A DNA stretch of 64,000 nucleotides from Hydrogenophilales bacterium 28-61-23. Lineage in GTDB: Bacteria > Pseudomonadota > Gammaproteobacteria > Burkholderiales > Thiobacillaceae. The stretch covers positions 124,001 through 188,000 of the forward strand of contig NCGJ01000003.1 of the NCBI GenBank assembly GCA_002281555.1, given 5' to 3'. How positions within the stretch are numbered: the first letter of the stretch is position 1; each line of letters begins with the position of its first letter. The notes below the pieces were generated by a model that had not been told where the DNA came from, did no database searches, and saw only the letters and a program-made list of their open reading frames with translations. Of this stretch, positions 1 through 64,000 are shown one piece after another. Made by a program: the position numbers and the translations under genes.

Positions 1-1194
1 GGTCGCCAAAGCCGGCGGGATGCCCGTGCTGCTCGCGGCGGGCGGCGTGCCCGCGAAAATGCCGCCCCACTGCGCGCCGTCCGCATTGATGCCGGCGCTC
101 CACTGCAGGGTGTAGGAAAAAGGCGCGGCATCCATGCGGGTCTTGAGTTCCTGCTCGAAAGCGATCAGCTTGCCGTAGGCATCCTTCAGTGGCGAGACGA
201 TGCCGGCGGCGGCATCGTTGCGCAGCTTGCCGTGAACGAAGGCGGCGCCGCCGTTCGCGCAGGTTTCGACCAACTCGGCGAGCTTGTACAGATAGGCGAA
301 CAGATTCTGCATGTCGACAGCGCTCGGGCTGGAGCGGTACTCGGTCATCAGGTCGGCCTGGCGCGCCGAAATGCTCTTTCCGCCGCCCCCCGTCGCCGTG
401 TCGATGCGCGCCGCGAAACCGGCGACGTCGGCCTGCGCGTCGTCGATGGACTTCATCAGCGCCAGCAGATCCGCATCGGAGGTCAGGCTTTGCAGCGTGA
501 CCGTCGAGCCGCCTTTCTCGATGACCGACTTGATGTTGGCGTAACCGACGTTCTTGCTGTAATTGAGTTTGAGCCAGGGCGTGTAGGCCGCGCCGTATTT
601 CAGATGATTGATGCCCAGCTTGTCGCGGAAAGCCGTGCCCAGCGGATCGTCCTTGCGCATGTCCAGCACCGCCACGCGGTCGCCCAGCGCGCCGCATTGC
701 GCGAGCGCGGCCTGCTGCACCACGGCCAGATTGTCGGCCGGCAGCGAGGCCGCGTCGGGGAACAGCAAAATGGTCGGCTCATCGTACTTTCTGAGCGCCT
801 CGACACCGGCCTTGAGCTTGGTGTGGTCGGCTGCGGTGAGGTAATTGTCGGCGCCCACCGAAACGACGTAACAGTCGCCGCCACCGTTGTCGAAGAACAG
901 GCGCAGGCTGTCGTACATATAGAAGTTCGAACTCACTTCGGCGCGCACGAAGTTGTTGGCGTCGTCGATCACCACCTTGCTGACGTTGATCCGCGGCGCC
1001 TTGCCGAACAAGGCCTCGTATTCGAGCAGCGACTTGAGGCGCGTGGGCACATTGAGCAAGTCGCCGCCGACAATACGTCGAGCGAATTCGGTGTAACCGA
1101 CAAAGGCGGGAATGGCTGTTTCCACTTCGGCAACCGAGGGCGGAAAGACGGAGATTTCTTCGACGTAAACATCCGGGGTTCGATAAGTTGGCAT
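1..1194 (-). CDS. Contractile tail sheath protein of an eCIS/phage-tail-like particle (partial, C-terminus beyond window)
   Basis: The reading frame opens with an ATG at 1194 and stays open for 398 codons to the left edge, so the C-terminal sheath core domain lies outside the window. The N-terminus (MPTYRTPDVYVEEIS, then a Pro-Pro-Ser-Val and IPAFVGYTE motif) is the classic start of tail sheath proteins of myophages, R-type pyocins and Afp/PVC-like extracellular contractile injection systems. In the particle the sheath surrounds the inner tube and contracts to drive it into a target membrane. The stretch FDNGGGDCYVVSVGA is also typical of the family. Its neighbours, an unknown protein and a DUF4255/Pvc16 protein 12-1600 bp upstream on the same strand, point to eCIS rather than a phage. 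Identity is confident; the eCIS subtype cannot be read from this part. Confidence 0.9.
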   Translation of the reverse strand, partial: MPTYRTPDVYVEEISVFPPSVAEVETAIPAFVGYTEFARRIVGGDLLNVPTRLKSLLEYEALFGKAPRINVSKVVIDDANNFVRAEVSSNFYMYDSLRLFFDNGGGDCYVVSVGADNYLTAADHTKLKAGVEALRKYDEPTILLFPDAASLPADNLAVVQQAALAQCGALGDRVAVLDMRKDDPLGTAFRDKLGINHLKYGAAYTPWLKLNYSKNVGYANIKSVIEKGGSTVTLQSLTSDADLLALMKSIDDAQADVAGFAARIDTATGGGGKSISARQADLMTEYRSSPSAVDMQNLFAYLYKLAELVETCANGGAAFVHGKLRNDAAAGIVSPLKDAYGKLIAFEQELKTRMDAAPFSYTLQWSAGINADGAQWGGIFAGTPPAASSTGIPPALAT

Positions 1195-1205
1195 GTTGAG
1201 GCCCT

Positions 1206-2207
1206 CTAGGGTTTGGACAGGTGAACGATGAGATCTGCCTTCGCCCGTTCAGGGCCCGGCAGCGGCAGGTGCTCGATCAAGACGGTGGCGTTGCGGCTGA
1301 GATGCAACTTCCTCAGACCGCGCTCCCGCCGCGCAACTTCGGTTTGGGACTGGAAAACCGCGATTTGCGCGCTGCCGTCCCCGAGCAGCGATGCATTGAT
1401 GAAACCATTCGGAAAAGGCGCGACCAGCCGCGTGAAAGCGATCTCGTCACGGCCTTCGGTGGAAAAACCCGCGTCGACGACATTCAATTGATCGAATTCG
1501 GCGGGCGGCCAGTTTTTCGCCACCACGTAGTAGCGCAGGGTTTCCTCGCGCGCGGCGAAGTTCAGCGCGAAGCTCGCCGCGCTCGCGTAGAAGGCGGCAT
1601 CGATGCGCAGCGACAGCAGACCCCAGACGCCGGTGTCACGCAGTTCCGCATCGACGAACAGCTGGCGTGCAAGCGACACACCCGCGCCGTAGTCCTCTTC
1701 GATCAGGTACTCGCCCGACGGCAGGCCGCGCAGGTCGTAGCTCGTTGTCGCCTCGCTCGCCTGGCGGACGTCCAGCGTGTTGGCGGCGGCATCGCGCAGA
1801 CTCAGTCTGACCGGGCGCGTCGCGCGGCTCGGCGCATGCGTGTAAAGACCCGCGACGAGGGCCACGCCCCGCGCCGCATCGAGCGCGCCGGGCAGCGCGG
1901 CGTTCGTGAAAAACGGCGTCAGCGAGGCATCGGCCAGCACCGGCTCGGTAATGTTTTCGAAGCTGGGATTGGTCAGCCGCAGGCCAAAGTGGAGGCTTTT
2001 GCCGGCAAGGCTGCTGACCGGCACGCCGGGGCTCTCGGCCTCGTACAGCAAGTGCAGTTGACCATCGAGCATGCGAGCCAGCATACGGCCCGCGCGCAGC
2101 AGGGATTGCGTGCCGGCGCTGGGCAGAAATTCGATGTCACGGCAGCCGCCGCTGTAATAGCCGTGCGCTATCGACACCGTGGCAAGGGGCGCGAAGCTGA
2201 TCTTCAT
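1206..2207 (-). CDS. Conserved unknown protein of the eCIS locus, between Pvc16-like and sheath genes
   Basis: This encodes 333 residues starting MKISFAPLATVSIAHGYYSG. The ATG at 2207 overlaps the stop of the DUF4255 gene as ATGA, so the two are probably translationally coupled; a longer in-frame start at 2336 would lie inside that gene and is less likely. The sequence has no signal peptide, membrane segment or catalytic motif that I recognise. It reads as beta-rich, with repeated short hydrophobic strands and a segment near residue 150 (LPSGEYLIEEDYG) resembling the surface of small beta-sandwich domains. Its position directly before the sheath gene and coupling to the tail-terminator gene suggest a structural or assembly role in the contractile particle. 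That role is inferred from context only. Confidence 0.75.
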   Translation of the reverse strand: MKISFAPLATVSIAHGYYSGGCRDIEFLPSAGTQSLLRAGRMLARMLDGQLHLLYEAESPGVPVSSLAGKSLHFGLRLTNPSFENITEPVLADASLTPFFTNAALPGALDAARGVALVAGLYTHAPSRATRPVRLSLRDAAANTLDVRQASEATTSYDLRGLPSGEYLIEEDYGAGVSLARQLFVDAELRDTGVWGLLSLRIDAAFYASAASFALNFAAREETLRYYVVAKNWPPAEFDQLNVVDAGFSTEGRDEIAFTRLVAPFPNGFINASLLGDGSAQIAVFQSQTEVARRERGLRKLHLSRNATVLIEHLPLPGPERAKADLIVHLSKP

Positions 2208-2788
2208 TTGTCGTGCAACACCGTCTCGATGCTCGTGACCGGTTTGCCGATGCCTTGCGGCTCGACATCCCGCAACACCACGATGCGCACCCGGTAGGCC
2301 ACCGAGGGCAGGTACTTGCCACCCAGATACGCCCACATCTGGTTGAGCTGTTCGGTGGAAAGCGCCAGCATTTCGACAACCAGCTTGTCGATGCGCGGAT
2401 CGAGGCCGGGATATTCATCCGACGTGAACACCGAATGCGCCTGGAAGAAAGTCAGTAGATTCGACAGGAAACGCAGGGACTGCTCGTACTTGTCGGCCGT
2501 CGAGGGGCGCGTGTGGAAGAGCAGGCTGAGGTTCAGCTTGAGTTCGGGTTGCAGCACGACATGGCTACCGTTCACATAGGCAAACTCAGGCAACTGAGAC
2601 CGCATGATCCGGTCTTCCTCGATATTCACCAGCGTCAGGCCGATGTTGTCGGCCGCAATCGCCCATTTGCCGGCATCGTCGACAATTTGCCCGGTAATGA
2701 CCTCGCCCACGCCGCTCGCCGAAAGCGCGCGCTTTTTCAGGTGAGTATTAACCTCATCGGCAAGAAACTTGATTGCGGTATCCAGCAT
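2204..2788 (-). CDS. DUF4255 / Pvc16-type tail terminator (cap) protein
   Basis: The 194-residue product starts MLDTAIKFLADEVNTHLKKR and contains the features of the DUF4255 (Pvc16 N-terminal) family: an amphipathic first helix, a VNIEEDRIMRS segment, a polar stretch with LNLSLLFHTR, and YEQSLRFLSNLLTFFQAHSVFT. In characterised eCIS particles the Afp16/Pvc16 protein caps the tube and sheath at the distal end and sets tail length. The usual length of this family is about 180-300 residues, so it looks complete. It is the first gene of the minus-strand eCIS string visible here (Pvc16, unknown, sheath), and its stop overlaps the next start by 4 bp. No convincing promoter of any class was found in the 330 bp upstream. 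Confidence 0.88.
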   Translation of the reverse strand: MLDTAIKFLADEVNTHLKKRALSASGVGEVITGQIVDDAGKWAIAADNIGLTLVNIEEDRIMRSQLPEFAYVNGSHVVLQPELKLNLSLLFHTRPSTADKYEQSLRFLSNLLTFFQAHSVFTSDEYPGLDPRIDKLVVEMLALSTEQLNQMWAYLGGKYLPSVAYRVRIVVLRDVEPQGIGKPVTSIETVLHDK

Positions 2789-3120
2789 CGTTGTTCCAGT
2801 TCAGCCTGACTAGTTGGGCTATTCTGCTAAGCGATGACCTCTTTGATGACCTCTTGCGAGATCCCGACTGTGTTTGTTTTTTTCGTGGGGAGACGCAAAT
2901 GCGGAGGGCACTTGGATAGTTCTAGCATGACCTGTTCTCGACGCCAACAAAAAATCACCGGCTGAATTTATGCCGACCGAGCAAGCAAAAACATCGTTCT
3001 GGCGACCGCATAAGCAGCGCATGCACACCATCCCGATGGCAGACAACATGGGAATTTGGTACGGTACAAGGACAAAACTGCCATGGCAGCCATGCTTGCC
3101 AGACTCAGGAGGGAACTGAA
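2789..3120. other. Divergent intergenic region between eCIS operon and sigma-54 activator gene
   Basis: About 330 bp separate the minus-strand eCIS genes from the plus-strand activator. The ribosome binding site for the activator (AGGAGGGAACTGAA before the ATG) is at the right end. A weak minus-strand -24/-12-like match near 2827-2842 has the correct GG-N10-GC spacing but poor flanking bases, and no GGG-N8-GACCC element is present here, so eCIS transcription cannot be tied to the activator from this sequence. Short ORFs here are not credible. Confidence 0.6.
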
Positions 3121-4128
3121 ATGGCGAAACAATCGCATCCAATCGGATTGATCGGGGAATCCGAGGTTTTTCAGGACATGCTGGCGGCGATCGGCAAGAT
3201 CGCCGGTTACGACGCCACCGTACTCATCACCGGCGAAACCGGCAGCGGCAAGGAACTGGCCGCCCGCGCCATCCACTATCAGGGCAAGCGTAACGACAAG
3301 CCGTTCATCCCGGTCAATTGCGGCGCATTGCCCGACCATCTGATCGAGAACGAACTGTTCGGCCACAGCCGGGGCGCTTACACCGATGCCCGCGAGAATC
3401 AGACCGGACTCATCGCCCAGGCCGAGGGCGGCACCCTTTTTCTGGACGAGATCGACGCCCTCTCGCCCAAGGCCCAGGTCAGCCTGCTGCGTTTTCTGCA
3501 GGATGGGAAATACCGGCCGTTGGGCGGCAGCCGCCTCGAATTCGCCGATGTGCGCATCCTGGCAGCCAGCAACGCGAATCTGCGCGAGCTCGTCGACCTG
3601 GACCGATTCCGCGCCGACCTGCACTACCGCCTCAACGTCATGGAACTGGCGGTGCCGCCGCTACGCGCGCGCGGCGACGATGCCGTCCTGCTGGCGCGCC
3701 ACTTCATCGCCGAAGCCGCCTGCCGTTACAACATGACCCGGCTGGATCTGCATCCGGATACCTTGCCGTGGCTCGTCAGCCAGCCCTGGCCGGGCAATGT
3801 GCGCGAATTGCAGAACCGCATCCAGCGCGAATTTCTGATGTGCGACGGCCCCAACATCCTGATCCGCCAGCCGGTGCCGGAATCGGAGCGGCGCACAAAA
3901 AAGGATCGTCGCCAGTCTTGCGCCAGCGCCCTGCCCAACCCGCTCAATTTCAATGAAGCCAAGCAACTCACACTGCAGTCGTTCGAACGCAACCATCTGA
4001 TCCAGCTGATGCGGGAAAGCGCCGGCAACGTCTCGCAAGCCGCGCGCCTGGCCGGCAAGGAACGCCGCGCCCTGGGCAAGCTGCTGAAAAAATACTGCAT
4101 CGAACCGGACTGTTTCCGCGGCGCCTGA
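3121..4128 (+). CDS. Sigma-54-dependent transcriptional activator (AAA+ plus Fis-type HTH, no sensor domain)
   Basis: The 335-residue bacterial enhancer-binding protein begins almost directly with the AAA+ domain. Walker A is GETGSGKE (38-45), Walker B GGTLFLDEID (103-112), arginine-finger region FRADLHYRLNV (163-173), and sensor II GNVRELQN near 235. The C-terminus carries a Fis-type helix-turn-helix (NVSQAARLAGKERRALGKLL). The sigma-54 contact loop, GAFTGA in most members, reads GAYTDA (85-90). As in PspF, no receiver, PAS or GAF domain precedes the ATPase, so activity is probably set by expression level or a partner protein. It sits between the eCIS genes and a run of effector-like genes whose sigma-54 promoters share an upstream element, making it the obvious candidate regulator. 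The start is supported by an AGGAGGG ribosome binding site. Confidence 0.92.
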   Translation: MAKQSHPIGLIGESEVFQDMLAAIGKIAGYDATVLITGETGSGKELAARAIHYQGKRNDKPFIPVNCGALPDHLIENELFGHSRGAYTDARENQTGLIAQAEGGTLFLDEIDALSPKAQVSLLRFLQDGKYRPLGGSRLEFADVRILAASNANLRELVDLDRFRADLHYRLNVMELAVPPLRARGDDAVLLARHFIAEAACRYNMTRLDLHPDTLPWLVSQPWPGNVRELQNRIQREFLMCDGPNILIRQPVPESERRTKKDRRQSCASALPNPLNFNEAKQLTLQSFERNHLIQLMRESAGNVSQAARLAGKERRALGKLLKKYCIEPDCFRGA

Positions 4129-4150
4129 CGCGTGCCGACAGACTGCTAGT

Positions 4151-4166
4151 GGGTTCACTGCGACCC
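4151..4166 (+). promoter_or_regulatory. Putative activator binding site A (GGG-N8-GACCC), distal site of promoter P1
   Basis: Reads GGGTTCACTGCGACCC. Its centre is exactly 43 bp upstream of site B, the same spacing as the tandem pair upstream of promoter P3. The -24 GG of P1 lies 116 bp downstream. Confidence 0.6.
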
Positions 4167-4193
4167 GCTCACTGGCCATCCGGCCCTCGGGGT

Positions 4194-4209
4194 GGGGTAT
4201 GACAGACCC
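4194..4209 (+). promoter_or_regulatory. Putative activator binding site B (GGG-N8-GACCC), proximal site of promoter P1
   Basis: Reads GGGGTATGACAGACCC followed by ACC. Its centre is 73 bp upstream of the -24 GG of P1. Sites C and D, at the other two promoters, sit 74 bp upstream and carry the same GACCCACC end, which supports a common sigma-54 activator operator. Confidence 0.65.
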
Positions 4210-4272
4210 ACCATTTGCCTCCCCCGTTCTCTAAGCCCATGAATCGACAGCAAGTGATGCCTTGAATCGGCC

Positions 4273-4288
4273 TGGCATGCTCGTTGCG
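4273..4288 (+). promoter_or_regulatory. Sigma-54 (-24/-12) promoter P1
   Basis: TGGCATGCTCGTTGCG matches the sigma-54 consensus TGGCACG-N4-TTGCW with the required GG-N10-GC spacing. The expected transcription start is near 4300, some 20 bp before the ATG at 4321, and its ribosome binding site GAGGAGGGG follows directly. Confidence 0.8.
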
Positions 4289-4320
4289 TATGCATATGCA
4301 TCGCGGCGAGGAGGGGAGTC

Positions 4321-4548
4321 ATGCAGCCTCAGGATGAGCATCTCACGGAAGTTGTCGAAGCCATCCTGCGCTACCTGCATGGTCATCCCGATGCCGCCGA
4401 TACCGTCGATGGCATCGCCAAATGGTGGTTGCCGACAGATTGGTGCGTCGACGTCCGCACCGTGCTATCGGCCCTGTCCCGCCTGGAGGCGCAGGGCATC
4501 GTGCATCGGCGCATCAACGCCGATCGGCATGTTCTGTTTTCTCGTTGA
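4321..4548 (+). CDS. Small winged-helix-like protein (75 aa), first gene behind sigma-54 promoter P1
   Basis: The product MQPQDEHLTEVVEAILRYLH... has the pattern of a compact winged helix-turn-helix: helix (VVEAILRYLHGHP), a short connection with DTVDGIAKWWL, a recognition-like helix (VRTVLSALSRLEAQGIV) and a basic wing end (HRRINADRHVLF). The phrase LSRLEAQGIVHRR is what MarR/PadR-like wHTH domains show at the helix 3/wing junction. It has a strong ribosome binding site and sits 33 bp behind promoter P1, with two putative activator sites upstream. It could be a DNA-binding co-regulator or a feedback modulator of the sigma-54 regulon. No family assignment is certain. The longer overlapping frame starting at 4262 begins upstream of the predicted transcript and is rejected. 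Confidence 0.65.
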   Translation: MQPQDEHLTEVVEAILRYLHGHPDAADTVDGIAKWWLPTDWCVDVRTVLSALSRLEAQGIVHRRINADRHVLFSR

Positions 4549-4590
4549 CCGGAGGAAGTTTGACCGCCCGTCGGCTAAGCGCCGCTGACA

Positions 4591-4612
4591 GACCGGCCCG
4601 GAATGGCCGGTC
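4591..4612 (+). terminator. GC-rich hairpin after the small wHTH gene
   Basis: GACCGGCC and GGCCGGTC form a perfect 8-bp stem with a 6-nt loop, 43 bp after the stop at 4548. No T-run follows, so it is a weak rho-independent terminator candidate or simply a transcript 3'-end hairpin. Confidence 0.35.
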
Positions 4613-4641
4613 GGATCGCGCCCCGCGAAAACCAGGAATGC

Positions 4642-4657
4642 GGGTCACCTTTGACCC
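4642..4657 (+). promoter_or_regulatory. Putative activator binding site C (GGG-N8-GACCC) of promoter P2
   Basis: GGGTCACCTTTGACCC is a near-perfect palindrome (GGGTCA/TGACCC) followed by ACCC. Its centre lies 74 bp upstream of the -24 GG of P2. It gives the clearest view of the two half-sites. No second copy is found 43 bp further upstream at this promoter. Confidence 0.68.
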
Positions 4658-4721
4658 ACCCGATCCGCCCGCCAGCAGGCAAAACCCGCGCAATTACAGG
4701 CAGGCCAGCCATATCGCCAAG

Positions 4722-4737
4722 CGGCACGCGGCTTGCT
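4722..4737 (+). promoter_or_regulatory. Sigma-54 (-24/-12) promoter P2
   Basis: CGGCACGCGGCTTGCT fits GGCACG-N4-TTGCW with GG-N10-GC spacing. The start of transcription would be near 4749, giving a leader of about 90 nt to the protease ATG at 4840. The leader contains a 7-bp hairpin (CGCGCAT/ATGCGCG, 4765-4784). Confidence 0.82.
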
Positions 4738-4839
4738 TTTGCCTGTTTGGAAGACCTGGCAAAACGCGCATCGAGTCATGCGCGGGAAGACTGGAGATGC
4801 AATGCAAACATCCATTCCATTCAATAGGGAGTACTCGAA

Positions 4840-5754
4840 ATGAGCCTGTTCTATCTCAACCCCGTTCTGGAAGAGACAAATGAAGCCAAGGGCACCGGCT
4901 GGCTGCAATCCTTGCCCGACCTGCGCGACTACACCCACGACAGCCCGAAGATCGTCGAGATGGACAAGGCGCTCAAGATCGGCGGCAAGATCGCCAGCCT
5001 GAAGGCCATCCCCGGCGCGGTGGACCTGCGCGCCTGGTGCTCGCCGATCGAGGACCAGAAGAGCCTGGGCTCCTGCACCGCCCACGCGGCGGTGGGCGTG
5101 GTCGAATATTTCCAGCGCCGCGCCTTCGGCACCCATCTCGATGGCTCGCGCCTGTTCGTCTACAAGGTGACGCGCAATCTGATGGGCGTCACCGGCGACA
5201 CCGGCGCCTGGCTGCGCAACACCATGGCTGCGCTGACCATGGGCGGCGTGCCGCCTGAACGCTACTGGCCCTATGTGCTGGCCGACTTCGACAAGGATCC
5301 GCCCGCCTTCGTCTATGCGGTGGGGGACAACTACGAAGCGCTGAAGTACTTCTGCCACGACCCCGTGGGCGACAACGTCACCGGCGACGCCACCCTCACC
5401 AGCGTAAAGGCCTATCTGGCGGCCGGAATTCCCGCCATGTTCGGCTTCTTCGGCTTCCCGTCGTTCGAAAAAGCGGACGTGAAGGGCGGCATTCCCTACC
5501 CGTGCGCCAACGAAAAAGCACAGTGGGGCCACGCCATCGTCGCGGTCGGCTACGACAACGCCAAGAAGATCAAGAACACCCAGTGCAACAAGACCAGCAC
5601 CGGTGCATTGCTGATCCGCAACTCCTGGGGCACGGCCTGGGGCGACAAGGGCTACGGCTGGCTGCCCTACGACTATGTGAAAAACAAGCTCGCGGTCGAT
5701 TTCTGGTCGCTCAACAGCATGAAATGGGTCGACACCAAGCAGTTCGGCCTGTAA
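4840..5754 (+). CDS. Papain-like (C1A family) cysteine protease
   Basis: The 304-residue protein has the complete papain catalytic set in order: oxyanion Gln73 and Cys79 in DQKSLGSCTAHA, His231 in WGHAIVAVGYD, and Asn261 in IRNSWGTAWGDKGYGWLPYDY. The first 60 residues form a short leader with DLRDYTHD, seen before the mature domain in many bacterial C1 peptidases. No secretion signal peptide is visible, so it is either cytosolic or loaded into a carrier such as the neighbouring eCIS. It starts with a GGGAG ribosome binding site about 90 nt behind sigma-54 promoter P2, and the patatin gene follows after 42 bp, so both are likely co-transcribed. Papain-like proteases are known as toxin domains in injection systems; that this one is eCIS cargo is inferred from position only. 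Confidence 0.88.
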   Translation: MSLFYLNPVLEETNEAKGTGWLQSLPDLRDYTHDSPKIVEMDKALKIGGKIASLKAIPGAVDLRAWCSPIEDQKSLGSCTAHAAVGVVEYFQRRAFGTHLDGSRLFVYKVTRNLMGVTGDTGAWLRNTMAALTMGGVPPERYWPYVLADFDKDPPAFVYAVGDNYEALKYFCHDPVGDNVTGDATLTSVKAYLAAGIPAMFGFFGFPSFEKADVKGGIPYPCANEKAQWGHAIVAVGYDNAKKIKNTQCNKTSTGALLIRNSWGTAWGDKGYGWLPYDYVKNKLAVDFWSLNSMKWVDTKQFGL

Positions 5755-5796
5755 TCGAAACCTCCCTCAACCTCGGTCGGGAGAAAAAGGAAACCT

Positions 5797-7449
5797 ATGC
5801 ATAAACCCTTCGAAATCGGCCTGGTCATGGCCGGCGCCGTATCCGCCGGCGCCTATACCGGCGGCGTGATGGATTTCCTGATCCAGGCGCTGGACGCCTG
5901 GCAGAAAGCCAAGGACGCGGGCGAAGCCGATGCGCCGCGCCATGAAGTGCGCCTCAAGGTCATGGCCGGCACCTCCGCCGGCGGCATGACGGCGGGCATC
6001 GCCTGCGGCGCGCTGGGCTCGGACTTCGCCCCGGTGACCGACCCGTTCCAGCCCGACCCGGCCAACAAGCTGTTCGACAGCTGGGTCAAACGCATCGACA
6101 TCGCCATGCTGCTCGGGGAGGCCGATCTCGCCGACGAGAACCGGCCGGTGCGCTCCCTGCTCGATTCCAGCCCGCTGGACGCCATCGCCCGCGACGCCCT
6201 CGACTTCAAGCCCAGAGCCGAACCCCGCGCCTGGGTAAGCGAGCCGCTGCATGTGCTGACCACCGTTTCCAACCTGCGCGGCGTGCCCTACAACATTCCC
6301 TTCCGGGGCGACTATCGGGAAGGACATGAAATGTACGCCCACGCCGATTACGTGCATTTTCTGGTCAGCGTCGGCGGCGCGGCCACCGAAGCCAGCGCCC
6401 TGTCACTGGACTGGGCGAGGCAGACACGAATCGACAACTGGCGGCGACTGGAAAACGCCGCCCTGGCCACCGGCGCATTCCCGGTCGGCCTGGCGCCGCG
6501 CGCGCTGAAACTGGAACGCACGCTCTACGATCACCGCACCTGGTCGATACCCGCCCAGGGCTCGCCCGTTGGCGTTGGCGCGTGCAGCTTCATCCACACC
6601 CATCGCCCCATCCCCGCCCACTGGCCCGAATCGATGCGCCAGCATCCCGACTACGCCACGCTGTGCGTGGACGGGGGCGTCATGAACAACGAACCGTTCG
6701 ACCTGGCGCGCCGCATCATGCTCGACGGCGATTGCGCATGCCCGCGCGGAGCCGAAAACGCCACCCGCGCCATCGTCATGGTGGACCCCTTCCCCGGCGC
6801 GGATACCGACGTCGGCAAGTACGAAGCCAAGGACGACGTCATCAGCACCTTCATGTCCATGTTCACCGCCATGAAGAATCAGGCCCGCTTCAAGCCCGAA
6901 GACCTCGCCCTGGCCCAGGAGGACGACGTGTACAGCCGCTTCCTGATCGCGCCGACCCGCGACGACGAGCGCCATCCCATCGCCTGCGGCGCGCTGGGCG
7001 GTTTTTCTGGCTTCCTGTCGGAAGATTTCCGCCGCCACGACTTCATGCTTGGCCGCCGCAACTGCCAGGCCTTCCTGCGCAAGCACTTCGTCCTGTCCGC
7101 CAAACATCCGCTGTTCGCGAACTGGAGCGAAGAACAACGCAACCGCTTCGAAACCATCGAAGACGGCCAGGCCTTCCTGCCCATCATTCCCCTGCTCGAC
7201 ACGGCCGAGTCGGTCTGCGCCGTACCCGAATGGCCCCGCTACAGCGGCGCCCAACTCGACGTGCTGGGAGAAAAAATCGGAAATCGATACGACACCCTGA
7301 TGGACCGCTTCGCCCATCAATTCGCCAAAGACAACTGGCTGGCAAGGCAGGCGCTGAAACTATTCGCGAATCGGAAAAAGAACGATGCAGTTAATTGGGC
7401 ATGCAAACGAATTCAGACGGAATTCAAGGTATTCAAGTTGATGCGGTAA
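5797..7449 (+). CDS. Patatin-like phospholipase/acyl hydrolase (550 aa)
   Basis: This serine lipase of the patatin fold starts MHKPFEIGLVMAGAVSAGAY. The glycine-rich oxyanion loop is MAGAVSAGAYTGG (11-23), less canonical than GGGxRG. The nucleophile elbow is AGTSAGG with Ser60, and the second dyad residue is Asp292 in VDGGVMNNEP. The remaining 250 residues are a family-specific C-terminal region with no known domain to my eye. There is no signal peptide. It follows the papain-like protease after 42 bp with its own ribosome binding site and is probably in the P2 transcript. Phospholipases of this fold are frequent bacterial effectors that attack membranes. A metabolic phospholipase is the alternative, but co-location with protease and amidase genes beside an eCIS favours an effector or a companion enzyme. 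Confidence 0.87.
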   Translation: MHKPFEIGLVMAGAVSAGAYTGGVMDFLIQALDAWQKAKDAGEADAPRHEVRLKVMAGTSAGGMTAGIACGALGSDFAPVTDPFQPDPANKLFDSWVKRIDIAMLLGEADLADENRPVRSLLDSSPLDAIARDALDFKPRAEPRAWVSEPLHVLTTVSNLRGVPYNIPFRGDYREGHEMYAHADYVHFLVSVGGAATEASALSLDWARQTRIDNWRRLENAALATGAFPVGLAPRALKLERTLYDHRTWSIPAQGSPVGVGACSFIHTHRPIPAHWPESMRQHPDYATLCVDGGVMNNEPFDLARRIMLDGDCACPRGAENATRAIVMVDPFPGADTDVGKYEAKDDVISTFMSMFTAMKNQARFKPEDLALAQEDDVYSRFLIAPTRDDERHPIACGALGGFSGFLSEDFRRHDFMLGRRNCQAFLRKHFVLSAKHPLFANWSEEQRNRFETIEDGQAFLPIIPLLDTAESVCAVPEWPRYSGAQLDVLGEKIGNRYDTLMDRFAHQFAKDNWLARQALKLFANRKKNDAVNWACKRIQTEFKVFKLMR

Positions 7450-7501
7450 TTGGGGGGAATGATATACACCGCCCCGTTGCTCAACTGGCCAGAGGCAAAC
7501 C

Positions 7502-8002
7502 ATGGACAAACGAAAGTATCTACTGGATCAACTTCAACAGAAGATCAACGGCTTCAGGGATGACTCAAAGCAACACAAGAATCTATATCGAAATTTAAGG
7601 TATTCAGTGTTCGTATTAACCTCTATTTCAACCTTGCTCGCGGGTTTGGCGCTCAAGTTCCCTGAGGTGAGTTCAAGTATTAGTGTGGCCATTGTGCTTG
7701 TCTCGGCCGCCGTTGGAGTCGTCACCTCGATTGAAGGCATCAGAAAGCCGGCGGAACTCTGGATTCATGAACGCACAACCTATTACGCGCTGATGGATCT
7801 AAAAAGGGAGGTTGAATTCAAGCTTGACGAGAACAGCACCGTGGAGACGGTTGAGGAATATTTCTTCAAGATGCAGGAAATTCTGGGCGCGTCGGGAGAA
7901 AAATGGAATCGGAATATTGCTGGCGTAACGCTGAGCAACAATACCAAACCCGGCAATGCAGTGGACGCATCGCAAGCGGCGCATTCGATAATTAAAAATT
8001 AG
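7502..8002 (+). CDS. SLATT/DUF4231-like two-TM protein
   Basis: The 166-residue protein has a charged N-terminal helix (MDKRKYLLDQLQQKINGF), two closely spaced membrane helices (about 34-52 and 58-76) and a cytoplasmic helical tail with a WIHERTTYYALMDLKREVEF segment. This layout matches SLATT and DUF4231 proteins, small two-TM proteins that often accompany nucleotide-sensing conflict systems and have been proposed as pore-forming effectors. Base composition is lower in GC than in the flanking patatin and amylase genes, suggesting separate acquisition. It starts 52 bp after the patatin stop. Family membership is judged from topology and motif pattern only, and the function here is unknown. 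Membrane self-poisoning or cargo anchoring are both possible. Confidence 0.65.
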   Translation: MDKRKYLLDQLQQKINGFRDDSKQHKNLYRNLRYSVFVLTSISTLLAGLALKFPEVSSSISVAIVLVSAAVGVVTSIEGIRKPAELWIHERTTYYALMDLKREVEFKLDENSTVETVEEYFFKMQEILGASGEKWNRNIAGVTLSNNTKPGNAVDASQAAHSIIKN

Positions 8003-8065
8003 ACTTGGCGACAATAAAGATTTTAATTTTTAAATCATTCAACCAATAAACAAGGAGCAAAAACC

Positions 8066-8872
8066 ATGGCATTTGAAAACGTCGGTCTGGTTTGGACGCC
8101 CGAGTCGCTAACGCAATATCTGACCTCGATTGAAAAACCGAATTGGTGCAAGGCCATCACGCTGCACCACACTGCTGCGCCCTCGCTCGCCCAGCGGCCC
8201 AAAGGACTGCTTCTCCAGCATATCGAGAATCTGCGCCATTTTTACCAGGACGATAAGAAATGGAGCGCGGGGCCGCACCTTTTTGTCGATGACGACCAGA
8301 TATTCGGTATGTGCGATCTGCGTAGAAAAGGCGTGCATGCGGTCAGTTTCAACAGCATGGCCATTGGTATTGAGGTGCTGGGCGATTACGACTCGGAAGA
8401 CCCGCTCAGTGGCCGGGGGCTTGATTGTTGGAAAACCGCCTCCGCGACCACGCGTATTTTGCTCAATTGGCTTGGGCTTGCGGCAAACAAGGATACGGTT
8501 TTATTTCACCGGGACGATCCGACCACAAAGAAATCCTGCCCGGGCAATAAAGTCAAAAAGGATTGGCTGCTTGGCCTTATCGCCGCGCCAGCCTCGGCCA
8601 GAATTGCCGCAGGAAGCGAGAAACCCGATATAGGCATGGATTGGGCGAAATGGGATTACCGTGGCGAATGTTGGTGCGTTCCGGTACGGGAATTCCTGGT
8701 CGCAAAAGGAATTGCGTCCAAGACGGTGGTGGCCGAACTCAAATCCATCGGTGGATTGTTTTACTACGGCAATGAGCTGCTTGAAGGCGCCTACTATGTT
8801 GGCAAAAATTCCAAAATAAAGCCCAGCCAATGCACTTGGGCGCCGGCGCGGGAACTCATGGAGCTTTTATAG
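8066..8872 (+). CDS. N-acetylmuramoyl-L-alanine amidase (Amidase_2/PGRP fold)
   Basis: The 268-residue protein has a T7-lysozyme-like amidase fold. Zinc ligands can be placed at His34 (in ITLHHTAAPS), His148 (LFHRDD) and Cys158 (KKSCPGNKV), with Lys156 in the position of the T7 catalytic lysine. The middle motif NSMAIGIEVLGDYD is also typical. The enzyme should cut the bond between muramic acid and the stem peptide of peptidoglycan. The last 90 residues (from about 180) form an extra domain ending in CTWAPARELMELL, perhaps substrate- or partner-binding. No signal peptide is present, so reaching the cell wall would require lysis or a carrier; a peptidoglycan-cutting cargo would suit the neighbouring eCIS. 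A clear AAGGAGC ribosome binding site precedes the ATG. Confidence 0.85.
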   Translation: MAFENVGLVWTPESLTQYLTSIEKPNWCKAITLHHTAAPSLAQRPKGLLLQHIENLRHFYQDDKKWSAGPHLFVDDDQIFGMCDLRRKGVHAVSFNSMAIGIEVLGDYDSEDPLSGRGLDCWKTASATTRILLNWLGLAANKDTVLFHRDDPTTKKSCPGNKVKKDWLLGLIAAPASARIAAGSEKPDIGMDWAKWDYRGECWCVPVREFLVAKGIASKTVVAELKSIGGLFYYGNELLEGAYYVGKNSKIKPSQCTWAPARELMELL

Positions 8873-9029
8873 ATTTTATATAAAACAGTTTGGCAACATT
8901 CATTGCCTCAAAAATGGCCTGACTCAACACCCCGCGCATAGTTATTAGCCGAATTTTTAAATAACCAACCCAGAGCATGACCGCATTTCCATATAACCGG
9001 GGCCAAATTAAACAGGGAGGAATTTCAAC

Positions 9030-11012
9030 ATGCCATTTGCCAAACAAGCCCTCAGCCACCCGCGCCCGGCCAGCATCCGCCGCAATGTCGATCTGCCGCG
9101 CCGACAGCAATGCCACGCTTCGCCGGTGGACTGGCGCGACGAGGTTCTTTACTTCCTGCTGGTGGATCGTTTCAGCGACGCGGCCGAATCGACCCGGCCA
9201 TTGCTGGATCGCGCCCATCTCGCCGCCGGCCGGCCCGCATTGCCTGACGGCACGCCATGGCGCTGGGATCGCTGGGCCGAGTCCGGCGCCAGCCGCTGGC
9301 AGGGCGGCAGCCTGGCGGGCGTGACCTCCAAGCTCGACTATCTCAAGCACCTGGGCGTCACCACCTTGTGGCTGAGTCCCGTGTTCAAACAGCGCGGCCA
9401 CCGCGACGACTACCACGGCTATGGGGTGCAGGATTTCCTCGACGTTGACCCGCGCTTCGGCACGCGCGACGATCTGGTCGCGTTGGTCAAGGCGGCGCAC
9501 GCCAAAGGTCTGCGCGTCATCCTCGACATCATCTTCAATCATTCCGGGCCGAACTGGCTGTATCCGCACGATGCCCCCGGCGGCGCGGTACAGCCCCACT
9601 ACAGCGCCGACTGCTATCGGTTCGGCGCATGGCTGGACAGCAACGGCCAGGAGATCGGTTCCATCCAGGGCGCCGACGACGGCGTCTGGCCGACCGAGCT
9701 GCAAGATGCCGAGCGCTACACGCGCGCCGGCTGCGGCAGCCTGGGCGCGGGCGACATCGACGACGCCCAGGCCGAGCACAAACGGAGCGACTTCCTGATG
9801 TTGCGCGATTTCCGCCTCGCCGCTTCGCTGGACGATCTCGCCCGCTGCTTCAAATACTGGATCGCGCTGACCGACTGCGACGGTTTTCGCATCGACACCC
9901 TCAAGCATGTGTCGCTGGAAGAAGCGCGCAATTTCTGCGGCTCGATCAAGGAATTCGCCGCCAACCAGGGCAAGGAAAACTTCTTCCTGGTCGGCGAGAT
10001 CGCCGGCGGCGACTACGGCGAAGACCGCTATCTCGACGTCCTCGATCGCAACCTGAACGCGGCGCTGGACATTGGCGAGATGCGCCCCACCCTTACCGGC
10101 GTCGCCAAGGGGCTGCTGCATCCGGGCGTATTTTTCGGCGGCTTTGATGCCGGCCACGCCGTCATGGGCTCGCACCGCAATCTGGGCAACCGCCATGTTT
10201 CCATCCTCGACGACCACGATCACGTGTTCGGCCAGAAGCTGCGCTTTTCCAGCGAGGCCGCTTCCGAGCATCAGGTCGCCGCCGGCCTCGCTTTGCAGGC
10301 GTTCAGCCTCGGCATCCCCTGCGTCTACTACGGCACCGAACAGGCCCTGGCCGGGCCCGAGGCGGGCGAACGCAACTGGCTGCCCGATTGGGGCGGCTCC
10401 GACCGCTACCTGCGCGAGGCGATGTTCGGCCCGGCGCACCCACGCAAGAGCGGGCGCGCCGGGATGACGCCCGGCAGCGCGGGTCTCGACGCCAGCCTGC
10501 CCGGCTTCGGCCCGTTCGGCAGCGCCGGCCAGCACTGCTTCGACGAACACAGCGCCGCCTACCTGCGCATCGCCGCCCTGCTCGCGCTGCGCAAACAGAT
10601 TCCCGCCCTGCGCCACGGCCGCCAGTACCCGCGCCCGATTTCTTTCCTCGGCCTCCCGTTCGCGCTGTACGGCCCGGGCGAAATCATCGCCTGGTCGCGC
10701 ATCCTCGACGACGAGGAACTCGTCTGCATCGTCAACGGCCACGGCGCCGCCGCGCGTGGCGCCGATGTGCTGGTGGACGCGATCCTGAATCCGCCCGGCG
10801 CTTCGATGCAGGTCGTGCTCAACAGCGCGCAAGCTGGCAAACCCGCTGGCAGCCCGGCGAAATACAGCGGCCCGCACCCGGTCGCTTCCAGCCTGCCGGT
10901 GCGGCGCACGGCGCAGGGCATCGCCTATGTCGAAATCCGGGACTTGCCGCCTTCCGAGGTGCTGGTGCTGGCGAACCGGGCGAAAGCGGACGGCGGCGCG
11001 GTCTTGCCTTGA
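9030..11012 (+). CDS. GH13 alpha-amylase-family glycoside hydrolase
   Basis: The 660-residue protein carries the GH13 catalytic barrel: region I DIIFNH (166-171), region II DGFRIDTLKH with nucleophile Asp289, region III FFLVGEI with general acid Glu323, and region IV ILDDHD with His396/Asp397. The entry motif DEVLYFLLVDRFSD is usual for alpha-amylases and trehalose- or maltose-forming relatives. A C-terminal beta domain follows from about 560. No signal peptide is seen; the basic N-terminus (PRPASIRRNV) is not hydrophobic, so the enzyme is probably intracellular. A GGAGG ribosome binding site supports the start. The large membrane protein begins 20 bp downstream, suggesting an operon. Whether it serves glycogen metabolism or works with the eCIS-linked genes cannot be decided here. 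Confidence 0.9.
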   Translation: MPFAKQALSHPRPASIRRNVDLPRRQQCHASPVDWRDEVLYFLLVDRFSDAAESTRPLLDRAHLAAGRPALPDGTPWRWDRWAESGASRWQGGSLAGVTSKLDYLKHLGVTTLWLSPVFKQRGHRDDYHGYGVQDFLDVDPRFGTRDDLVALVKAAHAKGLRVILDIIFNHSGPNWLYPHDAPGGAVQPHYSADCYRFGAWLDSNGQEIGSIQGADDGVWPTELQDAERYTRAGCGSLGAGDIDDAQAEHKRSDFLMLRDFRLAASLDDLARCFKYWIALTDCDGFRIDTLKHVSLEEARNFCGSIKEFAANQGKENFFLVGEIAGGDYGEDRYLDVLDRNLNAALDIGEMRPTLTGVAKGLLHPGVFFGGFDAGHAVMGSHRNLGNRHVSILDDHDHVFGQKLRFSSEAASEHQVAAGLALQAFSLGIPCVYYGTEQALAGPEAGERNWLPDWGGSDRYLREAMFGPAHPRKSGRAGMTPGSAGLDASLPGFGPFGSAGQHCFDEHSAAYLRIAALLALRKQIPALRHGRQYPRPISFLGLPFALYGPGEIIAWSRILDDEELVCIVNGHGAAARGADVLVDAILNPPGASMQVVLNSAQAGKPAGSPAKYSGPHPVASSLPVRRTAQGIAYVEIRDLPPSEVLVLANRAKADGGAVLP

Positions 11013-11032
11013 GATGACCTGGAACCCATGCC

Positions 11033-14000
11033 ATGACGCAACCCGAACAAGGCGCTTCCGGCAGTCCGTTGCCCAGCATCATTCTGGTGCTGATCATGAG
11101 TGTGGGCGCTTTCTGGGCGCAGAAGGTGCCGTTGCCGAGTTCTCGCCCGGCTGAAACCCAGACCGCGCCGGAGGGCGTCGCGGCGCAGCAGAATATCGAT
11201 GCGCGGCTATGGCAGGACCCGTTCGATGTGCTTAAAAAGACCGCACCCAAGCCCGATCTGACCATCGAGGTCGCCAACAAAACGAGCCTGAAAGCGCTGG
11301 TGAAAACCCCGCCGCCACCGGCACCCACCCCAGCGCAGTCTGTCTTGTGCCCGGCCACGGGCGTCGAGGAGACGGTGCTGACGATGGCGGTCATGGTCAA
11401 CGGCGCGCCCTATGCGGAAGCCGCCGAATCGCGCCGCCGCACCCGCTATGCCGTGTTGTCCGGGCTCGGGCGCGGCAAATACGTTCCGGAGGATCGCGAA
11501 CATCTCGGCGCCTTACCGGTCACCATACAGGCGCCGTCCGGCCAGGCGAAACCCATGGTCGTTCCATTTGAATGGCTACAGCAAGCGGATGCCGCCGAAA
11601 AACGCGTCCTGCTGCTGTGGGTCAATGAAACAAAAATTCGCGCCCAGCCACTGCATCAAATCCAGAAAATCATGGAACAGGCCTGCATCAGCGCGAAAAA
11701 TCGCGAGGTCAAAACGGTGGTCATCGGCCCGGCCAGCTCGGAAACCTTGCGCGCCATGATGGTCGAGGTCAAACCTTTGACCAACTCGGAAATATCTAGC
11801 GGCTCAGGTGGCGCGTGCTTCCCGCAATTTCTGGAAGGCTTGCGAATTTATTCGCCCAGCGCGACGGAGCCGGACGAATTTCTGCTGCAAAGCCTGGAAT
11901 CGACCAAAGCAGCGGCCGCTCAAACCGCCGCCTATTGTCTCGACCCGCATCAGACGATCAAAACTTCGTTGATGGACTGGGTTCCCGGCTTGGAATTCCA
12001 TCGCACCATCGCCACCGACTGCGCGCTGGTGGTCGCCTTGACCGAGGAACTGCGTATCCGCGGTGTGCAGCCCGACGACGGCATCGTCCTGATTTCCGAA
12101 TGGGATACGTCCTATGGCCGCGCCCTGCCCAAGGCCTTCGATGAAGTGCTCACCGCTAAACGGGAGCATGCAATCGCGCCCGGCAAGGAGCCCCTGTGGC
12201 ACTACAGCTATCTCAGAGGCCTCGACGGCATCCTGCCGGGGGAAGCCGCCGACAAGAAATCGGACGACAGCAAGAAGCCGCGCGAAAACGAATACCAGAG
12301 CATCGAGTCGGCCTTCGGCAATCATCAAAAAGACTATCTGCGCCGGATCGCCGCGCGCGTCGCCGATCTTGACCAAAGCCTGAAGGCGGCGGGCAAGCGC
12401 GCAGGCGTCAAAGCCATCGGCATCCTGGGCAGCGATGTCTACGACAAGCTGCTCATCCTGCGCGCGCTGCGCCCGCGCTTCCCCGAAGTCATCTTCTTCA
12501 CCACCGACCTGGATGCCCGCCTGCTGCATGCCGAGGAATGGAGTTCGGCGCGCAATCTGGTCGTGGCGTCCAGCTATGGACTGCGCCTGAGCGGTTGTCT
12601 GCAACGCGAGATTCCGCCCTTCCGCGACAGCTATCAAACCACCTATTTCCTGAGCGTGCTGACGGCGCTGATGGAACCCGAGCCCCGAAAAAAAGCCATG
12701 GCGAGCGTGGATCTCTGGAGTTGGCGTCCGCGCATGTTTGAAATCGGGCGCAGCCAGGCGGTGGATTTGAGCGTCACCAGCCGGGACGACGATGGCTGCA
12801 CTCTGGCCGACTTCGCGTCGCCCCATCCTTACGTCAAACGGCCACTCCCGCCACCCGTGAAGATGATCGCCGCCCTGATCGGCTTGCTGCTGCTGGGCGT
12901 CTGGTTTCTGCATCGCAAGCAGGTCGCCGCTTTTCTTGGCGCGGCGCGGCAAGACCTGCGCGCCGCCTGGCGCCAACCAGGCGGTTACAGCCAAACGCAT
13001 AGCCAAGCGCATTGCCTGGGTTGCGTGCCCGCCGCCGGGCCTGACCTCTGGTACCGGAAAACACTACGCCTGCTCACCTGCAAATGGGTGGTGGCCATGG
13101 CCGGCGCCCTGCTGTTGCTGGCCTGGGTCGGCTGGGAGATGCGGCGCGTCTGGGTGGAAATCTTCATTACCGGATCGGCGGGCGGCGGCGAACCTTTCTC
13201 CTGGGTCGAGGGTGTGAGTAGCTGGCCCAGCGTGTTGCTGCGCGTTGTCACCGGCCTGCTGTCGATCTATTTGCTGCTGCGCGGCATTCGGCGTTTGCGC
13301 CAGAACGACCGGAAGCTGACCGAGCGCTTCTTTCACGACCACACCACCACCGTCCTGACACGCATCCGGCCCAGCCTGGGCGTTCGCCTCTGGCACGCGC
13401 TCAAACGCGGCCGGGTTTGCCGTTGTCTGCTGCCAGGCCGGCTCTGGCGCTGGTTCAAGGGCGAACAGCCGGAGCGGCGCAGCGCCATATTCATCTGGCG
13501 CGATGCCGTGCAACCCCGTTCCGGCGCGGCGCTATTCGGCCGCATGCTGCTAGGCGTGTTGGTGCTCATGACTTTCGCCGGGTTACTTGCCAGCCTGCTT
13601 CCGGGCGAGCCGCCCAACCAACCCTTCCGAGGCGACATCGCCCAGTCCGTGCATCGGCACACGCTGGTGTTCGCGCTGCTGAGTTTCGTTTTCCTTCTGG
13701 TATTCGTCGTCGACAGCATCCGCCGCACCTGCCGCCTGGCAACCGGCTTGAGCGGTGCCACGCTGTGGCCGGAAGACGCCGAACGGGAATTTGGCTGCGC
13801 CGGCTCGCGGCACTGCGACGACTGGCTCGATATCCAGCTCATCGCCGCCCGCACCGAGGTCGTCGGCGGCTTCATCTACTATCCCTTCGTCATCCTCAGC
13901 CTGCTGATCCTGGCGCGCAGCTCGGTGTTCGACAACTGGCAGATTCCGGTTAATTTGGGCGTCATCTTCATCCTTTATCTGCTGATCGCACTGGCGGCCG

Positions 14001-14263
14001 CGATGAGCTTGCGCAACGCGGCGGAACGCGCCCGTCGCCATGCCATCGCCAATATCAGCCGCGACATCATCGCGGCACTCGGGCAGGACGCGGCCAAAGC
14101 CAAGGTCGATCAAATGAAGCTGATGAAAGAAGCCATCCTGGCTGAACATCGCGGCGCTTTCTCCTCCTTCCTGCGCCAGCCCTGGATCAAGGCGGTACTG
14201 TTGCCGCTGGGCAGTTTCAGCGGCATCCAGTTGCTCGAATACTTGTCCTTGATCGATTTATGA
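11033..14263 (+). CDS. Large polytopic membrane protein with soluble ligand-binding-like domain (1,076 aa)
   Basis: The first membrane helix lies at about 15-31 (IILVLIMSVGAFWAQ). A soluble domain of roughly 570 residues follows, then at least seven further helices between about 605 and the C-terminus (for example MIAALIGLLLLGVWFL, VVAMAGALLLLAWVGW, VFILYLLIALAAAM-like segments). In the soluble part, residues around 455-500 (KAIGILGSDVYDKLLILRAL, then EVIFFTTDLDARLL) resemble the Rossmann-like halves of type I periplasmic ligand-binding proteins, so a sensing role is conceivable. The gene starts 20 bp after the amylase and overlaps the next reading frame by ATGA, so the three probably form one transcript. 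I do not recognise the family, and the topology of the long loop (periplasmic by simple hydrophobicity) is inference. Confidence 0.75.
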   Translation: MTQPEQGASGSPLPSIILVLIMSVGAFWAQKVPLPSSRPAETQTAPEGVAAQQNIDARLWQDPFDVLKKTAPKPDLTIEVANKTSLKALVKTPPPPAPTPAQSVLCPATGVEETVLTMAVMVNGAPYAEAAESRRRTRYAVLSGLGRGKYVPEDREHLGALPVTIQAPSGQAKPMVVPFEWLQQADAAEKRVLLLWVNETKIRAQPLHQIQKIMEQACISAKNREVKTVVIGPASSETLRAMMVEVKPLTNSEISSGSGGACFPQFLEGLRIYSPSATEPDEFLLQSLESTKAAAAQTAAYCLDPHQTIKTSLMDWVPGLEFHRTIATDCALVVALTEELRIRGVQPDDGIVLISEWDTSYGRALPKAFDEVLTAKREHAIAPGKEPLWHYSYLRGLDGILPGEAADKKSDDSKKPRENEYQSIESAFGNHQKDYLRRIAARVADLDQSLKAAGKRAGVKAIGILGSDVYDKLLILRALRPRFPEVIFFTTDLDARLLHAEEWSSARNLVVASSYGLRLSGCLQREIPPFRDSYQTTYFLSVLTALMEPEPRKKAMASVDLWSWRPRMFEIGRSQAVDLSVTSRDDDGCTLADFASPHPYVKRPLPPPVKMIAALIGLLLLGVWFLHRKQVAAFLGAARQDLRAAWRQPGGYSQTHSQAHCLGCVPAAGPDLWYRKTLRLLTCKWVVAMAGALLLLAWVGWEMRRVWVEIFITGSAGGGEPFSWVEGVSSWPSVLLRVVTGLLSIYLLLRGIRRLRQNDRKLTERFFHDHTTTVLTRIRPSLGVRLWHALKRGRVCRCLLPGRLWRWFKGEQPERRSAIFIWRDAVQPRSGAALFGRMLLGVLVLMTFAGLLASLLPGEPPNQPFRGDIAQSVHRHTLVFALLSFVFLLVFVVDSIRRTCRLATGLSGATLWPEDAEREFGCAGSRHCDDWLDIQLIAARTEVVGGFIYYPFVILSLLILARSSVFDNWQIPVNLGVIFILYLLIALAAAMSLRNAAERARRHAIANISRDIIAALGQDAAKAKVDQMKLMKEAILAEHRGAFSSFLRQPWIKAVLLPLGSFSGIQLLEYLSLIDL

Positions 14264-14709
14264 GCCCATCGACATCAACCCCGTTAGCGCGCTTCATCGA
14301 CGCCAGTCTGAACGCCGCCCCACCCTTCCAATTCTCGCCAGCCGCCGCAACCGAAGGCAGCAGCTACAGCAGCCACGCCCTGTCACCCGGCACGGTGCCA
14401 CATGCCTACCGAAAACTGTTCGGCAAACCGCCGCCGGCATTTGTGCTGGCGATACACGGCGAAGCGTTCGAACTGGGCGAAGGACTGAGCGAAGCCGCGC
14501 CCGGATGGTTGCGCAGCGGTTTATGGAGACGGTTGCGGATTGATCGGTCCATGGATCGACTTTCGATTTTCCCGTTTCGTTCGGATACCGCATCCTGCGG
14601 AAAAAGAGGTATCGTTTCGGCCGCTGCGCAAACCGTCAATTCAGTGCGAAGTGCTGTGCATGAATACGACACCTCAACAGGTCGTGCAGCTAATAATCAA
14701 GAAGAATAA
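14260..14709 (+). CDS. Truncated hypothetical protein at the edge of the accessory region
   Basis: The start codon overlaps the upstream stop (ATGA), as expected of a genuine third gene of the operon. The first 85 residues read as natural high-GC protein (ending FVLAIHGEAFELGEGLSEAAPGW). The later part (LRSGLWRRLRIDRSMDRLSIF onward) is Arg/Ser-rich, low in complexity and unlike a conserved domain, just where the AT-richer integron-like DNA begins. The phrase LAIHGEAFELGEGLSEAA faintly resembles the C-terminal part of HycI-type hydrogenase maturation peptidases, but this is too weak to use. The likely explanation is a gene whose 3' part was replaced by insertion or deletion at the island boundary. 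Confidence 0.5.
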   Translation: MSPSTSTPLARFIDASLNAAPPFQFSPAAATEGSSYSSHALSPGTVPHAYRKLFGKPPPAFVLAIHGEAFELGEGLSEAAPGWLRSGLWRRLRIDRSMDRLSIFPFRSDTASCGKRGIVSAAAQTVNSVRSAVHEYDTSTGRAANNQEE

Positions 14710-15138
14710 TCCGAAGCAGGCGAGGTCAAGCTGCCCCCCGATGTTATTGGACATTTGCGCCAATTAAATCAATGGATTGAGAACACCGGCCATGTTATCG
14801 GACACGTCGAATAACATTTTACGGCCCCGTTTTGGGGGCGAATAACAACGTTAAGCCAAGATAGGTGTGCGCAAAGAGAATCACCCTGAATTAGCCATTC
14901 AAGTTTTTTATAATCACCGAGGCATATAGCCCGAACGGGGAATTTTAAAATGCCTAAAAAAATGATATAGAGCGAAGCAAGTAAGCGATGACGCTTAATT
15001 GAAATCATTGAAGCGACATCGCTTACTTGCTTCGCGCAATAACGATTTTTCCGTGCATATTTAATTATTCAAGAACGGGTTGAAAGGGAGTTGAAATGAA
15101 CGAGAGGAATTACCGATTGGGCTCGCACACCCATCTCC
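14710..15138. other. AT-rich intergenic stretch at island boundary
   Basis: No credible gene is present. The stretch contains a pair of related 12-mers, TGTTATTGGACA (14742-14753) and TGTTATCGGACA (14793-14804), 51 bp apart. The second lies in a TGTTAT/ATAACA inverted repeat, reminiscent of insertion-sequence ends. A long cruciform repeat (14972-15035) follows. Confidence 0.5.
14972..15035. repeat. 19-bp perfect inverted repeat with nested palindromes (cruciform)
   Basis: GCGAAGCAAGTAAGCGATG (14972-14990) and its exact reverse complement (15017-15035) flank a 26-bp centre. The stem extends inward through CGCTT/AAGCG after one mismatch. Each arm region is itself palindromic (AAGCG-ATGA-CGCTT and AAGCG-ACAT-CGCTT), so a four-way cruciform is possible. 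There is no T-run, so it is not a standard terminator. It may be a recombination site, an IS end or a REP-like element. Confidence 0.75.
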
Positions 15139-15223
15139 GCCTAACGCCTCGTTCGAGGGCACGTAATAGCCCGGGCACTCCGCAAGTCCAACCGAGCGCT
15201 GCCCCTCAACTCGAACGTTAGAC
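15139..15223 (+). repeat. attC-like integron recombination site 1
   Basis: The site starts with GCCTAAC (RYYYAAC type, 15139-15145) and ends with GTTAGAC (GTTRRRY type, 15217-15223). Inner GTTCGAG and CTCGAAC boxes pair, giving the imperfect palindrome of about 85 bp expected of attC. The cassette gene begins 8 bp after it. Confidence 0.72.
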
Positions 15224-15230
15224 ACTTTGC

Positions 15231-15818
15231 ATGTATAGCCACCAAAACTATATTGACCAGGTTATTCCCCATCGCTTAGGCATGATTGAGATCATGCTGT
15301 TCGCACTAACCGAGATGCGGCAGACCATTACCCCAAAAAGAATTATAGTGTACCTAGACGACAAACCATGTTTTGAAGGCCTAGAAACCGTGTTCACAAA
15401 TCCGGCGATCGAAGCTGGTATAATCAATTGTAGGGCAATGCTGGAATTTCTCGGTCTGCGTCTCAAGAAGGACGATCCATCGAAACTTGAAACCCGTCCT
15501 CGCAGCAACCGCCATGACGACTTATACATTGAAAATTTCTCAAAAGACGGTGTTGCTCTCGAAAGGGTCACTCCTGAGAAAGTAAAAAGGCTGTCAATAA
15601 CGGATCAAGAAAAAGGTGTGCTTGCAATAGCTAGGCTACTACATATTAGCAACAAGGAAATCGCGCACCCCACATTGGGGCGTTCTGGTGAAGATGATGG
15701 TTCAGATGTCGAACTATTAATTATTGGCGCGAAAGGCGTGCGCGCATTGACTGTGCCCTATTTCTATACGCCTTTGGGACTTAAGCCGCCTGAAAAACTC
15801 ATACAGCGCGCAAGATAG
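15231..15818 (+). CDS. Hypothetical integron-cassette protein (195 aa)
   Basis: The ATG is 8 bp downstream of attC site 1, the usual position of a cassette gene. The product starts MYSHQNYIDQVIPHRLGMIEIMLFALTEMRQ and is a soluble, mixed alpha/beta protein without signal peptide or membrane helix. The central part (ALERVTPEKVKRLSITDQEKGVLAIARLLHISNKEIAHPTL) looks helical and could resemble HEPN-like or other RNA-related folds, but no catalytic motif can be pinned down. Codon use and base composition are AT-richer than in the flanking operons, consistent with horizontal acquisition. Function unknown. Confidence 0.6.
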   Translation: MYSHQNYIDQVIPHRLGMIEIMLFALTEMRQTITPKRIIVYLDDKPCFEGLETVFTNPAIEAGIINCRAMLEFLGLRLKKDDPSKLETRPRSNRHDDLYIENFSKDGVALERVTPEKVKRLSITDQEKGVLAIARLLHISNKEIAHPTLGRSGEDDGSDVELLIIGAKGVRALTVPYFYTPLGLKPPEKLIQRAR

Positions 15819-15871
15819 ATAATCACAACACAGGGCACAGTGTGAATTATCAGCAGCCATGATGGCGGATT

Positions 15872-16843
15872 ATGGCCGTCACTCAAAGACGCTTTTTTGA
15901 AAGATATTGTATGAGATTAACTCATGGAATGGTTTCTACGGCCTTGGCGGTAATTCTTTGCTTTATTCCTGCTTGCTTTCCATTTGCTACGAATACATCG
16001 TATGCTGCGGATGCCTCCATGAAGGCCAAAGAAACTATTGAAAGGAAGGGAATTGAAAATAATATTGACAGTCTTTGGAATCAAATTTCTCTTGGCAACA
16101 TGGCCAATATTAAATTGCTGCTATTAGCAGGCGTTGACCCAGACGTTTCCAATTATAATGGCTGGACACCACTTCATCAGGCTTGCATAACTGGCCGCAC
16201 TGATATAGTTAAGCTGTTGTTGGAATATGAAGTAGAGGTTAATTCAATAGATCATCAAGGCTCTACACCCCTGTTGATTGCTACGATGGGTCAACAGACG
16301 GATATTGTTACAGTCTTGCTTAAGCATGGCGCAGATCCGAACATACATGGCGAAAGTCATTCACCACTGCTTGCGGCAATAGGAGAAAACAAGATTGATG
16401 TTGTGAAGGCGCTTATCAAGAAAGGGGCTAAAATTAATTATAAGAAAAATACGTTGGGACCACCACTTGTTTTGGCAGCCAAGTTAGGTTATCTTAAATT
16501 GACTAAGTTATTGATAGAAAGCGGCGCCGATATCTCTATTACCGACAACAATGGAGGTACTGCATTACATGTGGCATGCTTTAATGGCCATGTCCCCATT
16601 ATCAAATTGTTATTAGGCAAGGGTGCCAATATAAACAAGCGATCATTCGATGACGAGACGCCAATTTTTCTAGCGGTTGCTGGAGGGCGTACGGATGTCG
16701 TAAGGTTATTACTTGAACATAACGCTGATCCGAACGTAATAACTGCTCATGGCATTACTGCACTTGATTGGGCAATAAGTAAAAAATTACATGAAATATC
16801 TTCATTGCTTTATGCTAAAGGAGCACAAAAAGCTGCTCAGTAA
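15872..16843 (+). CDS. Secreted ankyrin-repeat protein
   Basis: About eight ankyrin repeats fill the protein after residue 65, with repeated signatures such as GWTPLHQACITGRTDIVKLLL, GGTALHVACFNGHVPIIKLLL-like and DPN/GAN turns. An N-terminal signal peptide is clear if translation starts at the second Met (ATG 15911: MRLTHGMVSTALAVILCFIP... cleaved after SYAA), and that internal start has a GAAAG box at a better distance. The annotated first ATG adds 13 residues. Ankyrin arrays bind proteins; here the target would be periplasmic or extracellular. It shares one cassette-like unit with the previous hypothetical gene, since no attC lies between them and the second attC site follows 37 bp after the stop. 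Low GC fits a mobile origin. Confidence 0.85.
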   Translation: MAVTQRRFFERYCMRLTHGMVSTALAVILCFIPACFPFATNTSYAADASMKAKETIERKGIENNIDSLWNQISLGNMANIKLLLLAGVDPDVSNYNGWTPLHQACITGRTDIVKLLLEYEVEVNSIDHQGSTPLLIATMGQQTDIVTVLLKHGADPNIHGESHSPLLAAIGENKIDVVKALIKKGAKINYKKNTLGPPLVLAAKLGYLKLTKLLIESGADISITDNNGGTALHVACFNGHVPIIKLLLGKGANINKRSFDDETPIFLAVAGGRTDVVRLLLEHNADPNVITAHGITALDWAISKKLHEISSLLYAKGAQKAAQ

Positions 16844-16880
16844 TGAATTCAAAAATATCATGCATATAACAAGGCTAATT

Positions 16881-16970
16881 GTCTAACATGGCGCTCAAAA
16901 GGGACGCCCGAAATGCCGGCTTTGGTCTTTGCCGGCGCTTGTGCGGGCGCCCCTTAGCTTTACGTTAGAT
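16881..16970 (+). repeat. attC-like integron recombination site 2
   Basis: GTCTAAC (16881-16887) and GTTAGAT (16964-16970) bound a 90-bp imperfect palindrome whose inner arms (GGACGCCCG with CGGGCGCCCC) pair. It separates the ankyrin gene from the TIR-like gene. This is the best attC match in the window. Confidence 0.78.
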
Positions 16971-16989
16971 TCATTTAGGAGCATTGAGC

Positions 16990-17760
16990 ATGAAGGTATT
17001 TCTCAGTTGGTCCGGTCAGCGTAGCAAAGAAGTTGCCAATTTGCTTAGCGACTGGCTTTGCTGTGTGATTCAGGCTTCTCGGCCTTGGATTTCTACGAGA
17101 GACCTTGATAGAGGCTCACTCTGGTTCGGTGAAATCAATGATCAATTGAAAGATACAACGGTGGGCATTATTTGCCTTACGCAAGAAAATAAGACACGCC
17201 CGTGGATATTGTTTGAAGCTGGCGCTCTTGCGAAAGGTCTTTCCACATCGCGTGTCTGCACTTTGCTTGTCGATTTGGAGCCAAAAGATATTGAAGATCC
17301 ACTAGCTCAGTTCAATCACACGTTCCCCACTCGTGAAAGTGTGCTTGGGTTGGTTAAGACACTCAACGGCACTCTTGTAAGCAACAGCTTGGATAACAGA
17401 ATTCTTGAGCAAGTGTTTGCCACTTATTGGCCACAGTTCGAGAGCAGCTTCGCAGAGATTATTGCAACTACCGAAGCGCAGCCACCGTCAAAACCACGGC
17501 CAAAAGAAGACGTACTTGGAGAGATTCTGGAGAACACCAGAATGCTGAACTCAAGAATTCGTCGGCTTGAAAATGACGTGGAGCGGTCACGTTTGCGCGA
17601 AATGGATATGCCGATGAGCATGATGCACGAAGAAGCAATCACTATGGCAAAAGCAGGCATGCCGTTTGAGATGATTCTGGATAGGTTTGGTAATCGTCTT
17701 CCGAAGGGTTTGCTGAAAGATATTGTGTCGAACATTGAGCGTGGAAAGTCTAGCGAATGA
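16990..17760 (+). CDS. TIR-like domain protein in an integron cassette
   Basis: The start is placed at ATG 16990 because AGGAG lies 8 bp upstream; an upstream TTG at 16984 has too short a spacing. Residues 1-125 fit a TIR/TIR_2-like fold: beta-A KVFLSWSG, a box-2-like region SRPWISTRDLDRGSLWFGEI, beta-D VGIICLTQEN, and RPWILFEAGALAK, where the Glu is in the place of the NADase catalytic glutamate. A linker rich in Pro/Lys and a helical coiled segment follow (TRMLNSRIRRLENDVERSRL), then a C-terminal helical end (GMPFEMILDRFGNRLPKGLL). TIR proteins of this kind are often NAD-consuming immune effectors. Flanking attC sites mark it as a cassette. NADase activity and an anti-phage role are inference. 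Confidence 0.8.
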   Translation: MKVFLSWSGQRSKEVANLLSDWLCCVIQASRPWISTRDLDRGSLWFGEINDQLKDTTVGIICLTQENKTRPWILFEAGALAKGLSTSRVCTLLVDLEPKDIEDPLAQFNHTFPTRESVLGLVKTLNGTLVSNSLDNRILEQVFATYWPQFESSFAEIIATTEAQPPSKPRPKEDVLGEILENTRMLNSRIRRLENDVERSRLREMDMPMSMMHEEAITMAKAGMPFEMILDRFGNRLPKGLLKDIVSNIERGKSSE

Positions 17761-17882
17761 ATCTAACTCTGCATTCGAGCGGGACTGGCCGTATGCGTTC
17801 TCTTTACGGCCTGTGGATTTTTGAACTTCCGGGGCTCCGGTCACGTTTCGTGGCGGCCAGCCCCTCAATTTGAACGTTGAGG
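17761..17882 (+). repeat. attC-like integron recombination site 3
   Basis: ATCTAAC directly follows the TIR-gene stop. The 3' end GAACGTTGAGG (17872-17882) deviates from GTTRRRY in the last base. Inner arms GGGACTGGCC and GGCCAGCCCC pair, giving a 120-bp palindrome, long but within the known attC range. Confidence 0.62.
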
Positions 17883-18044
17883 CTGTAGAAAAACCCGATT
17901 TTTAAAAACAGCCACTGAAATGACAACAAATCGACCGCTCAAAATAGCCTGTATTCAACGATCTCGGGTCGGGGAAGGGGTAAGGCACCCTCGGAATCTG
18001 GTTAATTCGGTCCCTCAACGGGTTCTTCTACAGCGTCGTTAGGT
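17873..18044 (+). repeat. attC-like / paired repeat element 4
   Basis: Left arm AACGTTGAGGCTGTAGAAAA (17873-17892) is nearly the reverse complement of GGTTCTTCTACAGCGTCGTT (18021-18040), and the right end carries the attC-type core GTTAGGT (18038-18044). The right arm recurs at 19523-19548 with core GTTGGGC. The roughly 130 bp between the arms hold no gene. Confidence 0.5.
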
Positions 18045-18071
18045 ATCCACGCTTATGGGAAGCAGTGTCAA

Positions 18072-18992
18072 ATGAAAACAATATGGAGTTCACTGAGTTG
18101 TTTTGTCAGTGCACTCTTATTGTGCACATTCTCCATTGTGTTGGCCTCATGCGGAATGATGAAAAAGACCGAAGTGGCGTCCGCGCCTGCTTCTGTGGAA
18201 ATGCGAGCACCCGTTCCTATGGCTATGCCTTCACCTATGGCTATGCCTTCACCTATTGCTATGCCTGCGCCTATGGCTATGCCTGCACCTGTGGCTATGC
18301 CTGCACCTGTGGCTATGCCTGCACCTGTGGCTATGCCTGCACCTGTGGCTATACCTGCACCTGTGGCTATGCCTGCACCTGTGGCTATACCTGCACCTGT
18401 ACATGCAGCACCCTCGAAGTCAGCAGGCAAGGCAACGGCAGCTGGAGAGTATAAGTTTGAAAAAGTCAAAGCCGAGTTGGCTGCCACTCCAATAATTACA
18501 ACACCTGGACCACCAGGTGATTTGAGAGTTTGGATTGGTGATATTAATCATGAAGCGAACTTCCCTTCTGAGCTGAATAGTGCTTCAGCGATAATCTCCA
18601 CATCTGTTAAACCCAATACAGTATTAGTTATACCGAACGCACCTGCCTTTAATGTTGAACCACAGCGCAAATGCCAACAATTCGACCCGTCTGGTACAAC
18701 AGTTAATTTCCAGTTAACGCCAAAGTTTGAACGGAACGACACCTATCTAGTAGGAGCCAGTATAGAAATTTTTGGTAGTGATAATTGCCAGGGAGTTTCC
18801 AATCCTAAAGCAGCAAAAGACATTTATGTAAAAGTTGCGGTAAAAATACCTCCCGACAATATTTGGAAACTGTTGCGGGAAAACATTGAGAAGCTGTTGA
18901 CAGGCGTATTTACCATAATTGTTGGTTTTATACTTTTCATGGCGCGAAGACTTCTAAAGAAAGTTTTCGGTTTTGAGGATAAAAACGAATAA
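18072..18992 (+). CDS. Lipoprotein with PVAMPA hexapeptide repeats and C-terminal TM helix
   Basis: The signal peptide MKTIWSSLSCFVSALLLCTF... ends in a lipobox-like LASC, so Cys is probably lipidated. A proline-rich stretch of ten hexapeptides (consensus PVAMPA) follows, encoded by 18-bp tandem repeats, then a globular domain of about 150 residues (GDLRVWIGDINHEANFP onward) and a C-terminal membrane helix near 278-296 (LLTGVFTIIVGFILFMARR) with a basic tail. The middle domain (strands around FEKVKAELAAT and VKVAVKIPPDN) resembles the ligand-exposed domains of envelope stress or effector-associated proteins, but no family is recognised. The Pro-rich spacer may carry the domain across the periplasm. 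Composition is AT-rich and it lies inside the integron-like array. Start chosen at 18072; a shorter out-of-frame ORF reading through the repeat is an artefact. Confidence 0.75.
   Translation: MKTIWSSLSCFVSALLLCTFSIVLASCGMMKKTEVASAPASVEMRAPVPMAMPSPMAMPSPIAMPAPMAMPAPVAMPAPVAMPAPVAMPAPVAIPAPVAMPAPVAIPAPVHAAPSKSAGKATAAGEYKFEKVKAELAATPIITTPGPPGDLRVWIGDINHEANFPSELNSASAIISTSVKPNTVLVIPNAPAFNVEPQRKCQQFDPSGTTVNFQLTPKFERNDTYLVGASIEIFGSDNCQGVSNPKAAKDIYVKVAVKIPPDNIWKLLRENIEKLLTGVFTIIVGFILFMARRLLKKVFGFEDKNE
18216..18395 (+). repeat. Ten tandem 18-bp repeats inside lipoprotein gene
   Basis: Units read CCTGTGGCTATGCCTGCA with few substitutions and encode Pro-Val/Met-Ala-Met-Pro-Ala/Ser. The central units are identical, indicating recent slippage. 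Because 18 is a multiple of 3, copy-number change keeps the frame. Confidence 0.92.
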
Positions 18993-19191
18993 CAAAGGGC
19001 TCAAATCTTGCAATCGCGCTTACAACCTCTCCTGAGAAACACCCTCCAAGTAATTGATTCAAAATGAGTCATTCAAGCGGGTTGTTCGTTGGACACGAAT
19101 TTCATACCGAGTTTTTCGGCGCGAACGGACAAGTTGTGCAAGACCCGCTGGCGATATCTTTCCTCGAAACATTCCTGGCCTTGGTCGGTGT

Positions 19192-19522
19192 ATTCCGCAA
19201 CCCAACTTCACCACCCTGGCCGCCTTCGTCTCCGAACTGGGCGACCTGGCCGCCAAGTTGTTTGCCCAGGTGCTGACGGTGTGCGACCGGCAAGGCCTGA
19301 TCGGCCGTGAAATGTTCGCCATCGACGGCGTCAAACTGCCTTCCAACGCCAGCAAGGCCAAGTCCGGCACTCGCGCCGATTACCAGCGTCAGGCCGAGAA
19401 GATGGAGACGGCGGCGAAGGCGTCTGGCTACACCGGGGTGGCGGCGGTGGATGCAAAGATGCAGAACGTCGTCGACGCGCAAGTCCATGGCACCGGCAGC
19501 GGGAGATTGGCCGGTGCGGAAT
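19192..19522 (+). pseudogene. IS1182-family transposase remnant, internally deleted
   Basis: The readable stretch begins around PQPNFTTLAAFVSELGDL and includes DRQGLIGREMFAIDGVKLPS and KAKSGTRADYQRQAEKMETA, the N-terminal core of IS1182-type transposases. It then jumps directly to SGYTGVAAVDAKMQNVVDAQ, which in intact members lies many residues later, so an internal segment is missing. The upstream part is out of frame and the C-terminal catalytic region is absent. No terminal inverted repeats were found. The fragment sits between the lipoprotein gene and an attC-like end. It is a decayed insertion and encodes no working enzyme. Confidence 0.75.
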
Positions 19523-19548
19523 GGGGTTTTTCTACAGCGTCGTTGGGC
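19523..19548 (+). repeat. attC-type 3' end repeat
   Basis: GGGGTTTTTCTACAGCGTCG followed by TTGGGC repeats the right arm of element 4 and ends in GTTGGGC, a perfect GTTRRRY core. It could mark the end of a cassette holding the lipoprotein gene and IS relic, and the start of the toxin-antitoxin cassette. Confidence 0.5.
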
Positions 19549-19582
19549 ATTGACAGGCATCTGACAGCGCTCGCACAGCCAC

Positions 19583-19610
19583 TTGACTGGCGTACGTAAT
19601 GACGTACCAT
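19583..19610 (+). promoter_or_regulatory. Promoter and palindromic operator of yefM-yoeB
   Basis: TTGACT (19583-19588) and TACCAT (19605-19610) form a sigma-70-type promoter with 16-bp spacing. The palindrome GTACGT-AATG-ACGTAC (19592-19607) fills the spacer and is a plausible autoregulatory operator; YefM operators are known to carry short TGTACA-like palindromes. Confidence 0.5.
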
Positions 19611-19635
19611 TTTGGCTTCTTTGAAGGAACCCGAA

Positions 19636-19878
19636 ATGAACACACTTACCGCCAGTGAAGCTCGCGCAAATCTGTACCGGCTCATTGATCAAACAGTCGA
19701 GTCTCATGAGCCAATCATCATTTCCGGAAAACGCAACAGTGCCGTGCTGCTATCGGCTGAAGATTGGAACGCGATTCAAGAAACCCTATACCTGCTGGCC
19801 GTGCCTGGCATGCGCGAGTCTATCAAGGCCGGTATGGCTGAGCCTCTCGCAAAAAGCTCGAAGGCGCTTAAGTGGTGA
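19636..19878 (+). CDS. yefM: Type II antitoxin, YefM/Phd family
   Basis: The 80-residue antitoxin starts MNTLTASEARANLYRLIDQT and has the Phd/YefM N-terminal DNA-binding fold, with VESHEPIIISGKRNSAVLLSAEDW as the signature and a C-terminal, presumably disordered toxin-neutralising tail (ESIKAGMAEPLAKSSKALKW). The ATG at 19636 is preferred because GAAGGAA precedes it; an in-frame TTG at 19612 is not supported. It binds the YoeB ribonuclease and represses its own operon, probably at the palindrome upstream. The toxin start overlaps its end by a few bases, giving coupled translation. It lies at the right flank of the integron-like array, a location where toxin-antitoxin cassettes often stabilise the array. 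Confidence 0.9.
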   Translation: MNTLTASEARANLYRLIDQTVESHEPIIISGKRNSAVLLSAEDWNAIQETLYLLAVPGMRESIKAGMAEPLAKSSKALKW

Positions 19879-20138
19879 GTTGGGAAGTTGTTTATGCCAA
19901 GCAAGCAATGAAGGACGCAAAGAAGCTTGCTGCAAGTGGCCTTAAACCAAAGGCACAAGAACTGCTCGCGGTTCTTGCCAACGACCCATTTCAAAATCCG
20001 CCCCCCTTCGAGAAGTTGGTCGGTGATCTTGCCGGCGCATACTCTCGCCGCATCAATATTCAGCACCGCATTGTGTACGAGGTCTTTACCAAAGAAAAAA
20101 CGGTTCGTGTCCTACGTATGTGGACACACTATGAGTGA
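19872..20138 (+). CDS. yoeB: Type II toxin YoeB (ribosome-dependent mRNA interferase)
   Basis: The 88-residue toxin has the RelE/YoeB fold. Catalytic positions known from E. coli YoeB can be assigned: Glu47 in PPPFEKLVGDL, Arg66 in SRRINIQHRIVYEV, and the terminal His86-Tyr87 in MWTHYE. Translation starts at GTG 19872 or GTG 19875, both overlapping the antitoxin stop; the second would bring residue numbers in line with E. coli YoeB, the first has a better spaced GAAGG box. The toxin cuts mRNA at the ribosomal A site when YefM is degraded. It appears intact. Its cassette character is suggested by the attC-type end upstream, but no attC is recognisable immediately after the gene. Confidence 0.92.
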   Translation: MVSWEVVYAKQAMKDAKKLAASGLKPKAQELLAVLANDPFQNPPPFEKLVGDLAGAYSRRINIQHRIVYEVFTKEKTVRVLRMWTHYE

Positions 20139-20197
20139 GCAGGCGCGCTTGCAAGCGCAATCGGCGCTTGCGCAATGAGGCTGGCCGTCCGCCGGCC

Positions 20198-20213
20198 GGG
20201 TCGCTCCAGACCC
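20198..20213 (+). promoter_or_regulatory. Putative activator binding site E (GGG-N8-GACCC), distal site of promoter P3
   Basis: GGGTCGCTCCAGACCC followed by ACCCC. Its centre is 43 bp upstream of site D, repeating exactly the A-B spacing at promoter P1. Confidence 0.65.
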
Positions 20214-20240
20214 ACCCCGGGCCCCGAACCGCAGCCGCAT

Positions 20241-20256
20241 GGGTTCGAGTTGACCC
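20241..20256 (+). promoter_or_regulatory. Putative activator binding site D (GGG-N8-GACCC), proximal site of promoter P3
   Basis: GGGTTCGAGTTGACCC followed by ACCC. Its centre is 74 bp upstream of the -24 GG of promoter P3, the same distance as at P2. Confidence 0.68.
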
Positions 20257-20320
20257 ACCCGGCAAAGCCTTGAACGCGGCAAACCGCTGAAAACAAAGGC
20301 GCCGCCCGCCAGCCGGCATG

Positions 20321-20336
20321 TGGCACGTTGTTTGCG
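20321..20336 (+). promoter_or_regulatory. Sigma-54 (-24/-12) promoter P3
   Basis: TGGCACGTTGTTTGCG is a near-ideal -24/-12 element (TGGCACG-N4-TTGC). Transcription should begin near 20347. This leaves a 394-nt leader to the patatin start at 20741, part of which may encode a 60-residue peptide (20471-20653). Confidence 0.85.
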
Positions 20337-20470
20337 TTTGGATAGGCAGGACGCCGCGCGGCAATCTGGTCGCCTACCCGAGCGCGGTTGTCCTCGCCCG
20401 CGACCTGGAAATCCGCTTGTTGCCGAATCCAAAACATGCGGAAGCGACGTTCGCCGAAACGGAGCCAGCC

Positions 20471-20653
20471 ATGCCGACGCCGGATGCACCGCAAGCCAGG
20501 CCTGAAAGCCAGCCGAATGAAGCATGCAACAGCCTTCATTTCGACGGCGCGAAGATCGTCGGCTTCATCAACCGCCTGCTGCCCCGCTCGCCCAATCCGG
20601 ATCCCGGCCTGGACTGGCGGGCCGGACCTGGCCCAGAAATACAGACGCCTTAA
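20471..20653 (+). CDS. Possible small protein (60 aa) in the P3 leader
   Basis: It starts MPTPDAPQARPESQPNEACN and continues with LHFDGAKIVGFINRLLPRSP and a Pro/Gly-rich tail. A GGAG box lies just upstream of the ATG. The ORF begins about 120 nt after the predicted sigma-54 transcription start and ends 87 bp before the patatin start. The central FDGAKIVGFINRLLP could be an amphipathic helix. It is Pro-rich and has no recognisable family. A real gene would explain the unusually long leader; otherwise this is an untranslated region. Confidence 0.4.
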   Translation: MPTPDAPQARPESQPNEACNSLHFDGAKIVGFINRLLPRSPNPDPGLDWRAGPGPEIQTP

Positions 20654-20740
20654 TTGCCACCACGCTGCCACCACGCCGCCGCGCCCGCACGGAATGGAAT
20701 TCAAGGCGATCAAGTCGATGCACCGACCGGAGGGACGAAC

Positions 20741-23464
20741 ATGACAACGAACAAGACAGCGCTGTTGAGCGAGCAGGCCATGCTCATCGAAGAGACGGCG
20801 CACGTGCGCTCGCTGCGCGGCGGCGACGAGGGTTTCATCGGCCTCAGCCTCTCGGGCGGCGGCATCCGCAGCGCCACGTTCAATCTGGGCATACTCCAGT
20901 CGCTGGCGCATCAGGACATGCTGAAGCAGTTCGATTACCTGTCCACCGTATCCGGTGGCGGCTACATCGGTGCCTGGCTGTCGGCGCTGATCTATCGCTC
21001 GCCCGACGGCCTGGCCGGCGCCCAGGAGGTACTGCATCCGAAACGACGAACCGGCGAGGAAGCGCCGCCGCTGCGCTTTCTGCGCCGTTACAGCAACTAC
21101 CTGACACCGAAGATGGGGCTGTCCGGCGACACCCTGGCGGCAATCGCGACCTATCTGCGCAACTTCGGCCTCAATCTGATTCCCCTCATCGCCCTGGGTG
21201 CGGCATTCGTCCTGGCCATGTACCTGCTCGCGCAAGCCGCTTCGGCGCTGGATATTCATGTCGCCGACATGAGCCCGCTCTGGCCGGCGCTGGCGCTGAT
21301 CGTGCTGGCGGTGTGGAGCGCGGCGGCGGGGCTCGCCACCACGTCCGCAAATACTCACCAGACCTGGGCGGCGCGGCCATGGTGGGCCTGGGCGGTGCTG
21401 ATTCCCGCCGGCTGCGCCGGCATCCTGATCGCGCTCGCGATGATGCGCGGCGAACTGGCCGGCATGGGCATCGTGGCATGGATGCTGGCCGGCGCCTTGG
21501 CCTATGGCTTCGCCTGGGCGGGCGGTTATCTGATCTGGCAATGGCGGCGCGACCTGAAGGATACCGACCCCGGCCGCCGCGCCGACAGGGTATGGCTGCG
21601 CCTGATGACGCTGCTCGCGGGCGCGGTTGCCGGCTGGCTGCTGAGCAACGTCGATACGGCGCTGCAAGCGCTGCCAGGTTCCGCCGACGACGGCCTGGAG
21701 CAGGCCTGGTGGACGCTGGCCCTGGGCTCGCCGCTGGTGATGCTCAGCTTCGCCAGCGTGGTTGCGCTGCACATCGGCCTGTTGCGCCGCATCCTTTCGC
21801 ACGAGGCGCGGGAATGGTGGAGCCGCATCGGCGGCCTGTTTCTGGCCGCGGCTGCCGCCTGGATCGTCGCCTTCGCGCTCGCCGGCCTGGCACCGGTCGC
21901 CGCGATCTGGGCGCATGGCTGGACGGTGCAAGCGGGCGGCATCTGGGCGCTGCTCACCGGGCTTGGGGTTTGGCTGGCCAAGAGTCCGTTCAGCGGCGGC
22001 GACAAGAGTTCGCGTTGGGTCGAAATCGCGGTCCACGCCACGCCTTACCTGTTCCTGATCGGTTTCGCCGTCGGGCTGTCGGCGCTGGTGTACTTCGTGT
22101 TCGCGCAGCATTTTTGCGCCTTCTGCTCCAGCGTGGCGCCAATCGAACTCCAGACCTTCAGCAGCGCCTGCCCGGTCTGCGCCGAAACGAAAACCGTGGC
22201 GCGTGATTTCATGTGCATCGCCCAGGATGTATTCGCCAACATGGCGCAGTTCGAAACAGGGGATCTGCTGCTCGCCCTGGCCGCTTGCCTGGGCGTCTTC
22301 CTGCTCGCCGGCTGGCGCATCGATATCAATCTGTTTTCGCTGCACCATTTCTACCGCAACCGGCTGGTCAGGGCGTACCTGGGCGCATCGAACTCCCCGA
22401 ATCGAAGCAGCCACCCGTTCACCGGTTTTTCCCCGGACGACGACCTGCGCCTGTGCTGTTTGAGCCAGCAACGCCCGTTCCACATCGTCAACGCCGCGCT
22501 CAATCTGTCCGGCGGCGATGAACTCGCCTGGCAGACCCGGCGCGCCGCCTCGTTCACCTTCACCCCGCTGCACTGCGGCTTCGAATACCGTGCCACGCGT
22601 ACCAAGGACGGGATCGAACAGGGCCAGAGTCGCTTGGGCGGCTATCGTCCGACCCCTCTTTATCAAAGCCAATGGGGCACCTATCTGGGCAGCGCGATGA
22701 GTATTTCCGGCGCAGCGGCCAGCCCTTTGTCCGGCTACCACACCACGCCCGCGCTGGCGGCGCTGATGACGGTGTTCAACGTGCGCCTGGGGCAATGGAT
22801 GGGCAACCCGGCCGACCCGGACACCTGGAAATATTCGGCGCCGGATTTCGGCGGCCGCTATCTGCTCAAGGAGCTCACCGCCAGCGCGAACGCCAGCGCC
22901 AAATTCCTTTATCTGTCCGATGGCGGGCATTTCGAGAACCTGGGCATCTATGAACTGGCGCGCCGGCACTGCCGACTGATCGTGGCGGTGGATGCCGGCT
23001 GCGATCCCGGCTATGCCTTCGACGATCTCGCCAACGCCATACGCAAGTGCAATATCGATCTCGGCGCCGATATCCGCATCAATGTCGACGCGCTGCGGCC
23101 CCGGGACGGCTTCAAGCATACCGCCGCCCATCACGCCGCCGGCGTCATCGACTATGCCGACGGCAGCGAAGGCGTGCTGCTCTACATCAAGGCATCGCTG
23201 ACCGGCGGAGAAGCGCCGGACATCCTCAACTACGCCGCCAACCACAAGACCTTCCCGCACGACACCACGGCCGACCAGTGCTTCGACGAGGATCAGTTCG
23301 AGAGTTACCGCAAATTGGGCAAGCACATCGGCGACGAACTTTTCGACGCCATACGCGGCGGCGCCGAATCGGTTCATGGCGTTTTCGACGCCACCGCGTT
23401 CTACCTGCAGGTGGCGACGATGGCGACCACGCCGCCTGAAAACACGACGCCCGATCCGGCTTGA
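20741..23464 (+). CDS. Membrane-embedded patatin-like phospholipase (907 aa, TM block inside the catalytic fold)
   Basis: The patatin N-terminal half is at 33-85: GLSLSGGGIRSATFNLGILQ (oxyanion loop) and STVSGGGYIGAWL with nucleophile Ser71. The second catalytic residue, Asp727 in LYLSDGGHFENLGIYELARR, comes more than 650 residues later. In between lie about ten hydrophobic helices (first FGLNLIPLIALGAAFVLAMY near 130, last LLLALAACLGVFLLAGW near 510) and a Cys-containing loop. An even helix number would put both catalytic halves on the cytoplasmic side. The start at 20741 is fixed by the GGAGGGA box; an in-frame start at 20654 is less likely. The gene is controlled by promoter P3 with tandem activator sites, linking it to the protease and patatin behind P2. 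It ends 12 bp before the convergent HlyD gene. Confidence 0.85.
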   Translation: MTTNKTALLSEQAMLIEETAHVRSLRGGDEGFIGLSLSGGGIRSATFNLGILQSLAHQDMLKQFDYLSTVSGGGYIGAWLSALIYRSPDGLAGAQEVLHPKRRTGEEAPPLRFLRRYSNYLTPKMGLSGDTLAAIATYLRNFGLNLIPLIALGAAFVLAMYLLAQAASALDIHVADMSPLWPALALIVLAVWSAAAGLATTSANTHQTWAARPWWAWAVLIPAGCAGILIALAMMRGELAGMGIVAWMLAGALAYGFAWAGGYLIWQWRRDLKDTDPGRRADRVWLRLMTLLAGAVAGWLLSNVDTALQALPGSADDGLEQAWWTLALGSPLVMLSFASVVALHIGLLRRILSHEAREWWSRIGGLFLAAAAAWIVAFALAGLAPVAAIWAHGWTVQAGGIWALLTGLGVWLAKSPFSGGDKSSRWVEIAVHATPYLFLIGFAVGLSALVYFVFAQHFCAFCSSVAPIELQTFSSACPVCAETKTVARDFMCIAQDVFANMAQFETGDLLLALAACLGVFLLAGWRIDINLFSLHHFYRNRLVRAYLGASNSPNRSSHPFTGFSPDDDLRLCCLSQQRPFHIVNAALNLSGGDELAWQTRRAASFTFTPLHCGFEYRATRTKDGIEQGQSRLGGYRPTPLYQSQWGTYLGSAMSISGAAASPLSGYHTTPALAALMTVFNVRLGQWMGNPADPDTWKYSAPDFGGRYLLKELTASANASAKFLYLSDGGHFENLGIYELARRHCRLIVAVDAGCDPGYAFDDLANAIRKCNIDLGADIRINVDALRPRDGFKHTAAHHAAGVIDYADGSEGVLLYIKASLTGGEAPDILNYAANHKTFPHDTTADQCFDEDQFESYRKLGKHIGDELFDAIRGGAESVHGVFDATAFYLQVATMATTPPENTTPDPA

Positions 23465-23476
23465 TCCGGCGCGCGG

Positions 23477-24289
23477 CTACAGGAAGCGCACCCGGCACTT
23501 CACCCCGGCCGGAATGTTGCCGCCGGGATTGGGCAGATCGAGCCGCACGCCGAAAGTGCCGCTGGCGGAATCGACCACCTTGTCGACGACTTTGACGCTG
23601 GCCTTGTAGCTGCCTTTGGTCGGGGCTTCGGCGATCACCTCAGCGCGCGCGCCCGCCTTGACGCTGCCGTAAAGGCTGACCGGCAACACGACTTCGACCC
23701 GCAGCGGGTGGATTTGCGCCATTTTCAGAATCGCGCGCGCGCCTTCGCCGGTTTGCGCCAGTTCGCCCGGGTGTTGCATCAGCTCGGTGACGACGCCGTT
23801 GAACGGACTGGTCAAGGTGCGCTGGCGCAGCAGTTCTTCCAGCCGCTTGGTTTCCAGCGCGGACAGTTCGCGGTTGTCTTTCGCTTCGATCAGATCGGCT
23901 TCGGCGACGCGCATTTCGGCATAGGCGTCGTCGCGATCCTGCGCGGAGAGGAAGTTCTGCTGGTGCAGTTCGTCGCGTCGGCGATGTTTGTCGCGCGCGT
24001 AATGCAGACGCGCCTCGGACGATTTGACCTGGCCTTCCATGATCGCCCGGTAGCGCGCCGAGGCCAGCGCGGCCTGTTCGACGCCGGAATCGAGCCTGAC
24101 CAGCGCCTGGCCTTTCTTGACCAGACTGCCGCGTTCGACGTGGATGGCTTCGATCAACGCCTCGACCGGGCTGCGCACTTCGATCTTCTGGTACGGCTCG
24201 ATCAGGCATTGATATTCGGCCGGCGGCGCGGCATGGGCACCCGTGGCGAAGGCAATACAGGCAAGGAGAACGGTGGGTTTCATGGTCAT
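23477..24289 (-). CDS. Periplasmic adaptor (HlyD/RND membrane-fusion-protein family)
   Basis: The 270-residue protein has a signal peptide (MTMKPTVLLACIAFATGAHA). It shows the adaptor order of half lipoyl domain (RSPVEALIEAIHVERGSLVKKGQALVRL), a coiled-coil hairpin (about 70-150), the second half lipoyl domain (LTSPFNGVVTELMQHPGELAQ) and a beta-barrel near the end (VEVVLPVSLYGSVKAGARAE). It lacks an N-terminal membrane anchor, unlike classical HlyD. It is the last gene of the export operon; its start overlaps the SecA-like stop as ATGA. Adaptors of this kind bridge an inner-membrane pump and an outer-membrane channel. Here it probably serves the export route for the giant protein encoded upstream, an inference from the operon. 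Confidence 0.85.
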   Translation of the reverse strand: MTMKPTVLLACIAFATGAHAAPPAEYQCLIEPYQKIEVRSPVEALIEAIHVERGSLVKKGQALVRLDSGVEQAALASARYRAIMEGQVKSSEARLHYARDKHRRRDELHQQNFLSAQDRDDAYAEMRVAEADLIEAKDNRELSALETKRLEELLRQRTLTSPFNGVVTELMQHPGELAQTGEGARAILKMAQIHPLRVEVVLPVSLYGSVKAGARAEVIAEAPTKGSYKASVKVVDKVVDSASGTFGVRLDLPNPGGNIPAGVKCRVRFL

Positions 24290-26253
24290 ATCTGATTTCC
24301 GGCGAAGGCCAACATGGTATCCAGATTACGGTCCTGCTTCAGCGTATCGCGCCGGGTGCGGGCGTGTATCGCCGAAGCCTTGCGCTGCGCATGGCGGCGC
24401 AGGCGTTCGATCCAGAACGGCGGCGGCCCGGCCGGATAGGCCCGGCGCAAGGCGGCCAGCAACATGCCGCCCTGTTCGCGGAACAGCACATCGTCTAGCG
24501 CGACGATGGCGATGGCGCTGCCGGGATCGCCCTGGCGCGCGCAGCGGCCGAACAACTGGCGGTCGATGCGCGCGGAGTCGTGGTATTCGGTCAGGATGAC
24601 ATGCAGGCCGCCCTTTTCCGCGACCATCGGGCCAAGATGAATATCGGTGCCGCGTCCGGCCATGTTGGTGGCGACGGTGACCGCGCCGGGCTGGCCGGCT
24701 TCGGCGACGACCTGGGCTTCGTCGGCATCCTGGCGGGCATTCAGTACCCGATGCGGAATGCCCGCCGCGGTCAGCGCCTCGGCCAGTTGTTCGGACGCTT
24801 CCACCGAACGCGAGCCGATCAGCACCGGCCGGCAGGCGGCAAGGACGCGCCTGGCTTCCAGCGCGACGCGGCGCCATTTTTCCGCCGCGTCGGCGGCGCA
24901 CAGCGTCGGCGGATACGCGCGCAGGCTGGGCCGGTTGGTCGGAATCGCCACCGTTTCCAGCCCGTACACGGCCCAGATCTCGCCGCGCACCTCGTGCGCG
25001 GTGCCGGTCATGCCGGACAGGCGCAGGTAGCGGCGAAAGAAACGCTGGTAGGTGATGCGCGCCAGGGTACGGTTCTGTTCCGACAACGGACAGCCTTCCT
25101 TGGTCTCGATCAGCTGATGCAGACCCTGTTCCCAGGTGCGGCCGGGCAGGATGCGGCCGGTGTATTCGTCGACGATATGCACCTTGTCTTCCGCCACCAG
25201 ATAGTGCTGGTCGCGCTGAAACAGGTGCAGCGCGCGCAGTGCCTGGGAGACCAGATGTTCGCGCCCATGCGCGGCGGTCCAGGCATCGCCGAGTTGATTG
25301 CAACGCGCGGCCAGCGTGGCTTTTCCGGTCTGGCTCAGATGCAGTTCGCGCCGCGCGCTCAACAGCTCGAAATCCTTGCCCGCTTCCAGCCCGCGCGCCA
25401 GTTCCAGCGCCTGAATGTAGACCTTGGGGTCGCCGGCGCTTTCGCCCTTTTCGGCCAGGATCAGCGGCGTGCGCGCCTCGTCGATCAGGATGCTGTCGGC
25501 CTCGTCGACGATGGCGAAATGCAGACCGCGCAACAACAAACCGGTCTTTTGCCGGCCGCCGAGATGCGAACGCACCTTGAGCTGGGCGCGGCTGGCGCGG
25601 CCGCCGGCGGTGACCCGATCCTTTAGGTAATCGAACACCAGTTCCTTGTTGGTGCAGTAGGTCACCTGGCGGGCATAGGCGGCGGCCCGCGCCTCCAGGC
25701 TCAGGCCGGTGACGATGACGCCGACCTCGAGGCCGAAGTAGGCATAGAGCGGGCGCATTTCGTCGGCATCGCGCTCGGCCAGGTAATCGTTGACCGTCAC
25801 CACATGCACAGGCAGGCCGGCCACGCCCGCGATGCAGGCGGCGAGCGCGGCGGTCAGCGTCTTGCCCTCGCCGGTCTGCATTTCGGACAGCTTGCCGGCG
25901 AACAGCGCCGCCGCGCCCATGAGCTGAACGTCGAATGGCGTCATGCCCAGACTGCGCCGGCTCGCCTCGCGCACCAGCGCGAACGCGCGCGCGGCGTCGG
26001 TGGGGGCATCCAGCGCGGCGCGGGCGACGCCGCGCAGGTCGCGGCGGATCGCCGCGTCGTCCAGCGCCGCCACCTCGGCGGACAACGCGCCGGCGGCGCG
26101 CGCCAGATCGCCCAGGCGCGATTTGAACGGGCGCAGTCGATGCCAGAGACCGCCGGCGGCATTGCGCGTCCAGCTGTCGAGCGCGTTTTCCTTGCGATCC
26201 AGGCGCTCCGCGTAAACGCCATGCGCCAGTTCGATCTTGGCAAGCTCAGACAT
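24286..26253 (-). CDS. Short SecA-like preprotein translocase ATPase of the export locus
   Basis: The 655-residue protein contains the SecA motor: Walker A MQTGEGKT (125-132), VVTVNDYLAERDA, the DEAD-box equivalent IVDEADSILIDEARTPLIL, MTGTAHE, and the second motor domain with TNMAGRGTDIHLGP and RQLFGRCARQGD. It is about 240 residues shorter than housekeeping SecA. The C-terminal zinc-binding Cys-rich tail for SecB and lipid contact is missing, and the protein ends RRDTLKQDRNLDTMLAFAGNQI. The start is at 26253, overlapping the M50 gene by 8 bp; an in-frame start at 26334 would lie deep inside that gene. It sits between two adaptor-type genes with overlapping reading frames, so it is a dedicated accessory SecA for a special substrate, most plausibly the giant LEPR-XLL protein. 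Confidence 0.88.
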   Translation of the reverse strand: MSELAKIELAHGVYAERLDRKENALDSWTRNAAGGLWHRLRPFKSRLGDLARAAGALSAEVAALDDAAIRRDLRGVARAALDAPTDAARAFALVREASRRSLGMTPFDVQLMGAAALFAGKLSEMQTGEGKTLTAALAACIAGVAGLPVHVVTVNDYLAERDADEMRPLYAYFGLEVGVIVTGLSLEARAAAYARQVTYCTNKELVFDYLKDRVTAGGRASRAQLKVRSHLGGRQKTGLLLRGLHFAIVDEADSILIDEARTPLILAEKGESAGDPKVYIQALELARGLEAGKDFELLSARRELHLSQTGKATLAARCNQLGDAWTAAHGREHLVSQALRALHLFQRDQHYLVAEDKVHIVDEYTGRILPGRTWEQGLHQLIETKEGCPLSEQNRTLARITYQRFFRRYLRLSGMTGTAHEVRGEIWAVYGLETVAIPTNRPSLRAYPPTLCAADAAEKWRRVALEARRVLAACRPVLIGSRSVEASEQLAEALTAAGIPHRVLNARQDADEAQVVAEAGQPGAVTVATNMAGRGTDIHLGPMVAEKGGLHVILTEYHDSARIDRQLFGRCARQGDPGSAIAIVALDDVLFREQGGMLLAALRRAYPAGPPPFWIERLRRHAQRKASAIHARTRRDTLKQDRNLDTMLAFAGNQI

Positions 26254-28411
26254 GGAAATGCGACAGGAACAATCGACGCAAGGCCTGCCAAATGCGGATG
26301 CCGACCGGTTCCGGCGGATGTTCGAAACGCACATACACGCGGCTGCCGATGAAATCGGCGGGGATTTTCTGCGGTAGCGCCAGTTCGAATTCGAACATCG
26401 ATTCCAGCGTCTTCATGCCTTTCTCGTCGCGCGGATCCATCGCTATCGAGCCGCCGCCGGACTGGCCCAGCGCCGGGCTGGGCAGATCCTTGCCGGCCTT
26501 GGGCACTTCGCGCGCCAGGCGCGCCGGCCAGACCGTCGCCATGTCCTGCGGCAACCTGATTTCGACGCCGCGCGTCGCCAGCCGGACCAGATCGACCTGG
26601 GACTGCGCCACGACGACACGCACCAGCGGCGTGCTTTCGCCCGCTTCCTTGCCCACCACATAGCCGACCACGTCGCCTTTCTTGACGTAGCGCCCGGGCA
26701 TGTCGCCCGGCTGGTCGATCAGCAACACGCCGCTGGCCTGGGCGCGCAGCGTGAGCTGGGCAGCCTCGTCGAGCAGGCGATCCAGCCCGGCCTGTTCGCG
26801 CCGCAGGTCTTCTTCCAGTTGCCCGGCCTGGGCCGGATTCACGCCCCAGGCCGCGTCATAACGCGCACCGGCTTCTTCCACTTTGGCCCGCTGCGCCGCG
26901 ATGCCGGAGGTCAACGCCGGCTCGTGGCTCAACGCGACCACGTCGCCCGCCTTCAGCGCCTGGCCGGAAACCGCCGTCACCCGGGAAATGAAGCCGTTGC
27001 CGCCGGCGCGCAGGATGGCCTGCTCCGGCAGCCAGATCACGCCCTCCGCCTCGGTGTGGCGCGGCAACGGCAGCACGAACAGCAACACCAGCAAAGCCAG
27101 CGCGGCGCCGGCCAGCACCGCGCGCACCCGCGCCGCCCGCGCCGCGTACTGGGGGCCGGTCATCACGGCGGCGAGGCCCTTGTAGATCGGCACGCCCAGG
27201 CTGGCGATCATGCCCCACAGGGCCAGCAGCACGCCGAGGAAGAAGTACTGCTGCGCGACGAAGATGGCGATGCCGAACAACACGAACATCCGGTAGGCGA
27301 AGGCCAGCGGCGCATAGCCCAGGAACCAGCGCCGCTCGCCCGGCGTGGCGGGCGGTGCCTCGCTCTGTTTGACACCGAACACATAACGCTCGGCCAGGTA
27401 TTGCCAATATTTGTTGGCGCGTGTGCCCAGGTTGGGGATCTCGGCCCAGTCGGCCAGCACGTAATAGCCGTCGTAGCGCAACAGCGGATTGGCGTTGAAC
27501 AGCAAGGTGGTGACGCTGGCCAGGACGATGGCGTTATAGGTCAGCGAACGCGCCAGGCCCGGTTCCAGCAATATCCACAGGTAGAACGCCAGCGCGGCGA
27601 TGAACAACTCGGCCAACATGCCCGCCGCACCGACCAGCATGCGGTCGGTCTTGTTGACGAAGGCGGAGGAACTGGACGCCTCGACATAGGGAATCGGGAA
27701 GAACACCAGCAGCATGATGCCCATCTCGTGCACCTCGCCGCCGCGCGCGCGGGTCGCCAGGCCATGCCCCATCTCATGGCAGGCTTTGATCAGCGGAAAC
27801 ACCACGGCCATGATCAACAGGTTGTCGAAGGCCAGCATCTGCTCGCCGAAGTTCTCGGTCAGGTCGGGCCAATACAACGGCGCCAGCGCCAGCGCCGGCA
27901 ACACCACGGCCAGCCAGAGCATGGCGCCCCGGATGCCGATCAACGGGCGCAACCATCTGAGCATGCCGACCAGCACCCGGTCCGGATCCCAGAGCGGAAA
28001 GCGCAGCGAGATCGGATTCATGAAACGGCCCATGAACTTGCGCCGCTTTTCCTTGCCGCGCCGCTCGAACAGCTCCGCCACATCCGGGTCGACGTCGCAC
28101 TGGATCAGATCGGACGCGTGCAATTGGCCGAGCAGTTTGATGACCTCTTCCTGCGCCGGCGTGTCGTCGGCAAGCCGGTCGGTGAGCCGCTTCCAGACCG
28201 AGGCCATGTCGCGCTTGCCATCCATCAGGCTGATCACCCGATACGAGGCCGGGTTGAAGCGGTGGTACTTGCCCGCCACCCGGTCTTCCATCACATACCA
28301 GACCTCGCCCCGATAGGCGTGGCGATGGATGCGGACATGGCCGCGCAAGCGCGGCCGCAAGTGGGCGACGCGATACCAGTTGGTCGAAAGCAGCGCGGTG
28401 GTGTTGCTCAT
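26246..28411 (-). CDS. Fusion of PqqD-like domain, M50/site-2-protease-type membrane domain and HlyD-like adaptor
   Basis: The 721-residue protein has three parts. Residues 20-110 (GEVWYVMEDRVAGKYHRFNP, then SLMDGKRDMASVWKRL) resemble a PqqD-type peptide-recognition domain. A polytopic membrane part of about 160-470 contains HEMGH (His212, Glu213, His216) and the third metal-ligand motif NPLLRYDGYY (Asp314), as in M50 intramembrane metalloproteases. The C-terminal part (480-721) is an adaptor-like lipoyl/coiled-coil/barrel domain (GGNGFISRVTAVSGQALKAG, then GVLLIDQPGDMPGRYVKKGD). The motif HExxH is intact, so it may be an active protease. Its stop overlaps the SecA start by 8 bp, and it starts 10 bp after the GAF-HlyD gene. 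It could bind or process the substrate protein during export. Fused M50-HlyD proteins occur in other genomes but their role is little known. Confidence 0.85.
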   Translation of the reverse strand: MSNTTALLSTNWYRVAHLRPRLRGHVRIHRHAYRGEVWYVMEDRVAGKYHRFNPASYRVISLMDGKRDMASVWKRLTDRLADDTPAQEEVIKLLGQLHASDLIQCDVDPDVAELFERRGKEKRRKFMGRFMNPISLRFPLWDPDRVLVGMLRWLRPLIGIRGAMLWLAVVLPALALAPLYWPDLTENFGEQMLAFDNLLIMAVVFPLIKACHEMGHGLATRARGGEVHEMGIMLLVFFPIPYVEASSSSAFVNKTDRMLVGAAGMLAELFIAALAFYLWILLEPGLARSLTYNAIVLASVTTLLFNANPLLRYDGYYVLADWAEIPNLGTRANKYWQYLAERYVFGVKQSEAPPATPGERRWFLGYAPLAFAYRMFVLFGIAIFVAQQYFFLGVLLALWGMIASLGVPIYKGLAAVMTGPQYAARAARVRAVLAGAALALLVLLFVLPLPRHTEAEGVIWLPEQAILRAGGNGFISRVTAVSGQALKAGDVVALSHEPALTSGIAAQRAKVEEAGARYDAAWGVNPAQAGQLEEDLRREQAGLDRLLDEAAQLTLRAQASGVLLIDQPGDMPGRYVKKGDVVGYVVGKEAGESTPLVRVVVAQSQVDLVRLATRGVEIRLPQDMATVWPARLAREVPKAGKDLPSPALGQSGGGSIAMDPRDEKGMKTLESMFEFELALPQKIPADFIGSRVYVRFEHPPEPVGIRIWQALRRLFLSHFHV

Positions 28412-28421
28412 GGTCGGCGGC

Positions 28422-30287
28422 TTACAGCAACCATTCCCATGACTTGAGGCGCAGCCAGTCGGTGAAGCGATGCGTCCATATCCACAGCAGGCTGCGCTGG
28501 CCGGCCTCGACCTTGCCGACGCCCTCCATGCCGGGGCGCATCTTGGCCGCGCTGTTGGCTGCCAGCTTGGCGACGTCCTTGGCCAACTCGGCCTCGACGC
28601 GGAAATAATTGCGCCCTTCCTCGGCCACCGACACCGGCGTCACTCGCTTGACCTTGAGCGGGAAGGCCTGGCCCGGCAGGCTGGTCAGCACCAGTTCGCC
28701 GGCCTGGCCGACGCGGACATGGGCGATGTCGCGTTCGTCCACCTTCAGAATCACGCGCCAGGCATCCAGCGGCGCCAGTTCGAACAGCACCTTGCCCTGT
28801 TCCACCGGCGAACCCAGTTCCTGGGACAGATCGCCACGCACGACAACGCCGTCGAACGGCGCGACGACCTGCACCCGGCCAAGTTTTTCCAGCGCCAGAT
28901 CGAGCTGCGCGCGCGCCTGATTGGCCTGCGCCGAAGCCAGGCGCAAGGCCACCCGGTCGTTGTTGGCCATGGCTTCGCGCTCCTTGCGCACGGAAACCTC
29001 CAGCTCGGCCTCCCAGCGCACCCGTTCCAGTTTGAGATCCTTGTCTTCCAATACCGCCAGAAGCTGGCCCTGCTTGACCACATCGCCGGCCCGCGCCGGC
29101 GCTTCCCGGATGTAACCCTGGAACGGCGCCACGGCCACGCGCTGAATGGCGCCCTCGACCGCCGCCTGCGAACCGACCCGGTAATCGGCCGGATACAGCG
29201 CCAGGAAGGCCAGCAACAAAAACGATGCCAGCGCCAGCAGCTTGACGCCCGGACGCGAGGTATCGGTGATCCGGCGCAACAGTCTTTCCCAACTGCGCCG
29301 GCCATGCCGGAACAGATTTTCCTCGGCGGTCAGCTTGAGCTCGAAAATCGGCGCCAGCGTCAAGGCCAGGGTTTCCAGGGCATCCAGATCGTCCGGCGTG
29401 AACGGCGCATCGCGTTCCAGCAGCCAGACGCCGACGACGCGATTGCCCGCTTCCAGCGGCAGCGCGCATAACGCCGCGCAGCCGGCTTCATTGCCATAGT
29501 GGCGTAACGCGGCGGTAATCAGCGTGGCGCCCTCGTCCGGCTCCGGCAACACCACCTTGGCGCGCTGATCGAACGCCTCGTTCATCGCCAACGCGGCCAG
29601 GTTGACCAGATTCGCCTTTTCATCGAAGTTGGCCGAATGCGACACCGCCGCGACGCGCACGGTCTTGCCCTTTTCCAGGCCCAATTGCACCTGATGGCAA
29701 TCGAACCGTTGCGCCAGGCGATTCACCACGGCCAGCGCCGATTTGTGGAAATCGCTTTCCGACAAAGCCGCCAGCGCCAGATCGAACAGGAAAGTGGAAC
29801 GCTCCAGCCGCGTATCCTGCTCGCCCAGCGATTGCCGGTTGTGCAGGTCGATCAACCAGCCGGCGCCCCAGTGCAGCAGACGCATGGCATGGGTCAACGC
29901 GGCTTCGTCGGCCGCGGTCAGATCGAGCACGACGGCGCCGAAAACGACATCGCCGCTGTCCAGCGGGTAGGCGAACCGGGTCTGGCCGCCAGCATCGCGA
30001 CGCACCACGCCCTCGCGTTTGATCAGCGCATCCTGCGCGATATCGCCGAGATAACTGAGATCGGTATCGCCCGGCCAGACCGCCGCCGGCGCATAACTGC
30101 CATCCTGCTCCCGCAACAGCAGCAGCCCGCTATGCACGCGCTGCAGCATCCGGCAAAGCAGCGGCAACCAGGCCTGGCACAACTGCTCGGCGGTGCGCGC
30201 CCGCGCCAGGGCCAGCCAGTAATCGACCGGGGCCGTCTCGCGTGTTTGTCCAGACACGGTTTCTTCGTTACGCGACTGCATCGGCAT
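28422..30287 (-). CDS. GAF-domain / HlyD fusion membrane adaptor
   Basis: The 621-residue protein has two GAF-like sensory domains in the cytoplasm (about 25-150 and 160-325, the second with LALAALSESDFHKSALAVVN and AALCALPLEAGNRVVGVWLL), one membrane helix (about 353-370, LLALASFLLLAFLALYP) and a HlyD-type periplasmic part. That part has lipoyl halves VAPFQGYIREAPARAGDVVK and VVAPFDGVVVRGDLSQELG, a long coiled coil between them and a C-terminal barrel. The end (LRLKSWEWLL) is hydrophobic. A GAF domain on the cytosolic side of an adaptor suggests that export is tuned by a small ligand such as a nucleotide or amino acid. It is the first gene of the four-gene export string (GAF-HlyD, M50-HlyD, SecA, adaptor), spaced 10 bp or less or overlapping throughout. 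Confidence 0.85.
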   Translation of the reverse strand: MPMQSRNEETVSGQTRETAPVDYWLALARARTAEQLCQAWLPLLCRMLQRVHSGLLLLREQDGSYAPAAVWPGDTDLSYLGDIAQDALIKREGVVRRDAGGQTRFAYPLDSGDVVFGAVVLDLTAADEAALTHAMRLLHWGAGWLIDLHNRQSLGEQDTRLERSTFLFDLALAALSESDFHKSALAVVNRLAQRFDCHQVQLGLEKGKTVRVAAVSHSANFDEKANLVNLAALAMNEAFDQRAKVVLPEPDEGATLITAALRHYGNEAGCAALCALPLEAGNRVVGVWLLERDAPFTPDDLDALETLALTLAPIFELKLTAEENLFRHGRRSWERLLRRITDTSRPGVKLLALASFLLLAFLALYPADYRVGSQAAVEGAIQRVAVAPFQGYIREAPARAGDVVKQGQLLAVLEDKDLKLERVRWEAELEVSVRKEREAMANNDRVALRLASAQANQARAQLDLALEKLGRVQVVAPFDGVVVRGDLSQELGSPVEQGKVLFELAPLDAWRVILKVDERDIAHVRVGQAGELVLTSLPGQAFPLKVKRVTPVSVAEEGRNYFRVEAELAKDVAKLAANSAAKMRPGMEGVGKVEAGQRSLLWIWTHRFTDWLRLKSWEWLL

Positions 30288-30385
30288 GGTTTTCTGGTGT
30301 GTATGAGTTGGCGGCGGTTGCGCGGCGCCCGCCCGCCGGTCGATGTTACTTCAGTCCAGCCCGCCGCCGCGTCGGGCTACGTGAA

Positions 30386-30423
30386 CAACAAAACGCCCCA
30401 GTCCGTGTAGCGGAACCGGGGCG
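30386..30423 (-). terminator. Rho-independent terminator between DUF3467 gene and export operon
   Basis: Read on the minus strand, CGCCCCGGTTCCG pairs with CGGACTGGGGCG (30423-30411 and 30405-30394, one bulge/mismatch) and is followed by TTTTGTTG (30393-30386). It would stop transcripts coming from the giant gene and DUF3467 before GAF-HlyD, or let only part read through. Confidence 0.7.
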
Positions 30424-30444
30424 CGGGCCAGGCCGGGCGGCGGG

Positions 30445-30726
30445 TTACTTCAATTCGCCATAGCGGCTTTCATACTCGGTCATCAACTTGCCCATCAGAT
30501 CGGCTAGGCGTTTGGCCGCGAACGGACTCATCACGATGCGATGCGCCAGCTCGATTTCGACTTCCGGACTCGCCCGGTCCCAACTGGTATTCAGCCCGAA
30601 GTTCAGCACCACTTCTTCCTTGGTGCTGTTGGCGTTGGCGAAGTTGACGTAGGAACTCTTCAGATGCTCCACGTTCCACTTCACTTTTGGGCCTTGAGCC
30701 TCTGGGGCCTTCTTGGCATCCGTCAT
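30445..30726 (-). CDS. DUF3467 family protein
   Basis: The 93-residue protein starts at ATG 30726 (AGGAG box 9 bp before it); an in-frame start at 30774 is not supported. It has the DUF3467 pattern: a short N-terminal tail, then YVNFANANSTKEEVVLNFGL, the charged EVEIELAHRIVMSPFAAKRLADLM segment and a C-terminal helix. These small proteins occur in many bacteria and archaea with unknown function. Here it follows the giant gene after 47 bp and precedes the terminator, so it is likely co-transcribed with the substrate rather than with the export machine. A chaperone-like role for the long polypeptide is conceivable but is inference only. Confidence 0.85.
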   Translation of the reverse strand: MTDAKKAPEAQGPKVKWNVEHLKSSYVNFANANSTKEEVVLNFGLNTSWDRASPEVEIELAHRIVMSPFAAKRLADLMGKLMTEYESRYGELK

Positions 30727-30773
30727 TGTGATTTCTCCTTTTCTCACGTTATGGGGAAATGCCCCCAATTCCA

Positions 30774-33700
30774 TTACATCTTGGCGCCGATTTTGACGGC
30801 CGGCAGACTAAGTTTCCAGTTGTTGAGTTTACGCGCCGCAGGCTTGTCCTGATTACCGCTCAGCCACTGATTGACCCAGGCGGACTGCGTATTCTGCCCA
30901 AGCATGAAGTCCGATCCCCAGCCAGCCGGATTGATGGCCGGTTTCTTGGCCACCACAGGCGGCGGCAGCTTGACCTTGACCGCGCCGTCGGTGGGATCGC
31001 TACCGGGTTGCGGGGCGGGATTCAGCGTCAGCCAGGTTTCGTTCAACGCGGTGGATTGCAGATCGATGGCCAGATCGCCCCTGGCATTCGCGCTGACCTT
31101 GAACACCAGTTCCAGCAGGCTGCCCGAACCGCCCGCCATGGCCTCCATGCGGGACATGTCGATACCGATACGGCCCGGCACGCTCACGTCCTTGACGAAG
31201 TACTGGAAGTCCTGGGTCAGGCCGCCCAGCCGCACCTCGACCAGTTCCAGATTGTCGGCGGGATAGACCAGGGTCAGTTCCACCGACTCCAGACCGGCGG
31301 CGGTATCCAGATTGACTGGCACCACCACGGTTTCGCCCGGCTTGGCGTCGACGCTGGAAACGCTGACGAACGGGTCCGGGCCGCTGAAGGTCAGCGTCAT
31401 CCCCTTCGGGATGGCGGGAATCTCGGGACGGTCCACACCCATGACCTCGGACAGGACACGTTGCGCATCCAGGGAGGTCAACGCGCTGTTGCCGTTGATA
31501 TCCGCGACCACGGTCGGATCGACCAGCGGATAAGCGCCGAAGCCGGAATCCAGCCTCACCACCGCGCGCTGGATACGTTGCACATCCAGCGTGGAGTACT
31601 TGGCATTGCCGCTGGCGTCGCCGACGTAGGCGGCCAGATGCAGGCCGTCGTCGTCGCGCACTGCCGCGCCGGTATCCAGCAGGATGTCCTTGAGGTCGAG
31701 CACCTGCTTGGCGCCATAAGGCGCGGTACTTGGCACGTTGGCGATCAACCGGACCAGCTCGGTACTGCCGGCGCCCAGAACAGCGCTCAGTTGCACCGTG
31801 ATGCGAACCTGGCCCGCCGTGCCGAAATCGGCGCTGACGGTGCTGCCGGCGGGCACGCCGGCGCCACCGGTCACGCCGGTGATGTTCAGCAGGCTGGCGT
31901 CATAGGCCAGGGTAAAGGCCACCTGGCTCGCGCCGGCGGCGCCGGCGATCAGGATCGGCACACCGGCCGAGGTGGCCGGAACATCGGCGGCCTGGCCGGG
32001 GCCGCGGCTGAATTCGCCGAGGCTCATGACCGCGCCGCTGCCGCTGATCGCGAACGTGGTGCTGTAACTGTCGCCCGCCACGCCATCCCGGTTGCCGTCC
32101 AGCAAGCCGCCGAGGTTATCGACGAAAGCATTGGCGCGGCTATCCAGGGTCAACGAGTAGGCGCCATTGGCGAGCAGACCGTTGGTCTTCACGAAAGTGA
32201 GACCCATATGGTCGGCGTCCATGACCACGCTGCCCGCCACCGTGCGACCGGCGGCATCCTTGAGCCTCAGGTCGGCCGCGCCGCGGTTGTATACGGCGGA
32301 GTCGTACAGGTTGAGCAGTTCAGGCACGTAGGCGCGGTTGAAGTTGACCTTGAAGCCGGTGGCGGTCGCCTGCGCATCGGTCACCTTGAGGGTGCCGGCC
32401 TGAACGTTCACCGCGCGGCTGGCCGCGTAGCTGCCGTCCTCGTCGCTGGCGGTGACGTCGACCGTGTAGTCGCCCGGGAGGGCGTAACGATGGGCGAGAT
32501 CGCCGCTTGCAGAGCCGAGCAGGCTGCTGCTGCCGTCGCCCCAGTTCACCGTCCAGCCGGTGATGGCATCCATGCCCGGGTCGCTGGCGGACAGGCCCAG
32601 GATGAAGTCCTGGTCGTCGGTCACGCTGGCGGGGCCGGCCAGGGCCAGGGTCGGATCGACGTTGTTCACCGTGACGGTGAAGGCGCGATCCGCCGTGGAA
32701 CCGGCGCTATCCGTCACCCGCAGCGTGAAGCCCAGGCTGGCGTCGCCATCCAGGGCGGCCCACGCGAACTGGCCGCTGCTGGCGTCGATGGTCGCGCCAT
32801 GGGCATCGCCGACCAGGCTGTAGACCAGGCCGTCGCCGGCATCGTCGTGGCCCATGGCGTTGAAGCCGACCATGCCGCCCTCATCCAGCGCGAGGTCGGC
32901 GATGGCGTCCAGCGTCGGTTTGGCGTTGACGCCGAAATCGGCGTCGGCAACCAGGCCGCTGCTCATGAACACGTCGAAGAAGCTGTCGGTGGTGTACGCC
33001 CAGCCAGCCTGGCCCATCAGCGTGGCGCGATAGGCGCCGGGGCCGACATCGTCGAAGCGGTAATTGCCGTCGATGTCGGTCACCGCGCTGTGTTCGCCCG
33101 CATCCAGCAGTCCGTTGGCGTCGCCGTCGAGGAAGACGGTCCAGCCGCCAAGGCTCGCTTCGCCGGCATCCTGCGTGTCATCGGCATCCAGATCGTGGAA
33201 CACCGTGCCACCGATGCTGCCCAGCGCGAAGTTGCCGAAGTCCGCATCGATTGCCTGTTCGCCGGCGCCGAGCGTCAGCGCGTATACGCCGGGCGCGGCG
33301 AGCGGATGGATTGCGCCATCGCCCACGGTGGTTCCGCCATCGCCAGGCAGGGCCGCGCCTTCCAGCGCCAGGATGGCTTCCGCCAGGGCCAGCATATCGA
33401 CGCGGGCGAAATCGAGGCCGGTGTTGGCGACGTTGTCGAACTCGTCATCGCCGTCGTTGACCCAGACGCTGCTGCTATCCAGCAAGCCGGTGAATTCGCC
33501 CAGACTCAGGCGGCGGCCCAGATGATCCAGGGCCAGATCCTGAGCCAGGGTGGCGACACCGGCCATGTACGCGCTGGCCTGGCTGGTGCCGAACATGGTG
33601 CGGGTGCCGCCGTTGTAGTTGGCGCCCACCATGCGGGTGCCGGGAGCCAGCACATCCATCAGCGCATCGTCGCGCTGGCCGAAGGCGGCCAGGCGATCGG

Positions 33701-36700
33701 CGCCGGTGCTGTAGTCGATGGCGCCGTTGGCGTAATTGACCGGGCCGCCGAAGCTGCCGCTCCACACCGCGCCCACCGCCAGCACAGCCGGGTCGGCGGC
33801 CGGGTAGGCGACGCCCATGTTGCCGAGCTGGAAGTAGTTGTTGCCGGTCGCGGCGGTGACCAGGATGTTCATGCCGGCCAGTGCGTTGAGCTCGTCGCCC
33901 AGGCCATAGCGGCCGATGGCCGTATCCCAGTTGCCGCCATCGCCCAGCGAGAGGTTGACCACGCCGACGTTGTAGGCGCTGGCGTTGTTCACCACCCATT
34001 GCAGGGACTGTTCCAGATAGCTGAAGTAACCGGCGCCGCTGTCGGAGAACACCTTCAGGGCGATCAGGTCGGCGCCTTGGGCGATACCGCCGTAGGTCGC
34101 GTCCGTGCCGCCGATCAGGCTGGCCACATGGGAACCGTGGCCATTGCGGTCGCTGGCGTCGGCATCGCCATCGGCGAAGTCGTAGCTGTAGACGATGCGG
34201 TCGGCGACGCCATTGTTGTCGGCATCGGGCCCGAACCAGGCATGGTTCAGATCGATACCGGTGTCGATGACCACCGTGGTGACGCCGGAACCGTCGAAGC
34301 CGACGAAACGGGCATCGCTCAGGAAGGCGTCGAGACCGACCAGGGAGTCGGCCAGTTCATTGGCGGACACGGCCTGGATGGTGAGACCTTCCTCGACCAG
34401 GACATCCTCGGGCAGGCTCAACACCACGTCCATGCCGCTCAGGGTCAGGCTGCTGCTGACCACGCCGCTGGGGCTCGTGCCGGGCGAGGTCTGGGTCCAG
34501 CCGTCCCGCATGACCTCGGCGACCACATAATCGCCCGGGAGCAGATCGCCGAAGCGATACACGCCGTCCACGTCGGTCACGACGGAACGTTCGCCGCCGT
34601 CCAGGCTGCCGTTGGCGTTGCCATCGAGGAAGATGGTCCAGCCCGCCAGGCCGGCTTCACCGACATCGCGCTGGCCGTCGCCATCCATATCCTCGAACTT
34701 GACGCCGCTGATGCTGGCGGCCTGCACGTTGGCGAAATCCTTGCCGCCGAGATCCGCGCCACTGCTCGTGACCACGGTGTAGCCGCCGCCCACCGGGCCG
34801 GTTTGCAGCCAGCCCGTTTGCGCGACCTCGCTGAGCCGGTAGCTGCCCGGGCCCAGATCGGTGAAGCGGTAGTCGCCATTCAGGTCGGTGCTGGCGCTGG
34901 CTTCGATACTGCCGTCGCCATCCTTGTCCAGCTGGATCGTCCAGCCGGCCAGGCCGGTCTCGCCGGCATCCAGCACGCCGTTGGCGTTCAGGTCGTTGAT
35001 CTTCTGGCCGCCGATCTGAACCAGCTTGAAGTTGCCGAAATCCGCGCCGGTCGCGGTCTGGTCGGACACCACGGTAACCGTGTGGCCGCCATCTCCGCTT
35101 GGCAGGGTCTGCATCCAGCCGGATTGCGCCACCTCGCGCACGGTGTATTCGCCGGGGGCCAGCTCGATGAAGCTGTAGCCGCCATCGGCGCCGGTGACGG
35201 TATGGGCTTCGCCTGCGTCCAGGATGCCGTCGTTGTCGCCATCCAGGAACAGGGTCCAGCCAGCCAGGCCTGCCTCGCCCGCATCCCGCGCTCCATCGCC
35301 GTCGCTGTCCTCGAACTTGACGCCGGACAAAGCGCCGAAGGCTCCACCCACTGTGATGCTGGCATCCGCGACGGCGGGCTTGGCCTCCTCGTTGCCGGCG
35401 TTGTCGCGCACCGTGCTGAAGAAGCTGTAGGTATGCCCCGCCGCGCCAATGTAGATCGCCTCGTTCAGCGCGGTATCCGCCTGCCAGACCACGAAGTCGC
35501 TGCCATCCACCGAGACATACACGGTGTAGTCGCGCACGCCGGAACCGGCCGCGTCGTCCTCGCCGCTCCAGCTGACCAGGAACTCGTTGAGCGGCGTGGA
35601 GGCATTGGCGAAGGCCGCGACCTGGCTCTCGGGCACGCCCGCGTCCAGAGTGTTGAAAATGAACGGCGTGTCGATGGGCTCCTCGGTATCGAACACGATG
35701 CGCGCCTCGGCATCCACCACAGTGCCGCTCTCGACGGCGCGCTTGGCCTTGATGGAATACGTCACGTAGCCCTCGCCGCGGCCGGTGCCCTGCACCACCA
35801 CGTCGTGGTTCGCGTCATAAACCGTGTCGTTCACCGGCAGGAAGCCGATCTGGGCGTCCTGCGGCGTATCGCCCGTGTTCGGGTCGATGGTGGTCAGCGT
35901 CCAGGTGACGAGGCCGGTGCTGACATCGATGGCCGCCGCGACATCCAGGTAGTAGCCGCGCGCCGGATCCTCGGTGAAGTCCAGACGCTGCTGATAGAAC
36001 GCGCTCTTGCCGTCCAGTTCGATGATCTGGTCGCCGAAGCCGAAGTCGTCGACCCGGAAGGTACGCCAGTCGAGATCGTCATCCAGTTGCTGGGTGATCA
36101 CCACCTGCTGAGCCGGCGCGGATGCGTCCGCCGCGTTTTCGAAGCGGATGGTGTAGCCCATGGCGTTCTTCGCCGCCGTCCACTTCTCGTCGCCGAAACC
36201 AGTCGGCCCGATGATGTCGTTGGGGTCGCGCGGACGTACCACGCAGGGCCGGTAGACGATGGTTTTCTCGGTACAGGTCTTCGGATCGAAGGTGACCTGG
36301 GTGCCACCGCCGGGGATGCACTCGGGCGCCGATTCGCGGATGCGCTTGATGTCCTCGGGCTTGCACTTGAGACATTCCTCCGGCACCGGGAAGGGCGGGA
36401 ATACCGATTCGGTCTGCAGCGCCGCATCGGCGGCGGCGATGGCGGCGGCGGTGGCCGCGGGATCACCGGCGCTCAGCGCCAGACCGGTCATCATCGCGAT
36501 CGGGTCGAACAGCGCGCCGGCCGACCAGGCCGCCTCGTCATAGATTGCGTAGTGCAGCGTGTTCTCGGTCTCGCCCACTTCGCTGGCCGCGTTCGCTTCC
36601 CAGACCACGATGATGTCGTCGCCCAGGCGTTCGATGGCCGGATCGCCGATGCTGGCGCCGGCGGCGATTTCGACCGCCGCGCTCCAGGCGCCGCCGTTCC

Positions 36701-39700
36701 AGGTGGCGCTCATCAGGCGGTCGAGACCGGCCTCGCCGCCTTCGACCACCCAGGTCATGACCAGATTGCCGGCCGCGTCGTATGCCACCTCGATGCTGCC
36801 ATCGCGTCCCAGGGTCGAAGCCACGGCGACCGGAGTGCTCCAGGTGCCGCTCGCCTCGTCGTAGGTCGCGTACATGACCTCGGCGGCGTCGGAGGCGGCC
36901 CTGAATTCGTCGAAGCTCGGATTGCTGCCCAGGCTGCTGCTGTCGGCATGCGACCAGACCACCATGCGACGGCCGAGGCCGTCCACGGCGGCGGTGGCAT
37001 CGGCGTTGATGCCCAGGCTGCCGGCGATGGCGATGGGGTTCGCCCAGCCGGCGCCATACACGGACACCATGACCTCGTCGCCGATGCCGCTGTGCGGGTC
37101 GGCCATGTGCGTCCAGGCGCCGAAGAGGGTGCCGTCGTCGTTGGCCAGGGTGACCGCCGAGTCGGCGGTGACATCGCTGGAGACGCCGGCGCCCAGGAGG
37201 GCGGTGCCCGCGTAGACGTTGCCGGTGCCGATCAGCGCATCGGCGTTGAACACCGGCCCGGAGGTGTCTTCGCTCACCAGCGGCACGTCGAGCAGCGCCA
37301 CGTCGGATGCTTGATAGAAGTTGACGATGAAGGCCTCGTTGAAGGTCCACCAGCCGATGTTGCCGCTCAAGGTGATGTTGCCGGTCACCGACTTCAGTTG
37401 CACCGCCGGGGCGATGTCGACGGTGACGGTGAGGTCGCCCTGCAGGCGCGCGGAATCGCCGGTCGCCGCGTCAAGTTGCGCGTACACGCCGATCAATCCG
37501 CTGATGCTGGCTTCGGCGATGGTTTCGGGCCAGACGAACGCGGGGAAGGGCTCGGTGAACTTCCATTCCATGCCGGTGAAGCTGGCGCTGCCGCCGAAGG
37601 TGATGCCGTCCTCGAAATCGAGGCCCAGATAGCTGGCGATGGCCACGGCGCCACGGTAGGAGGCATAGGCCGCCGTTACCGCCGGGTGTGGAATCTTGCT
37701 CAACACGGTGGACAGGCCATAGCGCCAGTCGAACTGCGCGCCGGCGCTCCAGCCGGCGGTGGCGCGGTTGAACATCCAGTCGCGCGCGGCCTCGTTGACC
37801 GTCCATTCGGCGCCGACGCTGCCGCTGCCGGTAATGGTCGAGCGGATGCTGCCGCCGGTGAAGGAGCCGGACAGCGAGCCCTGGGCGCCCAGGGTGGCGG
37901 TACAGTTGTTTTCGCCGACCTGGCCGGACAGCGCCAGGGCGATTTCGGCCTTGGTGCCGAAGAAGTCCCAGGGGCCGAACTTCCATTGCGCGCCATAGGC
38001 GAGCGTGACGCCCTCGGGGCTGAGGGCGGTGTCGGCGGGCGCCACGGCGCTCGGCCAGACGAATTGAGCCGCCGACAAGCCGAGCAGGTCGTAATAGATG
38101 TCGGAGTCGTCCTGTATCGCGTCGTCGCGCTTCAGGTGCGTGATCATCGCCACACCGGTGTCGCCGACGATGACCTCGGGCGAGACGTCGGCCGTGTCGT
38201 CGTCGGTCAATTGCACCGGCGCGGACCATTCGAAGCCTCCGCCGACTTTGGCGCGGCCGGCCGCGTACCAGATCTCGGCGTCGTTGCCGCTGCCCTGCTG
38301 CCAGGCGGCGAGCAGGCCGGCGTTGACGCCGTCGAGCAGATAGGCGCTGGTGGCGATGGTCGGGGCATAGCTCTGCTCGGACGAGATCGCCGTGGCATCG
38401 CGCCATTGGCCGGTGGCCGTGTCGAACCAGGCATGCCAGACCAGACCGTCCCGGTTCCAGACCATGTGGGTGATGCCGTCGGCATCGCGCGCCAGGGCCG
38501 GGTTGCTGTCGTCGTCGGCGCCGATGCTGGCGCCGCCTATGGGCTGGATGTAGATGACGCCGGCATTGCCCGGCTCGGTATAACCCAGGGTCACCGACGC
38601 GGGCAGGCCCAGATCGACCTGGCCGTTGCGATCCATGTCCAGAGCGCGGCCGATGGCCACAACCTGATAGAGCCCGGGTGCCAGGTGGCTGAAGGTGTAT
38701 GCGCCGTTGGCATCGCTGATCGCGGTGGCCGCGAGCGTCAGGCTGTCGTCGTCATTGATCCGATAGGCCGCCATCTGCACATCGGCCAGCGGGGTGTCGT
38801 CCTCCGAACTGCGCACTTCGCCGCTCAAGCTGGCATAAGGCACGTAGTCGGGGCTTTGCAGATACATGCGGGCGAAGATGTCGCGCACGTCGCGGATCGG
38901 ATGACCCGGGTCGGACACCAGCGTCATCATGTGATTGAGCACCTGCACGTACTCGCCCCAGGTCGGCCCGATCAGGGGTTTGATGCGGCCCCAGAAGGCG
39001 TCCCACTCGTCGGCGTCGATGCTGGACGGACGGATGCTGGATTCGATCGTGCCCCAGTCCTCGATCGGACGCACGTCACTGGCCAGGACGCGGCCGGCGC
39101 GCATATCGAGCTGCTGGGTGGTAGCCGGACTATGGAATACCACAGGTACGCTGTAACGCGCGCCGGGCCGCAGCATATCCATCGGTCCGTCGTAGCTGGC
39201 GGCCATGATCTGGATCGGCGAGGTATGCATGTTGCTGGCGGACAGGCCCATGGGCGTGGCGCTGAAGCTTTCCAGAATGATCAGGGGCGCCATCGTGTCG
39301 GCACCGCCGTCGTTGACGTAGTCCAGCGTGAACATGTTGGTGCGGTTGACCATGACCGCGGTCGGCCCGACGATGTTCATGAATACGGCCGCGTCGTTGC
39401 CCTGCTCCACGCTGATGGCGTCGGCGCGGGTGTAGCTGGCCAAAACGACCGGGCTGCCATCGGCATTCGCGCCCATCTGCTCGGCGACCACGTCGTACAT
39501 GCCGACGTCGGCCTGGAACAGGCTGAAAGTGGCATAGGCCTCGCTGGAATTATCCAGGTACACGGCATGCGCCTTGATCACGGCGCCATCCGACGCCACC
39601 AGGCTGAACTCGGTGTTCGCGCCGAAGCGGGCGCCCTCGATGCGCAAGGTGACGTCGCCGGCATTGCCGACCACGGTGGCATCGACATCGGTGACCGAGA

Positions 39701-42700
39701 AGGGGATGACCTGGGCGGTAATGCTGAACTGGGGATTGCCCGGCGCGTATTGGCCATAGGCCAGGACGTAATAGGTGCCGGCCTGGGAGGTGGGAATCAC
39801 CAGTTCCGGATCGGCCGTGAAACCGTCGCGCGCGGCGAAGTCGAACTGGCCGCGGGTGGGCATGCTGCCGTAACGAACATAGAGCTCGTTGGCGATATCC
39901 GTGCCCAGGCTGTCCAGAACCAGGCGCACGGTCTCGCCCGCACCCACGGTGAACTTGTAATACACCGCCTGGCCGGAACCGAGCGTGTAGGTTTCCGCCA
40001 CGCCCAGCGTCAGCTCATCCACGTCCAGCGCCACGGCATCCAGGCTGCCGCCGATGTTGTTGGTCTCGTCGCTTTCCGGGATGCGGTTGCGGATGTCGCT
40101 GCGGATGATGACGTGATAGTCGCCCGGCGTCAGGCCGGGCAGTGTAGCGGTCAGCGAATTGCTGTAGCTGGAACCGCCGGCCACGGTGCCGTAGTGGTAG
40201 GCAACGCCGAACAACGCATCGTCGATGTCCCAGGTCTCGTCGGTGGACAGGTAGATGGAATCGCTCCAGCTGCCCAGCGCCGGGTTGGTGCCCTGGTTAT
40301 TGACGCTGAAATCGATGGTGGCTTGCCGACCCGGGACGCCGTTGTCCGGCAGGGTGATGGTGCCCACGACCAGATCGGCGGGCGGCGCCAGGGAAACCTG
40401 GGTGAAGGCCGCGTCTTGCGCCGCGTTGTTCAACTCGTCGGTTTCCTCGATGTAACGGCCGGCGTCGGTGGCGACGAACACATAGAACGGGCCGGACTGG
40501 CCGAATGGCACCTGGACATCCAGGCTCTGGGTGTAGCTCTCGCCCGCGGCCAGGCCGGTGTGATAGGCATAACCCAGGTACATGTCCGCGTTGCGATCCA
40601 GCACGCCGTCGCGCGACAGATAGACCGCGTCGTACCAGCTACGGCCGTCGGTCGAGCCGGGGCCGTCGTTGCGCACCGTCCAGCTGACCTGCATGGTCTG
40701 GCCGCTGATCGCCTCGGGTGGGGCATCCACCGAGGTCACCGTCAGATCGGGCGGAATCGGGGCGTTCGCCTCGACATGAACCGTGCCGTCGGACACGCGG
40801 ACATTGTTGGCTTCGCCCGCGCCGCCTTCGGTCACGGCGTTGTACTTGTCGGTGCGCACGATGACGAAGTAGTCATTCGTCGCCAGGGTGGCAGGCAGAT
40901 TGAAACTGGTACTGGCATCGTAGCCGGCGCCCTCGGCCAGGCTGCTGTTGCGATAGCGTTGGCCCAGGTAGGTATCGCTGCCGTCCAGCACCTGATCGAG
41001 GGACAGGAAGACGTCGTCATACCAGTTGCCGACGTTGGTCTGGTTGGTGCCCAGGTTCTCCACGCGCCAGGAGATATCCAGCGGCAGGCCCGCCGTGCCG
41101 TCGGCCTCGTGGTTGAGGCCGACGATTTGCAGGTCGGGCGTTTCCCGATCGACCATGATCGCGCTGGAAGCGCTGTTGTTGTCGTCGTTGGACTCGTGCA
41201 CGTTGTTGTTGATGTCGGCGCGCACATACAGCCAGTAATTGCCGTCATCCAGACTGAACGGCAGGGTGACGGTTTCAGTGCGGGTATAACTGTCGCCCGC
41301 GCCGATCAGGCCGCCGCGACCGAAGTCGGCCAGCACGATATCGTCGGCATCGCCGAGATCCTGGTCGAAGGAGATGCGCACCTGGTCGAACCAGGCATTG
41401 GCGACGCTATCTCCGCTACCCTGATTGCGCACCGTCCAGGTGACGCTGATCTGCTTGCCGGCCTCGCCATTGGCGGGGGTGACAAAGCTGTCCACGACCA
41501 GATCGGCCGGGTGGCTGAGCACGGCCATGACACCGGAGGCGGTGACGTTGTTGTCCTCGCCATCGGGCCCGTTCGGGTTGTCGAAACCTTCGAAGACCTG
41601 ACTGCCGGCATCGGTCTTGACGATCAAACGGTAATCGCCGGCGATGTCGAATGGCAGGGTGAAGCTGGCGCTGCTGTCGTAGTAACCGGCGATGGCATTG
41701 CCGTCGACGTCTTCTTCATAGACGCCCAACACGCCGTAATGGCCGCGGCTGCCCAGATAGACGTCAGCGGCATCCAGCACGCCGTCGGTCGACAGATAGA
41801 GGTTGTCGGTCCAGTAATTGTTCGGGGTGGCGGTGGCGCCGTAGTTGGCCACCCGCCAGGACGCGTTGTAGACATGCCCCGCCTCGGCGCTGGCCGGCGC
41901 GCTCACGCTGAGCACTTCCAGGTCAGGCGGCGGCGTCAACGCGATGGTGGTGGTTTCCGGAGCCGAATCATCGGGCAGCATGTCCACGCTGGCATTGTTG
42001 AACTCGTAGCCGTGCTCGTAGACGTGGTTGGCCACGTCGGTGACAACGAAGAAGTAGAAGTCGCCGATCACGCCGACCGGCAGATTGATGTTCTTGGTGA
42101 CGTTGTAGGACTCAGCCGGATCGAGTGCGCCGACATGCCAGAAATCGCCCACGTTGCGGTCGTCGGCGTTGCCCACCTCGGCATCCTCGGACATCACGAC
42201 ACGGTCATACCAGCCGTTTTCCACGGTGCGACCAGTGGCGAAACGGTCGTCGTTGACCACCGTCCAGCTCACGCTCATGGTCTGGCCGGAGAAGGCCAGG
42301 TTCTGCGCCTCGACCTGCTGGACGCGCAGATCGGGTGGCGGGGTCAGCGCGATATGGGTCAGTGGGGAAACGTAAATATTGTCGCCCTCGAACTGGTCTT
42401 CGAAGACATAGTTGAAAGCATCCGTCTTGACCAGGAAGTAGTAATCGCCGTTCAAGCCCTTGGGAATGCTGATGGTCCGGCTGTTCTGATAGCTCTCGCC
42501 GATCGGCAGGTAATTGGGGTTGGCGACGTAGCCCATGTCGATGTCGTCGCCATTGCCCCAGATCGTGTCCAGGGACAGATAAATCTGGTCGTACCAGATG
42601 GGCGCGCTGGTGGCGCCGGTGCCGGTGTTGGTGACAATCCAGCTCACCACCGTCTGCGTGCCGGAAGCGGGATCGCTCGGCGGCGTGAAGGCCGTGACCT

Positions 42701-45700
42701 GTAGATTGGGCAGGGGCGGGAAGGTGACGCTGAGGATGGTGTCGTCCACCGCCCGATTGTTGCCCAGGTCTTGATGCGTCTCGTTGACCTGGTTGCCGGC
42801 GTCCGTGTAGACCACCACGGTACGCGGGCCATCCAGTGTGGCGTTCAAGTGGTAGGTCTGGGTGCGGGTGATCGAGGCGCCCGCGGCCAGGGTGCCCTCG
42901 AAGGCAAAATTACCCACATGGATGTTGTTGCTGGCACCGCCGTCGGTGGAGAGATAGAGACTGTCCGTCCAGGGGCCGCTGACTGCCGTACCCTGGTTGG
43001 TGATGGTCCAGGTGATCGTGATGTCCTCGCCCGCCAGCGCATCGAGCGGGGCGACGATATTGCTGACTACCAGGTCGGGCAGCGGCGGCAGCGGCGCGTG
43101 CATCGCCGTCGCGCTGCCGGCGCTGTTGTTGCCCTCGTTGGTGTGTTCGTAGACGTTGCCGTAGGGGGCGTACCAGTAATCCACCGGATCGGACACCACC
43201 ACCACATACCAGTCGCCCGGGTTGTAGAGCGGAATCGTGATGGCTTTTTCCACCGTGGCGCTCGCGCCGGCCGCCAGCGTCTGCGCGAAGTAGTAATCGC
43301 CGACGTAATGATCCAGGCTGCTGCCGTTGCTGGACAGATACAGGTAGTTGTGGAAATTGGCGGCCGCGCCGTCGCCCAGGTTATTGAGGGTGAAGTTCAC
43401 CGTCACGGTGTCGCCGGAATGCATCGCCTCGACCGGGACGACGACATTGCTGACCGTCAGGTCGGCGATCTGCGGCAGGGCCATGGTGATGGCGCGCGCG
43501 AAGACGTTGTTGGTCTCGTTGAGCTCGGGCTCGGTGCCATAGTGATCGGACTTGACCAGCAGATAGTAGGTGCCGCTGTCCAGGCTGGGATTCAGCGGCA
43601 AGGCGATGTTCTCGACGCTGCGGGTGTATTGCGCGCCGGATGCCAGCGGACGGACCGCGGGGGTGGATGAGGCAGCAACCTCAGTCAGGAAGATGTCGTC
43701 GGCATTGCCATAAATCTGGTCGGTGGACAGCACAAGGCGGTCATGCCAATCGCTATAGCTCGGGCCAGTCCCGGCGTTTTGTACCGTCCAGGTCACATCG
43801 ATCGTGCCGCCTAATACGGCGTTTTCGGGCGCGGTGATTGCAGTCGGCGTCAAATCCTCGCTCGCGATGACGACCTGCACCTGGCCGGCGCTGACGCCGA
43901 CGTTATTGCCCTCGTTGGCCCGCTCGTAGAGATAGTTGTAGTAATCGGACTTGACCAGCACGTTCCAGGCGCCAGTGCTGCTGACCGGAACGGTCACCGT
44001 GGCGTTGCGCGCCAGTTGGCCGCCGGCGGCGATATCGTCGTAATAGTAGATCTCGCCCAGATAGACATCATCGCCATTGCCGAAGGTCTGATCGCTGGAC
44101 AGGACGATGCGGTCGTACCAATAACCGGTTGCATTGTTGGCCACGGCGCCGCCCTGGTTATGCACGATCCAGGACACATTGAGCCCCTTGCCCGCCTCGA
44201 CCACGGCGGGCATGACCACGTCGCTGACCGTCAGGTCGGGCAGCGGCGGCACCACTGCGGCGAAGGCTGCACTGAACAGGGCGTTGTTGGCTTCGTTGTT
44301 TTCCGGTTGATAGCTGTAATAACCGGAGTAATCGTCGGTCTGGATGCGAATGTAGTAGTCGACCGGATTGAAGCTGTCGTTGAGCGGCAGCGTCACGTTG
44401 GCCGACATGGTGTACTGCTCGCCGGCGGGCAGGCCATTGACGTTGCTCGGATCGACGTCGATGGAGAAGTTGCCCAGGTGGGTATCGCCTCCGGCAACGG
44501 TGTCGCTCGATATCCACAGGCTGTCGTACCAGGAACTGGAACGCGCCGCATCGGTGCCGACGTTGCGCACCGTCCAGGTCACCCGCACCTGACTGCCCAG
44601 GGCGACGCCGCCAACCGGCAGGTCGCTGCCGTCGGGCAGGGTCACGCTGATGGAGACCGGGCTCAGGTCGGGGGCCGCCACCTGCACGGTGCCCGCATAG
44701 GCCTGGTTGCCCTCGGTGCCGCTGTCCTGATCCATGCGGTTGCCGGCCACATCGGACAGGTCGGGGCCGACGCTCAGGGTGTAATTGCCCTGGGTATATT
44801 GGCCCGCGAAGGTCAGCGTGACGGTCAGTCCATCGGCGGACAGCGTGGCCGTGGAAATGCCTATGGTGTTGTTGCTCGGGTTGCGCAGCACGAAATCGCC
44901 GGTCTGCACGGTGGCCGGATCCAGCGCCTCGCTGAAGGTCAGCGACCAGGTGCTGAACGGCGAGATGGACTGGACTTCGGGATTCTGCGAGACCACGCGC
45001 GGCGGGGTCTTGTCGACGATGAAACTGCCGCTGTAAGCCGTGTTGCCCTCGCCTTGCAGATCGCTGACGCCACCCGCCAGCAGCGTGTAGGTATAGGTGC
45101 CTTCCACATCGGGCACGTCGAGCAGGAAGCGCACGCTGTCGCCATCCAGCACTTCCACGCCGGTCACCGTCGCGCCGCCGTCGATGCTCAGGTCGTCCAC
45201 GCCCACGCTGGTCGCGAGGATGCCTTCGGACAGATCCAGAGTCAGGCTGGCGGGCGGCGCGTTCAGGCGCTTGGCCTCGACCGGGTTGGCGGAGACGACT
45301 TGCGGCGCGAGATTGGCGGTGCCGGTGGCGCCGGTCACGCGCAACACATATTCGCCGCTGGCGGAGCCGGTCTCCTTGATCACCTTCACCTTGTAGGCGC
45401 CGCTACTCAGCGCGGTGTAGCTCAGGTCGGCATTGCGTCCATCGGCGGCGCCGTCATCGTTGCTGGCCACCAGGGCTCCAGCCTCGTCGTACAACTCGAC
45501 CCGCGCATCCAGCAAACTGGCTGGCTGGCCGGCGCCGTCGCCGGGGGTGGCGGTGACGATGTGCAATACATCGTCGGTATTGACCTGAATCAGGTACTCA
45601 TCCACCGCATCCACGGCGGCCCAGGCCACGGCCTGCTCCAGCAGGCGATCGGGCGCGCCGGTATTGAGCCCGCCGGCACCGCTCATATAGAGCGGCCCAA

Positions 45701-48700
45701 GATACGCGCCGCGACCGTTGCCGGCATTGCCCACCACCAGCGCGGGCGAGCCATTGACGTTCCCCAGCACCGTGGCGCCGACATCCACGCCCAGGGCCGG
45801 ATATTCCACGTAGTTGGTGGTGGGAAAATCGACCACCCCCTGAGTCACCGCGTGCGTACTGTCGGTAATGTCCACCGTCGGGTAGTAGACATAACCACGG
45901 CTGGTGGTGTTGACCGGGAAGATGGCATTGATATCGCTGATCGGCGTGCCGGTTTCCGAACCCACCGAATAGATCAGCCAGCCGGTGCCGACCACGCCGC
46001 CGCCCGCCTCGACCCACTGGCGCAGAGTGGGCGCGATGGCCTCGATCTGGCTGTGGGGCGTACTGGAATCGCCCAGCATGACCACGTCGTAATTGGCCAG
46101 TTCGGCCAGGGTGTCGATCTGGGTGGAGGCAACCGATGTCGCGGTGAAGTTGAACCAGGTGTCGTCGTTAAGTTGGGTCACCACATTGCCCGCGCCGCCG
46201 TTGTTGAGCACGGCCACGCGGATCGTCTGCCCGCCGCCCGATCCGCCCAATGCCCCAAGCACATCGCCGGTAGCGCTGATGTCCTGAACAGCGGCGGCAA
46301 GTTCGAGCGAGAAGGTTTGATCGCGCGTCAGCACCAGGTTGTACTGGCCGGAAGAAGTACCGGAAACGCGCAGGTAATAGTCACCCGCCTCGGGCGCGAC
46401 GAAATCGAGGATGGACTCGTCGACATTGGTCGCGGCATCGGTGCCGGCGGTAAACAGGTTGCCGAAGGCATCGTACAAGCCCAATACATAGTCGGTGTTG
46501 CCCAGCCCCGTTTCCGGCGTCAACACGACGCTGGCTTTCTGACCCGCTTCGAGGTGAACGAAATACCAGTCGTTGGCGACGGCGGGCTCGTACTCGACCA
46601 GGTAGTTGTAATAGTAGTTGGAACGCAGGTCGTTCCAGAGCTTGCCTTCCGCGTCCGCATCGGAGCGGAACTGCATGTAATTCTCACTGCCGCCTGAATT
46701 ATCGGGCAGGCCGCTGGCCCAGTTGGAGAAGGTGACGGGTTGCCCGGTCACCCAGGTCCAGCCGCCACCCGGCTCGGTAAAGTCGCCCGTCTGATACCCG
46801 CCCAGCCAGGCGCTATTGATTGAAGTGCCGAAGGCGCTATTGATGAACTGGCTTTCTGCCACGGTTTCCAGTGTCGCCAGATGGCCGGAAGCGCCCAGGT
46901 AGGTGCGCGCCTGGGCATTCGTATTGGCGGTGGTCCAGTAGGCTGAACTGGTGACCAATTCGTAATAGTGGCCGTTGAAATTCATCAGATTGCTGGCGGC
47001 GGGCGCATACAACTGGCCCGACACGGCGGCCCGGTCGGAACCGGTGGCAATGAAACTGGCGGATAGATCCTGGGCATTCGCCAAGGTGTCGTTGCTCGCG
47101 CCGGAAACCAGCTCGGCCTCGAGCGCGGCATTGAGCATGGCTTTGAGCGTGTACAAACCCACGCCTTCCAGGCCGCGCACTTCGACGCGATAGCTGCCGC
47201 CGCTGATCGCGATGGTCTGCAGCAACACGGTCTGGCCAACAGTCGTGGCCTCGGTCAGGCCAAGCGACGTACCGCCGGTTTCGGCATCGAACAACTCGAT
47301 GGCGAGACGCGCAGAGCCCGTGGTTGGTGTCGCCCACAGGGTCAAGGTCTGGCCCGCGTCCAGATTCACGGTGTAGGCATCGACATCGCCCACGGCATGC
47401 ACGGCGCGGCCGCTGGTTTCGGCCCGGTAGATCAGGCTGCCCATGGGAGCAAGCGCGGACAAGGCCGGCAGCGCGGCGGTGGCATCGTCCACATTGAAAT
47501 GCAGGACATGGTTGTCGGCGTCGGGATCGCTGGCATCGCCATTGAGGGCGTTGCCGACCAGATCGCGGAAGCTGCTGGCACCCGACAGCAGGGTCAGGGT
47601 GTAGGCGCCCTCCGGCAGGCTGGCGTATTGCAATGTGACCTGATCGGTCGCCGCGTCGTAAACGAAACTGGTCGCGGTGTAGCTCAGGCCATTGGCGCTG
47701 TTGCTCAGCAGCACGTCCTCGGCGCCCAGGCCGGTGCTGGCCAGGTCTTCGCTGAGGGTGAACACTAGGGTGCGCGCGCCCGGTGCCACGCTCTCGCCCT
47801 CGGCGACGGAACTGGCCGTCACGGTGGGCAGGGTGGCATCGAAGATGAAGGCGCGGCTGAAGGCTGCGTTGTCGGTATTGCTCACACCGGTCAAGGCTGA
47901 GGCCTGGATTTCCAGGGTATAGGTGCCATCCGCGCCAATCAGGCCGCCGATATCGAAGCGCAGGGTATCGGCATCGACCACGATGACGCCCGTCGCCGCC
48001 TGGCCATTCACCAGCAGATCGCCAGCCTGGATGCTGTCCGCGCGCAAAGCTTGGGAGAAGTTCACGTCCACGGACACAGGCACGCTGTTGAATATCTGCC
48101 CCTCGGCGATGCTGGCGCCGGTCACGGTCAAAGCCGGCTGAACACCGGTCGCGCCCGCGACACGCAGCACAAACTCGCCGGTACCGGATTCGGCCAGCAC
48201 GCGCACGCTGTAGGCGCCACTGCCGAGCGCCGTATAGCTGAGCACCGCATTGCGGCCATCCGCAGCGCTATTGGCGTCGCTAGCGACAACCACGCCATCG
48301 GGCCCCACCAGTTCGATGGACGGATTGAGGATATTGGTGGGTTCGCCAGCGCCATCGCCGGGAGTGGCGGTGGAAATTTCCAGCACATCGCCGGCATTCA
48401 CCTGGACGATGAACTCGCTCAGCCCCACCTTGAAGTTCACTACCGCGGATTTTTCCGCGCTGCTCATGCCGTTGAGTGCGCCGAGTTCCAGTGCGTTGAG
48501 TTGGGGCGCCTTGGCCAGAGCCACAGACCGGTTGGCATTCTGGGCGGCAAAATGCATGACGATCTGCGTTTCGCCGGGCGCCAGAGTCAGCGCGTAGCTG
48601 TAGGACAGACTGTCCCCGCTGCGCGAGGCTGATAGCGGCCCCGTATCGCCCTCGCCGAACAGGACGTGAAGCATGGTGGGATCACTGCCGCCATCCGAAG

Positions 48701-51700
48701 AATCATCGGTGACTATCCAGCGATCGCTGGCATCGAACACCGCATCGCCGCTCGACGTACCGATCAAATAGGTGCCGCTGTCGGAGCCGAGGTTGGTGCT
48801 GATCGGCACGCTGTAGTTGACGGTGGCGCCGCTGGTATTGGTGACGATTTCCAGATAGCGGGCATAGCCCTGATCGGCCGGCACGTAGATCTTGCGACTG
48901 ACCTGCACACCGCCGATGCTGGCCGGCCCGATGACGATCTCGCGGCCGCCATCCTCGCTCAATCCGCTCGAGAAACTGGGGAAGCTGCCATGGTACAGGC
49001 CGCCGTCATAGGCATCGTTGGTGCCATCACTGATGCTGCCATTGCCCTGGATATCCCAGCGGAAACCGGCGCCGTCATAAAGATTGACGCCCAAACCCGT
49101 AGACACGCCAGCACCGCCACCCACCGTCCCGCTGACCCCGCCCGCATAGCCCAACACCTGCCCGGTCAGGCTGATGTCCTGAGCCGCCGCGCCGGGTTGC
49201 GTGCTGGGCAGGCTGAAACTCATGCCGCGCGTGACGACCAGGTTGTAGAGGCCGCTGGCGGCGCCGCTGACACGCAAGAAGTAATCGGCGTCGTCCGGCG
49301 CGACAAATTCACGAATGGCCTGTTGCGCATTGGCCGCATCGGCGGCACCAATGGCCAGAACCGTGCCATCGCCGCCAACCAGTTCCAGCAGCAGTTCGCC
49401 GCTGGCGCCATCCGCCCAGGCCAGCGCGACGCTGGCCGCCTGATCGGCGCCCAGATGGATGCGATAGACATCGTCTTCCAGTTGCGGCGCGTCGTATTCC
49501 ACCACGTAGCCGGCAGCGAGATTGGTATCGTTCCACTGCATGCCCTCGGCATCGATGCCGTGCGCGTAGACCAGGAATTGCTCGCCACCGACATCGTTGG
49601 GTTCATCCGCGGCCCAATTGCTGAAGCTGAACGGCTCAAGGCTGTGCCAAGCCCATCCGCCGGCGGGCTCAACCGAACCCTCCGCCTGATAACCGCCCAG
49701 AAACATGCCATCCAGGTCGTTGCCGAACATGGCGGTGAGGAACTGGTTTTCGGCCAGGGAAGTCACCGAGGCCAGGCGGCCGGCGCTACCGCGGAAGCTT
49801 CTCGCTTCCGCCGCGGCCAGTGCGCTCGACCAGTCGATGTCGCCGGTCAGCACCACTTCGTAATAATGGCCGTTGGATTCAAAGCGAACCGGCTCAGCCA
49901 GCCCGGTCGCGGCCAGGCGATCGCCCACCACGGCCATGCGGCTGCCGCCATTGCCCAGATCGAGGCTGCCGCCTTCCAGATCCTGGGCGGCTCCGATGCT
50001 GTCGTTGCCGGAGGAACCGACCAGCATCTCCGCTTCCAGCACGGCGTTGAGCACCAGGGCGAAGTCGTAACGACCGGCGCCTTGCAGGCCGCGCACCTCG
50101 ATCTTGTAATTGCCGCTCAGGCCAGGCAGGGATTGCAGCACCACGCCTTCGCCGGCAACGCCCGTAATAACGGCGACTTCACTGTCGTCATCGGCGTCCA
50201 GCACGGCCACTTCAAGTTGCAGATCGGCCGCGCCCGCGGCGGCGACCACGGTCAGTTTCTGACCGTCATCCAGGCTGACGGTATAGGTATCGACATCGCC
50301 GACCGCGTGGATCACGCCCTCGACAACCGGGTCGTAGACCAGGGAGCCCAGCGGCGGCAGGGCTTGCATGGCGGGATAGGCCAGCGTGCCGGTATCCACG
50401 TTGAAGTTGAGCGTGTAGTTATCGCCGCTGGCGCCGTCCCCGTTGCCATCCAGGTAATTGCCTAGGACATCCTTGAATCCGTAGTAGCCGGAGAACAGGA
50501 TCAGGGTATAGGCACCCTCGCCCAGATTATTGACCCCGAGGCTGAGGGTGCGGGCGTTGGGATCGTAGGTGAAGGTATTGATGACGGCCGCCTGGCCGCT
50601 CAGGTTCTCGATCAACTGGACATCGCCGATGTCCAGGGTGCCGGTATCCAGCGCCTCATTGAACGTGATGGTCAGCGTGTGGGCGCCAGTAGCCAGCGTG
50701 TCGCTTTCCGACACATTGCTGCTCTCGACCACGGGCCCGGTCGTGTCACGCGTGAAGCTGAGCGCCCATTCGGCGTTGGCGTTGCCGTGGATGTCGACCA
50801 CACCGTCCGCGGCCAGCACCAGGTCATACGCGCCATCGCCGGTGAAGGCGCTGCCGAACCAGAAGCGAACCTGATTGGGGGAAAGGATTTCAAAGCCATC
50901 CGCAGCCGTGCCGTTGATGCCGAGGTCGAAGTTTTCCAGGCTGGTGTACAACACCGGCGCCGAGAAGGTGAGATCGACGTAATAGGGGAAATTGATGAGG
51001 TTGCTGACACCGTCCAGGCTGGAGGAGACCACTTCCAGAGACTGGGCTACGGTAGGCAGATTGCCGTTGACGCGCAGCAGATAGTCGCCGCTACCGGCAC
51101 CCTTGACCTTGATGAGGAACTGGGCGTCAGCCTCGACGGTGTAGGAGACGAAAGTGCTGCCGCTGACCAGCAGGTTGCCATCCGCATCGTAGAGTTCCAG
51201 CACCGGCGCGAAATCGTTGGCCGGCTGGCCGGCGTCCGCCCCGATCAGGTCGAGGCTAACTGTGAGGTCGGCTCCCGCCAAGGCCTGGACGGTGTATTGA
51301 TTGACCGGCTGGGCAGCCCAGGCAACCGCCTGCTCCAAGAGGCGGTCGGCCATGCCGGTGTTCCAATAGCTGCCATCGGCATAGGTCGGCGCGAGCGCGA
51401 CACTGCGGCCTGAAACCGGCGTTCCCACAACCACGGCGGGATTCTCGTTTACCGAACCCAAAGTGGCGGCTCCGGCGTCGATGCCGTTCACCCCGTAGAC
51501 AAGGTAATCGTAGTAATTGGGGCTGGAGAAGCTGGCAACGCCCTGGGTTACCGGATGGGTATCGTCGGTAATCGAAAGCGTCGGCGAGCCATAGGCGTAG
51601 CCGGTATAGGTATTCAGGTTGATCGGAATGACCGCATCAAGATCGCTGTTCACCGTGCCGTATTGCTGGCTGGTGTAGTACAGCATCCAGCCCGTGGTCA

Positions 51701-54221
51701 CCAATCCGTGACCATCCTCGACCCACTGGCGCAAAATCGGCGCCATCGGGTTGAGGTAATAGGAATCGACGTAGTTACCCAATACCACCACATCGAAGTT
51801 GTTCAACTCGTCAAGCGTATCGACCTGGTAGTACTCGACATAACTCGCGGTGAAGTTGGCGTAGGTGTCGTCGTTGAGCTGGCCGACAATGTTTCCACCG
51901 CCGACTACCGCGACGCGAATCTCGCCGCCAGCGCCACTCAGCGCATCCAGAACGATGGGCGTGAGGGGCAGATCCTGGGTGTCATTGGTCGCGGGGCCGA
52001 ACTGCGCCTGCCTGACCGCCACCAGGTTGTATTCGCCGGCAGCTACGCCGACCACGCGCAGGTAGTAAGTCCCCGCCGTCGGGGCGCGGAAGTTCTCGAT
52101 GGCCTTGTTGACCTCCCCGCCGGCCAGAAGACCGACAGTCAGCAGGTTCTGATCCTGGTCATACAGTTCAAGCGCGAAGGCGTTGCCGGCGGCAAGGTTT
52201 TCATGGCTCAGGGTAAAGCTGGCCAATTCCCCCTCATTCAGCGTCAGGCTGTACCAGTCCTCCGCATCGGCAACCACATCGGCATAGACCTGCACTTCAC
52301 CAATGGCATAACCGCCATCGCCGCCGGTGGCATAGATGCTCAGATAGCGGGCCTGGACGGGATTGAACTCCAGGTTGGCGTCAAAATCCGGACTCGCATC
52401 CCAGGTGCTGAAGGTATCCATGCCGGAACCGACACCTTCCTCGCCATACCAGGACCGGATATCGATCAGACGGGTCCAGTTGGTACCGTCCACGGAGTAG
52501 TCGACGGCATAGTCGTCGTTGTTGTCGAGCGACAACACCAGATCGGCGACCCGCTGCACGCTACCCAGGTCGATATCGAAATAGAGGCCGGGCAGCGTGC
52601 CGGCGGCAACGCCCAGATCGCCGCCCTCGCCGCCGTAGTCGGCGACCTCCTGGCCATACCAATAGACGTTGCTGTCCGCATCCGAACTCACGCCTTCGAC
52701 CGGCACAAAACCATTGATGAGCAGATTGGGGTCGTTGTAATAATCCACACCGGACGGGGTCACCGAAACCGGCGCCAGCGCCACTTGCTGCTGGTCGGTC
52801 GTGATGCGGATGTTGTCCCAGTTGCGATAGGGGGTGACGTGAGCCAGGGCGTCGGCTTCGAGATCGTATTCCGCGCCCATGTCATAGGACTGGAAACGGA
52901 TGTAGGTATCCGGGCCCAGGGTCATGCCCCAGGCGGCTGCGGCCTGCACCAGGTCGATGCTGTACTGGGCACGCCCGTCGCCGTCATAGGCCGGATCCAG
53001 GTTGGAAATGACATACCAGTGATTGCCGTCGGCGCTGATGGCGACGCCGTCAAAGTTGGCCGATCCGTCGAACTCGCCCGAATACGATTCCGCGCTCGGG
53101 TCATGGCCCCATTGCTCGAAGGTCAGCGTGGCGCGCGTGATCCCGGTGAGATCCACCTTACCTGTGGCCTGCTGGAGGGAACTGGCATAGTCGAAATACT
53201 CCCGGACCAGAACATCCCCCTGGCCGACATTGGTGTATTCCTGGATGAACGAATAACCGCGGTTACCGGACATGACCAGATAGGCGCTGCCATCGTTGGC
53301 GTCGACCTCTCGGGTCACAGAGGAGGAATCGCCGTCGGTCTGCAACTGCCAGGTGCCGTTATCCAGCCGTTCCTGAAAGGCGATTTCATCTTCGAAGGTC
53401 TCCTCCGCCAGCACACGCGTCGACAACAAGGGCATGTCGCCCACCACCGCGCCACGCAAGGCATCGCTATCGAGCAAGAAGGAAAAAGTGCTGTCCAGAT
53501 TCTGGGCATCGCCGGCGCTGGTGGTATCCCCTGCTTCGACGGCGGCGTTGAGGAAGATTTCTACGGTGTAGCTGCCCGCCCCAGCCAGGCTGTTGACGTT
53601 GATGCTGTAGGTTCCCGTATCGGTGGCCGCGCGCACTTGCAGCACCAGGTTGTCGCCGGGGTTGGCCGCCTCCAGATAGCCCAGGGAATTGCCGTAGGGA
53701 TCAAGCGCCTCAATGCCGGCCATCAAGCCCGCATTGGGTTTGAAACGCAGAGAGAAGGTCTGCCCACCATCCAGATCGATGCTCAGCACATCGGCATCGC
53801 CATCGAAATCGAGCGTTCCTTGCACACTGCCGACGTACACCAAGCCGCCACTCGGCGCGACCGGAACCAGGGGCGAAGTGAAATTATCCAGATCGAAGCC
53901 CGCCACCATGCCATTCGTGTACAGGGGCGCATCCACCTGAGCCGTCCAGTTGATCTGAGGCGTGCCGACATCGCTCAGAAACTGCAGGTTGCCCGCCGGA
54001 TTCGCGGCGTCGGTGCTTGTTTGCGCGGTCGTGACCGGCAACAGGTCGGCGGAAAGCAACAACCTGGGCTCCAGGCTTTCAAACAGGATCTTCCGGCGCT
54101 GAGGCGGCGCCTCGTGCCCATGCCGTCGCCGCAGTGACCGCAGATTCAGGCGGGCCAACGCCGCTTCCACGACATGGCTATTCTTGGCGTTTTCAACGGA
54201 TTTACCGAGCAGGGCGAACAT
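30774..54221 (-). CDS. Giant LEPR-XLL multidomain surface protein (about 7,815 aa, CARDB repeats, subtilisin, cohesin/dockerin)
   Basis: A single open frame of 23,448 bp. The start is set at ATG 54221 because GGAGG lies 8 bp upstream; the ATG 6 bp earlier is only 2 bp from it. The N-terminus has no classical signal peptide but carries the LEPR-XLL motif (LEPRLLL at 50-56), known from very large repeat proteins. In order follow: PPC-like and discoidin-like regions; two C-type-lectin-like domains (about 1445-1580 and 2410-2545); SbsA-type Ig-like stretches (for example near SNVSESDTLATGAHTLTITF); 12 CARDB repeats (about 3180-4730); a long unique region; three SdrD_B-like modules; a subtilisin-like protease with Asp6653, His6695 and Ser6880; a fourth SdrD_B module; a PKD domain (about 7190-7275); and a cohesin-dockerin-cohesin end. 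It is probably exported by the machine encoded downstream and acts as an adhesin or coat protein; this role is inferred. Confidence 0.93.
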   Translation of the reverse strand: MFALLGKSVENAKNSHVVEAALARLNLRSLRRRHGHEAPPQRRKILFESLEPRLLLSADLLPVTTAQTSTDAANPAGNLQFLSDVGTPQINWTAQVDAPLYTNGMVAGFDLDNFTSPLVPVAPSGGLVYVGSVQGTLDFDGDADVLSIDLDGGQTFSLRFKPNAGLMAGIEALDPYGNSLGYLEAANPGDNLVLQVRAATDTGTYSINVNSLAGAGSYTVEIFLNAAVEAGDTTSAGDAQNLDSTFSFLLDSDALRGAVVGDMPLLSTRVLAEETFEDEIAFQERLDNGTWQLQTDGDSSSVTREVDANDGSAYLVMSGNRGYSFIQEYTNVGQGDVLVREYFDYASSLQQATGKVDLTGITRATLTFEQWGHDPSAESYSGEFDGSANFDGVAISADGNHWYVISNLDPAYDGDGRAQYSIDLVQAAAAWGMTLGPDTYIRFQSYDMGAEYDLEADALAHVTPYRNWDNIRITTDQQQVALAPVSVTPSGVDYYNDPNLLINGFVPVEGVSSDADSNVYWYGQEVADYGGEGGDLGVAAGTLPGLYFDIDLGSVQRVADLVLSLDNNDDYAVDYSVDGTNWTRLIDIRSWYGEEGVGSGMDTFSTWDASPDFDANLEFNPVQARYLSIYATGGDGGYAIGEVQVYADVVADAEDWYSLTLNEGELASFTLSHENLAAGNAFALELYDQDQNLLTVGLLAGGEVNKAIENFRAPTAGTYYLRVVGVAAGEYNLVAVRQAQFGPATNDTQDLPLTPIVLDALSGAGGEIRVAVVGGGNIVGQLNDDTYANFTASYVEYYQVDTLDELNNFDVVVLGNYVDSYYLNPMAPILRQWVEDGHGLVTTGWMLYYTSQQYGTVNSDLDAVIPINLNTYTGYAYGSPTLSITDDTHPVTQGVASFSSPNYYDYLVYGVNGIDAGAATLGSVNENPAVVVGTPVSGRSVALAPTYADGSYWNTGMADRLLEQAVAWAAQPVNQYTVQALAGADLTVSLDLIGADAGQPANDFAPVLELYDADGNLLVSGSTFVSYTVEADAQFLIKVKGAGSGDYLLRVNGNLPTVAQSLEVVSSSLDGVSNLINFPYYVDLTFSAPVLYTSLENFDLGINGTAADGFEILSPNQVRFWFGSAFTGDGAYDLVLAADGVVDIHGNANAEWALSFTRDTTGPVVESSNVSESDTLATGAHTLTITFNEALDTGTLDIGDVQLIENLSGQAAVINTFTYDPNARTLSLGVNNLGEGAYTLILFSGYYGFKDVLGNYLDGNGDGASGDNYTLNFNVDTGTLAYPAMQALPPLGSLVYDPVVEGVIHAVGDVDTYTVSLDDGQKLTVVAAAGAADLQLEVAVLDADDDSEVAVITGVAGEGVVLQSLPGLSGNYKIEVRGLQGAGRYDFALVLNAVLEAEMLVGSSGNDSIGAAQDLEGGSLDLGNGGSRMAVVGDRLAATGLAEPVRFESNGHYYEVVLTGDIDWSSALAAAEARSFRGSAGRLASVTSLAENQFLTAMFGNDLDGMFLGGYQAEGSVEPAGGWAWHSLEPFSFSNWAADEPNDVGGEQFLVYAHGIDAEGMQWNDTNLAAGYVVEYDAPQLEDDVYRIHLGADQAASVALAWADGASGELLLELVGGDGTVLAIGAADAANAQQAIREFVAPDDADYFLRVSGAASGLYNLVVTRGMSFSLPSTQPGAAAQDISLTGQVLGYAGGVSGTVGGGAGVSTGLGVNLYDGAGFRWDIQGNGSISDGTNDAYDGGLYHGSFPSFSSGLSEDGGREIVIGPASIGGVQVSRKIYVPADQGYARYLEIVTNTSGATVNYSVPISTNLGSDSGTYLIGTSSGDAVFDASDRWIVTDDSSDGGSDPTMLHVLFGEGDTGPLSASRSGDSLSYSYALTLAPGETQIVMHFAAQNANRSVALAKAPQLNALELGALNGMSSAEKSAVVNFKVGLSEFIVQVNAGDVLEISTATPGDGAGEPTNILNPSIELVGPDGVVVASDANSAADGRNAVLSYTALGSGAYSVRVLAESGTGEFVLRVAGATGVQPALTVTGASIAEGQIFNSVPVSVDVNFSQALRADSIQAGDLLVNGQAATGVIVVDADTLRFDIGGLIGADGTYTLEIQASALTGVSNTDNAAFSRAFIFDATLPTVTASSVAEGESVAPGARTLVFTLSEDLASTGLGAEDVLLSNSANGLSYTATSFVYDAATDQVTLQYASLPEGAYTLTLLSGASSFRDLVGNALNGDASDPDADNHVLHFNVDDATAALPALSALAPMGSLIYRAETSGRAVHAVGDVDAYTVNLDAGQTLTLWATPTTGSARLAIELFDAETGGTSLGLTEATTVGQTVLLQTIAISGGSYRVEVRGLEGVGLYTLKAMLNAALEAELVSGASNDTLANAQDLSASFIATGSDRAAVSGQLYAPAASNLMNFNGHYYELVTSSAYWTTANTNAQARTYLGASGHLATLETVAESQFINSAFGTSINSAWLGGYQTGDFTEPGGGWTWVTGQPVTFSNWASGLPDNSGGSENYMQFRSDADAEGKLWNDLRSNYYYNYLVEYEPAVANDWYFVHLEAGQKASVVLTPETGLGNTDYVLGLYDAFGNLFTAGTDAATNVDESILDFVAPEAGDYYLRVSGTSSGQYNLVLTRDQTFSLELAAAVQDISATGDVLGALGGSGGGQTIRVAVLNNGGAGNVVTQLNDDTWFNFTATSVASTQIDTLAELANYDVVMLGDSSTPHSQIEAIAPTLRQWVEAGGGVVGTGWLIYSVGSETGTPISDINAIFPVNTTSRGYVYYPTVDITDSTHAVTQGVVDFPTTNYVEYPALGVDVGATVLGNVNGSPALVVGNAGNGRGAYLGPLYMSGAGGLNTGAPDRLLEQAVAWAAVDAVDEYLIQVNTDDVLHIVTATPGDGAGQPASLLDARVELYDEAGALVASNDDGAADGRNADLSYTALSSGAYKVKVIKETGSASGEYVLRVTGATGTANLAPQVVSANPVEAKRLNAPPASLTLDLSEGILATSVGVDDLSIDGGATVTGVEVLDGDSVRFLLDVPDVEGTYTYTLLAGGVSDLQGEGNTAYSGSFIVDKTPPRVVSQNPEVQSISPFSTWSLTFSEALDPATVQTGDFVLRNPSNNTIGISTATLSADGLTVTLTFAGQYTQGNYTLSVGPDLSDVAGNRMDQDSGTEGNQAYAGTVQVAAPDLSPVSISVTLPDGSDLPVGGVALGSQVRVTWTVRNVGTDAARSSSWYDSLWISSDTVAGGDTHLGNFSIDVDPSNVNGLPAGEQYTMSANVTLPLNDSFNPVDYYIRIQTDDYSGYYSYQPENNEANNALFSAAFAAVVPPLPDLTVSDVVMPAVVEAGKGLNVSWIVHNQGGAVANNATGYWYDRIVLSSDQTFGNGDDVYLGEIYYYDDIAAGGQLARNATVTVPVSSTGAWNVLVKSDYYNYLYERANEGNNVGVSAGQVQVVIASEDLTPTAITAPENAVLGGTIDVTWTVQNAGTGPSYSDWHDRLVLSTDQIYGNADDIFLTEVAASSTPAVRPLASGAQYTRSVENIALPLNPSLDSGTYYLLVKSDHYGTEPELNETNNVFARAITMALPQIADLTVSNVVVPVEAMHSGDTVTVNFTLNNLGDGAAANFHNYLYLSSNGSSLDHYVGDYYFAQTLAAGASATVEKAITIPLYNPGDWYVVVVSDPVDYWYAPYGNVYEHTNEGNNSAGSATAMHAPLPPLPDLVVSNIVAPLDALAGEDITITWTITNQGTAVSGPWTDSLYLSTDGGASNNIHVGNFAFEGTLAAGASITRTQTYHLNATLDGPRTVVVYTDAGNQVNETHQDLGNNRAVDDTILSVTFPPLPNLQVTAFTPPSDPASGTQTVVSWIVTNTGTGATSAPIWYDQIYLSLDTIWGNGDDIDMGYVANPNYLPIGESYQNSRTISIPKGLNGDYYFLVKTDAFNYVFEDQFEGDNIYVSPLTHIALTPPPDLRVQQVEAQNLAFSGQTMSVSWTVVNDDRFATGRTVENGWYDRVVMSEDAEVGNADDRNVGDFWHVGALDPAESYNVTKNINLPVGVIGDFYFFVVTDVANHVYEHGYEFNNASVDMLPDDSAPETTTIALTPPPDLEVLSVSAPASAEAGHVYNASWRVANYGATATPNNYWTDNLYLSTDGVLDAADVYLGSRGHYGVLGVYEEDVDGNAIAGYYDSSASFTLPFDIAGDYRLIVKTDAGSQVFEGFDNPNGPDGEDNNVTASGVMAVLSHPADLVVDSFVTPANGEAGKQISVTWTVRNQGSGDSVANAWFDQVRISFDQDLGDADDIVLADFGRGGLIGAGDSYTRTETVTLPFSLDDGNYWLYVRADINNNVHESNDDNNSASSAIMVDRETPDLQIVGLNHEADGTAGLPLDISWRVENLGTNQTNVGNWYDDVFLSLDQVLDGSDTYLGQRYRNSSLAEGAGYDASTSFNLPATLATNDYFVIVRTDKYNAVTEGGAGEANNVRVSDGTVHVEANAPIPPDLTVTSVDAPPEAISGQTMQVSWTVRNDGPGSTDGRSWYDAVYLSRDGVLDRNADMYLGYAYHTGLAAGESYTQSLDVQVPFGQSGPFYVFVATDAGRYIEETDELNNAAQDAAFTQVSLAPPADLVVGTITLPDNGVPGRQATIDFSVNNQGTNPALGSWSDSIYLSTDETWDIDDALFGVAYHYGTVAGGSSYSNSLTATLPGLTPGDYHVIIRSDIRNRIPESDETNNIGGSLDAVALDVDELTLGVAETYTLGSGQAVYYKFTVGAGETVRLVLDSLGTDIANELYVRYGSMPTRGQFDFAARDGFTADPELVIPTSQAGTYYVLAYGQYAPGNPQFSITAQVIPFSVTDVDATVVGNAGDVTLRIEGARFGANTEFSLVASDGAVIKAHAVYLDNSSEAYATFSLFQADVGMYDVVAEQMGANADGSPVVLASYTRADAISVEQGNDAAVFMNIVGPTAVMVNRTNMFTLDYVNDGGADTMAPLIILESFSATPMGLSASNMHTSPIQIMAASYDGPMDMLRPGARYSVPVVFHSPATTQQLDMRAGRVLASDVRPIEDWGTIESSIRPSSIDADEWDAFWGRIKPLIGPTWGEYVQVLNHMMTLVSDPGHPIRDVRDIFARMYLQSPDYVPYASLSGEVRSSEDDTPLADVQMAAYRINDDDSLTLAATAISDANGAYTFSHLAPGLYQVVAIGRALDMDRNGQVDLGLPASVTLGYTEPGNAGVIYIQPIGGASIGADDDSNPALARDADGITHMVWNRDGLVWHAWFDTATGQWRDATAISSEQSYAPTIATSAYLLDGVNAGLLAAWQQGSGNDAEIWYAAGRAKVGGGFEWSAPVQLTDDDTADVSPEVIVGDTGVAMITHLKRDDAIQDDSDIYYDLLGLSAAQFVWPSAVAPADTALSPEGVTLAYGAQWKFGPWDFFGTKAEIALALSGQVGENNCTATLGAQGSLSGSFTGGSIRSTITGSGSVGAEWTVNEAARDWMFNRATAGWSAGAQFDWRYGLSTVLSKIPHPAVTAAYASYRGAVAIASYLGLDFEDGITFGGSASFTGMEWKFTEPFPAFVWPETIAEASISGLIGVYAQLDAATGDSARLQGDLTVTVDIAPAVQLKSVTGNITLSGNIGWWTFNEAFIVNFYQASDVALLDVPLVSEDTSGPVFNADALIGTGNVYAGTALLGAGVSSDVTADSAVTLANDDGTLFGAWTHMADPHSGIGDEVMVSVYGAGWANPIAIAGSLGINADATAAVDGLGRRMVVWSHADSSSLGSNPSFDEFRAASDAAEVMYATYDEASGTWSTPVAVASTLGRDGSIEVAYDAAGNLVMTWVVEGGEAGLDRLMSATWNGGAWSAAVEIAAGASIGDPAIERLGDDIIVVWEANAASEVGETENTLHYAIYDEAAWSAGALFDPIAMMTGLALSAGDPAATAAAIAAADAALQTESVFPPFPVPEECLKCKPEDIKRIRESAPECIPGGGTQVTFDPKTCTEKTIVYRPCVVRPRDPNDIIGPTGFGDEKWTAAKNAMGYTIRFENAADASAPAQQVVITQQLDDDLDWRTFRVDDFGFGDQIIELDGKSAFYQQRLDFTEDPARGYYLDVAAAIDVSTGLVTWTLTTIDPNTGDTPQDAQIGFLPVNDTVYDANHDVVVQGTGRGEGYVTYSIKAKRAVESGTVVDAEARIVFDTEEPIDTPFIFNTLDAGVPESQVAAFANASTPLNEFLVSWSGEDDAAGSGVRDYTVYVSVDGSDFVVWQADTALNEAIYIGAAGHTYSFFSTVRDNAGNEEAKPAVADASITVGGAFGALSGVKFEDSDGDGARDAGEAGLAGWTLFLDGDNDGILDAGEAHTVTGADGGYSFIELAPGEYTVREVAQSGWMQTLPSGDGGHTVTVVSDQTATGADFGNFKLVQIGGQKINDLNANGVLDAGETGLAGWTIQLDKDGDGSIEASASTDLNGDYRFTDLGPGSYRLSEVAQTGWLQTGPVGGGYTVVTSSGADLGGKDFANVQAASISGVKFEDMDGDGQRDVGEAGLAGWTIFLDGNANGSLDGGERSVVTDVDGVYRFGDLLPGDYVVAEVMRDGWTQTSPGTSPSGVVSSSLTLSGMDVVLSLPEDVLVEEGLTIQAVSANELADSLVGLDAFLSDARFVGFDGSGVTTVVIDTGIDLNHAWFGPDADNNGVADRIVYSYDFADGDADASDRNGHGSHVASLIGGTDATYGGIAQGADLIALKVFSDSGAGYFSYLEQSLQWVVNNASAYNVGVVNLSLGDGGNWDTAIGRYGLGDELNALAGMNILVTAATGNNYFQLGNMGVAYPAADPAVLAVGAVWSGSFGGPVNYANGAIDYSTGADRLAAFGQRDDALMDVLAPGTRMVGANYNGGTRTMFGTSQASAYMAGVATLAQDLALDHLGRRLSLGEFTGLLDSSSVWVNDGDDEFDNVANTGLDFARVDMLALAEAILALEGAALPGDGGTTVGDGAIHPLAAPGVYALTLGAGEQAIDADFGNFALGSIGGTVFHDLDADDTQDAGEASLGGWTVFLDGDANGLLDAGEHSAVTDIDGNYRFDDVGPGAYRATLMGQAGWAYTTDSFFDVFMSSGLVADADFGVNAKPTLDAIADLALDEGGMVGFNAMGHDDAGDGLVYSLVGDAHGATIDASSGQFAWAALDGDASLGFTLRVTDSAGSTADRAFTVTVNNVDPTLALAGPASVTDDQDFILGLSASDPGMDAITGWTVNWGDGSSSLLGSASGDLAHRYALPGDYTVDVTASDEDGSYAASRAVNVQAGTLKVTDAQATATGFKVNFNRAYVPELLNLYDSAVYNRGAADLRLKDAAGRTVAGSVVMDADHMGLTFVKTNGLLANGAYSLTLDSRANAFVDNLGGLLDGNRDGVAGDSYSTTFAISGSGAVMSLGEFSRGPGQAADVPATSAGVPILIAGAAGASQVAFTLAYDASLLNITGVTGGAGVPAGSTVSADFGTAGQVRITVQLSAVLGAGSTELVRLIANVPSTAPYGAKQVLDLKDILLDTGAAVRDDDGLHLAAYVGDASGNAKYSTLDVQRIQRAVVRLDSGFGAYPLVDPTVVADINGNSALTSLDAQRVLSEVMGVDRPEIPAIPKGMTLTFSGPDPFVSVSSVDAKPGETVVVPVNLDTAAGLESVELTLVYPADNLELVEVRLGGLTQDFQYFVKDVSVPGRIGIDMSRMEAMAGGSGSLLELVFKVSANARGDLAIDLQSTALNETWLTLNPAPQPGSDPTDGAVKVKLPPPVVAKKPAINPAGWGSDFMLGQNTQSAWVNQWLSGNQDKPAARKLNNWKLSLPAVKIGAKM
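31005..31980 (-). other. Cohesin-dockerin-cohesin C-terminal module of the giant protein
   Basis: In translation order: a first cohesin-like beta-sandwich (31980 to about 31680; SQVAFTLAYDASLLNITGV), a type I dockerin with two calcium-loop repeats (about 31640-31436; DASGNAKYSTLDVQRI and DINGNSALTSLDAQRV) and a second cohesin-like domain (31400-31005; VSSVDAKPGETVVVPVNLDT, SVELTLVYPADNLELVEV). Both partner types in one chain allow head-to-tail assembly or intramolecular locking. Confidence 0.75.
33500..34310 (-). other. Subtilisin (S8) protease domain embedded in the giant protein
   Basis: The catalytic motifs are VVIDTGID (Asp6653), NGHGSHVASLIGG (His6695), the oxyanion region VTAATGNN, and FGTSQASAYMAG (Ser6880). 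All triad residues are present. The domain lies between SdrD_B-like modules 3 and 4, so it is part of the exported chain and could cleave the protein itself or others at the surface. Confidence 0.88.
40030..44680 (-). repeat. Array of 12 CARDB-type repeats in the giant protein
   Basis: Units of about 110-130 residues begin with PDLTV, ADLVV, PDLEV or similar, contain VTWTVRNVG- or VSWTVVND-type cores and end in DNNN or NEANN-type turns. The DNA repeats are diverged, so they are visible mainly at protein level. They probably form a long rod of beta-sandwiches. Confidence 0.88.
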
Positions 54222-54331
54222 GATCATGACCTCCAGAACCCAACGGGCCTAGAAATTGAGGGAAAAGGGGAATTCAAATACTGGGGAATGAAACGCACGA
54301 AACGCAAACACGGGACGCGAATATGCGAATA

Positions 54332-54360
54332 CGCGGAAGCCGCGCCAGCGGGCTTCCGCG
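54332..54360. other. Perfect 10-bp hairpin in the leader of the giant gene
   Basis: CGCGGAAGCC (54332-54341) and GGCTTCCGCG (54351-54360) flank a 9-nt loop. It lies about 110 bp upstream of the giant-gene start and 190 bp past the stop of the PEP-CTERM gene, without a T-run on either strand. It may protect the transcript or mark the 3' end of the PEP-CTERM mRNA. The remaining bases between 54222 and 54551 hold no gene and no sigma-54 match. Confidence 0.55.
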
Positions 54361-54551
54361 CAAGCCGAAAAAACAACGCGGCCAAATAACTCGCCATAAC
54401 GCTTACTCCCGCTATGGCAACCCGGCTATCTCGATTAAACCCGGAGACCCGTGGTTTTCCGACCCCGCCTCGCGACGGGTGTGGCTTTATCAAAAATCAT
54501 CAACCAGCGAACGCCGCCCAAATCCGACTCGGGCCAGCGGAAAAACCGAAC

Positions 54552-55148
54552 TCAGTTAATGCAAATCTTGCGCCGCCAGGCCAACAGGCCCAGGCCACCC
54601 AACCAGAGCGCCCAGGTTTCGGGCTCGGGCACCACGGTTACCGCAACCAAGCCACCGAATGTGCACTCCTCACAAACCGAAATCGGGCCCGTGGACACAA
54701 AACCACTTGCCGTAATCTGGTGAATTCCAGGCGCCGCATTGTCGGCAATCTTGAACGCACCGTTCAGTGCCAGTTGCCCGGCAACAGGAACCGAAGCGAG
54801 ACTGAAAGAGCCGATCCGAACATGCCAGGCACCATCATTGATATCGACACCAGCGGATTCTGAATAGCTGGGCAGCGCGGCCAAGGGCTGTGTTACCCCG
54901 TTAAACACGACGGTTGATGCCCCTGACAGGAAGCTCAAGGCATTCGGATCGAACACCAGATCCAGCGTGAACGAATCGAAATCGAAGCCATTGATATCAA
55001 GCGACAAACTGGGATGAACAACCGTGCTTGGCAGGCCGGAAACACTCACCGTGCCCATATCAAAATCAGGCACCGACGCATAAGTAGCGCCCGAGAGAAC
55101 CAGACAGGAAGCGGACAAAACCGCCAATAGATTCTTATACAAACTCAT
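54552..55148 (-). CDS. PEP-CTERM sorting-signal protein (198 aa)
   Basis: Signal peptide (MSLYKNLLAVLSASCLVLSG, cleaved near TYAS), a cohesin-like beta-sandwich body (FDFDSFTLDLVFDPNALSFL, then GTFKIADN-like turns), and a C-terminal PEP-CTERM signal: VPEPETWALWLGGLGLLAWR followed by basic residues. Such proteins are cut and sorted by exosortase (EpsH/XrtA), not encoded in this window. The start at 55148 has AAGGAG 7 bp upstream; an in-frame start at 55208 is rejected because it lies upstream of the -24/-12 promoter (55185-55199). Its promoter and upstream elements are annotated separately. It probably takes part in envelope or exopolysaccharide-associated surface structure. Confidence 0.9.
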   Translation of the reverse strand: MSLYKNLLAVLSASCLVLSGATYASVPDFDMGTVSVSGLPSTVVHPSLSLDINGFDFDSFTLDLVFDPNALSFLSGASTVVFNGVTQPLAALPSYSESAGVDINDGAWHVRIGSFSLASVPVAGQLALNGAFKIADNAAPGIHQITASGFVSTGPISVCEECTFGGLVAVTVVPEPETWALWLGGLGLLAWRRKICIN

Positions 55149-55184
55149 GGTCGCTCTCCTTGGACATAGCCATCCTTTTATAGG

Positions 55185-55199
55185 CAATTTTTGTGCCAT
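55185..55199 (-). promoter_or_regulatory. Sigma-54 promoter of the first PEP-CTERM gene
   Basis: On the minus strand TGGCACAAAAATTGC matches TGGCAC-N5-TTGC with exact GG-N10-GC spacing. The predicted start of transcription is near 55173, 25 nt before the ATG. Confidence 0.85.
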
Positions 55200-55270
55200 T
55201 TTCCACACCCCCCGGATTTGCCGGGCTCAAAGGGAGGCCACGAAACACGGGCGAAGAACGCCTGCATTTG

Positions 55271-55287
55271 TGTAAATAATTCCGACA
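55271..55287 (-). promoter_or_regulatory. Upstream element, copy 1 (TGTAAATAATTCCGACA, plus-strand reading)
   Basis: A 17-bp motif, one base different from the copy at 55349-55365 and similar (14/17) to the one upstream of the second PEP-CTERM gene. Its centre is about 82 bp upstream of the -24 element. It is a likely activator site. Confidence 0.6.
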
Positions 55288-55348
55288 CATTTTCATCTGC
55301 CGCTCGCACTAAGCTGCTGATTCAATTACCGGCCTGACCACCAGTTGC

Positions 55349-55365
55349 TGTAAACAATTCCGACA
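55349..55365 (-). promoter_or_regulatory. Upstream element, copy 2 (TGTAAACAATTCCGACA, plus-strand reading)
   Basis: Second copy of the 17-bp motif, 78 bp from copy 1 and just after the stop of the neighbouring unknown gene. Direct repeats at this distance fit cooperative binding of a sigma-54 activator. Confidence 0.6.
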
Positions 55366-55376
55366 TTCCTGTGCGA

Positions 55377-56117
55377 TCAATGCTCCGCAACTCCTGCGGG
55401 GTACGGACGCCTGAACATTTCGTATAAATCGATGCCAACATGAATCAATTGCAGCAGTTTTTGTGGATCGACTTCGTGACGCACCAGATCCGCGCCCATT
55501 TCGAGGCTTGAAAGAATCAGGCCATCGTTTGCGGCATCCAGGCAAACACCGCCCTTGGAACGCAGCGCGGAAGATATCCGCTTAACAAATGGCGAAATAT
55601 TTCTGGCCTGTCCGGCACTGGCATAGACCCGGAAACGTTGGTCAAGCGCCATGTCGCCGGTTTCGATTATTTCCATCCCCGGCAGGGGGAAGGTGTCCGA
55701 GAACTTCTGAAAAATTTTACCGGCCAGGCCGGACGCATCGAGCACGCTCTCGATGGAGATACGCGGCAAATCCAGCGCCTTCGACACCAGGCAGACAAGT
55801 ATCGACTGCCCGCCACGCGCTTTGCCGCTCGCGCTCCCGAATCGATAGTCGCAAACATAGATTTCGTAAAGCCCATCCGGCGCCGACCGACGATAGAGAT
55901 GCATCAACAAGCGCTTGCCGGGTTTACGGGTATTCACGATTTGCAACCGTTGCGCCAACTCGGACTTGACGTCCTCGGCCGCGCAAGCTTCGAAACCGAT
56001 CGGCAACAAGGCCGCCTCGATCTTCTTGCGCCATCGACCGGCATCGAGAACAATCAGATAGAAGAACAGGCCCGCCACTAAGAAAAAGACCAGCAGGCCA
56101 ATCAAGGTATTGCTCAT
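55377..56117 (-). CDS. Hypothetical membrane-anchored protein (246 aa)
   Basis: An N-terminal membrane helix (MSNTLIGLLVFFLVAGLFFYL) anchors a cytoplasmic or periplasmic domain of about 215 residues, with strands around LLMHLYRRSAPDGLYEIYVCDYRF and QSILVCLVSKALDLPRISIE and a C-terminal helical part. It resembles proteins annotated DUF3137-like, but the match is from pattern memory only. It lies between the two PEP-CTERM genes without sharing their promoters. Function unknown. Confidence 0.65.
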   Translation of the reverse strand: MSNTLIGLLVFFLVAGLFFYLIVLDAGRWRKKIEAALLPIGFEACAAEDVKSELAQRLQIVNTRKPGKRLLMHLYRRSAPDGLYEIYVCDYRFGSASGKARGGQSILVCLVSKALDLPRISIESVLDASGLAGKIFQKFSDTFPLPGMEIIETGDMALDQRFRVYASAGQARNISPFVKRISSALRSKGGVCLDAANDGLILSSLEMGADLVRHEVDPQKLLQLIHVGIDLYEMFRRPYPAGVAEH

Positions 56118-56295
56118 GGGCGGTTGGGCTGCATATGGCCTCGCAAGGATGCAGGAGCGGACAACGGCTAGTTCGAGGTTGACGGGAATGTCGAAAAATA
56201 TGCCGCCCTGGCACAGGTCTGAATCCAGTACGGCACACCCAACCGAATCAACTGATTTTAGGTGGCAACGCTTTTCAACACCCCGTCAAGGAAAC

Positions 56296-56928
56296 TCAAT
56301 TCCATGTGTAACCAGAGTCGTTTCTTGCATGACCAAGCATGCGTTGGACGACGACCAGACCCAGGCCGCCCAACATCATCAGCCAGGTTGCGGGTTCAGG
56401 GACGGCGGTAACGCTGGCGGCCACATCGAAAACGTCTTCCGGAAACGGATCGACATCGGCGGCGGTGCTGGTCATGCTGCCGTAGATATGGACAGCCGTG
56501 CTCATGCCGGCATGGAAACCCGGTGTGAGATCGAACACGCTATTCATCACCATCGACCCGGCCGGAATGGCGTAATGCCCATCACCAAACAAAGCGGACA
56601 GCGAATAACTACCAACGTCGTCATTAACCAGAGAGAAGAAGTCCGGGTTGCTCAGCAGAGCGCTAAAGTCCTGTTGAACCCCGTTGATCGAGATGCTGGA
56701 TTGCGCCTTGTTGAACGTCATCAGGTCGGCGTCGTAATCGACAAGCAACGTCAAGCTTGTGAAGTCGTAGGGAGCGTCAAAAGAAAAAGTCAGCGTCGGC
56801 ATGGCCTGACCGCCCGGCACAGCGGAAGCGTTTCCCGGTGTGATCGTCACGGCGGCTTGTGAGGCGGTTGTTGTCAAACAGAAAGCACAACCGGCAAGCA
56901 GCAAAGCAATACGTTGCGTATGTTTCAT
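56296..56928 (-). CDS. PEP-CTERM sorting-signal protein (210 aa)
   Basis: Signal peptide (MKHTQRIALLLAGCAFCLTT, cleaved near SQA), a cohesin-like domain (ITPGNASAVPGGQAMPTLTF, FTSLTLLVDYDADLMTFNKA), and C-terminal VPEPATWLMMLGGLGLVVVQ followed by RMLGHARNDSGYTWN. The tail after the TM stretch is longer and less basic than usual. Start at 56928 with GGAG 8 bp upstream. Its sigma-54 promoter lies at 56973-56988. It is a second exosortase substrate of the same cohesin-like type as the gene at 54552. Confidence 0.88.
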   Translation of the reverse strand: MKHTQRIALLLAGCAFCLTTTASQAAVTITPGNASAVPGGQAMPTLTFSFDAPYDFTSLTLLVDYDADLMTFNKAQSSISINGVQQDFSALLSNPDFFSLVNDDVGSYSLSALFGDGHYAIPAGSMVMNSVFDLTPGFHAGMSTAVHIYGSMTSTAADVDPFPEDVFDVAASVTAVPEPATWLMMLGGLGLVVVQRMLGHARNDSGYTWN

Positions 56929-56972
56929 GATGAGCACTCCAATCAAATGAAGACAGCGTCAAGAACAAGAAG

Positions 56973-56988
56973 AGCAAGCATTAGGCCA
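56973..56988 (-). promoter_or_regulatory. Sigma-54 promoter of the second PEP-CTERM gene
   Basis: On the minus strand TGGCCTAATGCTTGCT has the correct GG-N10-GC spacing and an ideal TTGCT -12 element. The predicted transcription start is near 56962, about 34 nt before the ATG. Confidence 0.75.
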
Positions 56989-57051
56989 ACAAACAAACCC
57001 CCTAAGTAATCAAGCAATTACACACACAGAAAATCCAGGTAGCCCAGTGAG

Positions 57052-57068
57052 CGTAAAAAATCCCGACA
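57052..57068 (-). promoter_or_regulatory. Upstream element at the second PEP-CTERM promoter (CGTAAAAAATCCCGACA, plus-strand reading)
   Basis: It matches 14 of 17 positions of the copies upstream of the first PEP-CTERM gene; its centre is about 74 bp upstream of the -24 element. It supports co-regulation of the two genes. Confidence 0.55.
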
Positions 57069-57140
57069 ATGCACACGCCCTTCAGCTCAGCTATGCTGAC
57101 ATAGCACACCATTGGATGGTGTAAGCACGCTTTGATTGCG

Positions 57141-57179
57141 TATAAAACAAAACGGGCGCGATTTGCATCGCGCCCGTTT
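57141..57179 (-). terminator. Rho-independent terminator of the porin gene
   Basis: AAACGGGCGCGAT and ATCGCGCCCGTTT form a perfect 13-bp stem with a TTGC-type loop (57150-57179). On the minus strand the T-rich stretch TTGTTTTATA follows. It lies about 55 bp after the porin stop. Confidence 0.92.
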
Positions 57180-57234
57180 CAGTTTCCAACCGTTAACCGG
57201 GTTGTCCTCTTGCGAGGACTTCCCCGGCGCGGGA

Positions 57235-58257
57235 TTAGAAGGAGTGCTTGATACCGATGTTCAGGCCAGTGGCGCCATCGGAAGTCGTAGCGATGGAGTC
57301 ATTGTCGGCAGAGACATGAACCAGGTAAGCGGTGGTGCGCTTGGACAAGTTGTAGTCAACACCCACAACCCACTTGGTCTCGTCAGCGCTGGTGGTAGCG
57401 GTCAGATCACGATCGACGGCTGCGTAAGAAGCCTTCAGCACGATGGGGCCCATGTTGTAAGCACCATTCACCTGCCAGGAGTTGCGGTCAAGATTAACAG
57501 CACCGCCGTAGTTGCCGACAGCTTCGTAAATGAAACCAACCTTGGCATCACCCATGGTGTAGCCCACGCCCAGTTTCCAGGCGTCGCTATCGAGCACTTC
57601 CACGTTTTGGTAGGACAGGCTGGCAAACAGAGGGCCGTTGCTGTAGATGCCGGTCAAAGAAACGGCGTCCATGTTCTCATCGGCCTTGTTCAAACCACCG
57701 CCAGTGAAGCCGTTTTCCAGAACCATGGCGGCGGCAAAGTGGAAGCCGCTGAAGGTGGGGGAAATATAGGCCAGCGCGGAAGCTGCACGAGCGTCATGGG
57801 TGGCGTCGAGCGCGTCAACGGCATCAACAGCGGCTTGGTTGTAGTCGCCAATGGTGTCGGCGAACAGATCCAGCGAGCCGGTGCCCAGCTTGTACGGGGT
57901 GTCATGACGGCCCATCAGCACGGTACCGAAACCGCCAGCCAGACCGACAAAGGTGTTACGGGTGGCCAGATCGACTTGACCGGCGGTAGAGGAGACGCCC
58001 ACGGATTTGTGGTCGGTACCCAGGCCGGATTCAATTTGCCAAATAGCCTTCATGCCGCCGCCCAGATCTTCGCTACCCTTGAAACCGATGCGGCTGGTGT
58101 TGTTGACGATAGCCGGCTCGGAACCATAGGTGGCGTTGGTGTCGTTGGTTTCAACAGCGATGTTCATGACGCCATAAACGTCAACGTTGGAAGTAGCGGC
58201 AAAAGCGGGGGCGGAAACAACGCCAGCAACAGCCAGAGCGATCAGAGACTTTTTCAT
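57235..58257 (-). CDS. Gram-negative outer-membrane porin (Neisseria/Burkholderia type)
   Basis: The 340-residue porin has a signal peptide (MKKSLIALAVAGVVSAPAFA), the typical mature start SNVDVYGVMNIAVET, SRIGFKGSEDLGGGMKAIWQ, FVGLAGGFGTVLMGRHDTPY (the L3 constriction region begins there), and a terminal beta-strand ending in Phe (GLNIGIKHSF) as needed for BAM-mediated insertion. It should form a trimer of 16-stranded barrels. The start at 58257 is preceded by AGGAG at 8 bp. The 350-bp upstream region and strong terminator indicate a monocistronic, strongly expressed gene. Confidence 0.95.
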   Translation of the reverse strand: MKKSLIALAVAGVVSAPAFAATSNVDVYGVMNIAVETNDTNATYGSEPAIVNNTSRIGFKGSEDLGGGMKAIWQIESGLGTDHKSVGVSSTAGQVDLATRNTFVGLAGGFGTVLMGRHDTPYKLGTGSLDLFADTIGDYNQAAVDAVDALDATHDARAASALAYISPTFSGFHFAAAMVLENGFTGGGLNKADENMDAVSLTGIYSNGPLFASLSYQNVEVLDSDAWKLGVGYTMGDAKVGFIYEAVGNYGGAVNLDRNSWQVNGAYNMGPIVLKASYAAVDRDLTATTSADETKWVVGVDYNLSKRTTAYLVHVSADNDSIATTSDGATGLNIGIKHSF

Positions 58258-58631
58258 GTTTGAAACTCCTATCAAGTTAGTAAAACTTCTTGCCCTGCGC
58301 GGTGGCTAGGTATTGGGCTATCGCCCTGTTGCCTTGCCGCCGCCCTCTTGTTAAAGGAGGGAGCCAAAAACCTCTCGCGCGAGAAGTTGGCGGCCATTTT
58401 GCTCAACTCTTAACAGACGCAGCAAATTCGCATGCACTTCTCATGTAACTTCTTAAGAGTGGCGTTGCGTGACTGCAACAAAAGATTATTCAATGCGTAA
58501 TAATCCACATCGGCAACAAAATCTTCATTGCAATTTTTGAATTACGGGCTCGCCACCTGTCCGCGGGAACGCCGATATAGCGGCGTTCCCGTTGAACCGG
58601 CCCGTGATCATCCCTTTACCCGCTTTTCCAC
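58258..58631. other. Divergent upstream region of porin and miaA
   Basis: It contains an 11-bp perfect hairpin (CGGGAACGCCG/CGGCGTTCCCG, 58564-58591) 40 bp before miaA, possibly a leader structure. The stretch near the porin start is AT-rich. I could not assign -35/-10 boxes with confidence. Confidence 0.55.
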
Positions 58632-59582
58632 ATGACCTTCCCCGCCGTCACCCTCATGGGCCCCACCGCCAGCGGCAAGACCGATCTGGCGATCCGGCTA
58701 TGCCAGCGCTTTCCGCTGGAAATCGTCAGCGTCGACTCGGCCCTGGTTTATCGCGACATGGATATCGGCACGGCGAAACCGGATGCGGCCACCTTGGCGC
58801 GCGCGCCGCATCATTTGATCGATCTGCTGCCGCCGACCGAGGCGTATTCGGCCGGACGTTTCAAAAAAGATGCCTTATTAGAAATGGAGCGGATTCGAGC
58901 ACGCGGGCGGATTCCCTTGTTGGCCGGCGGCACGATGTTGTATTTCCGCGCCTTGCAGGGCGGGCTGGACGATCTGCCGCCGGCCGATCCGGCGCTGCGC
59001 GCGGAACTGGAAGCGCGCGCCGCCGTGGAAGGCTGGCCGGCCCTGCATGCGGAACTGTGCCGGCTCGATCCGGAAACCGGCGCGCGTTTGCAACCCAACG
59101 ATGCGCAACGCATACAACGCGCGCTGGAACTTTGTCTGAGCACCGGCGGGCCGGTGTCAGCCTTGTGGTCGTTGGCCGCCAGGTCGGCAACCCAGCCGGC
59201 CGCGCCGGAACACAACTGGCTCGAATTCGCCCTGTTTCCGTCCGACCGCGCCTGGCTGCATCGACGCATCAACCTGCGTTTCCGGCAGATGCTGGAAATG
59301 GGTTTGGTCGATGAGCTGCGCGATTTGCGCACCCGCTATCCGCTCAATGCGGACATGCCCTCGATGCGCTGCGTCGGTTACCGGCAAACCTGGCGTTTTC
59401 TGGACGGTGAAATCGATGCGGAGACACTATATGAACAAGGCGCGGCCGCCACCCGCCAGTTGGCCAAGCGGCAACTGACCTGGCTGCGCGGTTGGGCAAG
59501 CGCAATCAGACTGGAACCCGCCACACCGGATGCCTTCGACGCGTTGGCGCGTCGAATTGAAATACATTTAGCCAGCACGTAG
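58632..59582 (+). CDS. miaA: tRNA dimethylallyltransferase
   Basis: The 316-residue enzyme transfers a dimethylallyl group to A37 of tRNAs that read UNN codons. The P-loop is GPTASGKTDLA (10-20), followed by SVDSALVYRDMDIGTAKPD, PHHLIDLLPPTEAYSAGRF and GGTMLYFRALQGGLDDLPPA, and later SMRCVGYRQTWRFLDGE and ATRQLAKRQLTWLRGW, all typical of MiaA. Length matches the family. The hairpin at 58564 lies in the leader. The gene stands alone and ends before a clear terminator at 59634. Confidence 0.96.
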   Translation: MTFPAVTLMGPTASGKTDLAIRLCQRFPLEIVSVDSALVYRDMDIGTAKPDAATLARAPHHLIDLLPPTEAYSAGRFKKDALLEMERIRARGRIPLLAGGTMLYFRALQGGLDDLPPADPALRAELEARAAVEGWPALHAELCRLDPETGARLQPNDAQRIQRALELCLSTGGPVSALWSLAARSATQPAAPEHNWLEFALFPSDRAWLHRRINLRFRQMLEMGLVDELRDLRTRYPLNADMPSMRCVGYRQTWRFLDGEIDAETLYEQGAAATRQLAKRQLTWLRGWASAIRLEPATPDAFDALARRIEIHLAST

Positions 59583-59633
59583 AGCGAAATACCCGCAGGG
59601 GGCAGGTCATATCCGTAAAGCCGCTCAAGCGCG

Positions 59634-59682
59634 GCGCCTTCCGCCATTGCCCGGCTGAGTCGGCGGAAGGCGCTTCGCTTTT
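59634..59682 (+). terminator. Rho-independent terminator after miaA
   Basis: GCGCCTTCCGCC and GGCGGAAGGCGC form a perfect 12-bp stem with a 16-nt loop, followed by TTCGCTTTT. Confidence 0.75.
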
Positions 59683-59737
59683 CCGCCCCAGCCTGCCTCA
59701 CAATCCACAACCTGGATGACAAATAAGCGACCCCGCC

Positions 59738-60667
59738 ATGCTCAGCTACCGCCACGCCTTTCACGCCGGCAACCATGCCGATGTACTTAAACATTTAATC
59801 CTGGTCGGCCTGATGCGCTATCTGGCGCAGAAGGACAAAGCCTACTGGTTCATCGATACGCATGCCGGCGCGGGCGCTTATGGGCTCGATGCCGGTTACG
59901 CGACACAAAATGCCGAGCATGAAAGCGGCATTGCCCGGCTGTGGAATCAGCCCGATCTGCCACCCGCGTTGGCCGACTACGTGGGCCAGATCCGCGCGCT
60001 CAACCCTAGCGGCAATCTGACGCTGTATCCCGGCTCGCCCTATCTGGCGGCGAAACTGGTGCGCGATCAAGACCGCATGCGGCTGTTTGAACTACATCCC
60101 ACCGATGTCGATCTGCTCGGCAAAACCTTCCCCGACGCCGGCGGCAAAATCATCGTCACGCGCGGCGATGGCTTCGCCGGACTCAAAGCCCTGCTGCCGC
60201 CGCCATCCCGACGGGCCTTGGTGCTGATCGACCCTTCGTACGAAGACAAGGCCGATTATCAAAATGTCGTCCACGCGCTCACCGACAGTCTGGAACGCTT
60301 CGCCACCGGCATTTATGCGATTTGGTATCCGCTTCTGCAGCGCCAGGAAGCGCAACGGCTGTCGGAACGGTTCAAGCGCATGAAGGAAGTCGAATGGCTG
60401 GACGCCACCTTGAGCATCCATACGCCGTCACGCGATGGCTTCGGCATGCACGGCAGCGGCATGTTCATCGTCAACCCACCGTGGAAGCTGGCGGAAACGC
60501 TGCGCGAATGCCTGCCCTATCTGGCGAAAACCCTGGGTGAGGATGGCGGCGGCAGTTTTACGTTGCTTGAAAGCGGCGCGGAAAACCAAGTCCCGGGCCA
60601 GGCCAAACGCGAGCCGATGAAGACGGAAGCCAGAACGCCGCTGCGGCCGCGTCGAAAAACGACATAA
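59738..60667 (+). CDS. rlmJ: 23S rRNA (adenine(2030)-N(6))-methyltransferase
   Basis: The 309-residue protein starts MLSYRHAFHAGNHADVLKHL, the hallmark N-terminus of RlmJ. The SAM-binding part has DTHAGAGAYGL, the catalytic motif IDPSYE (DPPY-like) lies near 167, and GSGMFIVNPPWKL is near 245. It methylates N6 of A2030 in free 23S rRNA. The C-terminal extension (EPMKTEARTPLRPRRKTT) is a basic tail not seen in short homologues. It is monocistronic. Confidence 0.95.
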   Translation: MLSYRHAFHAGNHADVLKHLILVGLMRYLAQKDKAYWFIDTHAGAGAYGLDAGYATQNAEHESGIARLWNQPDLPPALADYVGQIRALNPSGNLTLYPGSPYLAAKLVRDQDRMRLFELHPTDVDLLGKTFPDAGGKIIVTRGDGFAGLKALLPPPSRRALVLIDPSYEDKADYQNVVHALTDSLERFATGIYAIWYPLLQRQEAQRLSERFKRMKEVEWLDATLSIHTPSRDGFGMHGSGMFIVNPPWKLAETLRECLPYLAKTLGEDGGGSFTLLESGAENQVPGQAKREPMKTEARTPLRPRRKTT

Positions 60668-60786
60668 CAATACGCGGCTCGCAAGCGGTCATCCCACGAA
60701 TTCAACTCAATATCCAACCGGCCAGGCCGATAAAAGCATTCGACATCGGCACATCGCCACGTCATTCATCGAACAGCGAGGCGAAC

Positions 60787-61584
60787 ATGCTGCATATATA
60801 TATACAGAAGCTGGTTACCGGATTCACCCTGGCCATGATGTTGTTGCCGGTCACGGCGGCGCGGGCCGAGCAGGCCAAGCCGGAAATGTTGATTTATTGC
60901 GGCATCACCATGATCCGGCCGATGACCGAAATTGCGCGCCAGTTCGAACAGCGCGAGAACGTCAAGATCACCCTTGCCCAAGGCGGCTCGGAAGACCTGT
61001 ATCAAAGCCTGAAGAAAAGCGCGATGGGCGATCTTTACCTGCCGGGCGAACCAACCTATCGCACAAAATATCTTGCCGAAGGGTTGCTGGGGGATGTCGT
61101 CACGCTGGGTTACAACCAGCTCGCCATCATAGTGAAAAAGGGCAACCCGAAGCGCATCAAGGGCGATGTCAGGGAACTGTTGCGCAACGACATCAGCATC
61201 ATCATCGGCAATGCCGAATCCGGCAGTGTCGGCAAGGAAACCAAAGACGTGCTCGAGGCGGCCGGCATTTACGGCAAAGTACTCGATGCCAGCGTCAACC
61301 TGGCGCCCGATTCGCGCGGACTCAACAACGCCATGAAAAACGGAGAGGCCGATGTCATCCTCAACTGGCGCGCAACCGGTTTTTTTCCGGATAACGCCAA
61401 GGTGGTCGACGTTATCGACCTGAACCCGAAACTGGCGCCGCCGCAAGCATTGCTGCTCAATCTGCTGGCCTTCTCGAAAGACAAGGCTATGGCAAAACGC
61501 TTCATGCATTACAGCGCTGGCGAGGAAGGCCAGGCGATATTCCGCAAATTCGGCTTTCTGGATAACAAAAGCGTGAGCAAATAG
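60787..61584 (+). CDS. ModA/PstS-like periplasmic substrate-binding protein linked to a histidine kinase
   Basis: A signal peptide (through TAARAE, about 28 residues) precedes a two-lobed periplasmic binding protein. The first strand is MLIYCGITMIRPMTEIARQF, a hinge-like GYNQLAIIVKKGNP follows, and the second lobe has IIIGNAESGSVGKETKDVLE and GEADVILNWRAT, as in molybdate/tungstate-type ModA proteins. No ABC permease or ATPase gene is adjacent. Instead the hybrid sensor kinase begins 17 bp after the stop, so the protein probably serves as the ligand sensor for the kinase, like TorT for TorS. The ligand is unknown; oxyanions are one possibility. Confidence 0.85.
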   Translation: MLHIYIQKLVTGFTLAMMLLPVTAARAEQAKPEMLIYCGITMIRPMTEIARQFEQRENVKITLAQGGSEDLYQSLKKSAMGDLYLPGEPTYRTKYLAEGLLGDVVTLGYNQLAIIVKKGNPKRIKGDVRELLRNDISIIIGNAESGSVGKETKDVLEAAGIYGKVLDASVNLAPDSRGLNNAMKNGEADVILNWRATGFFPDNAKVVDVIDLNPKLAPPQALLLNLLAFSKDKAMAKRFMHYSAGEEGQAIFRKFGFLDNKSVSK

Positions 61585-61601
61585 GGCTCTCAATCGACGT
61601 C

Positions 61602-63614
61602 ATGGCTCAATCCAGCCCGACCCCGGACGTATCCAGCGGCACGAACATCCAGACTTCGCGCTTCCTGTGGCTGATAGGCATATTTGTCTTCAGCCTGATG
61701 CTGGTGGTCGGACTGAAGATGTTCTTCTCACATCTGTACGACGAACTCGGCGAGCGCAGCGCCAACGAGCGCGCTCGCCTGTTCATTGGCGAGGAGCTCG
61801 TCAACACATTGCTGCGCATCGAAAAAGACGTTTACCAGATGAGCACGCTGACCAGTCCGGTCGCCCAGAACCGGATGGAAGCAAAAATCCGGGAACACGT
61901 CAGCAAGATGCGCACCGATCTGGATGTGCTGCAAAAAGGCGGGCGGGTCAGGCAAGTGATCTATCTCAACATAGAAGGCCATGACCAGATGGTGCGCGAT
62001 GTCGAATATCGACCCGATCCGCAAGCGCGCGGTTATGTCATGGAGCTGATCGAGATCGCCCCGCTGCTCGATCAGATTCTGGAAAAAACCCAATCGCTGC
62101 GCGACCTGCTCGCCAAACGCGCGCAACTACGCGACAACAACGATAGCCAGGGCCTGTTTTCACTTGAACATGAAATCACGATTTACCTCAAACACATCCC
62201 GCCCTATTTTTTCCGGCTGAACGAAAACGCCAACCGACTGTTCTTCGATAGCAGCGACCGCCTGAAAGAACTGGAACGTCAGCTCGCGGCGCAAACAGCT
62301 CGTTTGAAGACCACGGAAATGGCATTGGTGGGGCTGATCATCGTGCTCGCCACGCTGGCCGGTGTCGTCTTCGCGCGCCAGATCAACGAAGCCAATCGGC
62401 GCTTACAGCTTGCCATGGACGAAATGCGCGCCGCCAAGGAAGAAGCCGAACGGGCCAGCCGCACAAAAACCGACTTCGTCTCGCGCATGAGCCACGAATT
62501 GCGCACACCGATGAACGCCATCCTCGGCTTCGCCCAGTTGCTGGAAAGCGAGACGCTGACGCCGGAACACCGGGATTACGTCGGCGAGATCAACCGCGCC
62601 GGCGCACATCTGCTCGAACTGATCAACAAAGTACTCGACCTGGCAAAAATCGAAGCCGGCCAAATGAGCATCGAGCACATCGCATTCGACCTGCGCCACA
62701 CCTTGCGGGAAGTCGCCGCGCTGGTTTCCGAGAACGCCAAAAGCAAGGGGATCGATCTGCGCTTTTTCACCGCGCCCGAGTTGCCAACCCGCGTCATGGG
62801 CGACCCGACACGACTGCGCCAGGTCTTGATCAACCTGATCGGCAATGCCGAGAAATTCACCCGCCAGGGCGATATCGACGTTCGCATCGAACCTGTCGAC
62901 GCGGGTGCGCGCATCCTGTTCAGCGTGCGCGACACCGGCATCGGCATGGATGCAGCCACCCTGGCCCGGCTGTTCCAGCCCTTCTCGCAGGCGGATGAAT
63001 CGACCACCCGGCAATTCGGCGGCACCGGACTGGGGCTCAAGATTTCACAGGACCTGGTGCACGCAATGGGCGGGAATATTCAGGTTGAGAGCGAACCGGG
63101 TGTCGGCAGCCGTTTCTGGTTCAGCCTGCCCGCCGACCCGGCGCCCGGGCAGAAACACGCGGTCGCCGCCCCTCCTGCCGGCGCATCCGAATCCTCCGTT
63201 CCGGCCGCGACCAGCCCGCCCGGCCGTGCCATGCAAGGCCACGTTTTGCTGGTCGAAGACAACCGCATCAACCAGATAGTCGCCACCAGCATGCTGACCA
63301 AACTGGGCTTGAGTTACGACATCGCCAGCCACGGCGGCGAAGCGCTGCAACATCTGCGGGAACACGGCTACGACCTGATTCTGATGGACATGCAAATGCC
63401 GGAACTGGACGGCCCGGAAGCCACCCGCAAGATTCGCGAACTGGAAGCGGCCTCCGCAAAAAAACGTGTCCCCATCATCGCCATGACCGCCAACGCCCTG
63501 CAGGAAGACCGCGACCTCTGCCTCGCCAGCGGCATGGACGACCACATCGCCAAGCCGGTGGAAATGACCAAACTGGCCGAGATACTGCGCAAGTGGTTGC
63601 CATCGCACGGTTGA
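61602..63614 (+). CDS. Hybrid sensor histidine kinase (TM-periplasmic-TM-HisKA-HATPase-receiver)
   Basis: Two membrane helices (about 21-43 and 240-258) enclose a helical periplasmic sensor domain (about 44-239) similar in layout to TorS-type binding-protein partners. The cytoplasmic part has HisKA with His298 in [23 protein letters not shown]-binding motifs [20 protein letters not shown] and [10 protein letters not shown], and a C-terminal receiver with LLVEDNRIN, Asp596 in [13 protein letters not shown] and a Lys in IAKPVE. All phosphotransfer residues are present. No separate HPt or response regulator follows, so the output partner lies elsewhere. It is co-transcribed with the ModA-like binding protein, which likely sets the kinase state. 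Confidence 0.93.
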
Positions 63615-63639
63615 ACCCGCTGGCGGTAGCATTGCCGCC

Positions 63640-64000
63640 ATGCAACCGAACCCCCTCCTCCCCGCCCTCGATCCCGCCGCCAACGCAGTAGTCGAAGCCT
63701 GCGCCGGCAGCGGCAAAACCTGGCTGCTGGTTTCGCGCATGATCCGGCTGTTGCTGGCCGGCGCGGCGCCGTCCGAATTGCTCGCGATCACCTTCACACG
63801 CAAGGCGGCGGCGGAAATGCGCGCCCGCCTGGATGCCTGGCTGACCGATCTGGCCTTGCTGCCGGAAACCGAAGCGCTCGATTTCCTGACCCAGCGCGGC
63901 TACTCGACCGGCGAAGCGGCGCGCGCGCTGCCGGCCGCGCGTGGCTTGCTCGACAAAGTACTCAACGCCCGGCCCGGCCCGATGATCACCACCTTTCACG
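63640..64000 (+). CDS. UvrD/AddA-like ATP-dependent helicase (partial, 5' end only)
   Basis: The first 120 codons start [20 protein letters not shown]. Walker A is [20 protein letters not shown] and motif Ia is [18 protein letters not shown]; the window ends in GPMITTFH, the beginning of the T-hx-SFC-like motif. These are the first motifs of superfamily 1A UvrD/RecB/AddA helicases that repair double-strand breaks. The gene starts 25 bp after the kinase stop, and the rest lies beyond the window. Confidence 0.85.

Follow-up and report, generated by a model that had tools for sequence, protein, structure and literature searches.

A probable sigma-54 regulon beside an eCIS in Hydrogenophilales bacterium 28-61-23: one sensorless activator, three promoters and a dyad code of fixed geometry

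Does a sigma-54 activator gene that adjoins an eCIS operon govern the injection system, or a set of enzymes that merely lie nearby? The question is raised by a 64,000-nucleotide stretch of the Hydrogenophilales bacterium 28-61-23 genome (contig NCGJ01000003.1, positions 124,001 to 188,000; hereafter the window). A sequence-only reading had noticed there one activator gene, three promoters and five copies of a motif at fixed spacing, and had proposed a dedicated switch for injection-system cargo or companion enzymes.

Re-reading the letters placed the three -24/-12 promoters where that reading had put them, all on the plus strand: P1 at 4273..4287 (TGGCATG-CTCG-TTGC; TGGCATGCTCGTTGC), P2 at 4722..4736 (CGGCACG-CGGC-TTGC; CGGCACGCGGCTTGC) and P3 at 20321..20335 (TGGCACG-TTGT-TTGC; TGGCACGTTGTTTGC). 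The starts of the five 16-bp elements, on the same strand, were likewise found at 4151, 4194, 4642, 20198 and 20241. P1 is preceded by a distal element A (4151..4166, GGGTTCACTGCGACCC) and a proximal element B (4194..4209, GGGGTATGACAGACCC), centred 115.5 and 72.5 bp from the first G of the -24 GG. P2 has a single element C (4642..4657, GGGTCACCTTTGACCC; 73.5 bp) and no distal copy, and P3 has elements D (20198..20213, GGGTCGCTCCAGACCC; 116.5 bp) and E (20241..20256, GGGTTCGAGTTGACCC; 73.5 bp). The distal element of P1 and of P3 lies exactly 43 bp upstream of the proximal one, and four of the five copies share the longer reading GACCCACC, both as first noticed. The motif had been written GGG-N8-GACCC, a string that is present but is not the true form of the element. 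Because the right half in relatives is CCCC or ACCC, we widened it to GGGT-N8-ACCC, the dyad seen in the relatives' promoters, with a preference for outer T..A and inner C/G. Judged from these letters, the true element is the dyad TGGGTC-N6-GACCCA; its base counts are partly sharp by construction, because sites were picked by their likeness to the dyad.

Matching to the IHF consensus WATCAANNNNTTR identified putative sites between enhancer and -24 element at P1 (4232..4244, plus strand, TAAGCCCATGAAT; 8 of 9 consensus positions) and P3 (20280..20292, plus strand, CAAACCGCTGAAA), each centred 36 bp from the -24 GG. At P3 another IHF match covers 8 of 9 positions; its centre is 53 bp away. No IHF-like site was found at P2, where the best match covers 5 of 9 positions; P1 and P3, and not P2, thus have the layout of a predicted IHF-assisted sigma-54 promoter. 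With rpoN present in the genome, the -24/-12 promoters and their upstream dyads are what a sigma-54 enhancer-binding protein system requires.

Since GG and GC-rich half-sites are common, the arrays might be suspected of arising by chance or from the composition of a GC-rich genome. However, the compound pattern GGGN8GACCC-N{52,80}-YGGCN7TTGC has three matches in the 3.51-Mb genome, which are P1, P2 and P3, and the long element GGGKYN6GACCCACC has four, all within these arrays. The backwards controls gave no match in either scan or in the strict scan of 150 genomes described below, and a scan with a relaxed pattern gave 22 matches against 2 in its control. The geometry is beyond chance, as had been argued, and we reject this explanation as having practically no credibility. 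The presence of three similar arrays inside 16 kb could also mean that one promoter segment was copied recently, and not that the sites are under selection. Against this, the letters between the elements have diverged while elements and spacing are conserved, and the same array stands in front of unrelated genes in other genomes; copying is very improbable, and we reject it too.

The activator gene (3121..4128, plus strand) encodes a sigma-54 enhancer-binding protein of 335 aa, with an AAA+ domain (Sigma54_activat PF00158, 2.9e-62), a lid (AAA_lid_14 PF25601, 3.4e-16) and a C-terminal Fis-type HTH (HTH_8, 8e-07, residues 285-325). The AAA+ domain begins at residue 10, and there is no N-terminal regulatory domain. 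It is indeed the only enhancer-binding protein in the window: a tblastn search with its sequence (E up to 1) returned itself and one 22-residue match with an E of 0.78. PspF and HrpS also consist of AAA+ plus HTH alone, and need control in trans. The activator shares this make-up with bEBPs of the PspF and HrpR-HrpS type, but its targets differ and its scores fall far under the cut-offs of the PspF equivalog models (228 bits against 443.55 for TIGR02974, 192.5 against 529 for NF008622). A part in a defence system was considered and rejected: PADLOC assigned none, and the RtcR-PspF matches span AAA-HTH only, without CARF.

The loop at residue 85 reads GAYTDA; relative to GAFTGA, the F and the second G are altered and the T is retained. 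GA[FY]TDA stands in place of GAFTGA in 24 of 24 clade rows and in none of 8 outgroup rows, and by its sequence the activator is a member of a clade lacking an N-terminal sensor and bearing this loop. In NorR, the glycine-to-aspartate change G266D yields a fully constitutive protein (PMC2941729). The position and the change are the same here, but the aspartate of the activator is natural and clade-wide, and its effect is a prediction. GAFTDA or GAYTDA has also been reported in D. vulgaris DVU2106 and DVU2275 and in VfmH. As the activator combines the absence of a sensor domain with the G-to-D change, regulation probably acts on its own expression or through a partner.

We then asked how far the code extends. 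The strict pattern GGGTN8ACCC-N{58,70}-HGGCAYRN4TTGC was scanned in 150 genomes of the order and gave six matches, none more than 17 kb from an activator gene; four of the 14 activator genomes have such matches, and none of the 136 others does. The relaxed pattern was scanned in 12 genomes, and both of its control matches come from a single one (G088). It gave eight new places, seven of which were fetched; the eighth, in G045 (C97:33180), looks like chance by its letters. The seven had been found by the proximal dyad alone, and all seven had a distal dyad at 113.5-116.5 bp. Against the code, the compound pattern had no match in G129, a genome of the same genus with an activator 70% identical, and the relaxed pattern had none in G532. 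The 150-genome scan and the distal dyads of the seven places, together with the two scans of this genome, strongly support the proposal of a dedicated sigma-54 switch made of one activator and a fixed geometry.

Thirty-one promoters were examined and 25 kept for an IHF count. Five of the dropped promoters, all before wHTH genes (L059, L061, L065, L066 and L069), have no proximal dyad of three or fewer mismatches, and L096 has a weak one at 73.5 bp with three mismatches, two of them in the core; only some members of the clade therefore show a clear code. The cut of 25 out of 31 is not sharp, as L125, which was kept, resembles L096 in quality. Of the 25 dyad promoters, 23 have the proximal dyad at 72.5-76.5 bp (partly by selection) and 17 a distal dyad at 113.5-117.5 bp. 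In 19 of the 25 an IHF-like site has its centre 35-37 bp from the GG, compared with a mean of 0.67 and a maximum of 5 in 2000 shufflings. These counts are not independent, because the promoters are related and partly represent the same target in sister genomes.

Behind P1 lies the gene of a small winged-helix-like protein (wHTH) of 75 aa, the usual partner of the activator (4321..4548, plus strand). Our model of it, A2, matches in 11 of the 150 genomes of the order, all of them among the 14 activator genomes and none among the 136 others. It was built from 14 rows, and 11 of its 12 matches were training rows, only that in G140 being new, so that the informative part is the lack of a match in 139 genomes. 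The wHTH of the window had no match in a Pfam search, a sequence search against solved structures returned weak matches only (best E 0.017), and the predicted AlphaFold model, of three helices, is weak (pLDDT 65.7, four-row alignment). One may ask whether this protein, or another regulator, rather than the bEBP, binds the dyad. The tight linkage (all 11 wHTH genomes carry the activator) and a sub-threshold MarR_2 likeness in two of the three relatives tried speak for it. However, a dyad in helical register upstream of a -24/-12 promoter stands in the classic place of a bEBP site, and activators from genomes with clear dyads have a similar HTH in common. Furthermore, 8 of the 25 dyad promoters have the wHTH gene directly behind them, which makes the wHTH itself a target. 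We regard another binder as improbable and retain the activator in that role.

The first gene after P2 encodes a papain-family cysteine protease of 304 aa (4840..5754, plus strand; Peptidase_C1, 5.5e-14) with its Cys, His and Asn motifs GSCT, GHAI and NSWG all in place. It is followed by a patatin-like phospholipase of 550 aa (5797..7449, plus strand; Patatin, 2.6e-11) with GTSAG and DGG motifs. Same-strand genes continue over 7502..14263 (plus strand), encoding a SLATT membrane protein, an Amidase_2 protein, an alpha-amylase-domain protein and a 1076-aa protein with hydrophobic segments, and may belong to the P2 transcript. What the sequence-only reading called an integron-like insertion spans about 14.7-20.1 kb. 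The first long gene after P3, starting 404 bp from it, encodes a membrane patatin of 907 aa (20741..23464, plus strand; Patatin, 1.5e-07) with hydrophobic segments. A relative in G530 (L122), 73% identical over 890 aa, lies second after a promoter built in the same way, on a contig other than the activator's. The visible targets in this genome would thus be the wHTH, papain/patatin and membrane-patatin genes.

The eCIS operon itself extends down the minus strand from 2788, which makes it divergent from the activator gene. It begins with a Pvc16-type gene (2204..2788, minus strand; Pvc16_N, 2.2e-30) and runs out of the window; together with the other eCIS genes, in stretch L005, it has the gp19-type tubes, gp25, base V spike, baseplate J, CIS_TMP, Pvc16 and eCIS_core of an eCIS. 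CIS_TMP (PF19268) was rejected as a general eCIS marker: it covers only one lineage (7 of 150 genomes), and for this reason we adopted the tube family PF06841.

Is the regulon, then, a switch for injection-system cargo or companion enzymes? For the neighbouring operon, that part of the original proposal is not supported. A scan of its upstream region found no dyad with fewer than 4 mismatches in 12 and no good -24/-12 promoter, and it belongs to the CIS_TMP lineage, unlike the eCIS that bear dyads; for members of the CIS_TMP lineage in G069 and G112 there is no activator match, nor do the stretches read contain a dyad promoter. These observations would suit a regulon for hydrolytic enzymes serving lysis or predation rather than injection, with the adjoining eCIS coincidental here and an occasional recruit elsewhere. 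Dyads in relatives also precede unlinked enzyme genes, and a peptidase-family gene comes first at six of the seven newly fetched places (at the seventh, a secreted protein and then a haloperoxidase-like one). Three genomes with dyads (G530, G531 and G534) have no match to the eCIS tube, and G530 and G531 have none to the T6SS sheath (VipB) either, so that the enzymes need no injection machine, unless the MAGs are incomplete there. Relatives, however, support the proposal: clear dyads with a -24/-12 promoter precede the operon at 6 of 12 eCIS loci and at one of five T6SS loci examined in activator-bearing genomes. Two of these eCIS promoters are remote from the activators, one on another contig (G533, L093) and one 1.3 Mb away (G532, L094). 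The tube gene is far commoner in activator genomes than expected (9 of 14, compared with 17 of the other 136; p 4e-5), and in all nine it lies on the activator's contig, within 30 kb. VipB (PF05943) matches in 11 of the 22 activator genomes searched, and five activators have a fused VipA-VipB gene no more than about 4 kb away. A regulon for enzymes unconnected with injection therefore seems unlikely, though it deserves consideration; as injection cargo, the hydrolytic enzymes are candidates only.

Known regulators offer partial parallels. T6SS activators of the VasH/Sfa type have an N-terminal regulatory domain ahead of the AAA+ domain. The activator lacks this domain, and differs further in its GA[FY]TDA loop and its paired wHTH. 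VasH of V. cholerae and Sfa2 of P. aeruginosa, sigma-54 activators of T6SS, resemble it in being bEBPs that bring scattered accessory loci under joint control with a contractile injection machine; an Sfa2 site is reported 2132 bp upstream (PMC8855297). The dyads described here are instead short, in fixed register and near the promoter, and the clade's targets in relatives include eCIS besides T6SS; PF05943 had no match in the present genome. A large eCIS survey names GerE/LuxR-type, BTAD and RfaH-like regulators (PMC8213781), whose genes adjoin the eCIS locus, as the activator's does. The regulators named include no sigma-54 activator, and the word 'sigma' is absent from the main text of that survey. 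No sigma-54 control of an eCIS appeared among the literature matches listed, and a 2023 review states that the regulation of eCIS clusters without conserved regulatory genes remains unclear (PMC10598620).

The window very probably contains a compact sigma-54 regulon. The sequence itself establishes the elements, their geometry, exclusivity and conservation and the unlinked sites; for binding, IHF role, activation and biological role we infer the following course. Dimers of the activator would bind the dyads, whose centres lie some 73 and 116 bp (roughly seven and eleven helical turns) upstream of the -24 GG; with two of them on the same DNA face, assembly of the AAA+ ring would be favoured. 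At P1 and P3, an IHF-type bend at about -36 may carry the ring to the sigma-54 polymerase, which would wait at P1, P2 and P3; ATP hydrolysis would then open the promoter, yielding the small wHTH protein, the papain-like protease with a patatin, and the membrane patatin. The sensorless activator would itself probably be controlled through its own expression or a partner such as the wHTH.

As the same type of regulator and the same code precede eCIS or T6SS structural operons in relatives, the regulon would coordinate hydrolytic enzymes with the injection machine where that machine is under its control. More tentatively, as a possibility we would not yet favour, sensorless GA[FY]TDA-loop activators, usually with a small wHTH, may form, in Pseudomonadota, a portable master switch for contractile injection systems. 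A single dyad-dyad-IHF-promoter code would serve enzymes and whichever machine, eCIS or T6SS, is wired to it. The enzyme regulon could persist when the machine disappears or gives way to another, as may have happened here, where the switch adjoins a siteless eCIS of a different lineage. The loop change that renders NorR constitutive is fixed in this natural clade, which makes the clade interesting for the mechanism of bEBPs. How eCIS are switched on is poorly known, and the cis-code and candidate activator described here are directly testable. The code also predicts unlinked genes that would belong with the machine, a new route to companion or cargo proteins.

The three -24/-12 (sigma-54) promoters named in the sequence-only reading, P1 (4273), P2 (4722) and P3 (20321), and its five 16-bp elements (starts at 4151, 4194, 4642, 20198 and 20241) are present with the fixed spacing it described. 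The centre of the proximal element lies 72.5 (P1), 73.5 (P2) and 73.5 bp (P3) from the first G of the -24 GG, and at P1 and P3 a second copy is found exactly 43 bp upstream of the proximal one. That this geometry is hard to explain by chance was borne out by a scan of the whole genome (3,513,663 bases in 30 contigs, stated completeness 98%). The compound pattern GGGN8GACCC-N{52,80}-YGGCN7TTGC matches three times, all on the same strand and all at P1-P3, and a longer form of the element, GGGKYN6GACCCACC, which fits four of the five copies, matches four times, always in the window and in the P1-P3 arrays; both controls, run backwards for the compound pattern, gave 0. The rpoN gene is present on a different contig. 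A tblastn search with the sigma-54-type activator (3121-4128, + strand) returned no second homologue in the window (one 22-residue match, E 0.78), in agreement with the single enhancer-binding protein (bEBP) reported there.

Of 150 genomes in the order, 14 encode an activator of this kind (E <= 1e-75), as do 5 of 398 in the phylum; two of these five (the window's own and G015) also belong to the order set. A scan of named genome contigs yielded 33 activator loci, six of them (L022-L027) at 79-84% identity in MAGs titled betaproteobacterial. One MAG, G533, accounts for two of these six, which lie on separate contigs (L025, L027) and are either paralogues or come from two co-binned strains. In a tree, 24 close activators form one clade against eight other bEBPs, with support 100/100. 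All 24 clade proteins contain GA[FY]TDA, whereas the eight others have GAFTGA, GTFTGA or GSFTGA; the loop change is thus glycine to aspartate. In NorR, the same change at the equivalent loop position (G266D) gives fully constitutive activity (PMC2941729). Aspartate at this place is not confined to the clade, as two D. vulgaris proteins and VfmH also have it. The activator has no N-terminal sensor, its AAA+ domain starting at residue 10.

The 75-aa protein behind P1 (wHTH, 4321-4548) has no Pfam or NCBIfam match, and sub-threshold MarR_2 similarity was seen in two of three relatives tried. We call it winged-helix-like because of a conserved stretch, ADT-EGI--WW, and three helices predicted at low confidence. 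Its model matches 11 of the 150 genomes, every one of them an activator genome, and none of the 136 that lack the activator (Fisher p 2e-14), 11 of the 12 matches being the model's own rows; the activator genomes without a match are G015, G092 and G129. Immediately behind the wHTH gene, L022 (5838-9443) and L027 (1593-5237) encode a protein of ~1200 aa that combines a KAP NTPase domain with YCF48/BNR-like repeats.

The element had been given as GGG-N8-GACCC, which holds for the five window copies, but in relatives the right half frequently lacks the G and reads ACCC or CCCC; taken as a whole, the element is a dyad. Over 48 sites picked for their resemblance to this dyad, the left GGG is kept, the right CCC is present in 47-48 of the 48, and outer T/A and inner C/G are preferred. 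From these variants and preferences we read the element as TGGGTC-N6-GACCCA, the form that would be expected for a Fis-type HTH protein dimer.

We looked at 31 promoters in all and retained the 25 with a usable dyad. The proximal dyad lies at 72.5-76.5 bp in 23 of these, partly since it was searched for there, and the distal dyad at 113.5-117.5 bp in 17. Two promoters depart from the proximal place: that of Pvc16 in G088, whose dyad is one helical turn further out at 84.5 bp, and that of the sheath gene in G532 (dyads at 61.5 and 152.5 bp). As an independent test, a relaxed pattern requiring the proximal dyad only gave 22 matches in 12 activator genomes versus 2 in the control. At seven new places (L120-L126) of the eight it found, three of them equivalent targets from sister genomes, the distal dyad stands at 113.5-116.5 bp in every case; a background of 2.7e-4 per base leads us to expect it in ~0.14% per place. 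The strict pattern GGGTN8ACCC-N{58,70}-HGGCAYRN4TTGC, applied to the 150 genomes, matches six times in 4 of the 14 activator genomes and never in the 136 others or the control, each time <= 17 kb from an activator gene. In G129, of the same genus and with the activator, the compound pattern has no match. Between the proximal dyad and -24 lies a sequence, YAANNNNTTGAWW, which we take to be IHF-like from its resemblance to the IHF consensus. In 19 of 25 promoters its centre is 35-37 bp away from the GG, against a mean of 0.67 and a maximum of 5 promoters when the spacers are shuffled (2000 rounds). It is found at P1 and P3 and not at P2, and may be bound by IHF.

An eCIS (extracellular contractile injection system) tube gene, PF06841, occurs in 9 of the 14 activator genomes versus 17 of the 136 others (p 4e-5), and in 9/9 it lies on the activator's contig, <= 30 kb away. 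Twelve eCIS loci were examined in genomes with the activator, and at six of them a clear dyad promoter precedes structural genes: before Pvc16 in G088 and in G533 (on a contig other than those of its two activators), before the sheath gene in G532 (1.3 Mb from the activator) and G015 (L097), before wHTH and then sheath in G023, and before wHTH, a 136-aa protein and then sheath in G030. No dyad promoter was found at the window's eCIS or the second eCIS of G015 (L102, CIS_TMP); those of G005 and G075 have a sigma-54-like promoter without dyad, that of G120 a promoter and one weak dyad at 73.5 bp, and in G140 the contig ends at wHTH. Five activators lie within ~4 kb of a fused VipA-VipB gene (T6SS): in G150, outside the window's class, a perfect dyad precedes wHTH and VipA-VipB, and near the other four no clear dyad was seen. 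The T6SS sheath proteins VipA and VipB are fused in one protein beside clade activators in L067 (11537-14074), L069 (7126-9015) and L070 (10914-13199), with relatives in L099 and L100.

A link of the switch to injection systems, as first proposed, is supported by dyads before six eCIS loci and one T6SS in relatives, but the window's own eCIS shows none. G530 and G531 have the regulon with no tube or VipB match (G531, only 2.2 Mb, may be incomplete). Among the literature matches listed, no report of sigma-54 control of an eCIS was seen, and passages of a Geobacter biofilm paper do not connect sigma-54 with contractile injection (PMC10599522). Sigma-54 activators controlling T6SS are well known (PMC8855297).

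The window's eCIS operon lies on the strand opposite to the activator. Its first gene, Pvc16-type, starts at 2788, diverging from the activator start with 332 bp between, and the operon (gp19 tubes, gp25, base V, baseplate J, CIS_TMP, eCIS_core) runs out of the window. It belongs to the CIS_TMP lineage; its Pvc16 resembles (30-33%) those of G015's second eCIS, G069 and G112, where no dyad promoter was found in the stretches read, and has no match at 1e-6 in the stretches searched of other eCIS lineages. Upstream of the operon there is no dyad with <4 mismatches, and three GG-N10-GC sites score 5.1-7.0 versus 8.5-8.8 for P1-P3 on our own scale.

Dyad promoters in relatives precede papain-like proteases in G530, G534 and G088, and M10/M12-type metalloproteases in G530, G531 and G533. 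Further targets are a reprolysin-like protein in G531 and, in G530, a secreted protein with a haloperoxidase-like one after it, as well as a membrane patatin that shares 73% identity with the P3 protein and is encoded on another contig than the activator. Targets in L022, L025 and L027 have no Pfam match. Judged by these predicted products, the P2 and P3 targets of the window are thus typical regulon members. Papain- and metalloprotease targets without evident signal peptide show, by eye, lysine-rich low-complexity stretches near the N-terminus (L122 8104-10113, L126 2726-4816, L120 2098-3207). PVC payloads are said to bear N-terminal signals; the stretches noted here might be loading signals.

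Between the patatin and an amidase, a SLATT-domain membrane protein is encoded (7502-8002); SLATT domains are known from defence loci. An alpha-amylase-domain protein (9030-11012) strongly matches the PADLOC 'GlgB' model (1e-128). The two parts of the regulon are separated by a region of weak coding signal (14700-20140), where ~19875-20139 (+) looks RelE/ParE-type toxin-like and 19054-19599 transposase-piece-like by eye. Further on, a single ORF of 7817 aa (30774-54227, -) stands beside same-strand genes with HlyD, SecA-type, PqqD/M50-like and GAF-HlyD domains (23477-30287), which looks like a giant exported protein accompanied by the genes for its export.

Most likely, activator dimers would occupy both dyads, proximal and distal, at a distance of about four turns and assemble the AAA+ ring, which an IHF bend would carry to the sigma-54 polymerase. 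Because the activator lacks a sensor domain and has a constitutive-type loop, control would probably fall on its own synthesis or act via a partner. The wHTH protein, itself behind P1, would be an obvious candidate for feedback; alternatively, it may relay the signal to genes without a dyad, such as the window's eCIS. Since this eCIS has no dyad, the regulon occurs without a tube or VipB match in G530 and G531, and G129 shows no compound match, the best description of the window's regulon, with no machine arm visible in its genome, is that of the enzyme arm of a switch linked to injection.
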